Shown here piece by piece: positions 1 through 64,000 of a stretch of 64,000 nucleotides of DNA. The number at the start of each line of letters is the position of its first letter. Position 1 is the first letter of the stretch. Made by a program: the position numbers and the translations under genes. The notes under the pieces were generated by a model. That model worked only from the letters and a program-made list of their open reading frames with translations, was not told the origin of the DNA and did no database searches. Where the stretch lies: contig OZ025252.1 in assembly GCA_964019135.1 (NCBI GenBank), forward strand, positions 48,334,959-48,398,958, read 5' to 3'. Source of the stretch: Arenicola marina (taxonomy: Eukaryota; Annelida; Polychaeta; Arenicolidae).

Positions 1-2562
1 CAAGGTCGCCCATCCCTTTCACTCGAGCCCCCGCCCCGCAGTCACACACACATACAAGGTCCCCCATCCCTTTCACTCGAGCCCCCGCCCCGCAGCCACA
101 CACACATACAAGGTCGCCCATCCCTTTCACTCTAGCCCCCGCCCCGCAGCCACACACACATACAAGGTCGCCCATCCCTTTGACTCGAGCCCCCGCCCCG
201 CAGCCACACACACATACAAGGTCGCCCATCCCTTTCACTCGAGCCCCCGCCCCGCAGCCACACACGCATACAAGGTCCCCATCCCTTTCACTCTAGCCCC
301 CGCCCCGCAGCCACACACACATACAAAGTCCCCCATCCCTTTCACTCGAGCCCCCGCCCCGCAGCCACACACGCATACAAGGTCCCCCATCTATTTCACT
401 CTAGCCCCCGCCCCGCAGCCACACACACATACAAGGTCCCCCATCCTTTTCACTCGAGCCCTCGCCCCGCAGCCACACACACATACATGGTCGCCCATCC
501 CTTTTACTCGAGCCCCCGCCCCGCAGCCACACACACATACAAGGTCGCCCATCCCTTTCACTCGAGCCCCCGCCCCGCAGCCACACACACATACAAGGGC
601 CCCCATCCCCTTCACTCGAGCCCCCGCCCCGCAGCCACACACACATACAAGGTCCCCCATCCCTTTCACTCGAGTCCCCGCCCCGCAGCCACACACACAT
701 ACAAGGTCCCCCATCCCTTTCACTCGAGCCCCCGCCCCGCAGCCACACACACATACAAGGTCCCCCATCCCTTTCAATCTAGCCCCCGCCCCGCAGCCAC
801 ACACACATACAAGGTCCCCCATCCCTTTCACTCTAGCCCCCGCCCCGCAGCCACACACACATACAAGGTCCCCCATCCCTTTCACTCGAGCCCCCGCCCC
901 GCTGTCACACACACATACAAGGTCCCCCATCCCTTTCACTCGAGCCCCCGCCCCGCTGTCACACACACATACCAGGTCCCCCATCCCTTTCAATCTAGCC
1001 CCCGCCCCGCAGCCACACACACATACAAGGTCCCCCATCCCTTTCACTCTAGCCCCCGCCCCGCAGCCACACACACATACAAGGTCCCCCATCCCTTTCA
1101 CTCTAGCCCCCGCCCCGCAGCCACACACACATACAAGGTCCCCCATCCCTTTCACTCTAGCCCCCGCCCCGCAGCCACACACACATACAAGGTCCCCCAT
1201 CCCTTTCACTCTAGCCCCCGCCCCGCAGCCACACACACATACAAGGTCCCCCATCCCTTTCACTCTAGCCCCCGCCCCGCAGCCACACACACATACAAGG
1301 TCCCCCATCCCTTTCACTCCAGCCCCCGCCCCGCAGCCACACACACATACAAGGTCCCCCATCCCTTTCACTCTAGCCCCCGCCCCGCAGCCACACACAC
1401 ATACAAGGTCCCCCATCCCTTTCACTCTAGCCCCCGCCCCGCAGCCACACACACATACAAGGTCCCCCATCCCTTTCACTCTAGCCCCCGCCCCGCAGCC
1501 ACACACACATACAAGGTCCCCATCCCTTTCACTCTAGCCCCCGCCCCGCAGCCACACACACATACAAGGTCCCCCATCCCTTTCACTCTAGCCCCCGCCC
1601 CGCAGCCACACACACATACAAGGTCCCCCATCCCTTTCACTCTAGCCCCCGCCCCGCAGCCACACACACATACAAGGTCCCCCATCCCTTTCACTCTAGC
1701 CCCCGCCCCGCAGCCACACACACATACAAGGTCCCCCATCCCTTTCACTCTAGCCCCCGCCCCGCAGCCACACACACAAACAAGGTCCCCCATCCCTTTC
1801 ACTCTAGCCCCCGCCCCGCAGCCACACACACATACAAGGTCCCCCATCCCTTTCATTCTAGCCCCCGCCCCGCAGCCACACACACATACAAGGTCCCCCA
1901 TCCCTTTGACTCGAGCCCCCGCCCCGCAGCCACACACACATACAAGGTCCCCCATCCCTTTCACTCTAGCCCCCGCCCCGCAGCCACACACACAAACAAG
2001 GTCCCCCATCCCTTTCACTCTAGCCCCCGCCCCGCAGCCACACACACATACAAGGTCCCCCATCCCTTTCACTCTAGCCCCCGCCCCGCAGCCACACACA
2101 CATACAAGGTCCCCCATCCCTTTCACTCCAGCCCCCGCCCCGCAGCCACACACACATACAAGGTCCCCCATCCCTTTCACTCCAGCCCCCGCCCCGCAGC
2201 CACACACACATACAAGGTCCCCCATCCCTTTCACTCTAGCCCCCGCCCCGCAGCCACACACACATACAAGGTCCCCCATCCCTTTCACTCCAGCCCCCGC
2301 CCCGCAGCCACACACACATACAAGGTCCCCCATCCCTTTCACTCCAGCCCCCGCCCCGCAGCCACACACACATACAAGGTCCCCCATCCCTTTCACTCTA
2401 GCCCCCGCCCCGCAGCCACACACACATACAAGGTCCCCCATCCCTTTCACTCCAGCCCCCGCCCCGCAGCCACACACACATACAAGGTCCCCCATCCCTT
2501 TCACTCCAGCCCCCGCCCCGCAGCCACACACACATACAAGGTCCCCCATCCCTTTCACTCGA
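1..2562. repeat. 54-bp minisatellite, about 47 copies
   Basis: Direct repeats of a 54-bp unit built from an ACACACATACAAGGTC segment, a CCATCCCTTTCACTC segment and a GC-rich segment ending CGCCCCGCAGCC. The array runs off the left edge, so its true length is unknown. Units differ by point changes (CTCGAG versus CTCTAG versus CTCCAG) and rare 1-bp deletions near 278 and 1519. Because 54 is a multiple of three and the unit lacks stops in some frames, long open frames with an 18-residue period exist on both strands. They carry no other sign of being a gene. Confidence 0.97.
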
Positions 2563-2970
2563 GCGTCACGTCTTGGAGGAGGAAAACATATTTATTATTC
2601 TCGAAACATTCTGAATGCGACTTCGAGGCTCGGCTCACTGGTCCTAGTTACACCATAGACATAATTATTATGATTACAATTCTACTGTAATATTTCCGCC
2701 TTAATTATTAGACATATTTAATATTCGCTGCCTGATAATTCATTACAGGTTGGCGTGTGCGAGGAGAGGGAAGTGGGGGGGGACATGCCCGTTCTTGTTT
2801 CTCCACCCCCTCCCGCCCGAGTCTCACCCATATCTATCCCCCATCCCCCCACCATCCCCACCCTATCCCCTGACACACATGTGAGAGGAGTGTCAAGTGT
2901 TTAGGCTATGACGCTTCTACCACACTGACACTGTCGGGTGTCTTACAGACATCCTGACAGACACGAACGA
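2563..2970. other. Unique spacer between two minisatellites
   Basis: AT-rich stretch followed by a C-rich stretch, no exon or RNA gene recognised. It separates the 54-bp and 40-bp arrays. Confidence 0.6.
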
Positions 2971-5648
2971 GGAGTGGTGCAGACTGGCAGGCTGGCAGAC
3001 TGACGCCTCCAGAGTGGTGCAGACTGGCAGGCTGGCGGACTGACGCCTCCAGAGTGGTGCAGACTGGCAGGCTGGCGGACTGACGCCTCCAGAGTGGTGC
3101 AGACTGGCAGGCTGGCAGACTGACGCCTCCAGAGTGGTGCAGACTGGCAGGTTGGCAGACTGACGCCTCCAGAGTGGTGCAGACTGGCAGGTTGGCAGAC
3201 TGACGCCTCCAGAGTGGTGCAGACTGGCAGGCTGGCGGACTGACGCCTCCAGAGTGGTGCAGACTGGCAGGCTGGCGGACTGACGCCTCCAGAGTGGTAC
3301 AGACTGGCAGGCTGGCAGACTGACGCCTCCAGAGTGGTGCAGACTGGCAGGCTGGCAGACTGACGCCTCCAGAGTGGTGCAGACTGGCAGGCTGGCGGAC
3401 TGACGCCTCCAGAGTGGTGCAGACTGGCAGGCTGGCAGACTGACGCCTCCAGAGTGGTGCAGACTGGCAGGCTGGCAGACTGACGCCTCCAGAGTGGTGC
3501 AGACTGGCAGGCTGGCAGACTGACGCCTCCAGAGTGGTGCAGACTGGCAGGCTGGCGGACTGACGCCTCCAGAGTGGTGCAGACTGGCAGGCTGGCAGAC
3601 TGACGCCTCCAGAGTGGTGCAGACTGGCAGGCTGGCGGACTGACGCCTCCAGAGTGGTGCAGACTGGCAGGCTGGCAGACTGACGCCTCCAGAGTGGTGC
3701 AGACTGGCAGGCTGGCAGACTGACGCCTCCAGAGTGGTGCAGACTGGCAGGCTGGCAGACTGACGCCCCCAGAGTGGTGCAGACTGGCAGGCTGGCAGAC
3801 TGACGCCCCCAGAGTGGTGCAGACTGGCAGGCCGGCAGACTGACGCCTCCAGAGTGGTGCAGACTGGCAGGCTGGCAGACTGACGCCTCCAGAGTGGTGC
3901 AGACTGGCAGGCTGGCGGATTGACGCCTCCAGAGTGGTGCAGACTGGCCGGTTGGCGGACTGACGCCTCCAGAGTGGCGCAGACTGGCCGGTTGGCGGAC
4001 TGACGCCTCCAGAGTGGCGCAGACTGGCAGGCTGGCGGACTGACGCCTCCAGAGTGGTGCAGACTGGCAGGCTGGCAGACTGACGCCTCCAGAGTGGTGC
4101 AGACTGGCAGGCTGGCAGACTGACGCCTCCAGAGTGGTGCAGACTGGCAGGCTGGTAGACTGACGCCTCCAGAGTGGTGCAGACTGGCAGGCTGGCAGAC
4201 TGACGCCTCCAGAGTGGTGCAGACTGGCAGGCTGGCAGACTGACGCCTCCAGAGTGGTGCAGACTGGCAGGCTGGCGGACTGACGCCTCCAGAGTGGTGC
4301 AGACTGGCAGGCTGGCAGACTGACGCCTCCAGAGTGGTGCAGACTGGCAGGCTGGCAGACTGACGCCTCCAGAGTGGTGCAGACTGGCAGGCTGGCGGAC
4401 TGACGCCTCCAGAGTGGTGCAAACTGGCAGGCTGGCGGACTGACGCCTCCAGAGTGGTACAGACTGGCAGGCTGGCAGACTGACGCCTCCAGAGTGGTGC
4501 AGACTGGCAGGCTGGCGGACTGACGCCTCCAGAGTGGTGCAGACTGGGCTGGCAGACTGACGCCTCCAGAGTGGTGCAGACTGGCAGGCTGGCAGACTGA
4601 CGCCTCCAGAGTGGTGCAGACTGGCAGGCTGGCAGACTGACGCCTCCAGAGTGGTGCAGACTGGCAGGCTGGCGGACTGACGCCTCCTGGGTGGTGCAGA
4701 CTGGCAGGCTGGCGGACTGACGCCTCCAGAGTGGTGCAGACTGGCAGGCTGGCAGACTGACGCCTCCAGAGTGGTGCAGACTGGCAGGTTGGCGGACTGA
4801 CGCCTCCAGAGTGGTGCAGACTGGCAGGCTGGCAGACTGACGCCTCCAGAGTGGTGCAGACTGGCAGGCTGGCAGACTGACGCCTCCTGGGTGGTGCAGA
4901 CTGGCAGGCTGGCGGACTGACGCCTCCAGAGTGGTGCAGACTGGCAGGCTGGCGGACTGACGCCTCCAGAGTGGTGCAGACTGGCAGGCTGGCAGACTGA
5001 CGCCTCCAGAGTGGTGCAGACTGGCAGCCTGGCAGACTGACGCCTCCAGAGTGGTGCAGACTGGCAGCCTGGCAGACGGACGCCTCCAGAGTGGTGCAGA
5101 CTGGCAGGCTGGCGGACTGACGCCTCCAGAGTGGTGCAGACTGGCAGGCTGGCAGACTGACGCCTCCAGAGTGGTGCAGACTGGCAGGCTGGCAGACTGA
5201 CGCCTCCAGAGTGGTGCCGACTAGCAGGCTGGCAGACTGACGCCTCCAGAGTGGTGCAGACTGGCCGGTTGGCGGACTGACGCCTCCAGAGTGGTGCAGA
5301 CTGGCAGGCTGGCAGACTGACGCCTCCAGAGTGGTGCAGACTGGCAGGCTGGCAGACTTACGCCTCCAGAGTGGTGCAGACTGGCAGGCTGGTAGACTGA
5401 CGCCTCCAGAGTGGTGCAGACTGGCAGGCTGGCAGACTGACGCCTCCAGAGTGGTGCAGACTGGCAGGCTGGCAGACTGACGCCTCCAGAGTGGTGCAGA
5501 CTGGCAGGCTGGCAGACTGACGCCTCCAGAGTGGTGCAGACTGGCAGGCTGGCAGACTGACGCCTCCAGAGTGGTGCAGACTGGCAGGCTGGCAGACTGA
5601 CGCCTCCAGAGTGGTGCAGACTGGCAGGCTGGCGGACTGACGCCTCCG
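2971..5648. repeat. 40-bp minisatellite, about 67 copies
   Basis: Unit begins TGACGCCTCCAGAGTGGTGC and continues AGACTGGCAGGCTGGCAGAC; 40 bp, very homogeneous, mostly A/G variation at one site (GGCAGAC versus GGCGGAC). A 5-bp deletion near 4546 shifts the register. Since 40 is not a multiple of three, the translation cycles through all frames with a 40-residue period, and the minus-strand frames stay open for up to 925 codons. These open frames are a by-product of the repeat. Confidence 0.97.
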
Positions 5649-6460
5649 GTGTGTTGATCTTCAATGCCAAACCCTTTATACATTATGCATGCAGGTCAAA
5701 GTATTTTGACTCCTAAATCCAAGAGCATATTTAAACTATGACCGTACTGTTGGCCGTCTGGTGGTGTGGCGATAATAGAGGACGTGCCGCAGAGCCACAC
5801 CACGTGAACATACCTAGGACGGGCTCATTTAATCCCGGGGGGGGGGGGGGGGGGAGGGGGCGATTCTTTGTTGGAGACGCATTCTTTCATTTCATTTCTG
5901 GGATCGCCACAAATATACCTGCCAGGATCCATGCATGTATAAACACATTTTGCCTTACATTTTATTTTAAAAAGTCGACATTGAGGGCGGTAAAATGTGT
6001 TCACTATGTCAGTGTCCACGAGGAAGAAATCTGAAGGGTTCTTCCATCAGTGAGGAGACCTGTAGCTGCGTGAGTTATTGCGAACAAAAGAAAGATCACT
6101 TTGTAACCTCTTGCCAAAGGTTTTTTTAGTCTGCTCCACGAACTCCCCCTCACCGAGGAGAGTCTATACGCGGAGCCGCGGTGGCGCCGCCTAGCGTGGA
6201 GTGGCGTTCAGCCGCCAGGTCACTGTGGCAGAGGTTGACGGCTGTGTTGGAAGGGAGGGAGGGGGGGGGGCGCCCCCTCTCACACAATAAAACGGTTATC
6301 CTGTGAAGGTGACCGCCACGACTGTCAGCTTACCATAGGCCTGTGTCATTACACACACCACGCCACACTTTCGCTGATTCCACATAAGTGCAAAGTAATC
6401 CGACGTTATATATTTGATGACTTATACGGTGATAAGATGAACCGGGTGAGAGGGTGAGGA
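5649..6460. other. Unique non-coding stretch
   Basis: No exon recognised. Contains a G run at about 5839-5854, a second near 6261, and a degenerate CTCF-core-like sequence at about 6184-6197. A 98-codon open frame here has no family resemblance and is not called. Confidence 0.5.
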
Positions 6461-6690
6461 TCCGGTCTGGGGTAGGGGTGCCTGGGGTGGGGGTGCCTAG
6501 CTGGGGTGGGGGTGCCTGGGGTGGCGGTGCCTAGCTGGGGTGGGGGTGCCTGGGGTGGCGGTGCCTAGCTGGGGTGGCGGTGCCTGGGGTGGCGGTGCCT
6601 AGCTGGGGTGGGGGTGCCTGGGGTGGGGTGCCTGGGGTGGCGGTGCTTAGCTGGGGCGGGGGTACCTGGGGCAGCGCTCTCGTCGAGAGA
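6461..6690. repeat. G-rich minisatellite, about 34-bp unit, 6-7 copies
   Basis: Imperfect copies of a GTGCCTAGCTGGGGTGGG-type unit. Strongly purine-rich on the + strand; G-quadruplex formation is possible but not shown. Confidence 0.85.
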
Positions 6691-7189
6691 GGGGTGGAGG
6701 GGGGGGGGGGGTCCAGCGGTAACTACCACCAGTCAGCCATGTTTCCACCAGGTTTAACCGACTCACCTCCGTCAATTACTGTGTACATATCTCTGTTTGT
6801 CAGAGGGTTTGGCAGTTATACTGCTGTGTCGATACTCAACTTATGTTTGTTTAGATTTGTTTGTCAGGCCGTCCCACCACCCGCCTAGATACCATGTCCA
6901 CTGCAACAGACACCGCCTGCTTCGACTTGGCTCTTCTGGCCCATTCTCCACCGTTTGCGGGAGTTGCATCTTACATATGAAAATGCCATGGATCTGTATT
7001 TGCATAAGAGCAATAGACTAAGACGTTTTGCTGTCGCTAATGGTATGTAAATATCCATGGCTTTGCATGGCATTTGGTTATGAAATTCATTGATCAAATG
7101 AAGAAATGTATCTATTTAAAACATACAATGATGCCTGAATAAATAGTTAAGAAGCAATGTACCGCAAGACCAGAACGCCTCAAACTGTG

Positions 7190-8023
7190 TCCTAGAGACT
7201 GTGACTGTCCTAGAGATTGTGACTGTCCTAGAGACTGTGACTGTCCTAGAGACAGTGACTGTCCCGGACACTGTGACTGTCCCGGACACTGTGACTGTCC
7301 TAGAGACTGTGACTGTCCTAGAGACTGTGACTGTCCTAGAGACAGTGACTGTCCCGGACACTGTGACTGTCCTAGGGACTGTGACTGTCCTAGGGACTGT
7401 GACTGTCCCGGACACTGTGACTGTCCTAGAGACTGTGACTGTCCCGGACACTGTGACTGTCCCAGAGACTGTGACTTTCCCAGGCACTGTGACTGTCCCG
7501 GACACTGTGACTGTCCCGGACACTGTGACTGTCCTAGAGACTGTCACTGTTCTAGAGACTGTCACTGTCCTAGAGACTGTGATTGTCCTAGAGACTGTTA
7601 AGATTATGACAGAGACTGTGACTGACAGAGACTGTAACAGAGACTGTGACAGAGACTGTGACAGAGAATGTGACTGACAGAGACTGTGACAGAGACTGTG
7701 ACAGAGACTGTGACAGAGACTGAGACAGAGACTGTGACAGAGACTGTGACAGAGACTGTGACAAAGACTGAGACAGAGACTGTGACAGAGACTGTGACAG
7801 AGACTGTGACAGAGATTGTGACAGAGACTGTGACAGAGACTGTGACAGAGATTGTGACAGAGACTGTGACAGAGACTGTGACAGAGACTGTGACAGAGAC
7901 TGACATTGACTGACAGACTGGCATTGACTGTGACAGAGACTGACATTGACTGACAGAGACTGACATTGACTGACAGAGACTGACATTGACTGTGACAGAC
8001 TGTGACATAGACTGTGACATAGT
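7190..8023. repeat. Minisatellite of GACTGT modules (18-bp then 12-bp units)
   Basis: From about 7190 to 7600 the unit is GACTGTGACTGTCCTAGA with CCCGGA variants; from about 7600 it changes to the 12-bp unit GACTGTGACAGA. Both share the GACTGTGAC module, so one array probably evolved from the other. Long [13 protein letters not shown] and [12 protein letters not shown] open frames are repeat by-products. Confidence 0.95.
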
Positions 8024-8155
8024 CAAGTCAAATATCGTTTATTTAAACCAAGTGTACAAAAATCTGTAAAATAAATAAATAAATAGAAAAGTACACACTT
8101 GGTTTGGGAGACTCCAACTAAAACCCAAGCTGGGTTGCTGGCGTTGGAGCCACCC
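8024..8155. mobile_element. Short insertion inside the GACTGTGACAGA array (possible small mobile element)
   Basis: About 130 bp of unrelated sequence interrupts the 12-bp array, which resumes on the other side. It contains AAACCAAGTGTAC near the left and GTACACACTTGGTTT further right, which are near-perfect inverted repeats, with AT-rich sequence (AAATAAATAAATAAATAG) between them. The inverted repeats are internal rather than terminal, so this may be a MITE fragment, an antisense 3' end of a retroposed transcript, or a residual single-copy island. Confidence 0.4.
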
Positions 8156-8492
8156 ATAGACTGTGACAGAGACTTGACAGAGACTGTGACAGAGACTGTG
8201 ACAGAGACTGTGACAGAGACTGTGACAGAGACTGTGACAGAGACTGTGACATTGACTGTGACAGACTGTGACAGACTGTGACAGAGACTGACATTGACTA
8301 ACAGAGACTGACATTGACTGTGACAGACTGACATAGACTGTGACAGACTGTGACAGACTGTGAGAGAGACTGTGACAAAGACTTGACAGACTGTGACATA
8401 GACTGTGAGAGAGACTGTGACAAAGACTGTGACAGACTGTGACAAAGACTGTGACAGACTGTGACAAAGACTGTGACAGACACTGTAACTGA
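8156..8492. repeat. Continuation of the 12-bp GACTGTGACAGA array
   Basis: Same unit as before the insertion, with GACATTGACTGTGACAG variants. Ends at about 8492. Confidence 0.93.
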
Positions 8493-10027
8493 GACTGCGG
8501 GTGAGTGCCCCGCCGCTAATGCCCGACCTGTGCCACACAGAGGGGGTGGCTTTCAGTCACAACGCAGCCAAGGGAACCCCAGTAAATACCACTCGAGCGA
8601 CCCGCCCTCGCCGACTGACTGGACCAGAGGGAGCGTAGATAGCTGTGTCTTGTCCTACATCACACAGTGACACACACCTGGGCGGGGGAGACGGGTAAAG
8701 GGGGGCGCAGGGAACCTCTAGGTGTGGTCACAGCGCTGATGAGGAACAGAATTGTTGAACGACGGTGGCGCCACCAGTGGGCGTTTAACCAACCAACCAA
8801 TGTGTCCTGGCGGATATTTCACCACCACCGGCCAATACACAACGTAACACAGCCAAGGGGGAGGAGCGACACTTTCTGAGAGTGTCTCAGTCTGATTTAT
8901 ATGCAGATCACTCCTAAATCGCCTGACACCGACCGGAGGTTCAAAGGTCAACGCTAAAGTCAACGCTCTAGAAGAGCGGCACCAGCAGAGTCCTTTCTTC
9001 AGTTCGCCATCAATCAGTTTTTACAGAAAGAAAACATGGCCGTCTTGTGAGTGGAGATCGCCGACTGCGAGTCTACAAGCCAAGTATAGAAGTTTGTTGT
9101 GTGATAACAACTGATGCGCCTTTGTATAGGGCTCTGCTACAAGACCTGGTGACAAAATGTCAAAGGCAAAACAAAGTCCAGGTATTGGATTGCGTAGAAT
9201 TTTCTTCTAATTGTATTCGAGAGTCGCCTTCACGCTCAGTGGTGGTATCGGTAATCGATGACGCGGGAATAAACCAGACGTTTTTGGGCAATATTGCCAA
9301 GTCGACTGGGTACTTCGCGTCGTACCTTGTCGCCAAGTGCACGGCCCATATGGCCAACACATGGCAGTAACGTCTGCTGCAAACACAGCTACTACTTAGG
9401 AATACTCCGAACTGCTCCGAGCGGAGGTTGCGATTAAGGTAAGGTGGTCGTAGAAATAAAATGTTTGAAATTGTCTCGTTGATATTCGAACATTCTTATA
9501 AATGTTGAAAGGAAAAGGATTCAACACAAGCATTGACCGCACTGTTGTGGCGAGCTATATAGACCCAAGGGAGTCCCACGGCCTTGTAGTGTTGTCTGTC
9601 GTCATGTCAGCGATGCTGTATTATGTTACAGTCTTTTTAAAACGGACTCAGTGTCACCATTTTTTCAATATTTCTTTCCTTTTTCAAGAACCGACAAACA
9701 GTTGTGGCCACTTCATCTGTATGTAGCTTATGGATATCCAATGCTATAATGTGATGTAACTAACAGAAAGCCCATCACTGGGTGAGGCAACGAGTGGCTA
9801 AGGTACCGTTGTCTGATTCCAGATAGCCTCGCCCGTGAAGCAGGTTACGTCGTCACTGATATTGCTTGACTGGTTGCATTACTCTGCTTCCCATATCCGC
9901 TTCGGCCAATGACCGCCTTCTCTTCAGCAGGAGGAATAAATCGAAGCCATTCTGCTAGCTCGGTGACGGGCGCCGGGAGAGCTGCCACCCCCACCACCCA
10001 CCCACCCCCGGACCGGCCTCGGCAAAC
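8493..10027. other. Unique sequence upstream of the signal-peptide exon
   Basis: No array. It should contain the promoter and 5' UTR of the gene starting at 10048, but no TATA box or initiator can be assigned with confidence. A 107-codon open frame (9047-9370) lacks an ATG and resembles no family known to me, so it is not called. Confidence 0.45.
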
Positions 10028-10051
10028 ATGGAGTTTTGTTACCAATCATGA
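10028..10051 (+). promoter_or_regulatory. Upstream ORF whose stop overlaps the main start codon
   Basis: An ATG at 10028 opens seven codons (MEFCYQS) and ends at a TGA whose first two bases are the last two of the ATG at 10048 (overlap ATGA). If both lie on the mature transcript, ribosomes would finish the short peptide exactly at the main start, a layout that can favour re-initiation. Regulation is inferred from layout only. Confidence 0.4.
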
Positions 10052-10132
10052 CAACACTAAGAAGCAGGTACCTGGTTGCCATAGTAACCGCTGTGCTCGT
10101 GACGACGTTAATCTGCGCGGCTTCTGCTCAAG
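10048..10132 (+). CDS. Exon 1 of a secreted or membrane protein: signal peptide
   Basis: The ATG opens a classic signal peptide: MTTLRSR, a hydrophobic core of about 15 residues (LVAIVTAVLVTTLIC) and AASAQ with small residues suited to signal peptidase cleavage. The block ends CAAG followed by a consensus donor (gtaagaag) in phase 1, which matches the phase-1 acceptor of the block at 11156. The Cys-containing downstream exons support an extracellular protein. The gene has no family symbol I can assign. It could in principle be an alternative 5' end of PTK7, which lies downstream on the same strand and lacks a visible signal peptide here. Confidence 0.75.
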
Positions 10133-10356
10133 GTAAGAAGGACGACTGGGCGCCCCCCCCCCCCCCCCCGCGCCCCCTCTCCTTCACCCCTCCCCGGGGT
10201 GGGGGGAGAGGATGGGGGGTCCGACTGGAGCGTCACTACACCCCGTAGTGACGACCAGTCCTGGTGGGTGGGCGGGTGCAACTATGGTCTCGATAAGACG
10301 ATGATTAACAATTAAAAACTGGTAACGGAAAGGTATCATTTGTGGATACAAATAGT

Positions 10357-11051
10357 AACATCGACATAACGGTTGTGCCGTGCGCCCGCTTTAGCAATAT
10401 CGACATAACGGTTGTGCCGTGCGCCCGCTTTAGCAACATCGACATAACGGTTGTGCCGTGCGCCCGCTTTAGTAATATCGACATAACGGTTGTGCCCTGC
10501 GCCCGCTTTAGCAATATCGACATAACGGTTGTGCCGTGCGCCCGCTTTAGCAACATCGACATAACGGTTGTGCCCTGCGCCCGCTTTAGTAATATCGACA
10601 TAACGGTTGTGCCCTGCGCCCGCTTTAGCAACATCGACATAACGGTTGTGCCCTGCGCCCGCTTTAGCAACATCGACATAACGGTTGTGCCGTGCGCCCG
10701 CTTTAGTAATATCGACATAACGGTTGTGCCCTGCGCCCGCTTTAGCAATATCGACATAACGGTTGTGCCGTGCGCCCGCTTTAGCAACATCGACATAACG
10801 GTTGTGCCGTGCGCCCGCTTTAGCAATATCGACATAACGGTTGTGCCGTGCGCCCGCTTTAGCAACATCGACATAACGGTTGTGCCCTGCGCCCGCTTTA
10901 GTAATATCGACATAACGGTTGTGCCCTGCGCCCGCTTTAGCAACATCGACATAACGGTTGTGCCGTGCGCCCGCTTTAGCAACATCGACATAACGGTTGT
11001 GCCCTGCGCCCGCTTTAGTAATATCGACATAACGGTTGTGCCGTGCGCCCG
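10357..11051. repeat. 39-bp minisatellite in the first intron of the signal-peptide gene, about 18 copies
   Basis: Unit contains ATCGACATAACGGTTGTGCC and GCGCCCGCTTTAG; 39 bp with alternating two-site variants (AACATC/AATATC, CCGTGC/CCCTGC). It translates as a 13-residue period (NIDITVVPCARFS) on + and stays open on - as well. The + frame runs without a stop into the exon at 11156, in that exon's frame. Confidence 0.96.
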
Positions 11052-11155
11052 CGTTGAAGAACTAACTAAAGATCTAACCGTAACAAGTTATAATCATAAT
11101 AGGATCTTCTGCTCATATCTTACGCAAATAAAGAAACATGTCATTTTCATTTCAG

Positions 11156-11286
11156 ATCCCATCTGCAGTGGTGACGTCATAGGGCCTGACGTCATCTATC
11201 GCCCAGGTCACGTGACGCCGAATGTCAATGATGAAGCGTTCCTGGCCGTCACCAAGGGAACCATTCACTGTCATGGCGTCATCGAG
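11156..11286 (+). CDS. Exon 2: extracellular Cys-containing module, first part
   Basis: Acceptor TTTCATTTCAG and donor GAG|gtgagt bound a block of phase 1 to phase 0. With G from exon 1 it reads DPICSGDVIGPDVIYRPGHV and ends GTIHCHGVIE, about 44 residues with two cysteines. The next block begins RWEIWVQ, which continues a beta-strand-like pattern. I compare GVIERWEIWVQ plus the later MQVWRPVGG and TYVLIGQN with modules recalled from invertebrate polycystin-1-like ectodomains. That comparison is from memory and unverified. Confidence 0.7.
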
Positions 11287-11716
11287 GTGAGTGGGTCAGA
11301 GGAATATCAGACACCATGGCAACTGGAACCGGGAAGATACGATTGTGATACATTTCATGCAGAGTTACTTGTGACGTCACGAAGAACTCGATATTATACT
11401 CTATCTGTATATAAATATTTCTTTAGTTCAATGACAAAGTTACAATAAACAGCGTCAGCTACGGAGTAAACCACCCCAAGTCTCTATCACCAGTGCGTTA
11501 GGGCTATGTAGGAGGTGTGGTGGCATTGCTGTAGGCCCTATCACTGGTGACGTCACACACTGAACACAGTCGTAGTAGGATGCATGAAGCAAAGAGCCAC
11601 GACCACACATCACCAGCATCGAAACCACATGACTGACCTGTACGGACATGGAATGCTTATGACAAAGGTTGTTAATATTGAATGACGCCTTTATCACTGT
11701 CTGTGTCGCCCTCTAG

Positions 11717-11873
11717 CGCTGGGAGATCTGGGTCCAAGCGAGCGTCGCGTGTCATCCAATCACGATGCAGGTCTGGCGGCCGGTAGGGGGCGCGGCCGGC
11801 ACCTACGTGCTGATTGGTCAGAATGTCCTCCAACCATCATTCTGGGACGCATACTGCCCGGTCATCACCACTC
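11717..11873 (+). CDS. Exon 3: extracellular module, second part
   Basis: Acceptor CCCTCTAG, donor ACTC|gtaagcc, phase 0 to phase 1, 52 codons. Translation starts RWEIWVQASVACHPITMQVW, then RPVGGAAGTYVLIGQN and WDAYCPVITT. Alternating hydrophobic residues, two cysteines and a QVWRP..G..YVLIGQN pattern suggest a compact beta-sandwich domain. Together with exons 2, 5 and the 21064 block it looks like one extracellular module interrupted by a Thr-rich linker. A CTCF-core-like sequence overlaps the acceptor. Function unknown; adhesion or ligand binding is a guess. Confidence 0.72.
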
Positions 11874-12265
11874 GTAAGCCGGAGTCCTCACAACTGTGTT
11901 ACCATCATGTCGCAGCATGTCGCTGGCTCGTCTGTTGAATTACACCATGTAGCGGATATTTTTGGTGGTTGCTTGTTTGCATAGAATAATTATATTATAA
12001 ATGATATGTAGCAGATCATAGTAATCATATTCATAGCCAAGCGACTAATGGATGAAGGGAAATCCATTGTGACTATTTCCAACTGGAAGAAAATTTTACT
12101 TTTACTACATTTTACTGCGAGCATGGAAACTTTGTTCATGGTGCTTGGTTCTGCTAATACCGCGCATGCGTACATATTATGTCTTTACATTACTAATATA
12201 TGCATGTCTGTCTGTCTGTTTGTCGCCTGTTACATCCACGCCGATGTGAACCTTTCCGTCCCCAG

Positions 12266-12562
12266 TGGCCCCCACAACGGTAGATACGACCTTGCCTGAC
12301 ACCACGACCCAAGCCATAACACAAACCACAACCCCCGCCCAACCAGTCACCACACAAATACTAACCACCGATGACGTCAGCGCTAGCGACGCCAGCGTCA
12401 CTGACGTCACGGGGTCGACCTTCACGGACGTGCAGCAGACGGGGACGACGTACATACAGACGGTGATCGTGGACGACACGACGACCGTCCAGCCCACCAC
12501 CGACCAAACCACAGTGGCGCCAACCACGGCCGTCGTCACAACTAAACCACCCAATTATGGAG
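12266..12562 (+). CDS. Exon 4: Thr-rich mucin-like stalk
   Basis: Acceptor CCGTCCCCAG, phase 1. About 99 residues, dominated by Thr, Val, Asp and Pro (for example TTTTPAQPVTTQ and VVTTKPPNYGG), typical of an O-glycosylated spacer. The donor is weak: GGAG|gttaat, with a stop just inside the intron, phase 1, which fits the phase-1 block at 13244. Because the donor is poor, the exon could alternatively be terminal and give a short secreted product ending ...KPPNYGG. That reading would leave the 13244 and 21064 blocks unexplained. Confidence 0.68.
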
Positions 12563-13243
12563 GTTAATATCAATCCTAAAGCGAACCAAGCCAGCCGAAC
12601 AGCGTCTTGTTCTGTTAGTTCCTGTTGTCATTTTGGTCTTTTTGCCGGATAGTTTGGTCCATCTGGCAAAAAGAAGAGATGAGGTTTATCAAACCGAATA
12701 TACGTTTCCAAACACAATATGCAACGAGTTTAGCTCTAGCTACTAATATTGACTAAGTTGTCTTCAGTCCTATGATCTGATACTCAGTACTATGGAATCA
12801 GGATCTTCCGTAGCATCAACTTATGTACGATGTACAGTCTGCTATTCACGCAGCATAACAAGTTATGGTCGAGCATGGTCATGTTTCAAACTCAAACCCA
12901 CATATATATATATATTTATATTTATGTGAAGCTACTAGATTTAGTGTGATAACTGTTTCATCTATACCTCCATTCTCACGTCTGTCTTTATTACGTGAGA
13001 AATTGCTATAACTTTTCACATAACCTGTATTAGTAAAGTGCTAAACGACTTCTAATAGGTCACGAAGCTTCTTTGCAGGAGAGACGCAAGAGGTAACTAT
13101 GTAGATTCTTAGATTTTACTTAGATTGAATAATCGTTAATATAGTATTTCAAAAATCTCCAAGATATAAGTTTTATATTTATGTCATTAGATTTGCATGC
13201 AGAGGTATGCATTTATCTGAAATGTAATTTGTTCATTGTGCAG

Positions 13244-13310
13244 AGTTGATCAGTTTCCCGATCCCCGCCTCTGATCGCCTCCTGGTCCAGCCCGGGGATG
13301 TCTACGGCTG
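13244..13310 (+). CDS. Exon 5: short block ending in a VQPGDVYGW motif
   Basis: Acceptor TCATTGTGCAG, donor GGCTG|gtaagc, phase 1 to phase 2. Reads ELISFPIPASDRLLVQPGDV followed by YG and a split Trp codon. The pattern P-x-Q-P-G-D-x-x-G-W recalls invertebrate polycystin-like ectodomains (memory only). The split TG| codon is completed as Trp by a following exon starting with G. The block at 21064 does this and continues [12 protein letters not shown], so I pair them. Confidence 0.62.
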
Positions 13311-13969
13311 GTAAGCGCCATCTTGGTCCAGAGTTAAATATTCTGCATTTTTGTGGTGACTCTTACACTCGCCTGTATAATTCCGTCAAGAGTAGGGGGT
13401 TATACCCCCGGGGACATGGCTCCATTTTTCCTTCCTTCTCCCATTGACGCGATATGACCAAAAGTGGTTAAAGCGTCCTTAATAAACAACCAATTACAGT
13501 ACAATGGTACTCACGAGGGTGAGTTCGAGTATGCGAGCGGAGTAAACGGCGCAGATATTTCGAGCACTTACACTGTCCGCTTATATGCGGATAGAACCGA
13601 GCGCCAAACTCGTGGAATGGCGCACTTGTAATGTTGCACCGCACAGATCATGACGACCGTAACAGTGCTATAGCAAGACACCGCCTGTCGGACCACAATC
13701 TCCGCGTTCTGGTATGTGCGCCGCGTACTCTGATCAATCCGCTTGCATACCCCAACTCACACCGGAAGTCCAGGGAATAGGTAGCGCCTTTGCGGAATTA
13801 CGTGAGAGTGGCAGGTGGAGGAGCCACACACTTAATCGGCTCCCCCTCCGCCCCCCCCCCCCCCCCGGTGGTAGACGATACTCAAGAACAACTTTTAAAA
13901 CAACAAATTAAAACAACAAATTTAGGTTTCATTTTTTAGGATTCAAGTAAGAAAACCTTTTTAATGGGA

Positions 13970-14169
13970 NNNNNNNNNNNNNNNNNNNNNNNNNNNNNNN
14001 NNNNNNNNNNNNNNNNNNNNNNNNNNNNNNNNNNNNNNNNNNNNNNNNNNNNNNNNNNNNNNNNNNNNNNNNNNNNNNNNNNNNNNNNNNNNNNNNNNNN
14101 NNNNNNNNNNNNNNNNNNNNNNNNNNNNNNNNNNNNNNNNNNNNNNNNNNNNNNNNNNNNNNNNNNNNN
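13970..14169. other. Assembly gap, exactly 200 N
   Basis: Two hundred consecutive N, a fixed size typical of a scaffolding join and not a measured distance. Order and orientation across it are not proven by the sequence. It falls between exon 5 and all PTK7 exons. Confidence 0.99.
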
Positions 14170-17069
14170 GACCATAAGCGTCAAGTGGCGAGTTGCCCTT
14201 TATGTCTCCCGCCGTAACCCGACAGGACTCGCTTTATTTAAGTGCAAACAACAATTGAGCGGAAAAAAACCCTCTGGACCCCCCCCCCCCCCCCCCGCTG
14301 GTGTGGGTCTGTATGTATTGGCAATGATACACATTGAGAGTGTAGCGAGTGTAGCGAGGCCGAGGGCAGCGGGGGGGATTGAGGGGAGTTACAATGTATC
14401 ACCGGACTTTCCTCCCGTCGACCCCCGCCCCCAGTCCGACCAACTCCGCTCTACTCCATATCTATGTCACTTCCGCCAAAAAGAGACGAAGCTATACCAG
14501 GTTTTTAAAGGCGCGTTTCGCACGGGGTCGTATATCAGCAGCTAACAAGATGACGCGTTTTTTTTTGCGACTTGGCCAGGCAGACAAGATATACGACTGT
14601 TGGTATCAAATTACGCAGCCCCCTCTAGCGGTGTGGGCGCACAGTAGTCCACCACGACAGAATTACTGTTTGCGCCGCCAGTCCCCAAGCTCATGCATCC
14701 CTGATCCATTTGCCTACATTTTTAAGAGTAACTTTGAATGACGAACACTTGGGCCCAGATCCCCCCCCTTCCACCCCACCCCCCTTGATATGCACACACT
14801 ATAGTCCCGCTTCCATGGGGAAGGCTTCGACCCTTCATCAGGCTGTTCGCATAAAGCGAGCTTCACACGAACGCAATTACGTCCGTAATCCTTTCTCAGG
14901 AAGGCGATTTCGCATTATTCTTTCTGTTAAAGTTTTATGTAATTTGTACTGGAGAGACGCGTTGTCATGTAACGATAGAAAACTCTTTGTGGAATGATTC
15001 CTTAAAACCTACGCCCACCGTACGATGGATAGGACCGCAGTAAATGGCCTTCTGGGACTGGGACCCTTGAGTCGTTGTTACCATTGTGTTGGTCAGGATC
15101 TCGAGCGGTGGGCACCCTGGCCGAGTCTGGTGATCGAGGTATCACAGAGACTTACCCCGGAAGCAATCTCTCTCCCATACCGGCCACTTGCGTGACCTCT
15201 GTGACCTTGATGAAGCAGACGCAGTCCAGAGTTCTGACATCGCGTGACCGTTATACATTTCCTGGCCCCGAGGATGCCCTCTGTATAAGGTGAAGGTCAA
15301 ACCCGGTTACTACGTGGACTCAATGACGTGACTATCAAACGCGGGTTTTACTATAATTGGATTTCCGCCACGTTACTCCGCCCTTTGGACAATGACTGCC
15401 CTGTATGCATGTTATCACTGGGGCCATTATGTAGGAGGGCTGACCCATGCGCCCGAGAGAAGTTACCAGGTCAGTGTGTAAAAGGAATTTATGAACTATA
15501 AAATTTATTTGCGGCTGGAAAGTCGCAAATGCGATTAATAAGCATGGCGAAGACGAGTAAACCCTGTAAGTCATGAGGGATTCACTCGGGGTAACTTAGC
15601 AAACTAAAACATAAATACTATTGTCTGCGCTACACTGAAATTTGCATTAGAATTTCCTAAAAGGTTCCAATAACCAAGCCACCCACCCTCCGTTTGTTGC
15701 TGTTAGTCGGCTCATACCACTACGCCATCTGGCGGAGGAATACAACATCCCAACCACTGCACTGCTTGTGGCGGCCCCTGGCGGTGGCGAGTGCTACGCC
15801 TGAGCGGCCATGTTATTGCGGTGAATGGTGCACAGTGTCCCTTGTTCACAGCCTCGTACCACCAACATGCGGTCTACTTTGTCGGCGCATTCACTCCCTA
15901 CTTCGTACATTTTTTTTCGCTATTGAGCTTTTCTCTTATTGTCAGCCATTAAAACGCCAAGGTGCTCTTTATGAGGAGAAAGGGGTGGGGCTAAGCTCGC
16001 TCGTATTGTATCCGGTAAGAATTAATCATCTCTCAATATTATTTTATCATCAGCAGAGGGCGCTAGGGTATTGAATGATTGAGAGTGGTTTGTGACCCGT
16101 GCGAAGCTGTGGAACTGTGAGGTGAATCGACTGCGGCCAGTTTAAAATGGTTTATTGTTGTGGAGGGGGTGAGGGGGGATGTGGGGGGCATACAAGCCTA
16201 ACTAGAGGATAGGGTGAACCGGTCAGGGGTGGGTAGGTAGGTCGGGGACTTGGATCTTTTGGAGGGTGAGGTAAGGTGGGATGGGGGTGACGATGAAAAC
16301 TGCAGCCATAAGCCTGCGCTAAAACCATGAAAAAGGGGTGAAAACAGAGGTCTGTGTGGGGTGAGGGCGGTCGGGGTAGGGATGAGGGCGGTCATTGTAG
16401 GGGTGAGGGCGGTCATTGTAGGGGTGAGGGCAGGTCTGTGTGGGGGTAGGGAGCAGGTGGGTGTGGGGGTGGAGCGCAGCTCTGTGTGGGGGGTGGAGGG
16501 CAGGTCTGTGTGGGGGTGGAGGGTGGTTGCCACGGTAGTTATCAGCTGCCGGGGTACGACCCGGACACTTTGTCGAGGGCGACATGCCTGCGTGACCCTC
16601 CATGGCGGCCGTCAAAGGCTCGGTCTGTCGCTCGTAATCAGCCTTAACAAAGAACATAAGACTTTCTGACAGCTGTGATAATGAGTGGCGGACCGCACGG
16701 TACCCTATAAATTATGGACATGCGCACTGGGGCGAGTAATGCAGCTGACAACTTTATATACCTGGATTGTCCGGGCCCCACCTCCGGCTAGTAGCCTCGC
16801 ACATCCCAAGGGTTATTATACTCCCCTCCCCCACCGCCACCTCCCACACACTCGCCACGTAACCGGGTCTGCCAAGACCCCCAGAATATCCTCCCACCCC
16901 ATCCGCACTCTCCAATCCTTTGGGGGACTAACTAGCGAAGAGTGAATCCATGTTTCCTCGTTATACAGCGGCCAACGGTGAAGAGAGCCCGTCGACAAGT
17001 GGCGCCATCTAGCGAAGAAATATCTCGTCTTCTGCTCGGGTTATCAGTCTAATTCTGTCTAATTAGCAG
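14170..17069. other. Non-coding stretch after the gap
   Basis: No recognised exon. Contains a C run (about 14279-14296), a short G-rich repeat with a GTGAGGGCGGTCATTGTAGG-type unit (about 16360-16530), and CTCF-core-like matches at 14618-14631, 15722-15735, 16050-16063 and 17002-17015. Confidence 0.5.
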
Positions 17070-17126
17070 ACTTCAATGACTACGTGAATACTACGTTCTC
17101 AGCCAACGGCAACCTGTTCCACATAG
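17070..17126 (+). CDS. Possible short exon (NTTFSANGNLFHI), uncertain
   Basis: After an acceptor-like CTAATTAGCAG the frame reads DFNDYVNTTFSANGNLFHI when a G is supplied by a phase-1 donor, and a GT follows at 17127. Phases are compatible with exon 4 before it and with the 20127 exon after it. The donor (ATAG|gttccc) is poor, and the open frame continues to a stop near 17281. No domain is recognised; it could be chance. Confidence 0.25.
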
Positions 17127-20126
17127 GTTCCCACTTCTTACGTCGTTATGTCAAAATTATGACTTGCACAAAGATAACCCCAACTTGTTGTCAACTACAT
17201 ATCGCTATTAGTTTAACTGAGGCGGAAGGGAATGATTTGCTTGAACGGACAGACGTTGACGGCCAACTTCACTGTAAGTAAGTAATACCTCAGTGGGACC
17301 GTCAGTTATTAATAATGTACGTGAGATGACTAAACACCCTCGTCATAGTCATCCTCGTCACCCTCGTCACCCTCGTCACCGTCACCCTCGTCACCCTCGT
17401 CATAGCTACACTCACACCTTGGAGACGCCATTACCATCTGCTGCTAATTGTTTTCGGTTCCAGTCACCATTTTCACCCAATAATAATTGATGCTTTGGGC
17501 GAGATGTAAACTGGTAGGGCCTTCTGGTGGCTGGCTCGCAGCCTGCCAGGGCGTTGGGGGGGGGGGGGGGGGTGGTCGTTACCGTGCCAGAGGTTAGAGC
17601 GCCGGGGCGTCGGGGGGTGGATAGTAGTTAAGGTGGGTGATTGACGTAGTGGCGCTGGTGGCTGTGGTGATGGGGGGGGGGTCTATGACAGCAATCCCGC
17701 TGGGAAGTGTCGGGGGTGGGGGGGGGGTGCTTGCTGGAGGCGAGGGCGGAGGGTCTCTCGTGCTTGTAATGTTGCAGTTACAGAACAGGTGCCAACAGTT
17801 ATTGCGGATGCCTCCGCGGCCGCCGCGTATCATGTTTGCCTCTGGCACGATCATAAGCACGCGGCGTCTCGTGTTCTACTCGGGCACGATCATAAGCTCG
17901 CCGCGACTAACTGCAGCGCATCCGGCCGCGCTGCAGACTGATCTATGGGCGGCAGACGACAAATATCCCCGTGGTTTATTTTGGCGGGAAGCCACGGCCT
18001 GTGCTATATGTACCTGGAGGTGTAATGGGCGCGACCCCCCCCCCCCCACCACCACCACCCGCCTCATGGTGACGTCAGATCAAAGGCTCTAACGTTAATG
18101 ACATATCAAACGTCTCGCGCCTTGCTCGTCAGGTTATCACCAACCGACATGATGGAATATTTGTAGCATATAGCCTCTGTCGTCGCTTGTATTGGCGGTT
18201 AGACTATACGCCATGGTTAGTGCTGTGATGGGGTGATCGCTCATATAAGTGGTCCTATGTCATCGTAACGACCATGATGAACGCGCTGGTCTGTCACGTA
18301 TATCCCCAGACACGTGGCTGGTCTGTCACGTATATCCCCAGACATGTGGCTTGATAACGGCGATAGCCGTAGTTTACCTTATGACCGAACATAACGTAAC
18401 ACGTTACAATGGTTTATCTCAGGCTGTTACGATAAGATGCCACACAGGCTGGTCTCCCCCCCCCCCCCCCTGGCTCCCCGGGGGGGTGGGGCATCCCACA
18501 GGGCCAGTGGAACACAGGTCTCACTGCCCCCTGGCTCCCCGGGGGTGGGGCATCACACAGGGCCAGGGGAACACAGGTCTCACTGCCCCCTGGCTCCCGG
18601 GGGGGGGGGGGGGATCACACCGGACCAGGGGAACACAGGTCTCACTGCCCCCTGGCTCCCGGGGGGGGGGGGCATCACGCAGGGCCAGGGGAACACAGGT
18701 TAGTGGTAGAACAGCTACGGCCCTGTGTACGCCACCAATGTCCCTAACCGTTCATTTCCTGCGTTATTACCAGCAGCCGCGGAATTGCGAAACAAGTGGA
18801 AAACAACTTGAAACGCAGTAACAGTGAGTTCGAAATGTCTTTGTGACCAATTGTTTATGAGGCCAGCCATCACTGGCCCTGGAACATTCCTGAGATGCTG
18901 AAGACAGGAAACGGAGATTTACGAACGCCAAGAACACTTGGCTGTGTAAAGTCTCGTCCCGCATGCCGTCAAATAACGTTGAGACGAGACTTGGTTGTCC
19001 AAGGTCGCGCCGACCCCCGACTCACGTCCCCCGCCCCCGCCCCCGCACCCCCCCCCTCCTCCTCGCCACCACATCACACAACACGCTCCTAATAACGTCT
19101 AATTTACAGCCAGCTAGATATCCCAGGACTCTCTGTCCGCCTTTCATAAATATTATCTCGACCTGCCGCCCAGACTGCGTGTGATCGGTCCGGGAGAGGC
19201 CTGGAGAGGGGCGACAAAGCCGACCACTCGTGTCCAAGGTTGGCTCTCCGCTACAAGGACTGATAACCGCGTGTAATTGGCCTGCGAGGACCATGTAAAT
19301 CAAGGGTCAGTAAATAGCGCTGCGCCACATATCTGCCAAGGAGCGCGCGCGACGGGTCCTCGTGACGGCCCAGCGGTGTGATACACAGCGAGTAACCTGG
19401 CTACAGGGGACACGTGGTTAACTTACTCATCACTCCATCTGCCGGCTTTTTGTTGCACTAAAGCCAATCATGCAAGTTATGAATTCAAATTGGAATGAAA
19501 ACATAAATCTAAAAAATCAATGCAAGGAAAGATTACGCGGGACTACATGGAGACTATGTGAAGTATTATAGGCTGGAAGGGCCTGTAAACCACACTAAAA
19601 CAATTCCTTTACTCTTCTTGGTTTCTTGGGTCAAAACGTTGTTTTTAAACATGCGAAGAATGAAAATATTCACTTAAGCTTACAGGGATTCCGTAAAAAA
19701 CATTAAGTGCGGAGCGTCTTAATAATTGTTTTAAAGATATCAATGTTCAACGCTTGGATATGTTATATCAATGTCTGTTGTGTGTGGCGCCCTCTATTGT
19801 CATATCAGAAGCGACAGCCAGTGAGGAGGAGAGACCAATGCCTTAGACAGTTATACTCTAATTAAATAGAACTTAATATAATATAATATATATTGCCTTC
19901 CACATTCTTTCAGCTTGACTTTGAAACTTGTATTCTTATTAAAGATCATAAATTTGATAACAAAAGACGAACTTCCTTTACTTCAAAGATATTTAATGGT
20001 GTTTTTAACAAAACGTTATTAATTTGATGCAGAACATCTGATAGGCTGACGGAGTTCGTGTGGTGACAAAAGCTCTGTTGATGTCCGAGACACTGGTTCT
20101 GATGTCCGTCTCTCTGCTCTTTCCAG
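17127..20126. other. Intronic or intergenic stretch with minor repeats
   Basis: Holds a CCTCGTCAC microsatellite (about 17336-17402), a G run (about 17556-17574), a two-copy duplication of a CTGGTCTGTCACGTATATCC-type unit (about 18280-18350) and, at 18455-18700, four imperfect copies of a roughly 60-bp G/C-rich unit. CTCF-core-like match at 19787-19800. No exon recognised. Confidence 0.5.
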
Positions 20127-20262
20127 ACCTGGATGACCTGACCTCGGCGTCCTTCCAGCCCAGACCTCCCGGCCCGGACTTCCGGCCTGTCGTCATCCCG
20201 GTGCAGCAGAAACTCGAGATCCAGTGCATCCCGCCAAGCGGACTCCCTACTCCAGAACAAAG
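20127..20262 (+). CDS. PTK7: PTK7 exon: first half of the Ig4-equivalent domain
   Basis: Acceptor CTCTTTCCAG, donor CAAAG|gtaggc, phase 1 to phase 2. It reads [20 protein letters not shown], then [20 protein letters not shown] and TPEQR. The stretch around [13 protein letters not shown] parallels the family pattern V-T-C-L-P-P-K-G-L-P-E-P and supplies the first disulfide cysteine. The split AG|G Arg codon and the Trp that follows are completed by the exon at 30967 ([14 protein letters not shown]). The exon end is the founder of a short tandem array (next entry). Confidence 0.88.
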
Positions 20263-23200
20263 GTAGGCCTCACGCGCCTGATCCTAAACAAAGGTAGGTC
20301 CTCCGTCCTGCTCCTGAACAAAGATAGGTCCCCCCCCGTCCTGCTCCTGAACAAAGGTAGGTCCCCCCCCGTCCTGCTCCTGAACAAAGGTAGGTCCCCC
20401 CGTCCTGCTTCTGAACAAAGATAAGGTCTCCCCTTCTTGCTCCAGAACATGGATAGGTCGCCGCTGCCTACTCCTGAGATGATACCGCTTTATCGAATAA
20501 ATGATTTTTGAATCTTGAAGACATCCCCAATTAGTCTGTTCTTCTGCTTGCTCTTAATATTAACTCGAGATCAATCTGGTTTGGATCCCGAACAGAACTT
20601 GTCAAGTAGTTCGATCCGGGAGCAAACAGCGTCGCCTCCCCCATCCCCCTCCCCCTACATACACACTCTCAACATCAGGCAGCGCCAGAAGGGGGGCGGG
20701 GTGGGGTAGAGGCCGACCCTCCACTGGTGTCTCGTCTCCCAGCCTCGCGGCCACTCTCTGTTGCCATGGCTACCAGGCCAAGCGCTGCACGGCGATAATA
20801 AAGGGAGACCGGCAAGGTGTTATCCAATCAGAGCCGTCCAGGGCGGGGGGCAGGCTGGTGCCTGGCTGGTGTCTGGCTGGTGCTTGCGCAATATCCGCCC
20901 GTGAGATATATGGTGAACCCCTGGCACTGACCTTTCCTCTGCACCCCTCCACCCCTCGCCGTCTCAGCCCCCAGCTCGCCCCGTGGAGGGTTGCGGGGCG
21001 GGGGTGGGGGGGGGCTGTGCTGTACGCGGCCCACGTAACACCAAAACTCTCTTTTCTGGTCAGGTGGAAGCACTACGGAAGCGGATATGTCATAAATGGA
21101 ACCGGAGTCACTGTCTATCAGACAGGTCCTAACAGGGCATCCGTCTGGTCCGCAGGTACCCCCTCCCCCCCCCTCACATGCACCACCGCCTCCCCTACCG
21201 CCCCCCGTCCACACACACCACCGCCCCCACCCCATGCACCACCGCCCACCCCCCCACGCACCACCGCCCTCCATACCGCCCTCCCTCCACACGTCCCCAC
21301 CCTCATGCGCACCACCCCCAGACTGCCTGACCAGGTTGGGCTGGTACCTGGTGCAATTATTCTGAAGCGTTCGTCGTCTGACTTAAGAAACGTTGGGTTA
21401 CTGGCGGGTGGGGGGGGGGCAATTAGTAATATTGTCGATGTTTATACGCCCGTTTATACGGCGTTATGCCATGGCACAAGGTGTGACCCTTCCCATGTCA
21501 CCCTGCTGTCATACAGATCTCCTGGTTACCCCAGAGTGTGACCCTTCCCATGTCACCCTGCTGTCATACAGATCTCCTGGTTACCCCAGAGTGTGACCCT
21601 TTCCATGTCACCCTGCTGTCATACAGATCTCCTGGTTACCCCAGAGTGTGACCCTTCCCATGTCACCCCTGCTGTCATACAGATCTCCTGGTTACCCCAG
21701 AGTGTGACCCTTCCCATGTCACCCTGCTCTCATACAGATCTCCTGGTTACCCCAGAGTGTGACCCCCTTCCCATGTCACCCCTGCTGTCATACAGATCTC
21801 CTGGTTACCCCAGAGTGTGACCCTTCCCATGTCACCTCTGCTGTCATACAGATCTCCTGGTTACCCCAGAGTGTGACCCTTCCCATGTCATCCCTGCTGT
21901 CATACAGATCTCCTGGTTACCCCAGAGTGTGACCCTTCCCATGTCACCCTGCTGTCATACAGATCTCCTGGTTACCCCAGAGTGTGACCCTTCCCATGTC
22001 ACCCCTGCTGTCATACAGATCTCCTGGTTACCCCAGAGTGTGACCCTTCCCATGTCACCCCTGCTGTCATACAGATCTCCTGGTTACCCCAGAGTGTGAC
22101 CCTTCCCATGTCATCCCTGCTGTCCTACAGATCTCCTGGTTACCCCAGAGTGTGATCCTTCCCATGTCACCCTGCTGTCATACAGATCTCCTGGTTACCC
22201 CAGAGTGTGACCCTTCCCATGTCACCCTGCTGTCATACAGATCTCCTGGTTACCCCAGAGTGTGACCCTTCCCATGTCACCCCTGCTGTCATACAGATCT
22301 CCTGGTTTCCCCAGAGTGTGATCCTTCCCATGTCACCCCTGCTGTCATACAGATCTCCTGGTTACCCCAGAGTGTGACCCTTCCCATGTCACCCCTGCTG
22401 TCATACAAATCTCCTGGTTACCCCAGAGTGTGACCCTTCCCATGTCACCCCTGCTGTCATACAGATCTCCTGGTTACCCCAGAGTGTGACCCTTCCCATG
22501 TCATCCCTGCTGTCATACAAATCTCCTGGTTACCCCAGAGTGTGACCCTTCCCATGTCATCCCTGCTGTCCTACAGATCTCCTGGTTACCCCAGAGTGTG
22601 ATCCTTCCCATGTCACCCCTGCTGTCATACAGATCTCCTGATTACCCCAGAGTGTGACCCTTCCCATGTCATCCCTGCTGTCATACAAATCTCCTGGTTA
22701 CCCCAGAGTGTGACCCTTCCCATGTCATCCCTGCTGTCCTACAGATCTCCTGGTTACCCCAGAGTGTGATCCTTCCCATGTCACCCCTGCTGTCATACAG
22801 ATCTCCTGGTTACCCCAGAGTGTGACCCTTCCCATGTCACCCTGCTGTCATACAGATCTCCTGGTTACCCCAGAGTGTGACCCTTCCCATGTCACCCCTG
22901 CTGTCATACAAATCTCCTGGTTACCCCAGAGTGTGACCCTTCCCATGTCACCCCTGCTGTCCTACAGATCTCCTGGTTACCCCAGAGTGTGATCCTTCCC
23001 ATGTCACCCCTGCTGTCATACAGATCTCCTGGTTACCCCAGAGTGTGACCCTTCCCATGTCACCCCTGCTGTCATACAAATCTCCTGGTTACCCCAGAGT
23101 GTGACCCTTCCCATGTCACCCCTGCTGTCATACAGATCTCCTGGTTACCCCAGAGTGTGACCCTTCCCATGTCACCCCTGCTGTCATACAAATCTCCTGG

Positions 23201-26000
23201 TTACCCCAGAGTGTGACCCTTCCCATGTGACCCTGCTGTCATACAAATCTCCTGGTTACCCCGGAGCCTTCACTCCCACACTGTCTTCACCTACCGACCT
23301 TAACGCTACCAGGAGTGGAGAGAGCCTTGGGGGTTGCTAGACTCGTCACTGCCTTCTCGCCCCCTCACCACCATTTTTGTGTACAAACCAGATTCCCTTA
23401 ATCACGTTCTCTGATTGACACTTGGTGATAAGGGACATCAGGTATTGTGGGAGTATTATTTGTCGTGTCATGTACGGGTACTGTACTGAATGTACTGGGT
23501 ACGACATGTCATGTCATGTCGTACCCAGGCCATAAGTCATGTACCCAAGCCATAAGTCATTTCGCACCCAAGCCATTACTCATGTCGTACCCAGGCCATC
23601 AGTCACTTAATACCCCGATCAAATCATTTTGTACCCAGGGCAATTAATTCACCCGATCATCAATCAACCAATTAACGTTACGTTTGAAGTTAACTGTTAA
23701 TCCACTGATTAACGCGAACACGAGACTACTCCATCAGAGGTAGACCGGAAGTATAAATAGGTTGCTGGGTAATTTGTCACAGGGCGGGAAGCCGGCCTAC
23801 TCGAGCCTGTGTCACAGGGCGGGAAGCCGGCCTACTCGAGCCTGTGTCACAGGGCGGGAAGCCGGCCTACTCGAGCCTGTGTCACAGGGCGGGAAGCCGG
23901 CCTACTCGAGCCTGTGTCACAGGGCGGGAAGCCGGCCTACTCGAGCCTGTGTCACAGGGCGGGAAGCCGGCCTACTCGAGCCTGTGTCACAGGGCGGGAA
24001 GCCGGCCTACTCGAGCCTGTGTCACAGGGATCGCTTTAAGATGTCATTTACAACCACTAAAATAGATTATCGAACTTCACTTATGGTAATTAATAGCAAC
24101 CCGGGATGTTGGAAAATGCATTTTTAATTCGGAGTATTTAAGTGATGTTCGCAGCGGTTGGGTGTGAGTGAGCGGGGGGTGGACACTCTTCCCAACACTG
24201 TTTACCAGGACACGTGATACGTGGAGGAAACATCTGTCAGTTTATCTTGCTCCACTTGACAAACTGTCTGCCTCACAAGTGGACGACGGCTTTCTGGGAT
24301 ACCATCCGGGGCCAGAGCAATCAGGCCCCACCCCTGGGGCTATGGTACCCCCCCCCCCTCCCCCTCCGCCCGTGGGGCTATGGTACCCCCCCCCCTCACC
24401 CCCCCTCGCCCTTGGGGTTGTGGTGCCCTATGGTGCAGACCCTGATGGGATTTCCCCCCACCCCTATAGTACCGTGTAGATCCTGGTGGCACCCCCCACC
24501 GCCACACACACACACCCTGTATACTAAGGTGAACACCCCCTCGTACACCCTCCTCGTACACCCTCCTCGTACACCCCCCTCGTACACCCCCCTCGTACAC
24601 TTCTACACTTGACCAAAGCCCTGAAGGACCTGAACCTGGTACCAGCACCACAGGCGCCGCGCAGTGTCGCCATCTGACGGCCACGTTTAAAAGCCAAGGT
24701 AGACTTGTCAGGTATTTGGCGCACAATACTCACACAGTGAAACCAGAAAGCTAAAACGGCCGAGTGAACGATGTCATCTTGTATTGTTTGCGCCAAATAC
24801 TGTAAGATATCATATAAATATATAAACAAATATCTTGATAACATGAAAAAGGGGGATAGGCACGATACCCGTGGTTCTATTTTATCGATGACGGTTACAA
24901 TATTGTGAGACGTGCGCATCGCCCATTAAGATGCTGACTGGTCATTTCAATTGCAGTACGTAGATTGGTTCTAACCGCTGCTAAGTTGAGCGTCTCCACT
25001 CAAGGTTACTTTGCCTTAATGACAGTCCTTCCCTTCCCTTCCCTGGCAGCCTATCAGTTCACAAACATCTGCGGGCATCGAGTTTAAATCAAGAAAACCG
25101 ACCCCTTCATGTGCGGTCAACAAGCCCCTAAATCTGTCCTGTTGTATACTTTAGTGATACACTTGGCCCGTTGCAAGTAGATAACCTTTCAAACTTGCCA
25201 TTTGTAAAAAATAATTGCCTTCAAGTAGACTGGTGTTTGTTTTCGCCATCTGTCGGTTCTTTACGTGCGGCCGACAAATCAATCTAAAGACCAAAAACCC
25301 AAGAAATACCGGATTATCAGTATGGGGCTGGCAATTATACGCACTCGGCTGTGATAATACGTACATGGCCACGGAATGGTTGATACACTCTGCAGTGGAA
25401 TAATTTTACCATCATATCTCTATAACGTAATGTAATGACATAATGTCTCACCTCTTGCTTTGCAAAGACATGGCGACAAATAGTCTTATATTATCGCTGC
25501 ACTGACCCCGATGGAAACAAATGGTCTTTGACAAAGGGAGTTCTTGTCGCTTCTCTCTGACCACGGTGGCTGTGCGGGTAGTTTGCGGGCGAGGCCCGGT
25601 GCTGACTGATGTCAGTGAGGGGATTCACTTGTCTGTTGGACTTCCCGTCCCTCCCTCCACCCTTCCCCACCCCCGTGGCCACCCCCGCCTTCCACCCTGT
25701 GCGGAGGTACCTGAGGGGGTAGCTTGGGTGGGAGGGGGTCGGTGGTGTAGGAGGGGTTAGCTGGGCTGGGAGGGGGTAGCTGGACTGGCAGGGGGTAGCT
25801 GGGATGGGAGGGGGTAGTCGGGGTGGGAGGGGTGCCTGGCCGTGAGCTGGCGTTGATAAGGCTACGCGAGAGGCCGGTAATGACGGAAAACCTGAGGCAA
25901 ACGGAAGTCTCAACCTGACATTACAGTTTGCAGATGTGGCTTGGCTGCGATTCGTTTCTCTCTCTCCGTCCCTCTCTCTCTGTGTCTCTCTCCCCCTCCC

Positions 26001-26031
<31 letters not shown>

Positions 26032-29000
26032 CCACCTCCCCCATTTCCTGGCCCCCTCTCGCCCTTTCTCGCCATGTCAGGGTCTCCATGGACGCACTCG
26101 GCTTCGAAATCACTTTTCCTGGTTTGATTGAATGCGGCGAAATTAACGGGGAATGCGAGACAAAAAAGGCGAAAGGCGAAGAATGCTTCAAGGGAAGAAT
26201 AAGTAATAGATAGTACCATCTATGACAAGGGGACCACGACGTTATTGGAAGGCGAGCAGCGCTGACTGGGGGAGTCACGTGTTCAATCATAGCCCTAGTC
26301 CGTACTAATTCATTTGTCCAAAACTGTAACAAACTTCAAAGCGACCATTAAGCGTTCGTCGTTATCTTGCCGCAATGCCTTTCCGATATGCCGCAGGATG
26401 CCTTAACAGCGATAATAACGCGAGCCTAAAATGGCGCCTATGTTTTCACATAGAAACATTATTTGTACAAACTGCCGAAAGCCTGCGCCATAAAAGACAA
26501 ACCACTTGTAATATGGCAGGCCACCACGCCGTGTGTAGTTTTCCCTCGTGGCTGCTGGTAGCTCTCGCGTCTCCCTAGTGACCCTCTCCGGGGATATAAA
26601 CGCCTACCCGCCCTGTTTGGAGTACTGACGGCGGTCCTTAAGTAACACTTCCAGTAATGGTGGATCCTCCGCTAGGTGCCGCTGTGGCCAGGCATCCGAC
26701 GCCCGTAATACGACCGGGGAACGCGAGTGGTTGGCATTGAGATAACGCCCGTGAGAGGGGGCCGTAGGCACGCCGACCGCCAGGCGGCGCTACACGCGCG
26801 GAGTTACCTACCATCTGGCGATGATGTGCAGTCAGATTTGTCCCGTGGTTGACGCCGAAAACTGGCAACGGGAAGGAATAAACTAAGTTAAGAGCTCGAG
26901 TTGTGGCAAGTTAGTCACCTCGTTGTGGGGGATTTCTCGGGTGATTTCCCCAGCAAATCAATTACCCTTTCCCGCTGACTCCGGGTGATGGGGAACTTAA
27001 CACTCGCTGTCATTCAAGCCGAATATCTTAATAAGATGAGATAAGATGTGCCCTGCGTCTATCGGATGCCGCCTGGTTCCCCGAGTCCCCCCAGACTAAG
27101 TCCCTGTGCGAACCTGCCGTCTCCGGCCGCCGCTGTTATCTGGAGCTCCCCGGATGACCCTCAATCTGACCTTCAGCGGGAAGAGAGCAGAAAAAAGGCG
27201 AAAGCCATTTTTAACCAATCAGTGCGTGGTGTTTCTGCTTTCCGCCTCATGGAGGGGGCGCCACGTTACCCAGCGGGTCATTAGCTGGCGATAGACTCCC
27301 CGTGTCTCCCTGTATCTCTCTGGCCTCCCCTGGCCCCCCTGGCCTCCTCTGGCCTCCCCTGGCCTCTCCTGGCCCCCCTGGCCTCCTCTGGCCTCCCCTG
27401 CCCCCCCTGGCCTCCTCTGGCCTCCTCTGGCCTCCTCTGACCTCCCCTGGCCTCTCCTGGCCTCTCCTGCCCCCCTGGCCTCCTCTGGCCTCCCCTGGCC
27501 CCCCTGGCCTCCTCTGGCCCCCCTGGCCCTCCTCTGGCCCCCCGGGCCTCCCCTGGCTTGCCCTGGCCCCCCTGGCCACCCCTGCCCCCCTGGCCTGCCC
27601 TGGCTCCCCGGCCTGTGGTGGCCCGGCCGGAATGCCTTGGGCCACTTCCAAACGTTCACGATCAGGCACCAACCTGAGGCTTGTTATAAACTGGAGGAGG
27701 GAGGTAAGGTGGGGGCAGGGACGAGTTTACGAGGTGACGGGAAGAGTTTAGAAGATTACCAAGAGACACGAGTGAGTTTATGAGAACGGGATGAATTTAT
27801 ATTACCAGTACTCAAAAAATAGAGCACTGAATGAATTCAGAGAACTGGGTGAAGTTATGACGAGGGTAACATGGAGTTCTCGCAATATATGTGCCGACAA
27901 TTTGGGTGGAAGTTGGTGATGCGCTACACCAAAGTAATTTCCTTGTGATGTGGTACATGGTTAACCTGGCTCGTAACGGACCAACATAGACGGAGCGCCG
28001 CCATTTTTCTTGCTGTCAAATGTCGTCTGCTGCCTGGATGGAGTGTTGTCGGCGCCCCTTTGAAGTGGCCGCCCTATGATTGGGTCCTATGGTATTGTCC
28101 CCTGGGTTTTTACTTTCCAAGAGAAGGTAAAACTGAACATGGGACTTTATTAAGTACGATGCATGTCTGACTGTGACTCGTAACTTCTCCTGTAGTTCGG
28201 ACAGGGAATATAATATATGACCACTCTTGTATAAAACTACGACAACATCATTTTCTGGTGCAATTTGCATTTTTGTGACATTATTTGCTCCGTGCCTCGC
28301 TTTGGAATATGAATATGAAGCAACGGCATCGGTGGAGAAGGTTTATATGGACATGTCACGAACCAACATAACAGATCTTCCATCCCATCCTCCCACTCTT
28401 GTTACCCCCTTTGGCCATGGTCGTCACCCGCATGGGGATGGCTTTAACCAGCCCGCGCGTCCCGGCCTGCGGCTTACTGCGTCCTACAGAACGCCCGGAG
28501 CACTCACCCGGTCACAGAGCCACTGGCCACGAAACGACCTTGATCGCGGGGTCAACCTGCAAGGTGTCACGGAATATTGTCCCTCGTTAGTGTGTTGGCC
28601 TCCGTGTCGCCGAGGATTGTGCGTCGCTGCGAATAGTAACAGCCGTGTGGCCCAAGGCAAGGCGATAAATTGTAATTAAATTGTGGTTGTGATGTCAGGT
28701 GACCGCGGTCAATGATCGACGGGAGGGGGGGGGGGCCGCCGTCTTGTTTCCCGAACACCGGACAACGGGGACGCTGCGGCCTGCAGTGAGTTATCAATTA
28801 ATGAGTGCTCCCCTGGTAACAAAGAGGCGGGGGGGGGCGCGTCTAGATGGATGCGCTTGTTACCCTAGACCTCTGGCCGGGGCACGGGGGGGGGGGGGGG
28901 TGCCGCGTCTAGATGGATGCGCTTGTTACCCTAGACCTCTGGCCGGGGCACGGCCTCTTAATCCTCCACCGTGACTCCCTTCAACCCTCTGCTGGTGTAG

Positions 29001-32000
29001 CTCTTTGCTTTGGCTTTCTTTCTTTGGGTCTTGTGACTGCGGTTTCTGTTGCTAGTTCCCTTTGTGTGGCCCGCACATTGGGACTGTGGCGTCTGTCATT
29101 GCACTGTGTGGTGCGGCCTGTTGTCCCCCCTCCAGGCGACCCAGCGATCTGCCACCGCCTATAGACTGCTCGCAGTGCCTCCTTCTCTTGTCGCCCAACG
29201 CCTCACGTCGCCACCAAATACATGTCGAAGGCCAGTCATTGTGTCATACAGCAGTTTACTTTTCACTCTTTGACGTGGCTTAATTTTCACATCAATATTT
29301 CAATTACTGTTAAAGCGGTCCCTTTCCCGGCAGATGTCGCTCAGGTAGCTGCCTGCCTCTGCTGGGGGTGAGGTTAACGAGTGCATTTGTCTTGGGAATT
29401 TCACTGAGCCTCCCCGCCTCTCCGTGCCTACCCGCCCCACCCTACCATCCCTACTCCTACAACCCGCCCCACCCACCCGCCTTCGCGACGACCACCCCCC
29501 GACGCCCCCCACCCACCCGCCTCACCCGTCCCACGCTCTGGCCATGTGACCTGGTGGGCTGACACCTGTCCCCGCATCTCACCGAGTCCCACGGGCCTGG
29601 GAATCAAATATCCCCCAATATCGCCCAGCATACCATGAGCGCCATCTAGCGGATTGTGGCAGCATCATCTTTTTGTGCTACAGTGGCGTCTTGTTAGTAG
29701 CAACATAAGATGTGACTTCTGCTCGCCATAAATGAAAATACAAAATTATTCTCTTGCCGCGAATGTAATACGAAATGAAATACAATAAAAACGATCCCAA
29801 GTATATTTAAGGTGCCCCCCCCCCCACTCCCAAACACATCACTCTTCGTCTCTTTCACTCTGTCTTCGTTAAAGGTGACTGTTGCAGCCGTTGAACCGCG
29901 TCCGTTGACTTGGTGGGGGTCCACTTTTAACTGTCCTCCGCAAGGTCGTTTTTCACTCTCAATTGGGGCGAAAGTGGCACCTCCTAGCGGCGACCGCTGT
30001 TGCGTGACGTCGCTGACCGCGGGTCAGCTGGGGTCTCCCCACGCGATTATCCACACCCCATCTGGGGGAGCCACCCGTCCACCCACCCACCACGACCCCG
30101 GCTAATGGAAAGCCATGTCGACCAGAATTACAGGTCATTGGTCATGTCTCCCTCTTGCTTTCCCGCCGATGCACCATCAAAGGCTGATCACAGGTCACGA
30201 GTCGTTGGCTTCCTGGGCTCTGCTTTAGAAGTCACCCCTCCCCCCTCCCCCCCCCCCCCCGCCGCCTGACACGGTGATGTCGCTGTTGTCTCGCGTGCAC
30301 GGCCACGTGACCTCAAAGACGTTAAGTCGTCATTCTCCCGGCGACAGGGGGCGTTGGCGTAGTTTTTATCGCTGACTGCTGTGGCCGGTGCGAGGTCGGC
30401 CCCTCCACTCGACGTCTCCGCCACAGAATGACCCCCAGGTCAATATTATCCCGTCCCCCGTCTTGTGACATTCAGCCGAATAGAAACCTTAATCCAGAGC
30501 AAAGGGATATAATAAATATATATATATATATACATCTTGGAAATTACCCGGAAATGAATTCGCCGAAATTGGGTTGGGTTTCTGGCGGCCAAGAATCCGG
30601 ATGAGAGACGCGCCATCATCTCGTCATAGACGAGACTTGATGTCTCATCTTTCATCCTAAGGCCAGACACAGATATTGGTTTCCGGTGAAGCAAAAGTAA
30701 CAATTTCAAATTAATTTTAAAGCAGCACAGCGGCGCGGCCTATCGTGCTACCCGCCACGAATCTGATGAATTGCTGAGGCTTTAGAATTTTTTCTGACAA
30801 CTAATGATATTAATATTTGTCTATCTATCAATACATCTAATCTGATAATGTGTTTGGGGGTCTTTTTTAGGTGGGGTGGTGAGAGGTGGGGTGGGGGGAA
30901 TAAGGTTGTCCGCTACATTCCGGCTCAATGTTTGACAGTGCTAAGAGTGCTCTGTGTTTGCTCCAGGTGGGAGTACTCCTGGGGCCTGCCCATCCCGGCC
31001 ACAGGACGCATCAAGGCTGAGCAGGACATCCTGACGATCACCAGCGCCGAGCCGGAAGACAGCGGCAACTACTCCTGTGTCGTCTATAACACGGCCGGAC
31101 AGACCAGCAAGAACGTCTGGGTGGTGGTGTCAGGTGGGTGTCGGGGTGAAGGAGGGGGTGGGCGGCTAGGTGGTGGTGTCAGGTGAGTGCCGGGGTTGGG
31201 GGAGGGGAAGGGGCTGGTGTCAGGTGGGTACCGGTGCGTATCACGTGTATTAATGTCACTCTGGGGTGTCTCACGTGTAATGATGTCACTCTGGGGTGTC
31301 TCACGTGTAATGATGTCACTCTGGGGTGTCTCACGTGTAATGATGTCACTATGGGGTGTATCACATGTAATGATGTCACTATGGGGTGTCTCACGTGTAA
31401 TGATGTCACTCTGGGGTGTCTCACGTGTATTGATGTCACTATGGGGTGTCTCACGTGTATTGATGTCACTATGGGGTGTCTCACGTGTAATGATGTCACT
31501 ATGGGGTGTCTCACGTGTATTGATGTCACTATGGGGTGTCTCACGTGTATTGATGTCACTATGGGGTGTCTCACGTGTAATGATGTCACTATGGGGTGTC
31601 TCACGTGTAATGATGTCACTATGAGGTGTCTCACGTGTAACGATGTCACTATGGGGTGTCTCACGTGTAATGATGTCACTATGAGGTGTCTCACGTGTAA
31701 CGATGTCACTATGGGGTGTCTCAAGTGTATTGATGTCACTATGGGGTGTCTCACGTGTATTGATGTCACTATGGGGTGTCTCACGTGTAACGATGTCACT
31801 ATGGGGTGTCTCACGTGTATTGATGTCACTATGGGGTGTCTCACGTGTAATGATGTCACTATGAGGTGTCTCACGTGTAACGATGTCACTATGGGGTGTC
31901 TCACGTGTATTGATGTCACTATGGGGTGTCTCACGTGTAATGATGTCACTATGGGGTGTATCGCATGTAATGATGTCACTATGAGGTGTCTCACGTGTAA

Positions 32001-35000
32001 TGATGTCACTATGGGGTGTATCACGTGTAATGATGTCCGCTGGTTGTGGTTGCAGTGCCGCCCCGCCTCAAGCAGCCCCCGCTCAGTGACCGCATCATGG
32101 AGGGTCAGCAAGCCTCCTTCACGTGCCACTATGAGGGGACCCCCTACCCCGTCACATCCATCATATGGAAGAAGGGGCAGTTTCCCGTCGACGTAAGACA
32201 TTTTATTTCTACTTCTATGAATTTGGTCAATCAGTAAACGTCAACTATAAAATAAAGAAAACGTAATAGGGAACGGTTTCCGCTGGTGCCGCTTTCGCCC
32301 ACGGAATAGACTTTGTCTCCTCGCCAGATGTTACGGGTGGCCTCAACAGCAGATGCTGCGTTTATTTAAATCAAGTTTTATTTCCGAGCTTGTTAAACGT
32401 CCACACGGGAGCCATTGTCTTTGAGGGTATTCAGCTTGGGGCCACCCCACCGGTGTGACGGGTCGAGTGCGCTCTGCTAGGCCAGACATCGGACCGGTAG
32501 TTCGCGCCCCAATGGGTGGATCCCAATGTGCATGGTGAAGATGTCCTTCTTGGAAACCATGGGGGTTATCTCTCCGGATACTTTGATCCGCTGTAGCCTT
32601 GCGGACCCCGGGACACGATGTAACTGCCATAGTGTCCTTCGCTAACCCACCCGCTGTATGATGGTGGTATGTCTGGCAACACGTACCTCTTTGAATGCCT
32701 AGCTGTGGGCCGAGTACCATGGTCGGCCATACTCAGTAAGTGTTGACTTAATGCAACTTCGAAATTGGATTTGTGAGAAAATAGTCTGGCCACACAGTAT
32801 AATATTGTGAGCGTGGAGTTACGGCAAGAAGGACGACAAAGTGGGTTGGCGCCCACCATGGTGTGAACCGTCAGACCAGCATTCCTGTAACCTCCCCTCC
32901 CCCCCCCCACACCCACCCTCACCCGACCACCAGCCGCCAAGCTCATTCCCCGTCGTTGAAACGGAAATATTCTGACACCCTAGCCTGTGTGGTCCCAGAC
33001 GTTCGCCTTGGGGGAGAGAGAGGCTTGTTGTGTTTTAGTGTCCTGGCTGATGGAATGGTCGCCGTGGCCGTGTCTGAGGGCTGCCAGGAGAGTTTGATAC
33101 AGGGCCCAGCAATGCGCTTCCTCCAGTGTAGTCTGACACCGCCTTTATGCCGGCCATGTCAGCCCGGAGTGGCTTTCCGTCAGGTTGATGTACCTGTGCG
33201 CAGGCGCAGGCGCAGGCGCAGGCTCTTCTCATTAACTCTCACTATTTACGACCGTCAGGTCACAGGTAGCGCCCGAGTCCGATAGTATATGTTGACAGAG
33301 CTGGGTGAAGGCTGCCTCACCCGGAGCCCGATACAACGATGGATCATTAATCACGCACATAACCAGGTAGAATTTTTCGCCCGTTGTCAGCCCCGGAGTA
33401 GACTTTTCTTTTGCTTTTACTGCCGCATAAAGATTGGCTATTGTGATAGCGGACCACACCGAATACAACGGTCGAGCCCAAATGGCCGCCATTTTTTACT
33501 CCCCGAGATGCCGACCTGTCAGAATCCAACCATGCCTGTAATTATTTTTAAAGAGTTAAAATTTTATTTTCTGACATGCTCGGCAAACATATGGCGTGAA
33601 CTGTTTTGTGTTGGGACAGAAAAGGCCCTACAATGTGAATGAAACGCAATTAAGCACTTTGCTCGGGAGGAGGAAAAGTCCGATTCATGAGAGGTGATCC
33701 GCCCCTAAAATGAATTAAGAATATATTGTGTGGTTGTTTATAGTGGGCGGGGGAGGGGCGGGCCCCTCAGCCCCCGGCTCACACGCCAGGTTCGGAATGT
33801 CGGAGGCAATTGAAGGCGCGAGAAAGCTATCTGATAAGGCCAGGGGAGGAGTGAAGAAATAAAACAACTAAACACAGGAAACACTTCGATGGTGACTTGC
33901 CGAACGCCGAGCCTTAATGTGTTCACGATGGCTGACTAGGTAGGGGTGGGAGGGGGGGGGGGGGTATGGCGCTGTCTAAAGTCGGATGGCAAAGATGAGC
34001 CAAAGTTTTGCTACTTTTCGTGTTATTTGAGAAAACGGACTGGTGTTGGTGAACGCCAACATGACCTTGACCTTGCGGTGAGGCATTATGGGTGATATTT
34101 CCTGTTGCTAATGACGAACGTTGCCAGGCGCCCAGCCGCGAACAGGAAAACACCCGTACAGAAAAAAACATTCTCAGGTCAAGTTTATTTCTCATTGGTG
34201 TCTCACTGTCTATCAGCATTGCTCAGCTTAGCGCCTCAGGAAGCCCCTTAGGATGCCGCTACACGAGTCACAGTGGGCAGCGTGTCACTTTTTCTCGCCT
34301 CCAGCCTCCCTTCATCGCCGTTACAAAATTAGTTGCCACCTTCTCTCAGCGCCCAACGTGTTGAATATATCAGCATCTGTAACAGAGGCGAGAAAGAAGA
34401 AGCGTTGCTTTGCGATTGGACCCCCCATGGTAATGCCGCACCGGTGGGGTGCTGGCAATGCCACGGGAGGAAATTAGGGGGGGCGGGCATGTTGTTTGAG
34501 TAAAGATGTACTTCCGTAGCTTATGAGCGTTGATTGGGGGCTGCGAGCGTGAGGCCGTCGTCCTGGAGACGGGTGGGTCTCCCCGATCTGTCGCCGAGGC
34601 TGTTCCTCAGGACGAACGCCTGTCTCTTTTATTTCACTTCAGCTAATCTAGTCCGTATCTCACTGTGGCCGCGAGCCCACCCAGCAAGCGGGGCGCCACC
34701 CAGCGGGGCGCCGGCGAACCTGGGGCCTCCGCCAGGGTAATAGCCCGGGAACAGCTTCACGGATAGCTAAATGTGCCCAACCAGGCAATGAAACGCGGCG
34801 AAAAACCTCCTGGTCGTCAACACTTTGTTGGTGATAAAGTTTGCGCGCTTCTTCCCGTTATTAAGCAGTTCACAACACTAAACACCCAATGTTCCCATGG
34901 ATACCAGCCACTGTATGGCAGGGGGGTCCCACATGTAAACTTACCCCGGTCACAGCATATCAGGGGGGTCCCACATGTAAACTTACCTCATTCACTGTAT

Positions 35001-38000
35001 GTCAGGGGGGTCCCACATAGAAACTGACCTCAGCCATTGTATGTCAGAAGGGTCCCACATATAAACTTACCTCATCCACTGTATGGCAGGGGGGGGGGGG
35101 GCACATGTAAACTTACCCCAGTCACTGTATGTCAGGGGAGGGGGGCACATGTAACCTTACCCCAGTCACATTATGTCAGGGGGGTCCCACATGTAAACTT
35201 ACCCTGGTCACAGCAAATCAGGGGGGTCCCACATGTAAACTTACCTTATCCACTGTATGTCAGGGGGGTCCCACATGTAAACTTACTCCAGTCACTGTAT
35301 GTCAGGGGAGGGGGGCACATGTAACCTTACCCCAGTCACTGTATGTCAGGGGGGTCCCACATGTAAACTTACCTGATCCACTGTATGTCAGGGGGGTCCC
35401 ACATGTAAACTTACCTCATCCACTGTATGTCAGCGGGGTCCCACGTGTAAACTTACCTCATCCACTGTATGTCAGGGGGGTCCCACATGTAAACTTACCT
35501 CATCCACTGTATGTCAGCGGGGTCCCACGTGTAAACTTACCTCATCCACTGTATGTCAGCGGGGTCCCACATGTAAACTTACCTCATCCACTGTATGTCA
35601 GGGGGGTACCACATGTAAACTGACCCCAGTCACTGTATGTCAGGGGGGTCCCACATGTAAACTTACCTTATCCACTGTATGTCAAGGGGGTCCCACATGT
35701 AAACTTACCTCATCCACTGTATGTCAGCGGGGTCCCACATATAAACTGACCTCAGCCACTGTATGTCAGGGGGGTACCACATGTAAACTGACCCCAGTCA
35801 CTGTATGTCAGGGGGGGGGGTCCCACATGTAAACCTACCAGTATTGACACCGTATTCACATTGTATTCACACGAATCTACTTTCAACGTAAACGACGACG
35901 TATTGCCACTGTGTATTCACTGTATCTGCTCAGTCGCTGTATCCCCCTGTATTCACGCTATATCCCCCCCTGTAATCGCGCTGTATCCCCCCCCCCTGTA
36001 TTCACGCTGTACCCCCCCTGTATTCACGATGTATCCCCCACTGTATTCACGCTGTACCCCCCTGTATTCACACTGTACCCCCTGTAATCACGATGTACCC
36101 CATGTATTCACGCTTTATCCACCTGTATTCACGCTGTATTCACGCTGTATCACCTGTATTCACGCTGTACCCCCTGTATTCACGCTGTAACCCCCTGTAT
36201 TCACGTTGTATCCCCCCCTGTATTCACGCTGTACCCCCCCCTGTATTCACACTGTATCCCCTGTATTCACGCTGTATCCCCCTGTATTCACGTTGTATCC
36301 CCCGCCCCCCCCCCCTATGTTCACGCTGTACCCCCCTGTGCTCACTGACTGTGTATCTGCCCTCCAGACGACCCACCCCCGGTACGTGGTGGACCAGGAG
36401 ACGGCCTCCCTCACCATCACCGACGTGCGCCCGGGGGACGAGGACGACTATCACTGCGTGGTGAACACGACGGGGCAACAGCTCGTCACCTCCAACAACG
36501 CCCACCTCTACGTCGAAAGTAAGTCCACCCCCGCCCCTCCAACAACGCCCACCTCTACGTCGAAAGTAAGTCCACCCCCCCTCCCTTCAACAACGCCCAC
36601 CTCTACGTCGAAAGTAAGTCCACCCCCGCACCTCCAACAACGCCCACCTCTACGTCGAAAGTAAGTCCACCCCCCCCTTCAACAACGCCCACCTCTACGT
36701 CGAAAGTAAATCCACCCCCTCCCACCCTCTCCAACAACGCCCACCTCTACGTCGAAAGTAAGTCCACCCCCGCCCCTCCAACAACGCCCACCTCTACGTC
36801 GAAAGTAAGTCCACCCCCCCCCTCCTTCAACAACGCCCACCTCTACGTCGAAAGTAAATCCACCCCCCTCCCACCCTCTCCAACAACGCCCACCTCTACG
36901 TCGAAAGTAAGTCCACCCCCGCCCCCCCAACAACGCCCACCTCTACGTCGAAAGTAAGTCCACCCCCGCCCCTCCAACAACGCCCACCTCTACGTCGAAA
37001 GTAAGTCCACCCCCGCCCCTCCAACAACGCCCACCTCTACGTCGAAAGTAAGTCCACCCCCGCCCCTCCAACAACGCCCACCTCTACGTCGAAAGTAAGT
37101 CCACCCCCCCCCCTTCAACAACGCCCACCTCTACGTCGAAAGTAAATCCACCCCCCTCCCACCCTCTCCAACAACGCCCACCTCTACGTCGAAAGTAAGT
37201 CCACCCGCCCCCCGCCTTCAACAACGCCCACCTCTACGTCGAAAGTAAGTCCACCCCGCCCCACCAACAACGCCCGCCTCTACGTCGAAAGTAAGTCCAC
37301 CCCCCCCCCCTTCAACAACGCCCACCTCTACGTCGAAAGTAAATCCACCCCCCTCCCACCCTCTCCAACAACGCCCACCTCTACGTCGAAAGTAAGTCCA
37401 CCCCCGCCCCACCAACAACGCCCACCTCTACGTCGAAAGTAAATCCACCCCCCTCCCACCCTCTCCAACAACGCCCACCTCTACGTCGAAAGTAAGTCCA
37501 CCCCCGCCCCTCCAACAACGCCCACCTCTACGTCGAAAGTAAGTCCACCCCCCCTCTTCGAACAACGCCCACCTCTACGTCGAAAGTAAGTCCACCCCCG
37601 CCCCTCCAACAACGCCCACCTCTACGTCGAAAGTAAGTCCACCCCCCCCTCTTCGAACAACGCCCACCTCTACGTCGAAAGTAAATCCACCCCCCTCCCA
37701 CCCTCTCCAACAACGCCCACCTCTACGTCGAAAGTAAGTCCACCCCCCCCTTTCAACAACGCCCACCTCTACGTCGAAAGTAAGTCCATCCCCGCCCCTC
37801 CAACAACGCCCACCTCTACGTCGAAAGTAAGTCCACCCCCCTCCCACCCTCTCCAACAACGCCCACCTCTACATCGAAAGTAAGTCCACCCCCCCCTTCA
37901 ACAACGCCCACCTCTACGTCGAAAGTAAGTCCACCCCCGCCCCTCCAACAACGCCCACCTCTACGTCGAAAGTAAGTCCACCCCCCTCCCACCCTCTCCA

Positions 38001-41000
38001 ACAACGCCCACCTCTACGTCGAAAGTAAGTCCACCCCCGCCCCTCCAACAACGCCCACCTCTACGTCGAAAGTAAGTCCACCCCCCTCCCACCCTCTCCA
38101 ACAACGCCCACCTCTACGTCGAAAGTAAGTCCACCCCCCCCCCTTCAACAACGCCCACCTCTACGTCGAAAGTAAGTCCATCCCCGCCCCTCCAACAACG
38201 CCCACCTCTACGTCGAAAGTAAGTCCACCCCCCTCCCACCCTCTCCAACAACGCCCACCTCTACGTCGAAAGTAAGTCCATCCCCCCTTTCAACAACGCC
38301 CACCTCTACGTCGAAAGTAAGTCCATCCCCGCCCCTCCAACAACGCCCACCTCTACGTCGAAAGTAAGTCCACCCCCCTCCCACCCTCTCCAACAACGCC
38401 CACCTCTACGTCGAAAGTAAGTCCACCCCCGCCCCTCCAACAACGCCCACCTCTACGTCGAAAGTAAGTCCACCCCCCCCCCTTCAACAACGCCCACCTC
38501 TACGTCGAAAGTAAATCCACCCCCCTCCCACCCTCTCCAACAACGCCCACCTCTACGTCGAAAGTAAATCCACCCCCCTCCCACCCTCTCCAACAACGCC
38601 CACCTCTACGTCGAAAGTAAGTCCACGCCCCCCCTTCAACAACGTCCACCTCTACGTCGAAAGTAAGTCCACCCCCCTCCCACCCTCTCCAACAACGTCC
38701 ACCTCTACGTCGAAAGTAAGTCCACCCCCCTCCCACCCTCTCCAACAACGCCCACCTCTACGTCGAAAGTAAGTCCACCCCCGCCCCTCCAACAACGCCC
38801 ACCTCTACGTCGAAAGTAAGTCCATCCCCGCCCCTCCAACAACGCCCACCTCTACGTCGAAAGTAAGTCCACCCCCGCCCCTCCAACAACGCCCACCTCT
38901 ACGTCGAAAGTAAGTTCACCCCCGCCCCTCCAACAACGCCCACCTCTACGTCGAAAGTAAGTCCATCCCCGCCCCTCCAACAACGCCCACCTCTACGTCG
39001 AAAGTAAATCCACCCCCTCCCACACTCTCCAACAACGCCCACCTCTACGTCGAAAGTAAGTCCACCCCCGCCCCACCAACAACGCCCACCTCTACGTCGA
39101 AAGTAAATCCACCCCCCTCCCACCCTCTCCAACAACGCCCACCTCTACGTCGAAAGTAAATCCACCCCCCTCCCACCCTCTCCAACAAGGCCCACCTCTA
39201 CGTCGAAAGTAAGTCCACCCCCGCCCCTCCAACAACGTCTACCTCTACGTCGAAAGTAAGTCCATCCCCCCCCCTTCAACAACGCCCACCTCTACGTCGA
39301 AAGTAAGTCCACCCCCCCCTCCAACAACGCCCACCTCTACGTCGAAAGTAAATCCACCCCCCTCCCACCCTCTCCAACAACGCCCACCTCTACGTCGAAA
39401 GTAAGTCCACCCCCCCCCCTCCTCCAGTAACGCCCACCTCTACGTCGAAAGTAAGTCCACCCCCCTCCTCCAGTAACGCCCACCTCTACGTCGAAAGTAA
39501 GTCCACCCCCTCCCACCCCCTCCAACAATGCCCACCTCTCCGTCTAAAGTAAGTCCACCCCCCTCCCCTCCCTCCAACAACGCCCACCTCTACGTTGAAA
39601 GTAAGCCCACCCCCCTCCAACAACGCCCACCTCTCCGTCGAAAATAAGTTCACCCCCCTCCCCCCTCCAACAACGCCCACTTCTACGTCGATAGTAGGTC
39701 CACCCCCCTCCCCTCCCTCCAACAACGCCCACTTCTCCGTCGAAAGTAAGTCCACCCCCCTCCCCTCCCTCCAACAACGCCCACTTCTCCGTCGAAAGTA
39801 AGTCCACCCCCCTCCCCCCCTCCAACAACGCCCACCTCTACGTCGAAAGTAAGTCCACCCCCCTCCCCCCCCCCCCTCCAACAAGGCCCACCTCTACGTC
39901 GAAAGTAAGTCCACCCCCGCCCCTCCAACAACGTCTACCTCTACGTCGAAAGTAAGTCCACCCCCCCCCCCTTCAACAACGCCCACCTCTACGTCGAAAG
40001 TAAGTCCACCCCCCCCCCTCCAACAACGCCCACCTCTACGTCGAAAGTAAATCCACCCCCCTCCCACCCTCTCCAACAACGCCCACCTCTACGTCGAAAG
40101 TAAGTCCACCCCCCCCCCTCCTCCAGTAACGCCCACCTCTACGTCGAAAGTAAGTCCACCCCCCTCCTCCAGTAACGCCCACCTCTACGTCGAAAGTAAG
40201 TCCACCCCCTCCCACCCCCCTCCAACAATGCCACCTCTCTGTCTAAAGTAAGTCCACCCCCCTCCCCCTCCCTCCAACAACGCCCACCTCTACGTCGAAA
40301 GTAAGCCCACCCCCCTCCAACAACGCCCACCTCTCCGTCGAAAATAAGTTCACCCCCCCTCCCCCCCCTCCAACAACGCCCACTTCTACGTCGATAGTAG
40401 GTCCACCCCCCCTCCCCTCCCTCCAACAACGCCCACTTCTCCGTCGAAAGTAAGTCCACCCCCCTCCCCTCCCTCCAACAACGCCCACTTCTCCGTCGAA
40501 AGTAAGTCCACCCCCCTCCCCCCCTCCAACAACGCCCACCTCTACGTCGAAAGTAAGTCCACCCCCCCTCCCCCCCCCCCCTCCAACAATGCCCACCTCC
40601 AGGTCGAAAGTAAGTCCACCCCCCCTCCCCCCCCCCTCTCCACAATGCCCACCTCCAGGTCGAAAGTAAGTCCACCCCCCTCCCCTCCCTCCAACAACGC
40701 CCACTTCTCCGTCGAAAGTAAGTCCACCCCCCTACCCCCCCTCCAACAACGCCCACCTCTACGTCGAAAGTAAGTCCACCCCCCTCCCCCCCCCCCCTCC
40801 AACAATGCCCACCTCCAGGTCGAAAGTAAGTCCACCCCCCTCCCCCCCCCCCCTCTCCAACAATGCCCACCTCCAGGTCGAAAGTAAGTCCACCCCCCTC
40901 CCCCCCCCCTCCACCCCCTCTCCTTCTCACCTCACTCAATCTCAACTTTATCCACTGCTTGCATGAATATTTTGTTTTGTGTTTTGGTCCAAAAGCTGTG

Positions 41001-44000
41001 GAACTTAGTTAAATTTCGGTTCACATATCGACTGCTATAGCACGAGAAATACGTGGAGCTATGCTGACCTTCAGGTTTTTAAGATGTGAACACTTGGACT
41101 TGTAAAACAGAGTTAAATGTGTTGATGATATGCTTTACTGCGGAGCACTCAGTGTCCTGTGACGAATACAAATTAATCTTGCAAATCCAAGCAGCTCTTT
41201 TCATGAGCCTGAGCAGAGTGGCCTGGACTTTTTACGTATGACATAATTCACGTAAGACATGAATCACGTAAGACATGAATCACGTAAGACATGAATTACG
41301 TAAGACATGAATCACGTAAAACATGAATAATGTCAGACATGAATCACGTAAGACATGAATCACGTAAAACATGAATAACGTCAGACATGAATCACGTAAG
41401 ACATGAATCACGTAAAACATGAATTACGTCAGACATGAATCACGTAAGACATGAATCACGTAAGACATGAATCACGTAAGACATGAATCACGTAAAACAT
41501 GAATAACGTCAGACATGAATCACGTCAGACATGAATCACGTAGGCCATGAATCGCGTAAGACATAAACAAGTCACGTGCCGGAAAAGACCAGTAATGAGC
41601 CAAGGGTGCGGACAGAATCTCCCCCGCCAGGAGGCGGTGCTGAGCATGCATTCACATGTTTCTGTTTAACAGAAATGTCGAAACGAGACTTGAGCCCGGA
41701 TTACTCGCCGCTTCGGTTATCGCATGTGGAAGGTGTTTTTCCTTGACGCTAGATGGTGCTGGATGGTGCTGGATTGCGCTAGATGGTGCTGGATTGCGCT
41801 AGATGGTGCTGGATTGCGCTAGATGGTGCTGGATAGCGCTAGATGGTGCTGGATTGCGCTAGATGGTGCTGGATGGCGCTAGATGGTGCTGGATAGCGCT
41901 AGATGGTGCTGGATAGCGCTAGATGGTGCTGGATAGCGCTAGATGGTGCTGGATAGCGCTAGATGGTGCTGGATAGCGCTAGATGGTGCTGGATAGCGCT
42001 AGATGGTGCTGGATAGCGCTAGATGGTGCTGGATAGCGCTAGATGGTGCTGGATTGCGCTAGATGGTGCTGGATTGCGCTAGATGGTGCTGGATAGCGCT
42101 AGATGGTGCTGGATAGCGCTAGATGGTGCTGGATTGCGCTAGATGGTGCTGGATTGCGCTAGATGGTGCTGGATAGCGCTAGATGGTGCTGGATAGCGCT
42201 AGATGGTGCTGGATAGCGCTAGATGGTGCTGGATAGCGCTAGATGGTGCTGGATAGCGCTAGATGGTGCTGGATAGCGCTAGATCGTGCTGGATAGCGCT
42301 AGATGGCGGCACTGGTTGGCAACGATTTATTTGGCGATGTGAGAAGTGAAGACGTCGCTTGGTCCGTGTTGAAACAGGGCATTAGGTGAGGGAAGAGCTG
42401 GGGGGGGGGGGGGGTGGGTAGGTGACAGGGATAGCGGATGTAATGTCGAGAGGTGGGGTGGAGATTGCACTAGCTCAGTGGGACTGGTGAGGGTGTTAGG
42501 GTGGTGGGGGTGTTGGGGCTGGTGAGGGTGGTGGGGTGGATACCGAGTCTCCTATTTTATGCCCCATCATCTCCCCACTGTCTGCCATACCCTACCTACC
42601 ATAGCCCCCCCCCCCCCCCTTGCGGCACACGCATCCCTATCTTGTCAAACTGGAAAACTCGGCAGGGGAAGGATAAAGGGAGGGAGGGGGTGGATGGTCG
42701 TGAAAAAGTGGCGCCTCCTATTGACTGCCGGCAACACGAGCTGTCATCGCGGGGAGCGACCCTAGAATCCAGAGAGGTTCTGTGGACAGACCGCGTGTTT
42801 ACATGGGCTACCAGGAAGGGAGGAGGGGTGGGGGGGGGGGCAGATTACTCAACGTGTGTTGGTCACCCCCGCCCCGCCCACTCTTCCCCCAGGGAGCTTT
42901 AGACATGTGGTTTCGTTAGAAGCGCCATGATTGGTGGTGATCGGCGCGGTGCATTATGGGGCAGTAACGTGTGGCATATGACGACAGTCGGAAGAAAAAG
43001 TGACACCCCCATGGAGGTTTGTCTGTCGCTCCGTGGAGGTTTGTCCGTCGCTCCGTGGAGGTTTGTCTGTCGCTCCATGGAGGTTTGTCTGTCGCTCCAT
43101 GGAGGTTTGTCTGTCGCTCCATGGAGGTTTGTCTGTTGCTCCGTGGAGGTTTGTCTGTCGCTCCACGGAGGTTTGTCTGTCGCTCTGTAGAGGTTTGTCT
43201 GTCGCTCCGTGGAGGTTTGTCTGTCGCTCCATGGAGGTTTGTCTGTCGCTCCGTGGAGGTTTGTCTGTCGCTCCACGGAGGTTTGTCTGTCGCTCCACGG
43301 AGGTTTGTCTGTCGCTCCATGGAGGTTTGTCCGTCGCTCCGTGGAGGTTTGTCTGTCGCTCCGTGGAGGTTTGTCTGTCGCTCCATGGAGGTTTGTCTGT
43401 CGCTCCATGGAGGTTTGTCTGTTGCTCCGTGGAGGTTTGTCTGTCGCTCCACGGAGGTTTGTCTGTCGCTCTGTAGAGGTTTGTCTGTCGCTCCGTGGAG
43501 GTTTGTCTGTCGCTCCATGGAGGTTTGTCTGTCGCTCCGTGGAGGTTTGTCTGTCGCTCCGTGGAGGTTTGTCTGTCGCTCCGTGGAGGTTTGTCTGTCG
43601 CTCCACGGAGGTTTGTCTGTCGCTCCATGGAGGTTTGTCCGTCGCTCCGTGGAGGTTTGTCTGTCGCTCCGTGGAGGTTTGTCTGTTGCTCCACGGAGGT
43701 TTGTCTCTCGCTCCATGGAGGTTTGTCTGTCGCTCCGTGGAGGTTTGCCTGTCGCTCCATGGAGGTTTGTCTGTCGCTCCGTGGAGGTTTGTCTGTCGCT
43801 CCGTGGAGGTTTGTCTGTCGCTCCGTGGAGGTTTGTCTGTCGCTCCGTGGAGGTTTGTCTGTCGCTCCATGGAGGTTTGTCTGGCGTTCCATGGAGGTTT
43901 GTCTGTCGCTCCATGGAGGTTTGTCTGTCGCTCTTTGGACGTTTCGTCCGTCGGTCCTCATATTGCAGACAGCGGGTGATGCCGCCAGTGGAATGGATAG

Positions 44001-47000
44001 TGCGACTCCTTGTATTGAGACATATCGCAGGAGGCTTTTCAGTCCTCTCCGCCAATTATTGGTTATTCTGGTCTGAGCGGCAAGGGATATGGTGGGGGGG
44101 GGGGGGGGGGGGTCATGTGTAGGTGTGGGCGAGGCGAGGGGACAGGTGAGAAGGCCTAGTTGTTTGGGGGACCAGGTCTCACTCAGCATGCACACCCTCC
44201 TCACCCTCCCACAATCACCAGTTACGTCACAGATAATACGGGGACACTCTAATCTCCCACGGACGTCGGCTGGCACGTACAGCTTGGCCGCTAGATGGCT
44301 CCACTGGGGAGAATATTTACCGTAGGGGGGAGGGAGGCATCAGGCTATTTCGGCAACGACTCACACAGATGTAAGAAAATGAATCTCTATGGTAAGCCGC
44401 AGCCTAAAGGAGAGTTGCCCCCCCCCCCACCCACCCCCTAGCTCCCGATCCCCGGGGCTGTCAGGGCTCACCCCGTATACCCCCCCCCCACCCCCGGAGT
44501 CCGGAGCTGTCAGGGCTCACCCCGTCCTGCCACAAGTCGGCCATTTTGATTCCAGCCCTGAACGCTGCGGTGATGACGTCGCTTCTCTGTAACGTGACGA
44601 GTGGTGCGAAGCGCCGCCTAGCGGCCAGCCGCGTGCCGGGAGCGGGAGATTGATGATGCCGGTAGATGGCGCTAACACGTTTGCCCGCCCGCCGACATGT
44701 CGGTTAGACCGCCCCTTCATTACTTCTTCATCAAGCGGCCTCATCTAAAACAGCTCTCAGCCTGCCCCCCCCCCCCCCCCCCACCTTCCTCCATGTACCT
44801 CGCTAGGCAGTGCCTTCAGCAACTGTCCAGTGTGCTCTGCTGGATCCAGCAAGATCCAGACCTGATTACCAGACCAGGAATAAGATGTCGTGTCTATCTT
44901 TGCAAAGAGTAGGCGGTTACTCCCGGAGACATGGCTCCTCTCTACCTTGGTCTTTCCCATTGTCGCGATATTACAGAGGTAAAAGCGTCCTCCCTATAGA
45001 CCAGGCCAGTGTTGGTATCTTTACGTCGTCCTCTGTATAGTGTCACGGCAAGTGATCTAGGAAAATACACGACAAACAAAAAAGCTGTTTTCTGAAGTGG
45101 CTGAACGTATATATATATAGACATACTTTCCTGACTGATATATGTCAGTGGTAGATCCGTACTTTAGTAGTTTCCACTTGCCCCGGGTGATGGTTCCTAC
45201 AATGGAGAATGGCTGTTAACGCTGACACGCGTTCAGTATCGTGGCAGTTTTATCTACGGTAATGAAGTAAAACTTTGCGAGCCAGATAAGTTGCACGTTG
45301 GGAAGGATAAGGACAAACCGACTTGTCATTAAATGCTAGTGTTATGCCAATTAAAGTGTTGCACTTGTCACTTGCCTCGAGTTTCCCGACAGAAGCTATC
45401 GCTGAACGGGACAACCCTAGACCAACAATCTCGCGGGTTTTACCGTCACATTACTAAACACCGCAAACAGCTGAGTTGACTCCCCCAGCGCAGAGTGTCC
45501 CATTTCGTTACCATTCCAATCGTTTTTGTTGGTATCGTTTTCCCCGTTTTATAATCTGAGATAACCATACAACCGTTTAACTACAAACCTGCCCGACGTT
45601 TTTAACGGATAGGTCAGAAAACAAAGTACCGTGGCACCAAGAACTGATCATTTTGTTCTTTCCCTGAGTGACGGCTGAGGTCCATCAGCCCGAAGGTGGC
45701 TAGTTTTTCTTGTGACAAATATACCATTATCCGAGAGTATTAAGACTGGGTGCAGCACGTTTCTTTGGACTGCATTAGTTAGGACCGAGCAGGGAGCTGC
45801 AATGTGTTCACCATACACTGATCAGCTCATTGCTTTGCATTCGTGAAACGATCCACGTAGAATTATCAACTCCATATTACTTATTTTCGTTGCGAAGTTT
45901 TTCGGCATTGATCGCTACAAGAACTCTTGGCTCGCAAGGTTCGGTTACTTCACCCCCTCTGAGCTGGAAACCCCAGACCGGGTAACAGAGCACCGGGACC
46001 TACGAGATTCGCACAGGTGGTTTTTCCATGGGGTTATGGAAGTTTGGTGTAGTCGGTTTATCTGGCACATTACCACGCTTTGTAGGCTGGTGCGCCAATC
46101 ACGAAGACAAACCGCCTCTCACTTCAAGACTTGAGGACCCCGTGATAGCTGGGTCTTCATATCACACTTTCACTCTGACCTTGTGATAACGAGGCGATGA
46201 TATCACATCTCTGGCCACTTTCCCGGACTGTCGGGATTAAGTGGTTCTCTCTGGATCTGACGAACGATCCAGTGCGGACGCCCGCCATAACGCTACCAAT
46301 GTCACGTATATGATTCAGACATTACCCAGTGTTACCTGTCTCTGCACTTGCTTTTAACTTTATCACTGAATTATTAGCGGAGTGATTTCACGCGTCGCGC
46401 GGCGGTTGTTCGGTCGGAAGCCGTCGATAAAGACAATCACCGTGAGTGTTTGATTGCATCAATACTCGCCAGAGGGCGTCGCGGTACAGGAGAGATTATC
46501 TCATTATAAAGACATTTATCTCTCTCTGGGAGAGGCAGGGAGCTCTTTCATGGACGGCTCCGACTCTACATTGTGTTCTGGTCTCCAAGTCAAGATCCGG
46601 CAAAGCGACATCGCCTGGTGGTAAATGGGGGGGGGGGGGGGGGATCTAAGCACCGTCATCCGGCAAAGCGACATCGCCTGGTGGTAGGTGGAGGTCGAAG
46701 CACCGTCATCGGGCAAGGAATAGCTTATGGCCTGCCAACTGATGAAATTACGCGACAGAAGAAAGAAAACAATTACGGAAGTCACTTCCTTATTCTGTCA
46801 TATGAGGCGCCTAACTTCATGGTAGACTGCAGGAGTTCACTCCTGCCCACCCAGCGTTACAGGGGGGGGGGGGGGGGAGGGGGAGTTCACTCCTGCCCAC
46901 CCAGCGTTACAGGGGGGGGGGAGTTCACTCCTGCCCACCCAGCGTTACAGGGGGGGGGGAGGGGGAGTTCACTCCTGCCCACCCAGCGTTACAAGGGGGG

Positions 47001-50000
47001 GGGAGTTCACTCCTGCCCACCCAGCATTACAAGGGGGGGGGGGAGGGGGAGTTCACTCCTGCCCACCCAGCGTTACAAGGGGGGGGAGGAGGGGGAGTTG
47101 AGCACCCTTCATTACGTACACCTGTCAATGCGCGATCAAATCAAAACAAATACCAATTACAAGTGCTCTTCACACACCACGTGACCCATCTGTATGACTG
47201 GCCTGAGGTGACGCGAGGTTCTCTTTAGGGACCTCACACCTCGAATACGTCCTGAGTGGCTGTAAATAGGGCGGGTAGGGCCATCCACACGGGTAATGGG
47301 GTAGTGTATATGCCGGGAAAGGCGTGTATGTATGTACTAGACGTCTAACGAGATAGTGCCTCAGTGCAGCCTACTCTCTGCATCCCAACCACGCCCCACC
47401 CCCCACCCACAGTCCCGTGTCCCGGGCTCTTGAGAAATATTAAGTTCTTGAGCTGGGAAGTCTATCCACACGTGGCGGGGTATCTGGCAGATAACGGGTC
47501 CTCTGTCTCTGGCCAGGAGCCATTAGTTGTTGGTGTGTACCCTGCCGCCTGCCGGGCGTAAAGCTACACCTGCACTTCACGCTCAAGTCTCGTGTGTGTG
47601 TGTAAAGTCACGTCTTGGTGCAAGATCGCGTGTGACACCGGCGAGAGTGTGGTTTACCGGTCTTAGGATGCCCCCTGTCCGCTGGGCTGAGCGGTCCGTG
47701 GGAGGGGGAGACACCCCAGAGAGTTCACAGATTATGTGGCCGCTTCTCGAAGGGTAACAATTATAGACATGGGAAATCAGTGTTATTCATATTCACAAGA
47801 ACACCGTTGCTGACACTGTGGGCTGACACTTGCTGACACTGCGGGCTGACACTGCGGGCTGACACGGCGGGCTGACACTGTGGGCTGACACTGGACTGAC
47901 ACTGCGGGCTGACACTGTTTCACTTGTCAGTGACCCTTCTGACGCCAGTGAGAGTGGCGTCAGTTGCCGTCACTGATTGGTCTTTCATGTTGTGTGGGGG
48001 ACACACCCCCCTGAGGCCTCTCGCCCCCCCCCCCCCCCAGACCCACTCACCGGTCGCCGACACCCAGGCAGCAAGAACCCATCGCGACGCTTTGTACGCT
48101 CACTGTAGACATAACATATAACAGGGACTTTTCCTTGTCCAAACGAGGGTTTGGTTCTGTCTGGGCGTCCAAGAACTGACGTTAGATCAGCAGCAAGACA
48201 CTTTGAAATGTACCATGAATACTTATTACATCGCACAAATCGCACAGTACATCGTTAACTAATTTGTCTTTGTTTTGAAACAAATGCTTCTTGCTTTGTC
48301 CTAAACATAACCTAAGGTAAAGTTATTACTGTGAGCTAAACATACACCTACAGTAATTCCTGTTAGCCACAGTCATCCGTGGGTTCCTGTTTACCGTGCC
48401 AGTGTGCTCTGGAGTGCATCCGGCGTCCCTGCTCCGGGCCCTGGCTGCCTGCCCCACAGCCGTCGCCAGGGGTCAGGGGGGGTCGGGGTGTTGTTGTGAC
48501 GGCGAGGGGTAGGGCGAGCAGAGGGCAGATAAACACCCGCTACAACCTGTTTGTTTACTAATGTATTATCTAACATTTGGTACAACACTCTGGCTCGCCG
48601 ACAAGCTATGGACAGATCACGAGGTGGGGGCGGGGCGGTGGGCGGGGCGGGGGCGGGGGTCGGGGCGGGGGCGGTACTGATATCACACGAGCCTGGTCTG
48701 GGTTGCCTCATGCCCTTCAGCTATTGGAATCTCTTTTTTCTTAATTTATGCCGTTTTTCTTCCCGTCTCCGTTCTGTGTTGTAGTCTCAGCTTTCACGAC
48801 CGCACGGTAATAATCATTTCACAAGGTAAACGGTTATGGGTGAAAACACTTGGGGGCCGAGGCTTATGAAGACATTCTCACTGGAAGCAGGTGATCCCTG
48901 TGATAAAGTGGTCTCGGTGGTCGCTCGTGGCGGGGGGGTCGCTCAGCCCTCAACCCATACACCAGCCAATCAACGTGACATTAATCCGTCTCCAAGAGGT
49001 TGTAATGCAAAAATGATATTCATGATGTTGCATTACTCTGAAATATTGTGGTAAATTATGCTGTGTAATTCCATTGTAATGAATTATACTATTTAATACT
49101 ATTGTCAGTGGTCAATTATACAATTATGCTACATAATAATAATACCATTGTAATGTCTTCATTAGATGATTACCAGCCTCCCTTAATCTGTTCACAGAGC
49201 GACTCAAGTTCAAGCCCATTCCCGTCAACACCAAGTTGGAGCTGAGTTCGTCGTCCAAGATCCACTGTAACGCGGACGCGCGGACGCCGCCGCTGGTCCG
49301 CTGGAAGAAGGGATCCTCCTACGACCTGCCCTCCCACATCGTCGACGTCGACGGGACGCTGCTGTTTGAGGGGGTCACCTACTCTGACGCCGGGGAGTAC
49401 ACGTGCATCGCCCAGACCGACACGGAACGCATCAACGTCACCATCGTGGTGGAGGTCGTCAGTGAGTGGCTCTCGATAACGATCCCTTCTTTCGAAAAGA
49501 GTGTCCCGGGAACATGGCTCCACTGCCCTGTTAAACCAACCGACCATACTACTCTCAGTAATTGGCGTAATGGTGTGTGGCCCTCTGTCGGGGATCAGTG
49601 GCGTGTGTTGTGTTGCGTTGCGTTAAAGATTGGACGTCAGTGTTTTGATGGCGTGTCTCCCCGCCCTTTGGCTCCCTGTATACACCCCTATATCGCTCCG
49701 TAACTTACCTTCCGCCCCACCAGTGACCTTGACCGTTGTCTGGTTGCAGTTAAGCCGCAGTTCAAGGTGAAGCCGAAGAACACGACCGCTGTGGAGGGGT
49801 ACCCGGTGATGTTGCACTGTGTGGCGGCCGGCGACCCCCCGCCAGAGATACAGTGGGACCGTAACAACAGGGTCACGGGCTTCCTGGCCGACCGCTTCAC
49901 GGTCAGTACTGATGCAGGTCTTATGTTCATGCTTCAAGCTTCTTTAACGGATAATTCCCGCCAATATTGCGGGAATTCTAAATGCTAGGCTGACGTTAAG

Positions 50001-53000
50001 CATTAGATTTAACGGTACTGTAATATATGGCGTCAACTGTAATTACAAATAGGTTTGCTTTGTTTGATTCTCGATGGAAAGTGGACCGTGACCACGGATT
50101 GTGTGGTGTCAAAACCTGCTTGAATATCTAATTCCTAATATGAACTTGTTGTGGATTCCATTATGAAGCATCCTTAGCAGTGAAGACTATGTTATGTACA
50201 AGGTGCAGAACAGGAAGCAAATTCGCCATAACTCTTAATTGGCTCAAGTTATTGAGGACAAAATGGCGCCTGGAAATGTTGAAGCTATCGGAAACCGAGA
50301 GTTTATATATCATATTTCTTTGTTTATATATGATAATTTGATAAGGTATAGAGTGGGGGTCGATATAAAGAGTAGAAATATATTGTAAACATGGCAGCGA
50401 ACACGTACTGTCAATAATTAGATCCTAGATACAACACCAGAGAACAACACGATTGATCATTGTAACAAAAACAGGTTTCTTGTAGTGTGAGGATCTAATT
50501 ATCTGGGCGGAGAACCAAAAACTACGAAGCACTTGGATATTTATTGAAAAGGTCTGTTTCGCGTCAGTTTGGCTCCTAACGCGAGACATTTGGCCAACTG
50601 CGTTGTTTTCTGCTTGCTTTTTGCTGCTCGGGAAGCCTCGGTTTTGCCGTAAATAGCTTCGTTGCTGAGTTACAATGGGAAGCCAGGGCGGCGTGGGTCT
50701 CACAGCTGTAACCTGTTGGACATCTGTAGATCGTTGCCGTTACTGGTGAGCGACCCGCAGCCTCCTCCCGCCACACAGTCAGAGTGGCACGTACCGGAGA
50801 TCTGAACCAAACCAATCCCGGCCCGGCCCATCACCATTATCTACACTCAATTATTCCACCTCTACCTGGACTTCTCGCTGACCTGTCTGGATAGTCCCTT
50901 CTATAAAGTTCCTTCTGGATAGTCCCTTCTCTATAGTCCCTTCTATATAGTTCTTTCTGGATAGTCCCTTCTATATAGTTCCTTCTGGATAGTCCCTTCT
51001 CTATAGTCCCTTCTATATAGTTCCTTCTGGATAGTCCCTTCTCTATAGTCCCTTCTATATAGTTCCTTCTGGGTAGTCCCTTCTATATAGTTCCTTCTGG
51101 ATAGTCCCTTCTATATAGTTCCTTCTGGATAGTCCCTTCTATATAGTCCCTTCTATATAGTCCCTTCTATATAGTCCCTAATATATAGTTCCTTCTGGAT
51201 AGTCCCTTCTCTATAGTCTCTTCTATATGGTTCCTTCTGGATAGTCCCTTCTCTATAGTCCCTTCTATATAGTTCCTTCTGGGTAGTCCCTTCTATATAG
51301 TTCCTTCTGGATAGTCCCTTCTATATAGTTCCTTCTGGATAGTCCCTTCTATATAGTTCCTTCTGGATAGTCCCTTCTATATAGTCCCTTCTATAGTCCC
51401 TTCTATATAGTCCCTAATATATAGTTCCTTCTGGATAGTCCCTTCTATATAGTTCCTTCTGGATAGTCCCTTCTCTATAGTCTCTTCTATATAGTTCCTT
51501 CTGGATAGTCCCTTCTCTATAGTCCCTTCTATATAGTTCCTTCTGGGTAGTCCCTTCTATATAGTTCCTTCTGGATAGTCCCTTCTATATAGTTCCTTCT
51601 GGATAGTCCCTTCTATATAGTCCCTTCTATATAGTTCCTTCTGGGTAGTCCCTTCTATATAGTTCCTTCTGGATAGTCCCTTCTATATAGTCCCTTCTAT
51701 ATAGTTCCTTCTGGATAGTCCCTTCTATATAGTTCCTTCTATATAGTCCCTTCTATATAGTCCCTTCTATATAGTTCCTTCTATATAGTCCCTTCTATAT
51801 AGTCCCTTCTATATAGTCCCTTCTATGTAGTCCCTTTTATATAGTTCCTTCTGGGTAGTCAGTTCCTTCTGGATATCCCCTTCTTGGTAGTCCCTTCTAT
51901 AAAGTCCCTTCTGGGTGGACCAGATACCGGAAGGACGGACATATCAGTCCCGCACTGATGTCAATCTGTGCCCATCACATTGCAGCACATTGAATGACGT
52001 AATATCCGGTTAGGTATGCAATTTATGCAATTTAGTGCTCCTCACCGTCCCATTGTGGTGACTGCACAGGGCTTGACCTTGGTCTATCAATATTGGGCTA
52101 CAGTTGATTGGGCGCCCCTACCACAAGGGCGACCCTACCACAAGGGCGGCCCTACCACAAGGGCGGCCCTACCACAAGGGCGGCCCTACCACAAGGGCGG
52201 CCCTACCACAAGGGCGGCCCTACCACAAGGGCGGCCCTACCACAAGGTCGACCCTACCACAAGGGCTGTCCTACCACAAGGGCGACCCTACCACAAGGGC
52301 GGCCCTACCACAAGGGCGACCCTACCACAAGGGCGACCCTACCACAAGGGCGGCCCTACCACAAGGGCGGCCCTACCACAAGGTCGACCCTACCACAAGG
52401 GCGACCCTACCACAAGGGCGGCCCTACCACAAGGGCGGCCCTACCACAAGGGCGGCCCTAACACAAGGGCGACCCTACCACAAGGTCGACCCTACCACAA
52501 GGGCGACCCTACCACAAGGGCGGCCCTACCACAAGGGCAGCCCTAACACAAGGTCGACCCTACCACAAGGGCTGCCCTACCACAAGGGCGACCCTACCAC
52601 AAGGGCGGCCCTACCACAAGGGCGACCCTACCACAAGGGCGAGTCTACCACAATGGCGGCCCTACCACAAGGGCGGCCCTACCACAAGGGCGGCCCTACC
52701 ACAAGGGCGGCTCTACCACAAGGGCGGCCTACCACAAGGGCGGCCCTCTCTCTGACCGCTGGTCTCTGCTGACGTAGGGATGCTGCAATGGATGGATGAC
52801 CTGTAGGCGCAATCTGAGCTGGCGGAGCACCAACGATAGCGTCACTGTCGGGCGATCTATTACTATAATTGGCGGTCACAGGCTGTGACCTTTACCGAGA
52901 GAGTGTTTGCACGGCTGCAACGCGACTAGACAGCCTTTACCCGAGCGCCCTTCCTTGTTTCTGCCGCGTTGCAGCCAGGTTTAGCAAAACGTGGTTCTGC

Positions 53001-56000
53001 TTACACAGCCGGCAGGGGGCGCTTTTAGACAGACCGCTGCTCGGATATCTTACCATCTCCGGCAGCCGTCGGCTAAGTCCGGTTGTCCGATCTCACCTCA
53101 CAGCCAAAGCGGAAATTACTGAGTTTTCCGTTGGCGCCTTGGCTTAGTTTGTGAGGCGACTTCTGGGGAAATAATCTTTGTGAAACAAAGGGGTTGTGTT
53201 ACCAATTACACCTCTGTGCTGTGGCCTACTGGCTCGGCGCCTGGGCAGCCGGTCCCCATACCATAACCATGCCCCTCTCAACCCCCACTCCCTTCTTCCA
53301 CCTCACCCCTCTCCCTTCCCAACCCAAACACCTCAACCTAGTCCCACCTCACCCCGCGCCCTCCCAACCCAAACACCTTAACCTAGTCCCACCTCACCCC
53401 TCCCCCTCCCAACCCAAACACCTCAACCTAGTCCCACCTCACCCCTCCCCCTCCCAACCCAAACACCTTAACCTAGTCCCACCTCACCCCTCCCCCTCCC
53501 AACCCAAACACCTCAACCTAGTCCCACCTCACCCCTCCCCCTCCCAACCCAAACACCTTAACCTAGTCCCACCTCACCCCTCCCCCTCCCAACCCAAACA
53601 CCTCAACCTAGTCCCACCTCACCCCTCCCCCTCCCAACCCAAACACCTCAACCTAGTCCCACCTCACCCCTCCCCCTCCCAACCAAACAACTCAACCTAG
53701 TCCCACCTCACCCCTCCCCCTCCCAACCCAAACACCTCAATCTAGTTCCACCTCACCCCTCCCCCTCCCAACCCAAACACCTCAACCTAGTCCCACCTCA
53801 CCCCTCCCCCTCCCAACCCAAACACCTCAACCTAGTCCCACCTCACCCCTCCCCCTCCCAACCCAAACACCTCAACCTAGTCCCACCTCATCCCTCACCC
53901 TCCCAACCCAAACACCTCAACCTAGTCCCACCTCAACCCCCCCCTCCCAACCCAAACACCTCAACCTAGTCCCACCTCACCCCTCCGCCCCCCAACCCAA
54001 ACACCTCAACCTAGTCCCACCTCACCCCTCCCCCTCCCAACCCAAACACCTCAACCTAGTCCCACCTCACCCCTCCCCCTCCCAACCCAAACACCTCAAC
54101 CTAGTCCCACCTCACTCCTCCCCCTCCCAACCCAAACACCTCAACCTAGTCCCACCTCACCCCTCCCCCTCCCAACCCAAACACCTCAACCTAGTCCCAC
54201 CTCAACCCTCCCCCTCCCAACCCAAACACCTCAACCTAGTCCCACCTCACCCCTCCCCCTCCCAACCCAAACACCTCAACCTAGTCCCACCTCACCCCTC
54301 CCCCTCCCAACCCAAACACCTCAACCTAGTCCCACCTCACCCCTCCCCCTCCCAACCCAAACACCTCAACCTAGTCCCACCTCACCCCTCCCCCTCCCAA
54401 CCCAAACACCTCAACCAACCCAAACACCTCAACCTAGTCCCACCTCACCCCTCCACCTCCCACCCCAAACACCTCAACCAACCCAAACACCTCAACCTAG
54501 TCCCACCTCACCCCTCCCCCTCCCAACCCAAACACCTCAACCTAGTCCCACCTCACCCCTCCCCCTCCCAACCCAAACACCTCAACCTAGTCCCACCTCA
54601 CCCCTCCCCCTCCCAACCCAAACACCTCAACCTAGTCCCACCTCACCCCTCCCCCTCCCAACCCAAACACTTCAACCTAGTCCCACCTCACTCCTCCCCC
54701 TCCCAACCCAAACACCTCAACCTAGTCCCACCTCAACCCTCCCCCTCCCAACCCAAACACCTCAACCTAGTCCCACCTCAACCCTCCCCCTCCCAACCCA
54801 AACACCTCAACCTAGTCCCACCTCACCCCTCCGCCCCCCAACCCAAACACCTCAACCTAGTCCCACCTCACCCCTCACCCTCCCAACCCAAACACCTCAA
54901 CCAACCCAAACACCTCAACCTAGTCCCACCTCACCCCTCCCCCTCCCAACCCAAACACCTCAACCTAGTCCCACCTCACCCCTCACCCTTCCAACCCAAA
55001 CACCTCAACCTAGTCCCACCTCACCCCTCACCCTCCCAACCCAAACACCTCAACCTAGTCCCACCTCACCCCTCCCCCTCCCAACCCAAACACCTTAACC
55101 TAGTCCCACCTCACCCCTCCCCCTCCCAACCCAAACACCTCAACCTAGTCCCACCTCACCCCTCCCCCTCGCAACCCAAACACCTCAACCTAGTCCCACC
55201 TCAACCCTCCCCCTCCCTACCCAAACACCTCAACCAACCCAAACACCTTAACCTAGTCCCACCTCACCCCTCCCCCTCCCAACCCAAACACCTCAACCTA
55301 GTCCCACCTCACCCCTCCCCCTCCCAACCCAAACACCTCAACCTAGTCCCACCTCACCCCTCCCCCTCCCAACTCAAACACCTCAACCTAGTCCCACCTC
55401 ACCCCTGAGGTCGCTTGTCGTTATGCACGTCCCGAACCCCTCCATACATCACGACATGCTGCGGCGACTGATTCCACTGATTAACCATAACCTGCAAATA
55501 GTTATGGTTCGCCTGCCATATTGTAATATTATAAGAGATTGTTCGCATTCGTTAATTGGAACCACTTGAAATCTACCTCACCCCCCGTGCTCCACCTTGA
55601 ACAAGTAGCCAGGTTTGCCCTCGACAGTCCCGTCGACAGAGGCATCCCTAGCGGCACTCATTAGTGCCAGACCTTTGTTCGTATTATAGTGCGCACCACA
55701 CTGGTACCCGTATGTCATCCAGGCAGCCGGCGGCAGATGTCTCAAAACTACGAAAGCGATTGAAAATGGTCCGAGACGATGTTATAGAGTGCGTGACGTT
55801 GTCTTGGTTTCATGTAGTTAAAAAACACTTTGGTTAAAATTGTCTAGTATGCAAGAAAGTTTGGCGGACGTGAAACCCAGGGGACATCCGTGTTCTGTGG
55901 GTATGCTGCTGCCAGCTCTAGAACATGTATAGCTGTATAAAAGTGGCCATCCGGTTGTTACATGGGACACCGCCATGTTTACTGCGTCAGTCGATCTGTC

Positions 56001-59000
56001 TGGGCGGAAGGCTTTACAATAGGCTACAATAGCTTTACAAAGGCATAACTCTATAATAAGTTAATTAAATATTAATATATTTACATAATACAGGTACAGT
56101 ACATAGAGGCACATAAACAGGTACAGAACATAGAGGCACATGAACAGGTACAGTATATAGGCACGTGAACAACGTGCAGTTTGTAGATATATAAATCAAC
56201 AAGTTAGTTAGTCTTCGTCCCTGCATGGGAAAGTTGTGTTGACTGTATAATCCATGCGGGCACAAAGCTGGCGCACAGCACCAGATCCTGCTACTCACGA
56301 CTTTCTGCCGCGTTACTTGAGGGTACACGGGGGTTGGCCCCAGTAGCCCGGGAGCCACACCGTGACATTGTATCTTGAGGGTACACGGGGGTTGGCCCCA
56401 GTAGCCCGGGAGCCACACCGTGACATTGTATCGCTCTCTGCAAGGCGTCAATGTTCACCCACAATAAGATTGATGTCAATTATCGGTCGAAAAAAAAACA
56501 CTATCTGAAAAAATTGTTTGGCTGTTAGGTGAGCTAACTAACGTGTCTCGAGAAAGGTTTGACGGAGAAATACGGCGCGTCGCTCGGTTGGTGAGGGACG
56601 TGAAAGTTACGGCATCGTTACAAACCATCGCTGGTATAGTGGCTGCAAGTCTCACCTCAGCAAAGCCCCCCCCCCCACCCACACACACACACTCCCCCAA
56701 CCCCGTTATCCCAGTCGACGTTTCACGAAAAAAAGTCAGCTTCCCCAGCCAACTGGAAACCTGCCCTTACAAACCCCCACCCCCCCTCCTCCTACCGCCG
56801 CCTGCCACCCTCCTCCTACCTACCCCCTCCCGCCGCCCTCCTCCTACCTACCCCCGCCCACCGCGCTCCCCCTACCAAACCCCGCCCGCCCCCCCCCGGA
56901 GCCTTCCCTCAACGAGTTTGCCAACCCTACGGTCGGGCCAACCCTGGTTCTACGGCGCACATCCAATCAACATGGCTGACATTTTTTGCGCGGCCAATTA
57001 ATACGAAGTTTAGAGCGAGTGAGAAAGCACCAGCGTCTGCGGCATGCGGGGCACTGGGGCTGTCTGTCAGCGGTGCCCCCCCCCCCACCCCCCACCGTCC
57101 CCCACGGCAGCGCTCACCGGACCTCCACACGATACAAGGTGGCAGAGATTCTCGCCTTCGTGGGCGCCTCGTCAATTTCCATCAATTTGTATATCCAGAC
57201 AGCGCATGCGCGAGGAATGAACGCTCGCGCTGACCCTAATTTGACGGGTCGATCTGTCTTGAGTCTGTGAGCGCCGGGGTTAGGTATTCCCTGGCGGGGT
57301 GACGTATGCCAGGCTGATAGCGCCGGGATGGCCCAAGATTATTCCATATTTATTAAGTTTTGCGACGTCTCACGACACTGGCTAGTATGTCCCGGCGATG
57401 TATGGGATCACACGTAGGAGGCCAAGATAAACTATTCATTTCTCCAGGATGCTTGGCCGATAGATTTAGGGCGACTCCTCCATGTCTGTAACCCAGTGCT
57501 CAGCTGTGTGGGAAGTAGACTGGGAAGTAGAGTATTTACCTGACTGATTGTGTTGTTTCCTGGTTCCAGTTGCTGCCGAATGGGTCGCTGTACATCAAGG
57601 AGGTTTACATGGAGGATGTCGGCAAATACGGCTGCACGGCGGGAAACAGCGGCGGCTTCCAGCGGGAAGAGGTCTATCTCCACGTCGCGCGTAAGTCGTC
57701 TGCTTCTTCCCGCGCTTTTCTCCCGGTGATCTCTTTTGGGTTTAAAGGCTAAATAAAACTTTTTTTTAAAATGGATATCACAATATTTCATTGTGGTATT
57801 GCATTATGGTTTTTTCACATATCATGTTGTACACCTATAAACGGACGGGCCTCAGCGTATTTCATGTTGTACACCTATAAAGAGACGAGCGTACTCGATG
57901 TCCTTACAGGGGGTGACGGCGTGGGGTCCGGCAGTGACGGCCGTGTGTACACGGCTGAGAACGGCGACGACGAGGCGAACATGGTGAAGACAATCGTGAT
58001 CGCGGTGTGCAGCGCGGTGGCCTACCTGGCCATCGTCATCGGCCTCACCGTCTACTGCAGCCTGCGCATGATGAAGGCAAAGAACCTCCGCAAACAGATG
58101 GAGCGAGACGCGGCCGCCGCCAGCGCCACGGGCCAGGGTGAGTAGGGGGCAGGGTCAGGGGTCAGGGTGAGTGAGAGGGAGGGGCCAGGGTAACTGTGGG
58201 GCAGTCAGTGAGAGGGGGGGGGGGAGGAGGTAGGATGAGTGGAGGGCAGGGTCAGGGGGAGTGTGGGGCAGGGTCAAGGTCAGTGAGAGGTGGGGGGGAG
58301 GAGGAAGGATGAGTGGGGGGCAGGGTCGGGGTGAGTGAGAGGGAGGGGCCAGGGGGAGTGTGGGGCAGGGTCAAGGTCAGTGAAAGGGGGGGGGAGGAGG
58401 TAGGATGAGTGGGGGGCAGGGTCGGGGTGAGTGAGAGGGAGGGGCCAGGGTGAGTGTGGGGCAGGGTCAAGGTCAGTGAGAGGTGGGGCGGGAGGAGGTA
58501 GGATGAGTGGAGGGCAGGGTCAGGGTGAGTGAGAGGGAGGGGCCAGGGGGAGTGTGGGGCAGGGTCAAGGTCAGTGAGAGGTGGGGGGGAGGAGGAAGGA
58601 TGAGTGGGGGGCAGGGTCGGGGTGAGTGAGAGGGAGGGGCCAGGGTGAGTGTGGGGCAGGGTCAAGGTCAGTGAGAGGTGGGGGGGGAGGAGGTAGGATG
58701 AGTGGAGGGCAGGGTCAGGGTGAGTGAGAGGGAGGGGTCAGGGGGAGTGTGGGGCAGGGTCAAGGTCAGTGAGAGGTGGGGGGGAGGAGGTAGGATGAGT
58801 GGGGGGCAGGGTCGGGGTGAGTGAGAGGGAGGGACCAGGGTGAGTGGGGCAGGGTCAAGGTCAGTGAGAGGGGGGGAGGAGGTAGGATGAGTGGTGAGCA
58901 GGGTCAGGGGGAGTGAGAGGGAGGGGCCAGGGTCAGTGGGGGCAGGGTCAGTGGCCAGAGTGAGTGTGGGTCAGGGGCCGGGGTGAGTGGGCGGGCAGGG

Positions 59001-60939
59001 TAAAGACCAAGGGTCAAGGTGATTATCGAGAGAAAGGTGTGTGTGGGTAGGGGGGGGGGTAAGGGGCCTAGGTTAATTATAGGATAAAATACTAATCAGT
59101 CCCAGAAGGCAGCTCTCAATACTGTTGAGAAATAAAGTGTTACACATGTTACATCTATCGATATTTTTAATGGTCTGTGCCATATAACTGTGTAACGGGC
59201 CGCCTTGTGCCCAGCAGACAAGGCCGAGAACGGGGCAGTGCCGACTGAGCACACTGAGCTCATGGACAAGAAGGACCGGGACTCCTCCATCGTCAAGAGT
59301 GACATGGACGCCAGGTCCCACGTGTCTGGCATCAGCTCCCACCCCTCCCACTCCTCCCACCCCTCCCAGCAGTCCGCAGGGTCACGTGGTCTCGACAGAC
59401 TCAACTTCCCGCGCCACCAGCTCCAGACGCTAGGCATGCTGGGTAAGTAGGTCACAATGGCGGAGATGTAAAAGACGAGGAATGGTTTCGTTTTCCAATC
59501 AATATATTGCTATATATATGCGTGTATCCTCCTTCACGAGCGATGTTCTGTCTGCTGTTAACGGAAACAGGGCTCCCTAGTGTAAAGTGTTTAGCAGGCA
59601 GCGGTGCGGGTCATGGGTTGGCGCCCTGACGCCGGGACCTGGGGCTTGTCATCCAGCCCAGTGTTATGGTCCCGGGAAGTTAGATCCTATGTTAGCATGA
59701 AACACCAACACGGCATCTGCGGCTGTATGTTTAGGGTGACCTTAACGGCGCCAGTTATCCGCACTCTCTGTCACATCACAAGTCGCGTCTGTCTTGTTCC
59801 CGGGACCGTCTCTCATCCGGGTTCTTGTTGTGGGGTCACAGGTAAAGGTCACTTCGGGGATGTGTTCCTGGCGCGCGCCCACATGATCCGGGAAGCCGAG
59901 CCGGAGACCCTCGTCGTCGTCAAGTCCCTCCTCTCCAGAGACGAGCGTCACCAGTTCGAGTTCCGTCGGGAGATGGATCTGTTCAGCAAGCTGAGCCACG
60001 AACACCTCGTCAAGCTGCTCGGGGTCTGCCGCGAGATGGAGCCACAGTTCCTCATCACTGAGTACACTGACTGGGTGAGTGCTGCCCTGAGCGCCCCTCG
60101 CGCAGCAGGTTATCCAATGGTAAACACGGGGTACCCTTAAAATAGGAATCAAGGGGGTGGGGTACTTCCAATAAAAAACAATGCATTACCATTGTAAGTC
60201 TATTCCAATCTTTCACAACATGAATGTACGTCCTTTCCGCACCAAATAGCTTACTATTATTCCTCGCCGGTAAAGCCCATTGTAAATATGCGTCATTGCT
60301 GATTTTGTTTACTAAAATGACCTTAGTTTTCAAGTCGCTGTATACTTCCGTTGCCAGGGTGACCTGAAGCAGTTCCTGTGGGCGACACGCACGGACAACG
60401 GCAAGCGGAACGTGAAGATTGCACCCCTGACACCCGCCCAGAAGGTGACGATGTGCCGCCAGGTGGCGCTGGCGCTGGAGCACCTGGCGCACCATCGCGT
60501 GGTCCACAAGGACGTAGCGGCCCGCAACATGCTGCTGTCCTCCCGCCTCGACCTCAAGGTCGCCTGCATGGCCCTGTGCCGTGACGTGTACGCCACCGAG
60601 TACTACCCCTACCGACAGCAGCTCCTGCCGCTCCGCTGGATGCCGCCAGAGACCGTCTTCGACGACGACTACTCGACCAAGAGCGACGTCTGGTCCTTTG
60701 GTGTCTTCGTGTGGGAGGTGTTCACCCTGGGCGACCTACCGTACCGGGACAAGCAGGACGAGGAGGTGGTGAAGGCCCTCAAGCTGCCCGGGGAGTGCCG
60801 CCTCGACCCCCCGCCCGGCTGTCCCGCGGAACTCGTCCAGTTGATAGCCGGGTGCACGAGAGACTGTCCCGCCGAGAGACCCTCCTTCAGCGAGATCGTC
60901 GTTGCTATTGGCGACATCACGGTGGACAGTGACGTATGA
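20127..60939 (+). CDS. PTK7: PTK7 (off-track family) pseudokinase receptor, 5'-incomplete, 11 visible exons
   Basis: Exons: 20127-20262, 30967-31133, 32056-32192, 36368-36518, 49198-49461, 49750-49901, 57570-57690, 57910-58137, 59215-59442, 59842-60074, 60358-60939. They total 2,399 nt and encode 799 residues with all phases consistent. The product has four Ig domains equivalent to vertebrate Ig4-Ig7, one transmembrane helix, a juxtamembrane FPR..LQ motif and a complete tyrosine-kinase-like domain without a DFG. The vertebrate protein is about 1,070 residues with seven Ig domains, so roughly 270 N-terminal residues are missing here. PTK7 is a plasma-membrane co-receptor in Wnt and planar cell polarity signalling; that role is family knowledge. 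Introns reach 10.7 and 12.7 kb and are packed with minisatellites. Confidence 0.95.
20250..20475 (+). repeat. Donor-spanning minisatellite after the Ig4 first-half exon, about 7 copies
   Basis: Unit of about 31-33 bp consisting of the exon tail (CTCCTGAACAAAG), donor (GTAGGT) and a C-rich intron head. Intact GT donors lie at 20263 (true junction), 20294, 20357 and 20390. Other copies are decayed to AAAGATAGG or similar. The exon sequence itself forms copy 1. Confidence 0.9.
21064..21155 (+). CDS. Probable exon 6 of the upstream signal-peptide gene (or alternative PTK7 exon)
   Basis: Acceptor TTTTCTGGTCAG, donor CGCAG|gtaccc, phase 2 to phase 1. It reads [20 protein letters not shown] then [10 protein letters not shown]. 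Its first G completes the split Trp of exon 5 (VQPGDVYGW), giving [16 protein letters not shown], which looks like a continuous domain. The phase also fits the PTK7 exon at 20262, but the sequence lacks the Ig features found in the 30967 exon. No further exon of this gene is seen downstream, so it either ends outside recognition, is interrupted, or the order is an assembly artefact. Confidence 0.6.
21470..23265. repeat. 55-56-bp minisatellite, about 32 copies
   Basis: Unit: TGTGACCCTTCCCATGTCAC, CCCTGCTGTCATACAGATCT, CCTGGTTACCCCAGAG. Copies alternate between 55 and 56 bp by one C, and carry ACAGATC/ACAAATC and CATAC/CCTAC variants, with a higher-order pattern visible around 22560-23000. Each unit has a pyrimidine-rich stretch ending CATACAG, resembling a 3' splice site. 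It lies in the long PTK7 intron. Confidence 0.95.
23777..24028. repeat. 35-bp minisatellite, 7 essentially identical copies
   Basis: Unit GTCACAGGGCGGGAAGCCGG plus CCTACTCGAGCCTGT. I see no differences between full copies, unlike all larger arrays here, which suggests very recent expansion or homogenisation. Confidence 0.95.
24029..30966. other. PTK7: PTK7 intron, single-copy sequence with simple repeats
   Basis: No exon recognised. Holds short duplications (about 24340-24420 and 24530-24605), G-rich GGGGTAGCTGGG repeats (about 25710-25830), a TC-rich microsatellite (about 25950-26035), a CTGGCCTCC-type pyrimidine-rich repeat (about 27310-27610), a two-copy duplication (about 28845-28955) and an AT dinucleotide run near 30515. 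CTCF-core-like matches at 26669-26682 and 29639-29652. A 150-codon open frame near 28227 lacks an ATG and any family match. Confidence 0.5.
30967..31133 (+). CDS. PTK7: PTK7 exon: second half of the Ig4-equivalent domain
   Basis: Acceptor TGCTCCAG, donor GTCAG|gtgggt, phase 2 to phase 1. Translation [20 protein letters not shown], then [20 protein letters not shown] and [16 protein letters not shown]. The E-D-S-G-N-Y-S-C motif is the canonical Ig F-strand with the second disulfide cysteine. The block aligns with the family sequence from WWEHAG through DAGVYTCHAANLAGQ. The exon end is repeated twice more within 90 bp downstream. Confidence 0.95.
31121..31235 (+). repeat. Donor-spanning short repeat after the Ig4 second-half exon, 3 copies
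   Basis: The junction sequence GGTGGTGTCAG|GTGGGT recurs as GGTGGTGTCAG|GTGAGT (GT at 31183) and CTGGTGTCAG|GTGGGT (GT at 31224). The second copy is closer to the donor consensus than the real one. Spacings from the first GT are 49 and 90 bp. A stop (TGA at about 31184) follows in the exon frame. Confidence 0.85.
31245..32038. repeat. 30-bp minisatellite with E-box and CRE-like motifs, about 26 copies
   Basis: Unit TGATGTCACTATGGGGTGTC plus TCACGTGTAA. Most copies carry a perfect CACGTG E-box and TGATGTCA, one base from the CRE palindrome TGACGTCA. It fills nearly all of the 0.92-kb intron between two Ig exons and ends about 15 bp before the acceptor. Long open frames on both strands are repeat by-products. 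Confidence 0.96.
32056..32192 (+). CDS. PTK7: PTK7 exon: first half of the Ig5-equivalent domain
   Basis: Acceptor TTGTGGTTGCAG, donor GTCGAC|gtaaga, phase 1 to phase 0. Reads [20 protein letters not shown], then [20 protein letters not shown] and GQFPVD. It carries the first Ig cysteine (FTCHYEG) and core Trp (IIWKKG). The start parallels the family's VPSWLKKPQDSQLEEGKPGYLDC. Confidence 0.95.
32193..34900. other. PTK7: PTK7 intron 5' part; no array
   Basis: No PTK7 exon. At about 32340-32720 the minus strand shows transcript-end features (separate entry). A CGCAGG hexanucleotide run sits at about 33198-33222. Otherwise nothing recognised. Confidence 0.45.
32340..32720 (-). other. Antisense transcript-end-like segment (possible retrocopy or small gene remnant)
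   Basis: Read on the minus strand this segment has overlapping open frames, one with [20 protein letters not shown] then [20 protein letters not shown] ending KYPER-stop at about 32568. It closes with two AATAAA-type signals near 32365-32390 (GGAAATAAAACTTG and TTTAAATAAACG). Open sequence in different frames before and after the stop suggests a frameshifted gene fragment. I do not recognise the family. It could be chance, a processed pseudogene or the 3' end of a mobile element. Confidence 0.3.
34910..35840. repeat. 42-44-bp minisatellite, about 21 copies
   Basis: Unit GGGGGGTCCCACATGTAAAC plus TTACCTCATCCACTGTATGTCA with variants (CCAGTCACTG, GGTCACAGCA). On the minus strand most units contain GAGGTAAGTTTAC, a strong 5' splice-site match. 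It lies in the 4.2-kb PTK7 intron. Confidence 0.95.
35850..36355. repeat. About 18-22-bp minisatellite adjoining the Ig5 second-half acceptor, about 20 copies
   Basis: Unit GTATTCACGCTGTACCCCCC with C-run length variation. Each copy has TATTCAC, which fits a loose branch-point pattern, and a pyrimidine run. The array ends just before the acceptor region GTATCTGCCCTCCAG at 36353-36367. Confidence 0.93.
36368..36518 (+). CDS. PTK7: PTK7 exon: second half of the Ig5-equivalent domain
   Basis: Acceptor CTGCCCTCCAG, donor GTCGAAA|gtaagt, phase 0 to phase 1. Reads [20 protein letters not shown], then [20 protein letters not shown] and [18 protein letters not shown] is the F-strand with the second disulfide cysteine. 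The final SNNAHLYVE stretch and the donor are the founder of the largest array in the window, so this exon's true end is followed by about 90 copies of itself. Confidence 0.95.
36491..40920 (+). repeat. Donor-spanning minisatellite, roughly 90 copies of the Ig5 exon end plus 5' splice site
   Basis: Unit of about 45-52 bp: exon-derived AACAACGCCCACCTCTACGT then CGAAA, donor GTAAGT (sometimes GTAAAT or GTAGGT), TCCACC and a C-rich spacer of variable length. Copy 1 is the coding end of the 36368 exon. The exon-derived core is much more constant than the spacer. Divergent variants (CTTCTCCGTCGAAA, CCTCCAGGTCGAAA, GATAGTAGG) concentrate in the distal part. A higher-order duplication of about 0.7 kb occupies roughly 39178-40560. 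Spacings from the true GT to the next donors are 47, 95, 142, 187 and 239 bp, none a multiple of three. Confidence 0.97.
40921..41229. other. Unique intronic spacer
   Basis: AT-richer single-copy sequence between arrays; nothing recognised. Confidence 0.5.
41235..41575. repeat. 16-bp minisatellite, about 21 copies
   Basis: Unit CACGTAAGACATGAAT, with GTCAGAC and GTAAAAC variants; homogeneous. Confidence 0.94.
41745..42310. repeat. 20-bp minisatellite carrying a CTCF-core-like motif, about 28 copies
   Basis: Unit GGATAGCGCTAGATGGTGCT, alternating GGATAG/GGATTG. Each copy contains GCGCTAGATGGTGC, which matches the animal CTCF core CCASYAGRKGGCRS at 11 of 14 positions. The terminal copy (GCGCTAGATGGCGG) matches at 12. 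CTCF binding is not shown. Confidence 0.95.
42311..43009. other. Intronic spacer with G/C runs
   Basis: Contains a G run near 42401-42415 and a C run near 42606-42620. No exon recognised. Confidence 0.5.
43010..43945. repeat. 22-bp minisatellite, about 42 copies
   Basis: Unit ATGGAGGTTTGTCTGTCGCT plus CC, with ATGG/GTGG/ACGG variants. The period is not a multiple of three, so open frames of up to 440 codons on several frames and both strands are repeat by-products. Confidence 0.96.
43946..46829. other. Intronic spacer, mostly single copy
   Basis: G run at 44092-44111, C run near 44765-44781, CTCF-core-like matches at 44288-44301, 44611-44624 and 44659-44672, and a two-copy duplication of a CCGGCAAAGCGACATCGCCT unit at about 46597-46690. 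About 45.1-46.4 kb is plain single-copy sequence with nothing recognised. Confidence 0.5.
46830..47100. repeat. About 40-50-bp minisatellite with G runs, 6 copies
   Basis: Unit GGAGTTCACTCCTGCCCACC plus CAGCGTTACA and a G run of 8-16. Length differences lie in the G run. Confidence 0.92.
47805..47920. repeat. About 14-bp repeat GGGCTGACACTGC, 8 copies
   Basis: Imperfect copies of GGGCTGACACTGCG in the PTK7 intron. Confidence 0.85.
47921..49197. other. Intronic spacer upstream of the Ig6 exon
   Basis: Contains a C run near 48027-48039 and GC-rich GGGGCGGGGGCGG sequence near 48625-48672. The last 200 bp are AT-rich, as expected before an acceptor. No other exon seen. Confidence 0.5.
49198..49461 (+). 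CDS. PTK7: PTK7 exon: complete Ig6-equivalent domain
   Basis: Acceptor AATCTGTTCACAG, donor GTCGTCA|gtgagt, phase 1 to phase 1. The whole domain sits in one exon, unlike the split Ig4, Ig5 and Ig7. It reads [80 protein letters not shown] and VTIVVEVV. Both disulfide cysteines (IHCNAD, YTCIAQ) and core Trp (VRWKKG) are present. It parallels the family segment from KLKFTPPPQ through DDAGNYTCIAS. Confidence 0.97.
49750..49901 (+). CDS. PTK7: PTK7 exon: first half of the Ig7-equivalent domain
   Basis: Acceptor TCTGGTTGCAG, donor TTCACG|gtcagt, phase 1 to phase 0. Reads [51 protein letters not shown]. First Ig cysteine (LHCVAAGDP) and core Trp (IQWDRN) are present, paralleling FKVEPERTTVYQGHTALLQCEAQGD in the family. 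The donor is weaker (gtcagt); read-through would reach a stop after about 28 more residues. Confidence 0.95.
49902..50885. other. PTK7: PTK7 intron, single-copy part
   Basis: AT-rich to mixed sequence; nothing recognised. Confidence 0.5.
50886..51915. repeat. AT-rich minisatellite of 13-14-bp modules (TAGTCCCTTCTATA / TAGTTCCTTCTGGA)
   Basis: About 75 copies of a TAGTCCCTTCTATA-like module, often paired with TAGTTCCTTCTGGA to make a 27-28-bp higher-order unit. Confidence 0.94.
52118..52748. repeat. 17-bp minisatellite CCCTACCACAAGGGCGG, about 37 copies
   Basis: Homogeneous 17-bp unit with GCGG/GCGA/TCGA variants. Each unit carries CCCTACCACAAGGGC, whose arms GCCCT and AGGGC can pair, so each copy is a small inverted repeat. 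Long [21 protein letters not shown] frames are repeat by-products. Confidence 0.96.
52749..53284. other. Intronic spacer
   Basis: Single copy. Contains one of the best CTCF-core-like matches (CCGGCAGGGGGCGC, 53009-53022). No exon recognised. Confidence 0.5.
53300..55408. repeat. 45-bp minisatellite, about 46 copies
   Basis: Unit CAACCTAGTCCCACCTCACC plus CCTCCCCCTCCCAACCCAAACACCT (45 bp), purines and pyrimidines strongly segregated. Short internal CAACCAACCCAAACACCT duplications recur near 54410, 54475, 54898 and 55232, which suggests copied blocks. Confidence 0.96.
55409..57569. other. PTK7: PTK7 intron 3' part
   Basis: Single copy apart from a two-copy duplication of about 58 bp at about 56314-56430 (GAGGGTACACGGGGGTTGGC units) and C-rich repeats near 56770-56895. 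No other exon recognised. Confidence 0.5.
57570..57690 (+). CDS. PTK7: PTK7 exon: second half of the Ig7-equivalent domain
   Basis: Acceptor TTCCTGGTTCCAG, donor GTCGCGC|gtaagt, phase 0 to phase 1. Reads [20 protein letters not shown], then [20 protein letters not shown]. The NGSLYI motif and V-G-K-Y-G-C F-strand match the family's QNGSLVIHDV and SGRYTCIAGNS. Reading past the donor gives about 20 more residues, then a stop directly overlapping an AATAAA. Confidence 0.96.
57750..57757 (+). promoter_or_regulatory. Intronic polyadenylation signal overlapping a read-through stop
   Basis: In the exon's frame the intron reads [19 protein letters not shown] then TAA at 57750-57752, and AATAAA occupies 57752-57757, followed by eight T. 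An unspliced, polyadenylated transcript would encode the Ig domains without the membrane helix. Use is unproven. Confidence 0.4.
57910..58137 (+). CDS. PTK7: PTK7 exon: transmembrane segment
   Basis: Acceptor CGATGTCCTTACAG, donor CCAGG|gtgagt, phase 1 to phase 1. A Gly/Asp-rich linker ([20 protein letters not shown]) leads to the helix: [20 protein letters not shown] then [18 protein letters not shown]. The helix spans about 57987-58059 and ends in a basic stop-transfer segment. [13 protein letters not shown].....KAKNLRKQ parallels the family's AVAYIIAVLGLMFYC..RCKAKRLQKQ. The exon ends [10 protein letters not shown]; its last bases are copied into the repeat downstream. Confidence 0.97.
58125..58990 (+). 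repeat. Donor-spanning G-rich minisatellite after the transmembrane exon, about 8 copies
   Basis: Higher-order unit of about 95-100 bp made from GGGGCCAGGGTGAGTG, GGGGCAGGGTCAAGGTCAGT, GAGAGGTGGGGGGGAGGAGG and GATGAGTGGGGGGCAGGGTC. The first module equals the exon end and donor (GGGCCAGG|GTGAGT) at 58137-58138. Many GTGAGT hexamers recur. Strand asymmetry is extreme (G-rich on +). Confidence 0.88.
59215..59442 (+). CDS. PTK7: PTK7 exon: cytoplasmic juxtamembrane region
   Basis: Acceptor in a CCAGCAG tandem site (start 59215 or 59218, differing by one Ala codon), donor CTGG|gtaagt, phase 1 to phase 1. Reads [78 protein letters not shown] Ser/His-rich linker precedes [16 protein letters not shown], matching the family's MHFPRSSLQPITTLGK just before the kinase domain. 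Confidence 0.96.
59842..60074 (+). CDS. PTK7: PTK7 exon: pseudokinase N-lobe
   Basis: Acceptor TGGGGTCACAG, donor GACTGG|gtgagt, phase 1 to phase 0. Reads [78 protein letters not shown]. The Gly-rich loop GKGHFGDV is a full GxGxFGxV, more canonical than vertebrate GKSEFGEV. The ATP-lysine position is kept (VVVK, Lys codon 59922-59924) and FRRE supplies the alpha-C Glu region. Confidence 0.98.
60358..60939 (+). CDS. PTK7: PTK7 terminal coding exon: pseudokinase C-lobe and stop
   Basis: Acceptor CCGTTGCCAG, phase 0, stop TGA at 60937-60939. Starts [20 protein letters not shown]. Catalytic loop [13 protein letters not shown] (HKD at 60505-60513) keeps Asp and Asn; the DFG triad is replaced by CMA (60565-60573) within [20 protein letters not shown]. 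Then [10 protein letters not shown] (APE-like), [31 protein letters not shown] and the C-terminus GDITVDSDV, close to the family end GDSTVDSKP. Loss of DFG argues against Mg-ATP phosphotransfer, as expected for PTK7. Confidence 0.98.
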   Translation, partial: GDLKQFLWATRTDNGKRNVKIAPLTPAQKVTMCRQVALALEHLAHHRVVHKDVAARNMLLSSRLDLKVACMALCRDVYATEYYPYRQQLLPLRWMPPETVFDDDYSTKSDVWSFGVFVWEVFTLGDLPYRDKQDEEVVKALKLPGECRLDPPPGCPAELVQLIAGCTRDCPAERPSFSEIVVAIGDITVDSDV

Positions 60940-61284
60940 GGCGTCGGGGCAGATCTGTCCCGCGCGGTAGGGGGGTCAAGGCCATCTGTGGATTCGTCGA
61001 CAAAGACTTTTACTCTATATTTATAGTCAACTCTATACATATTTATATATCGCCTTTGATATAAATATGTATCTTGACGGATAAACTACTCTCCATGATG
61101 ACGTAGTTATGAGGTGTAAACAAACCGCGTCCAAATCGTGTTGTAATCTAACTTGAAACTTTCACTCTGACATTGATTTGGGCTGTTTTTCAGCCTCACG
61201 TGATTAGATTTGTCCAATTGCAGACAGCCGTTCATGAGAGAAACAGTTTATGTGACATCATCTAGTATATCTCGTCAGGGAACA

Positions 61285-61452
61285 AGTGCTATAATAGTAT
61301 AGCGCAGTGCTATAATAGTATAGCGCAGTGCTATAATAATATAGCGCAGTGCTATAATAGTATAGCGCAGTGCTATAATAGTATAGCGCAGTGCTATAAT
61401 AGTATAGCGCAGTGCTATAATAGTATAGCGCAGTGCTATAATAGTATAGCTA
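61285..61452. repeat. 21-bp repeat in the 3' UTR, 8 copies
   Basis: Unit AGCGCAGTGCTATAATAGTAT, nearly identical copies, inside the inferred 3' UTR. Confidence 0.93.
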
Positions 61453-63557
61453 TAAGTCAGTGTCACACAGTAGAAATACTGCCTAAATTCGGACCACACG
61501 CCTGGAGTGTCTACCCCACCCCACTCGCCTCTCCTTTCACTCGCACGTACTCCTCTCCTCCCCCAACACCCAGTTTTCCAACCACCCTTCCGCACAGTGT
61601 GAAGGTAGGTAGCATACACGTATAGGAAGGAACCCCGTGCTTGACTTGTGATAATGTATTTACGAAAGTCAAGTCTCGTTGCACTCTCGCCGGCGCGCTG
61701 AGACGACACCGAACTTGCAGACGTTTCGTGACCGCAATCGCCTTTGTCGTAAATCGCTTATGTCGTAAACCGCTTATGTCGTAAATCGCGACTTTTGATA
61801 ACGCTGCGTGTGACGTTCAGCTTCATAACTCTTCAGGGTGCGTTTGACTTATATTCGACATGCAATATTTATTGTACATTTTCTAATTACATCGGTAGCT
61901 TAGTGGTTTCTCATCAGACTGTGGATCACAGGGAGACACTTGTAGCTGAGTAGGTTATTAACATGTTGGTTAGGTAAGGCGTTGTGTTGGTGGGATGTCC
62001 AAGGCTGACGATAGAACCAAACCAAACGGTGCATCGCGAGCCAACAGTCCGCTGATAGGCGCTGTCTGCGGCTATCTACGGCAAGCCTTACGATGATAAA
62101 TTAACTTTTAAACTGTGATTGTTTTTGTAAATGTCCACATACATAATTTAGATATATAGATCCTCTTTTTATTTGCTATGTGAGTGCGGATCCTTGTTTT
62201 CGTACGCAATTACATTTCAAGTGCTAAATTTCGTGGTAATCGTGTCATGTTTTATGTAATATATTCAGCAAGATTTTCCCGATTTCGATAAGTAACGTTC
62301 AAGGTGAGTCGATGACCTTCACAATGACCACCGATACTGCTGATTATTGGCTTAGTGATAGTGCTGTACACAGTGTGTGCGGTGAACGCTCAGTGCTTCT
62401 TGTACACTTACAGGCTGTGCAGTCCATAACATGTGGCTAACTGATTTGTAGGATTTGTCATTTCTTTGAGGCTAAATGAGTGTTATTTAATAATATTTTG
62501 CAATCATGGAGCTGTATGTTGTGGTTACCCATTTGGTGGCATTGCTGGCCTCTGGACTGCCTTAGATGCGAGCAGGCCGTGCGGGGTGAGGAGGGGACGG
62601 CAGGCCGAGTGGTTCTGTGACACCAACACCCTGAACACGTCTCAATGGTAGGAGAAGAGCAGGGAATCAATCGCTGTCCGTACCTAGGCATCGCCAAGTA
62701 TTTCAGTCTGGACCCTATGATTCAAACCTAATCGCTTGCACAACTGCCGACTGTTGCGTGTTGTATCATAGAACAGGTATTATACATTTGGCGTCTTGTA
62801 CAGTAAGGTTGTAAGCCAAATGAGGAGTAAGGCAGGAGAGTCAATGAAGGGCTACGGGTTGAGCCTACATCAAGTTAATTGTAAGCATAATCAGGCGGGA
62901 GAGGGGGGGGGGGGCAATGGTAACTGAGCACGTGGCAGGCTGTATGTGATACTGGGGGCTGCCGAGGGACTTGTTTTTGTATCTGACAATCCAATGCTAC
63001 AAGCTCTTTTCGCTTGTCAATTGAAATGGTGAGCATTTTAATTGTGTTCTACAAAGGTGAATATAACTAATGTATTTTAGATTTGGCTTGCAGCCATTTG
63101 TATTGATGTGTATGAACTTTGACCCGAATACCCTGGTTCAGTAGCTTGCGATCGGGGTTCACGCGATGTTGAAAAGTATATAGATGTAAATATTTTAATA
63201 GCGGTTTCTTTTTCGACCCCTCCAGTCTCCTTAGAGTAATGTACATGTTTGTATGCGCGGTTGTAAATTATATTAGTTGTGAATAGTAACGGGAGTCAGA
63301 TTACTATACGATTATTATTATTATTATTAATAATAGTTAACGAGTTGTGTGCATGATGTATCGGGAATGCTTGTAGTACGCAAGGGTATATGGCTGACAG
63401 ACTTAGGGATGAAAGGTTGCGTTGGCGTGGTTTAAGGAACTCCTCAGACGCTGCATGTTGGGGACCCTGTCACCCAGTCTGTATATTTTAGTGTTACTGT
63501 AAAGTGTTTTTCGCTTGCGAAAAGAGCTCTTCTGTCAAACTTCCAACTTTGTATCGA

Positions 63558-63563
63558 AATAAA
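63558..63563 (+). terminator. PTK7: Polyadenylation signal AATAAA, likely PTK7
   Basis: TCGAAATAAATTTTG is followed about 30 bp later by CGTCTCTGTGTTTGTT, a GT-rich downstream element. Confidence 0.6.
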
Positions 63564-63590
63564 TTTTGAAGGACAAACTTGCTGCGGCTT

Positions 63591-64000
63591 CGTCTCTGTG
63601 TTTGTTATAACGGAGACTTGAGATATCTATCGTAGGGTGATAAAACGGCCCGTATGAATGTACATAAGAAATAGTATATACGAATAGAAAGCTTAAGAAT
63701 AAGAGACAGACACTAAGATAGAGGCAGACTTAAAAGAAGAATAAGAATAAATAAGAATAAAAGACGCATGTGCTCTAGCCATGACATAATAACCAGTAAG
63801 GCCCTGGAACACCAAGAGACGGGCTATAAACCATAAAGACAGTGAAGATGACAGCAATCGACGGCTTTAACAATAACAATAACAAAGAGAATAAATAGCT
63901 GGTAAAATAAACAAAGTGACAGTTGTATGCAGTCAAGCCATCAAAAGCCAAAGCCAGCTCGCCTGGTCTTTTGATGCGACACTCGGGAGAGAGGTTCACA
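63591..64000. other. Sequence downstream of PTK7
   Basis: A/G-rich on +, no exon or RNA gene recognised. Confidence 0.45.

Follow-up and report, generated by a model that had tools for sequence, protein, structure and literature searches.

PTK7 gene and tandem arrays in the window

The window, which is the whole stretch of 64,000 nucleotides that was analysed, carries 11 homology-supported exons of PTK7 on the forward strand, with 10 donors and 11 acceptors defined by homology and splice-site inspection (Table 1). Exons A to M, when spliced, form an open reading frame of 798 residues. The assignment to PTK7 had also been made in a preliminary description of this DNA. It is supported by the profile of relatives, the Pfam Ig and kinase domains of the protein, tblastn, and the solved PTK7 structure 6vg3, which is the best match of the kinase part.

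The 753 residues encoded by exons D to M match PTK7 proteins across invertebrates (158 proteins at E up to 0.001). The scoring covered the 7991 candidates that share most words, and 120 of the 158 matches are listed, so that the absence of a taxon is not proof. The best match among these 120 of 158 is P0001 of Lineus longissimus, with 54% identity over the whole query, and P0066 of Paralvinella palmiformis is 68% identical over 52% of the query. For the part from the transmembrane segment to the kinase, P0066 of the annelid Paralvinella is the closest among the 120 listed of 158 (68%), and the next rows reach 50-57%. The 46-row tree, which contained no deuterostome PTK7, groups the PTK7 of the window with the annelids Paralvinella (P0066) and Dimorphilus (P0085) and three further rows (support 84/93). 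The host is probably an annelid, which is a placement by protein sequence and not an identification. An amphioxus host, considered at first, was rejected in view of these relatives. No N-terminal PTK7 exon was found in the first 20 kb by tblastn with 11 relatives (E below 0.05).

The PTK7 window is also a minisatellite-rich locus. Tandem Repeats Finder (TRF) masks 40% of it (1-64000) and reports 45 merged arrays, several of which have 20-90 copies. At 13970-14169, before exon A, the assembly has a gap of 200 N.

Table 1. PTK7 exons and tandem arrays. Copy numbers are loose-pattern counts and include the first copy.
Feature	Position	Strand	Description	Evidence
Exon A	20127..20262	+	PTK7 Ig part; end AAG/GTAGGC	splice sites; tblastn matches of P0001, P0002, P0092 and others
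Exon D	30967..31133	+	PTK7; end CAG/GTGGGT	splice sites; tblastn; junction alignment with relatives
Exon E	32056..32192	+	donor without junction copies	
Exon F	36368..36518	+	PTK7; end AAA/GTAAGT	splice sites; tblastn; junction alignment with relatives
Exon G	49198..49461	+	donor without junction copies	
Exon H	49750..49901	+	donor without junction copies	
Exon I	57570..57690	+	donor without junction copies	
Exon J	57910..58137	+	PTK7 transmembrane exon; end AGG/GTGAGT	splice sites; tblastn
Exon K	59218..59442	+	donor without junction copies	
Exon L	59842..60074	+	donor without junction copies	
Exon M	60358..60939	+	no donor	
Junction array A	20246..20477	+	7 copies, period about 31-33, 17 exonic nt inside; GT kept in 4/7 copies	TRF
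Junction triplet D	31114..31248	+	3 imperfect copies, spacing 49 and 41; GT in all	repeat search
Junction array F	36489..40909	+	89 copies, commonest spacings 47 and 53, 30 exonic nt inside	TRF and pattern
Junction array J	58125..59001	+	29 copies; G-rich, nested, several overlapping periods, best-scoring about 97 and 195	TRF
30-bp array, intron D	31241..32037	+	unit unlike the D junction copies	TRF

Copies of the junction downstream of four exons

The exon tail and donor recur in tandem downstream of the junctions at 20262 (A), 31133 (D), 36518 (F), and 58137 (J). These four exon ends, as defined here, are identical to the ends reported previously. Each donor was probed with the sequence from exon -20 to intron +10, which was aligned to at most 1.5 kb of the downstream intron and compared with 200 shuffles per probe. 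The probe scores are 34, 40, 60, and 28 at A, D, F, and J, and the corresponding shuffle maxima are 22, 25, 23, and 26. The score of F is the maximum possible for a 30-base probe. The probes of the other six donors (E, G, H, I, K, and L) did not score above their shuffle maxima. None of the 22 acceptor probes (two for each of the 11 acceptors) exceeded its own 100 shuffles. This asymmetry between donors and acceptors (4/10 vs 0/11) gives a Fisher P of 0.035, or 0.090 when only the three donors spanned by TRF arrays are counted.

The junction copies differ in clarity. They are unambiguous at F, clear at A, a short triplet at D, and weakest at J. The arrays reported by TRF cross the junction at A, F, and J; the triplet of D is not reported at the default threshold (score 50). 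The copies of D start at 31114, 31163, and 31204, and the second and third are 80% and 62% identical to the first over 45 nt. The word array is generous for D. At J, 25 of the loose copies have GT and 11 have GTGAGT, and the 14-mer GGGCCAGGGTGAGT occurs exactly three times, all with the first copy included. The TRF array of J holds 13 exonic bases, and the best exact match of the probe includes 8. J is marginal, with a score of 28 against a shuffle maximum of 26 in low-complexity G-rich DNA.

The preliminary description had claimed four unrelated tandem arrays of exon-intron junctions and had pointed to duplication across AGGT-type junctions. Tandem copies are confirmed by TRF at A, F, and J, but D has only three imperfect copies and J is marginal. 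The four arrays are indeed unlike each other, with units that differ in sequence and length in both TRF and the repeat search. The AGGT type applies to A and D but not to F (AAA/GTAAGT) and J (AGG/GTGAGT).

Divergence and polarity of array F

Over 88 copies of F, the mean divergence is 2.9% for the exonic part, 2.7% for the donor positions -3 to +6, and 2.1% for positions +7 to +12. Substitutions at codon positions 1, 2, and 3 number 16, 32, and 20, of 783 each, and GT is retained in 86 copies. No coding or donor constraint is visible on the copies because the divergences of these columns are alike and the second codon positions vary more than the third. There are 55 distinct full units among the 88.

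Array F is polar, in that the copies closest to the exon match it best. Counted against the exon copy, mismatches per 39 nt increase from 0.45 in the first eighth of the array to 2.36 in the last (Spearman 0.49), unevenly, with 1.91 in the sixth eighth and 1.27 in the seventh. Within the eighths, diversity climbs from 0.76 to 3.64. Because the copies share history and are not independent, the nominal P for the polarity (1.4e-6) is overstated. Nine control arrays were cut at a fixed period. Four of them (1-2564, 2972-5647, 21481-23266, and 53298-54882) were set aside for large mismatch values, with the register shifted by indels; two of these four have significant slopes (+0.81 and -0.57), which are read as register loss. 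None of the five usable control arrays has a slope with a nominal P below 0.05. The control array at 52110-52747 exhibits a trend in the same direction as F (0.27, P=0.10). Polar minisatellites are known in humans. Two readings suit the polarity of F, namely anchoring of the array by a first copy under selection and growth at the exon end.

Predicted use of the donor copies

None of the 124 downstream donor copies (6 at A, 2 at D, 88 at F, and 28 at J) gives an in-frame, stop-free extension of the exon. Four are stop-free but out of frame (1 at D and 3 at F). The predicted U1 pairing is at least as strong as that of the first copy in 3/6 downstream copies at A, 2/2 at D, 69/88 at F, and 9/28 at J, where pairing is the duplex energy only. 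The protein alignments with the first 30 of the 120 listed relatives are free of indels within 10 residues of the junction in 27/30 relatives at A, 30/30 at D, and 30/30 at F. Judged by this protein conservation, the first donor is most likely the one used at A, D, and F, because the relatives show no insertion there. At junction J none of the 30 relatives is free of indels, and the choice of donor is without homology support because the junction lies in a variable stretch of the protein. Exon F may serve as a natural splicing test, since 88 copies stand behind it and the predicted U1 pairing of 69 is no weaker than that of the first copy, yet the protein points to use of the first.

Null models and alternative explanations

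In introns A to M, 44.5% of the bases lie inside tandem arrays (TRF), and four spanned donors out of ten are therefore unremarkable by coverage. The coverage null gives P=0.72 for four or more of the 10 donors and P=0.0015 for none of the 11 acceptors. These tests and those that follow are post hoc, on one gene in a window picked for the pattern. Both values suit a reading without any donor effect, where the gene is rich in arrays, four donors are covered by chance, and only the acceptors are depleted, their tract and branch site being unable to be repeats. We regard this reading as possible but doubtful. The null that counts against it is based on founder units. Under this null no array spans a donor unless its founding unit already did, and 0.2-0.34 spanned donors are expected. 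With the TRF units the expectation is 0.34, and the Poisson P is 4e-4 for four donors, or 0.005 when only those three that TRF arrays span are counted. The simulation used 46 units, donors placed at even intervals, and a minimum of 5 bases on either side; its expectation is 0.215, three or more spanned donors have P=7.5e-4, and four were reached in 1 of 20,000 trials (P=5e-5). The unit of J is 97 bp in the Poisson test and 22 bp in the simulation, which also adds a 45-bp unit for D. The locus-wide bias to donors that had been proposed thus appears as an excess under the founder null but not under the coverage null (P=0.72), and one gene cannot settle it.

The same excess of spanned donors would be expected if a mutational mechanism specific to donors (R-loops, breakage, or slippage) founded the arrays. 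This is very unlikely in our judgement, since the unit lengths and sequences differ among the arrays and the pattern is post hoc in one gene. The coding-strand GC skew is -0.27, +0.68, -0.65, and +0.75 in A, D, F, and J, and R-loop-linked breakage, which had been suggested, is disfavoured because the skews are opposite in sign. Selection that retains the copies as splice-site backup has in its favour the GT kept in 86/88 F copies and the predicted U1 pairing of 69/88, but the donor bases of F diverge like their neighbours and GT is absent in 3/7 copies of A. This earlier proposal of redundant donors is unsupported because the divergence of F looks neutral and none of the 124 downstream copies gives a clean extension, and we consider it highly improbable. 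The least probable explanation is that the copies were made or multiplied by the assembler. The copy number of repeats is hard to assemble and the window does contain a 200-N gap, but the copies have diverged and vary in length (F has 55 distinct full units among its 88), and four different arrays each start just inside an exon.

Proposed origin of the arrays

The reading that we favour, with a probability of roughly 0.6, is that these are mirage-type minisatellites, which arise by random tandem duplication, are filtered by splicing, and are anchored by the selected exon copy. Short tandem duplications would arise often across the repeat-rich PTK7. Those that span a donor would be tolerated because the original donor upstream still ends the exon and the extra copies fall in the intron. 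Those that span an acceptor would be removed by selection because they would usually place an additional AG before the real one and so lengthen the exon. An array once established would expand and homogenise like other minisatellites. Its first copy is coding and would be held fixed by selection, and it may reseed the array; the exon end would be the least changed copy because selection holds it. Competing 5' splice sites are a point against the splicing filter. The intron-proximal copy can win in some systems, and if 5' copies competed in this way the donor arrays would be harmful.

A further step is suggested tentatively and is rather unlikely to hold. The coding first unit would act as a permanent master copy that reseeds the array, so that donor arrays would persist longer than ordinary arrays in introns and build up at donors across the genome. 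If this were true, the lengthening of introns would be driven by it and large reservoirs of competing donors would be supplied. The polarity expected from an exon anchor is a simple and checkable prediction on how one selected unit shapes a whole minisatellite.

Comparison with known boundary repeats

The repeat in intron 7 of factor VII is a possible precedent for the arrays described here. The statement made previously that no named phenomenon covers such arrays does not stand, since they have been named mirages in amphioxus (PMC3087553, in part) and repeats at human exon-intron boundaries have been published (PMC2812944, in part). According to the passages of PMC3087553 considered here, the amphioxus mirages (Adh3 and the globins BflGb6 and BflGb9) are minisatellite-like tandem duplications that span an exon-intron boundary. 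Many of their units carry splice signals, the units are under concerted evolution, and regular splicing is said not to be disturbed, as judged by the Adh3 data and the globin RT-PCR. The BflGb6 mirage lies on the acceptor side, has 3 or 6 units, and reportedly splices normally, so the removal of acceptor duplications proposed above would not be absolute.

The PTK7 arrays are similar to the amphioxus mirages in that their tandem units consist of exon sequence and the adjoining splice site, clearly at A, D, and F and marginally at J. They differ from the mirages described in those passages in the annelid-like genome, the four arrays in one gene, the restriction to donors, and the copy number of up to about 89. 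The published mirages have cephalochordate hosts and this PTK7 groups with annelids, which concerns the host range and not the structure. By structure the PTK7 arrays, known here from one sequence, would be mirages. The architecture of boundary repeats is already known, and what is new is probably the annelid phylum for mirages. A little-studied class of repeats would thereby be extended outside chordates, if the annelid placement holds.

The available passages of PMC3902484 describe tandem repeats that overlap splice sites in lancelet PGBD5, where the authors think that splicing is undisturbed, and also mention TnC. Unlike those of PTK7, the PGBD5 repeats occur at 3' as well as 5' sites, and their copies are few (3 x 108 bp, for example). 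In human segmental duplications, the internal tandem repeats located at exon-intron boundaries are expanded minisatellites, with units that average about 30 bp when all modifications are taken together; in the parts of PMC2812944 used, these repeats are said to create new introns. These human repeats alter transcripts in recent paralogs, whereas the protein conservation at A, D, and F of PTK7 suggests no change. Intron gain by tandem duplication across an exon-intron boundary is treated in PMC4974935 and in the Rogers model cited in PMC3087553 (both in part). Duplication across the boundary is common to that process and to PTK7, but no new intron is inferred in PTK7. Further differences from AGGT-based intron gain are that the protein is conserved around A, D, and F and that AGGT is present at just two of the four junctions.

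Literature searches on boundary repeats and on annelids or polychaetes gave no annelid junction case among the titles and beginnings of abstracts listed, with most subscription journals outside their range. The introns of earthworm metallothionein contain minisatellites, and the passages of PMC12783039 considered do not state that these span a junction. A C. elegans minisatellite paper reports intronic motifs in the part used (PMC4039745).

Other repeats and rejected candidates

An 11-mer at donor E (ACGTAAGACAT) is shared with the array at 41234-41564. This match is treated as chance because an equal or longer match to some array is seen at 12 of 300 random positions outside arrays. The 30-bp array at 31241-32037 occupies most of intron D and stops 18 nt before exon E. 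A stretch of exon E at 32117-32141 seems to resemble the unit of that array (TCACGTG...CACTATGAGG).

A candidate exon at 21064-21155 was dropped, as its phase does not allow it to link A with D and as none of 11 relatives matched it by tblastn at E below 0.05. The segment is open with good AG and GT sites, and it is a possible poison exon or pseudo-exon. An array at 21160-21273 begins 4 bases past the start of the GT of this segment and contains none of its exonic part. At 46596-46714, outside any supported exon, lies a two-copy duplication with a donor-like GGTGGTAGGT.
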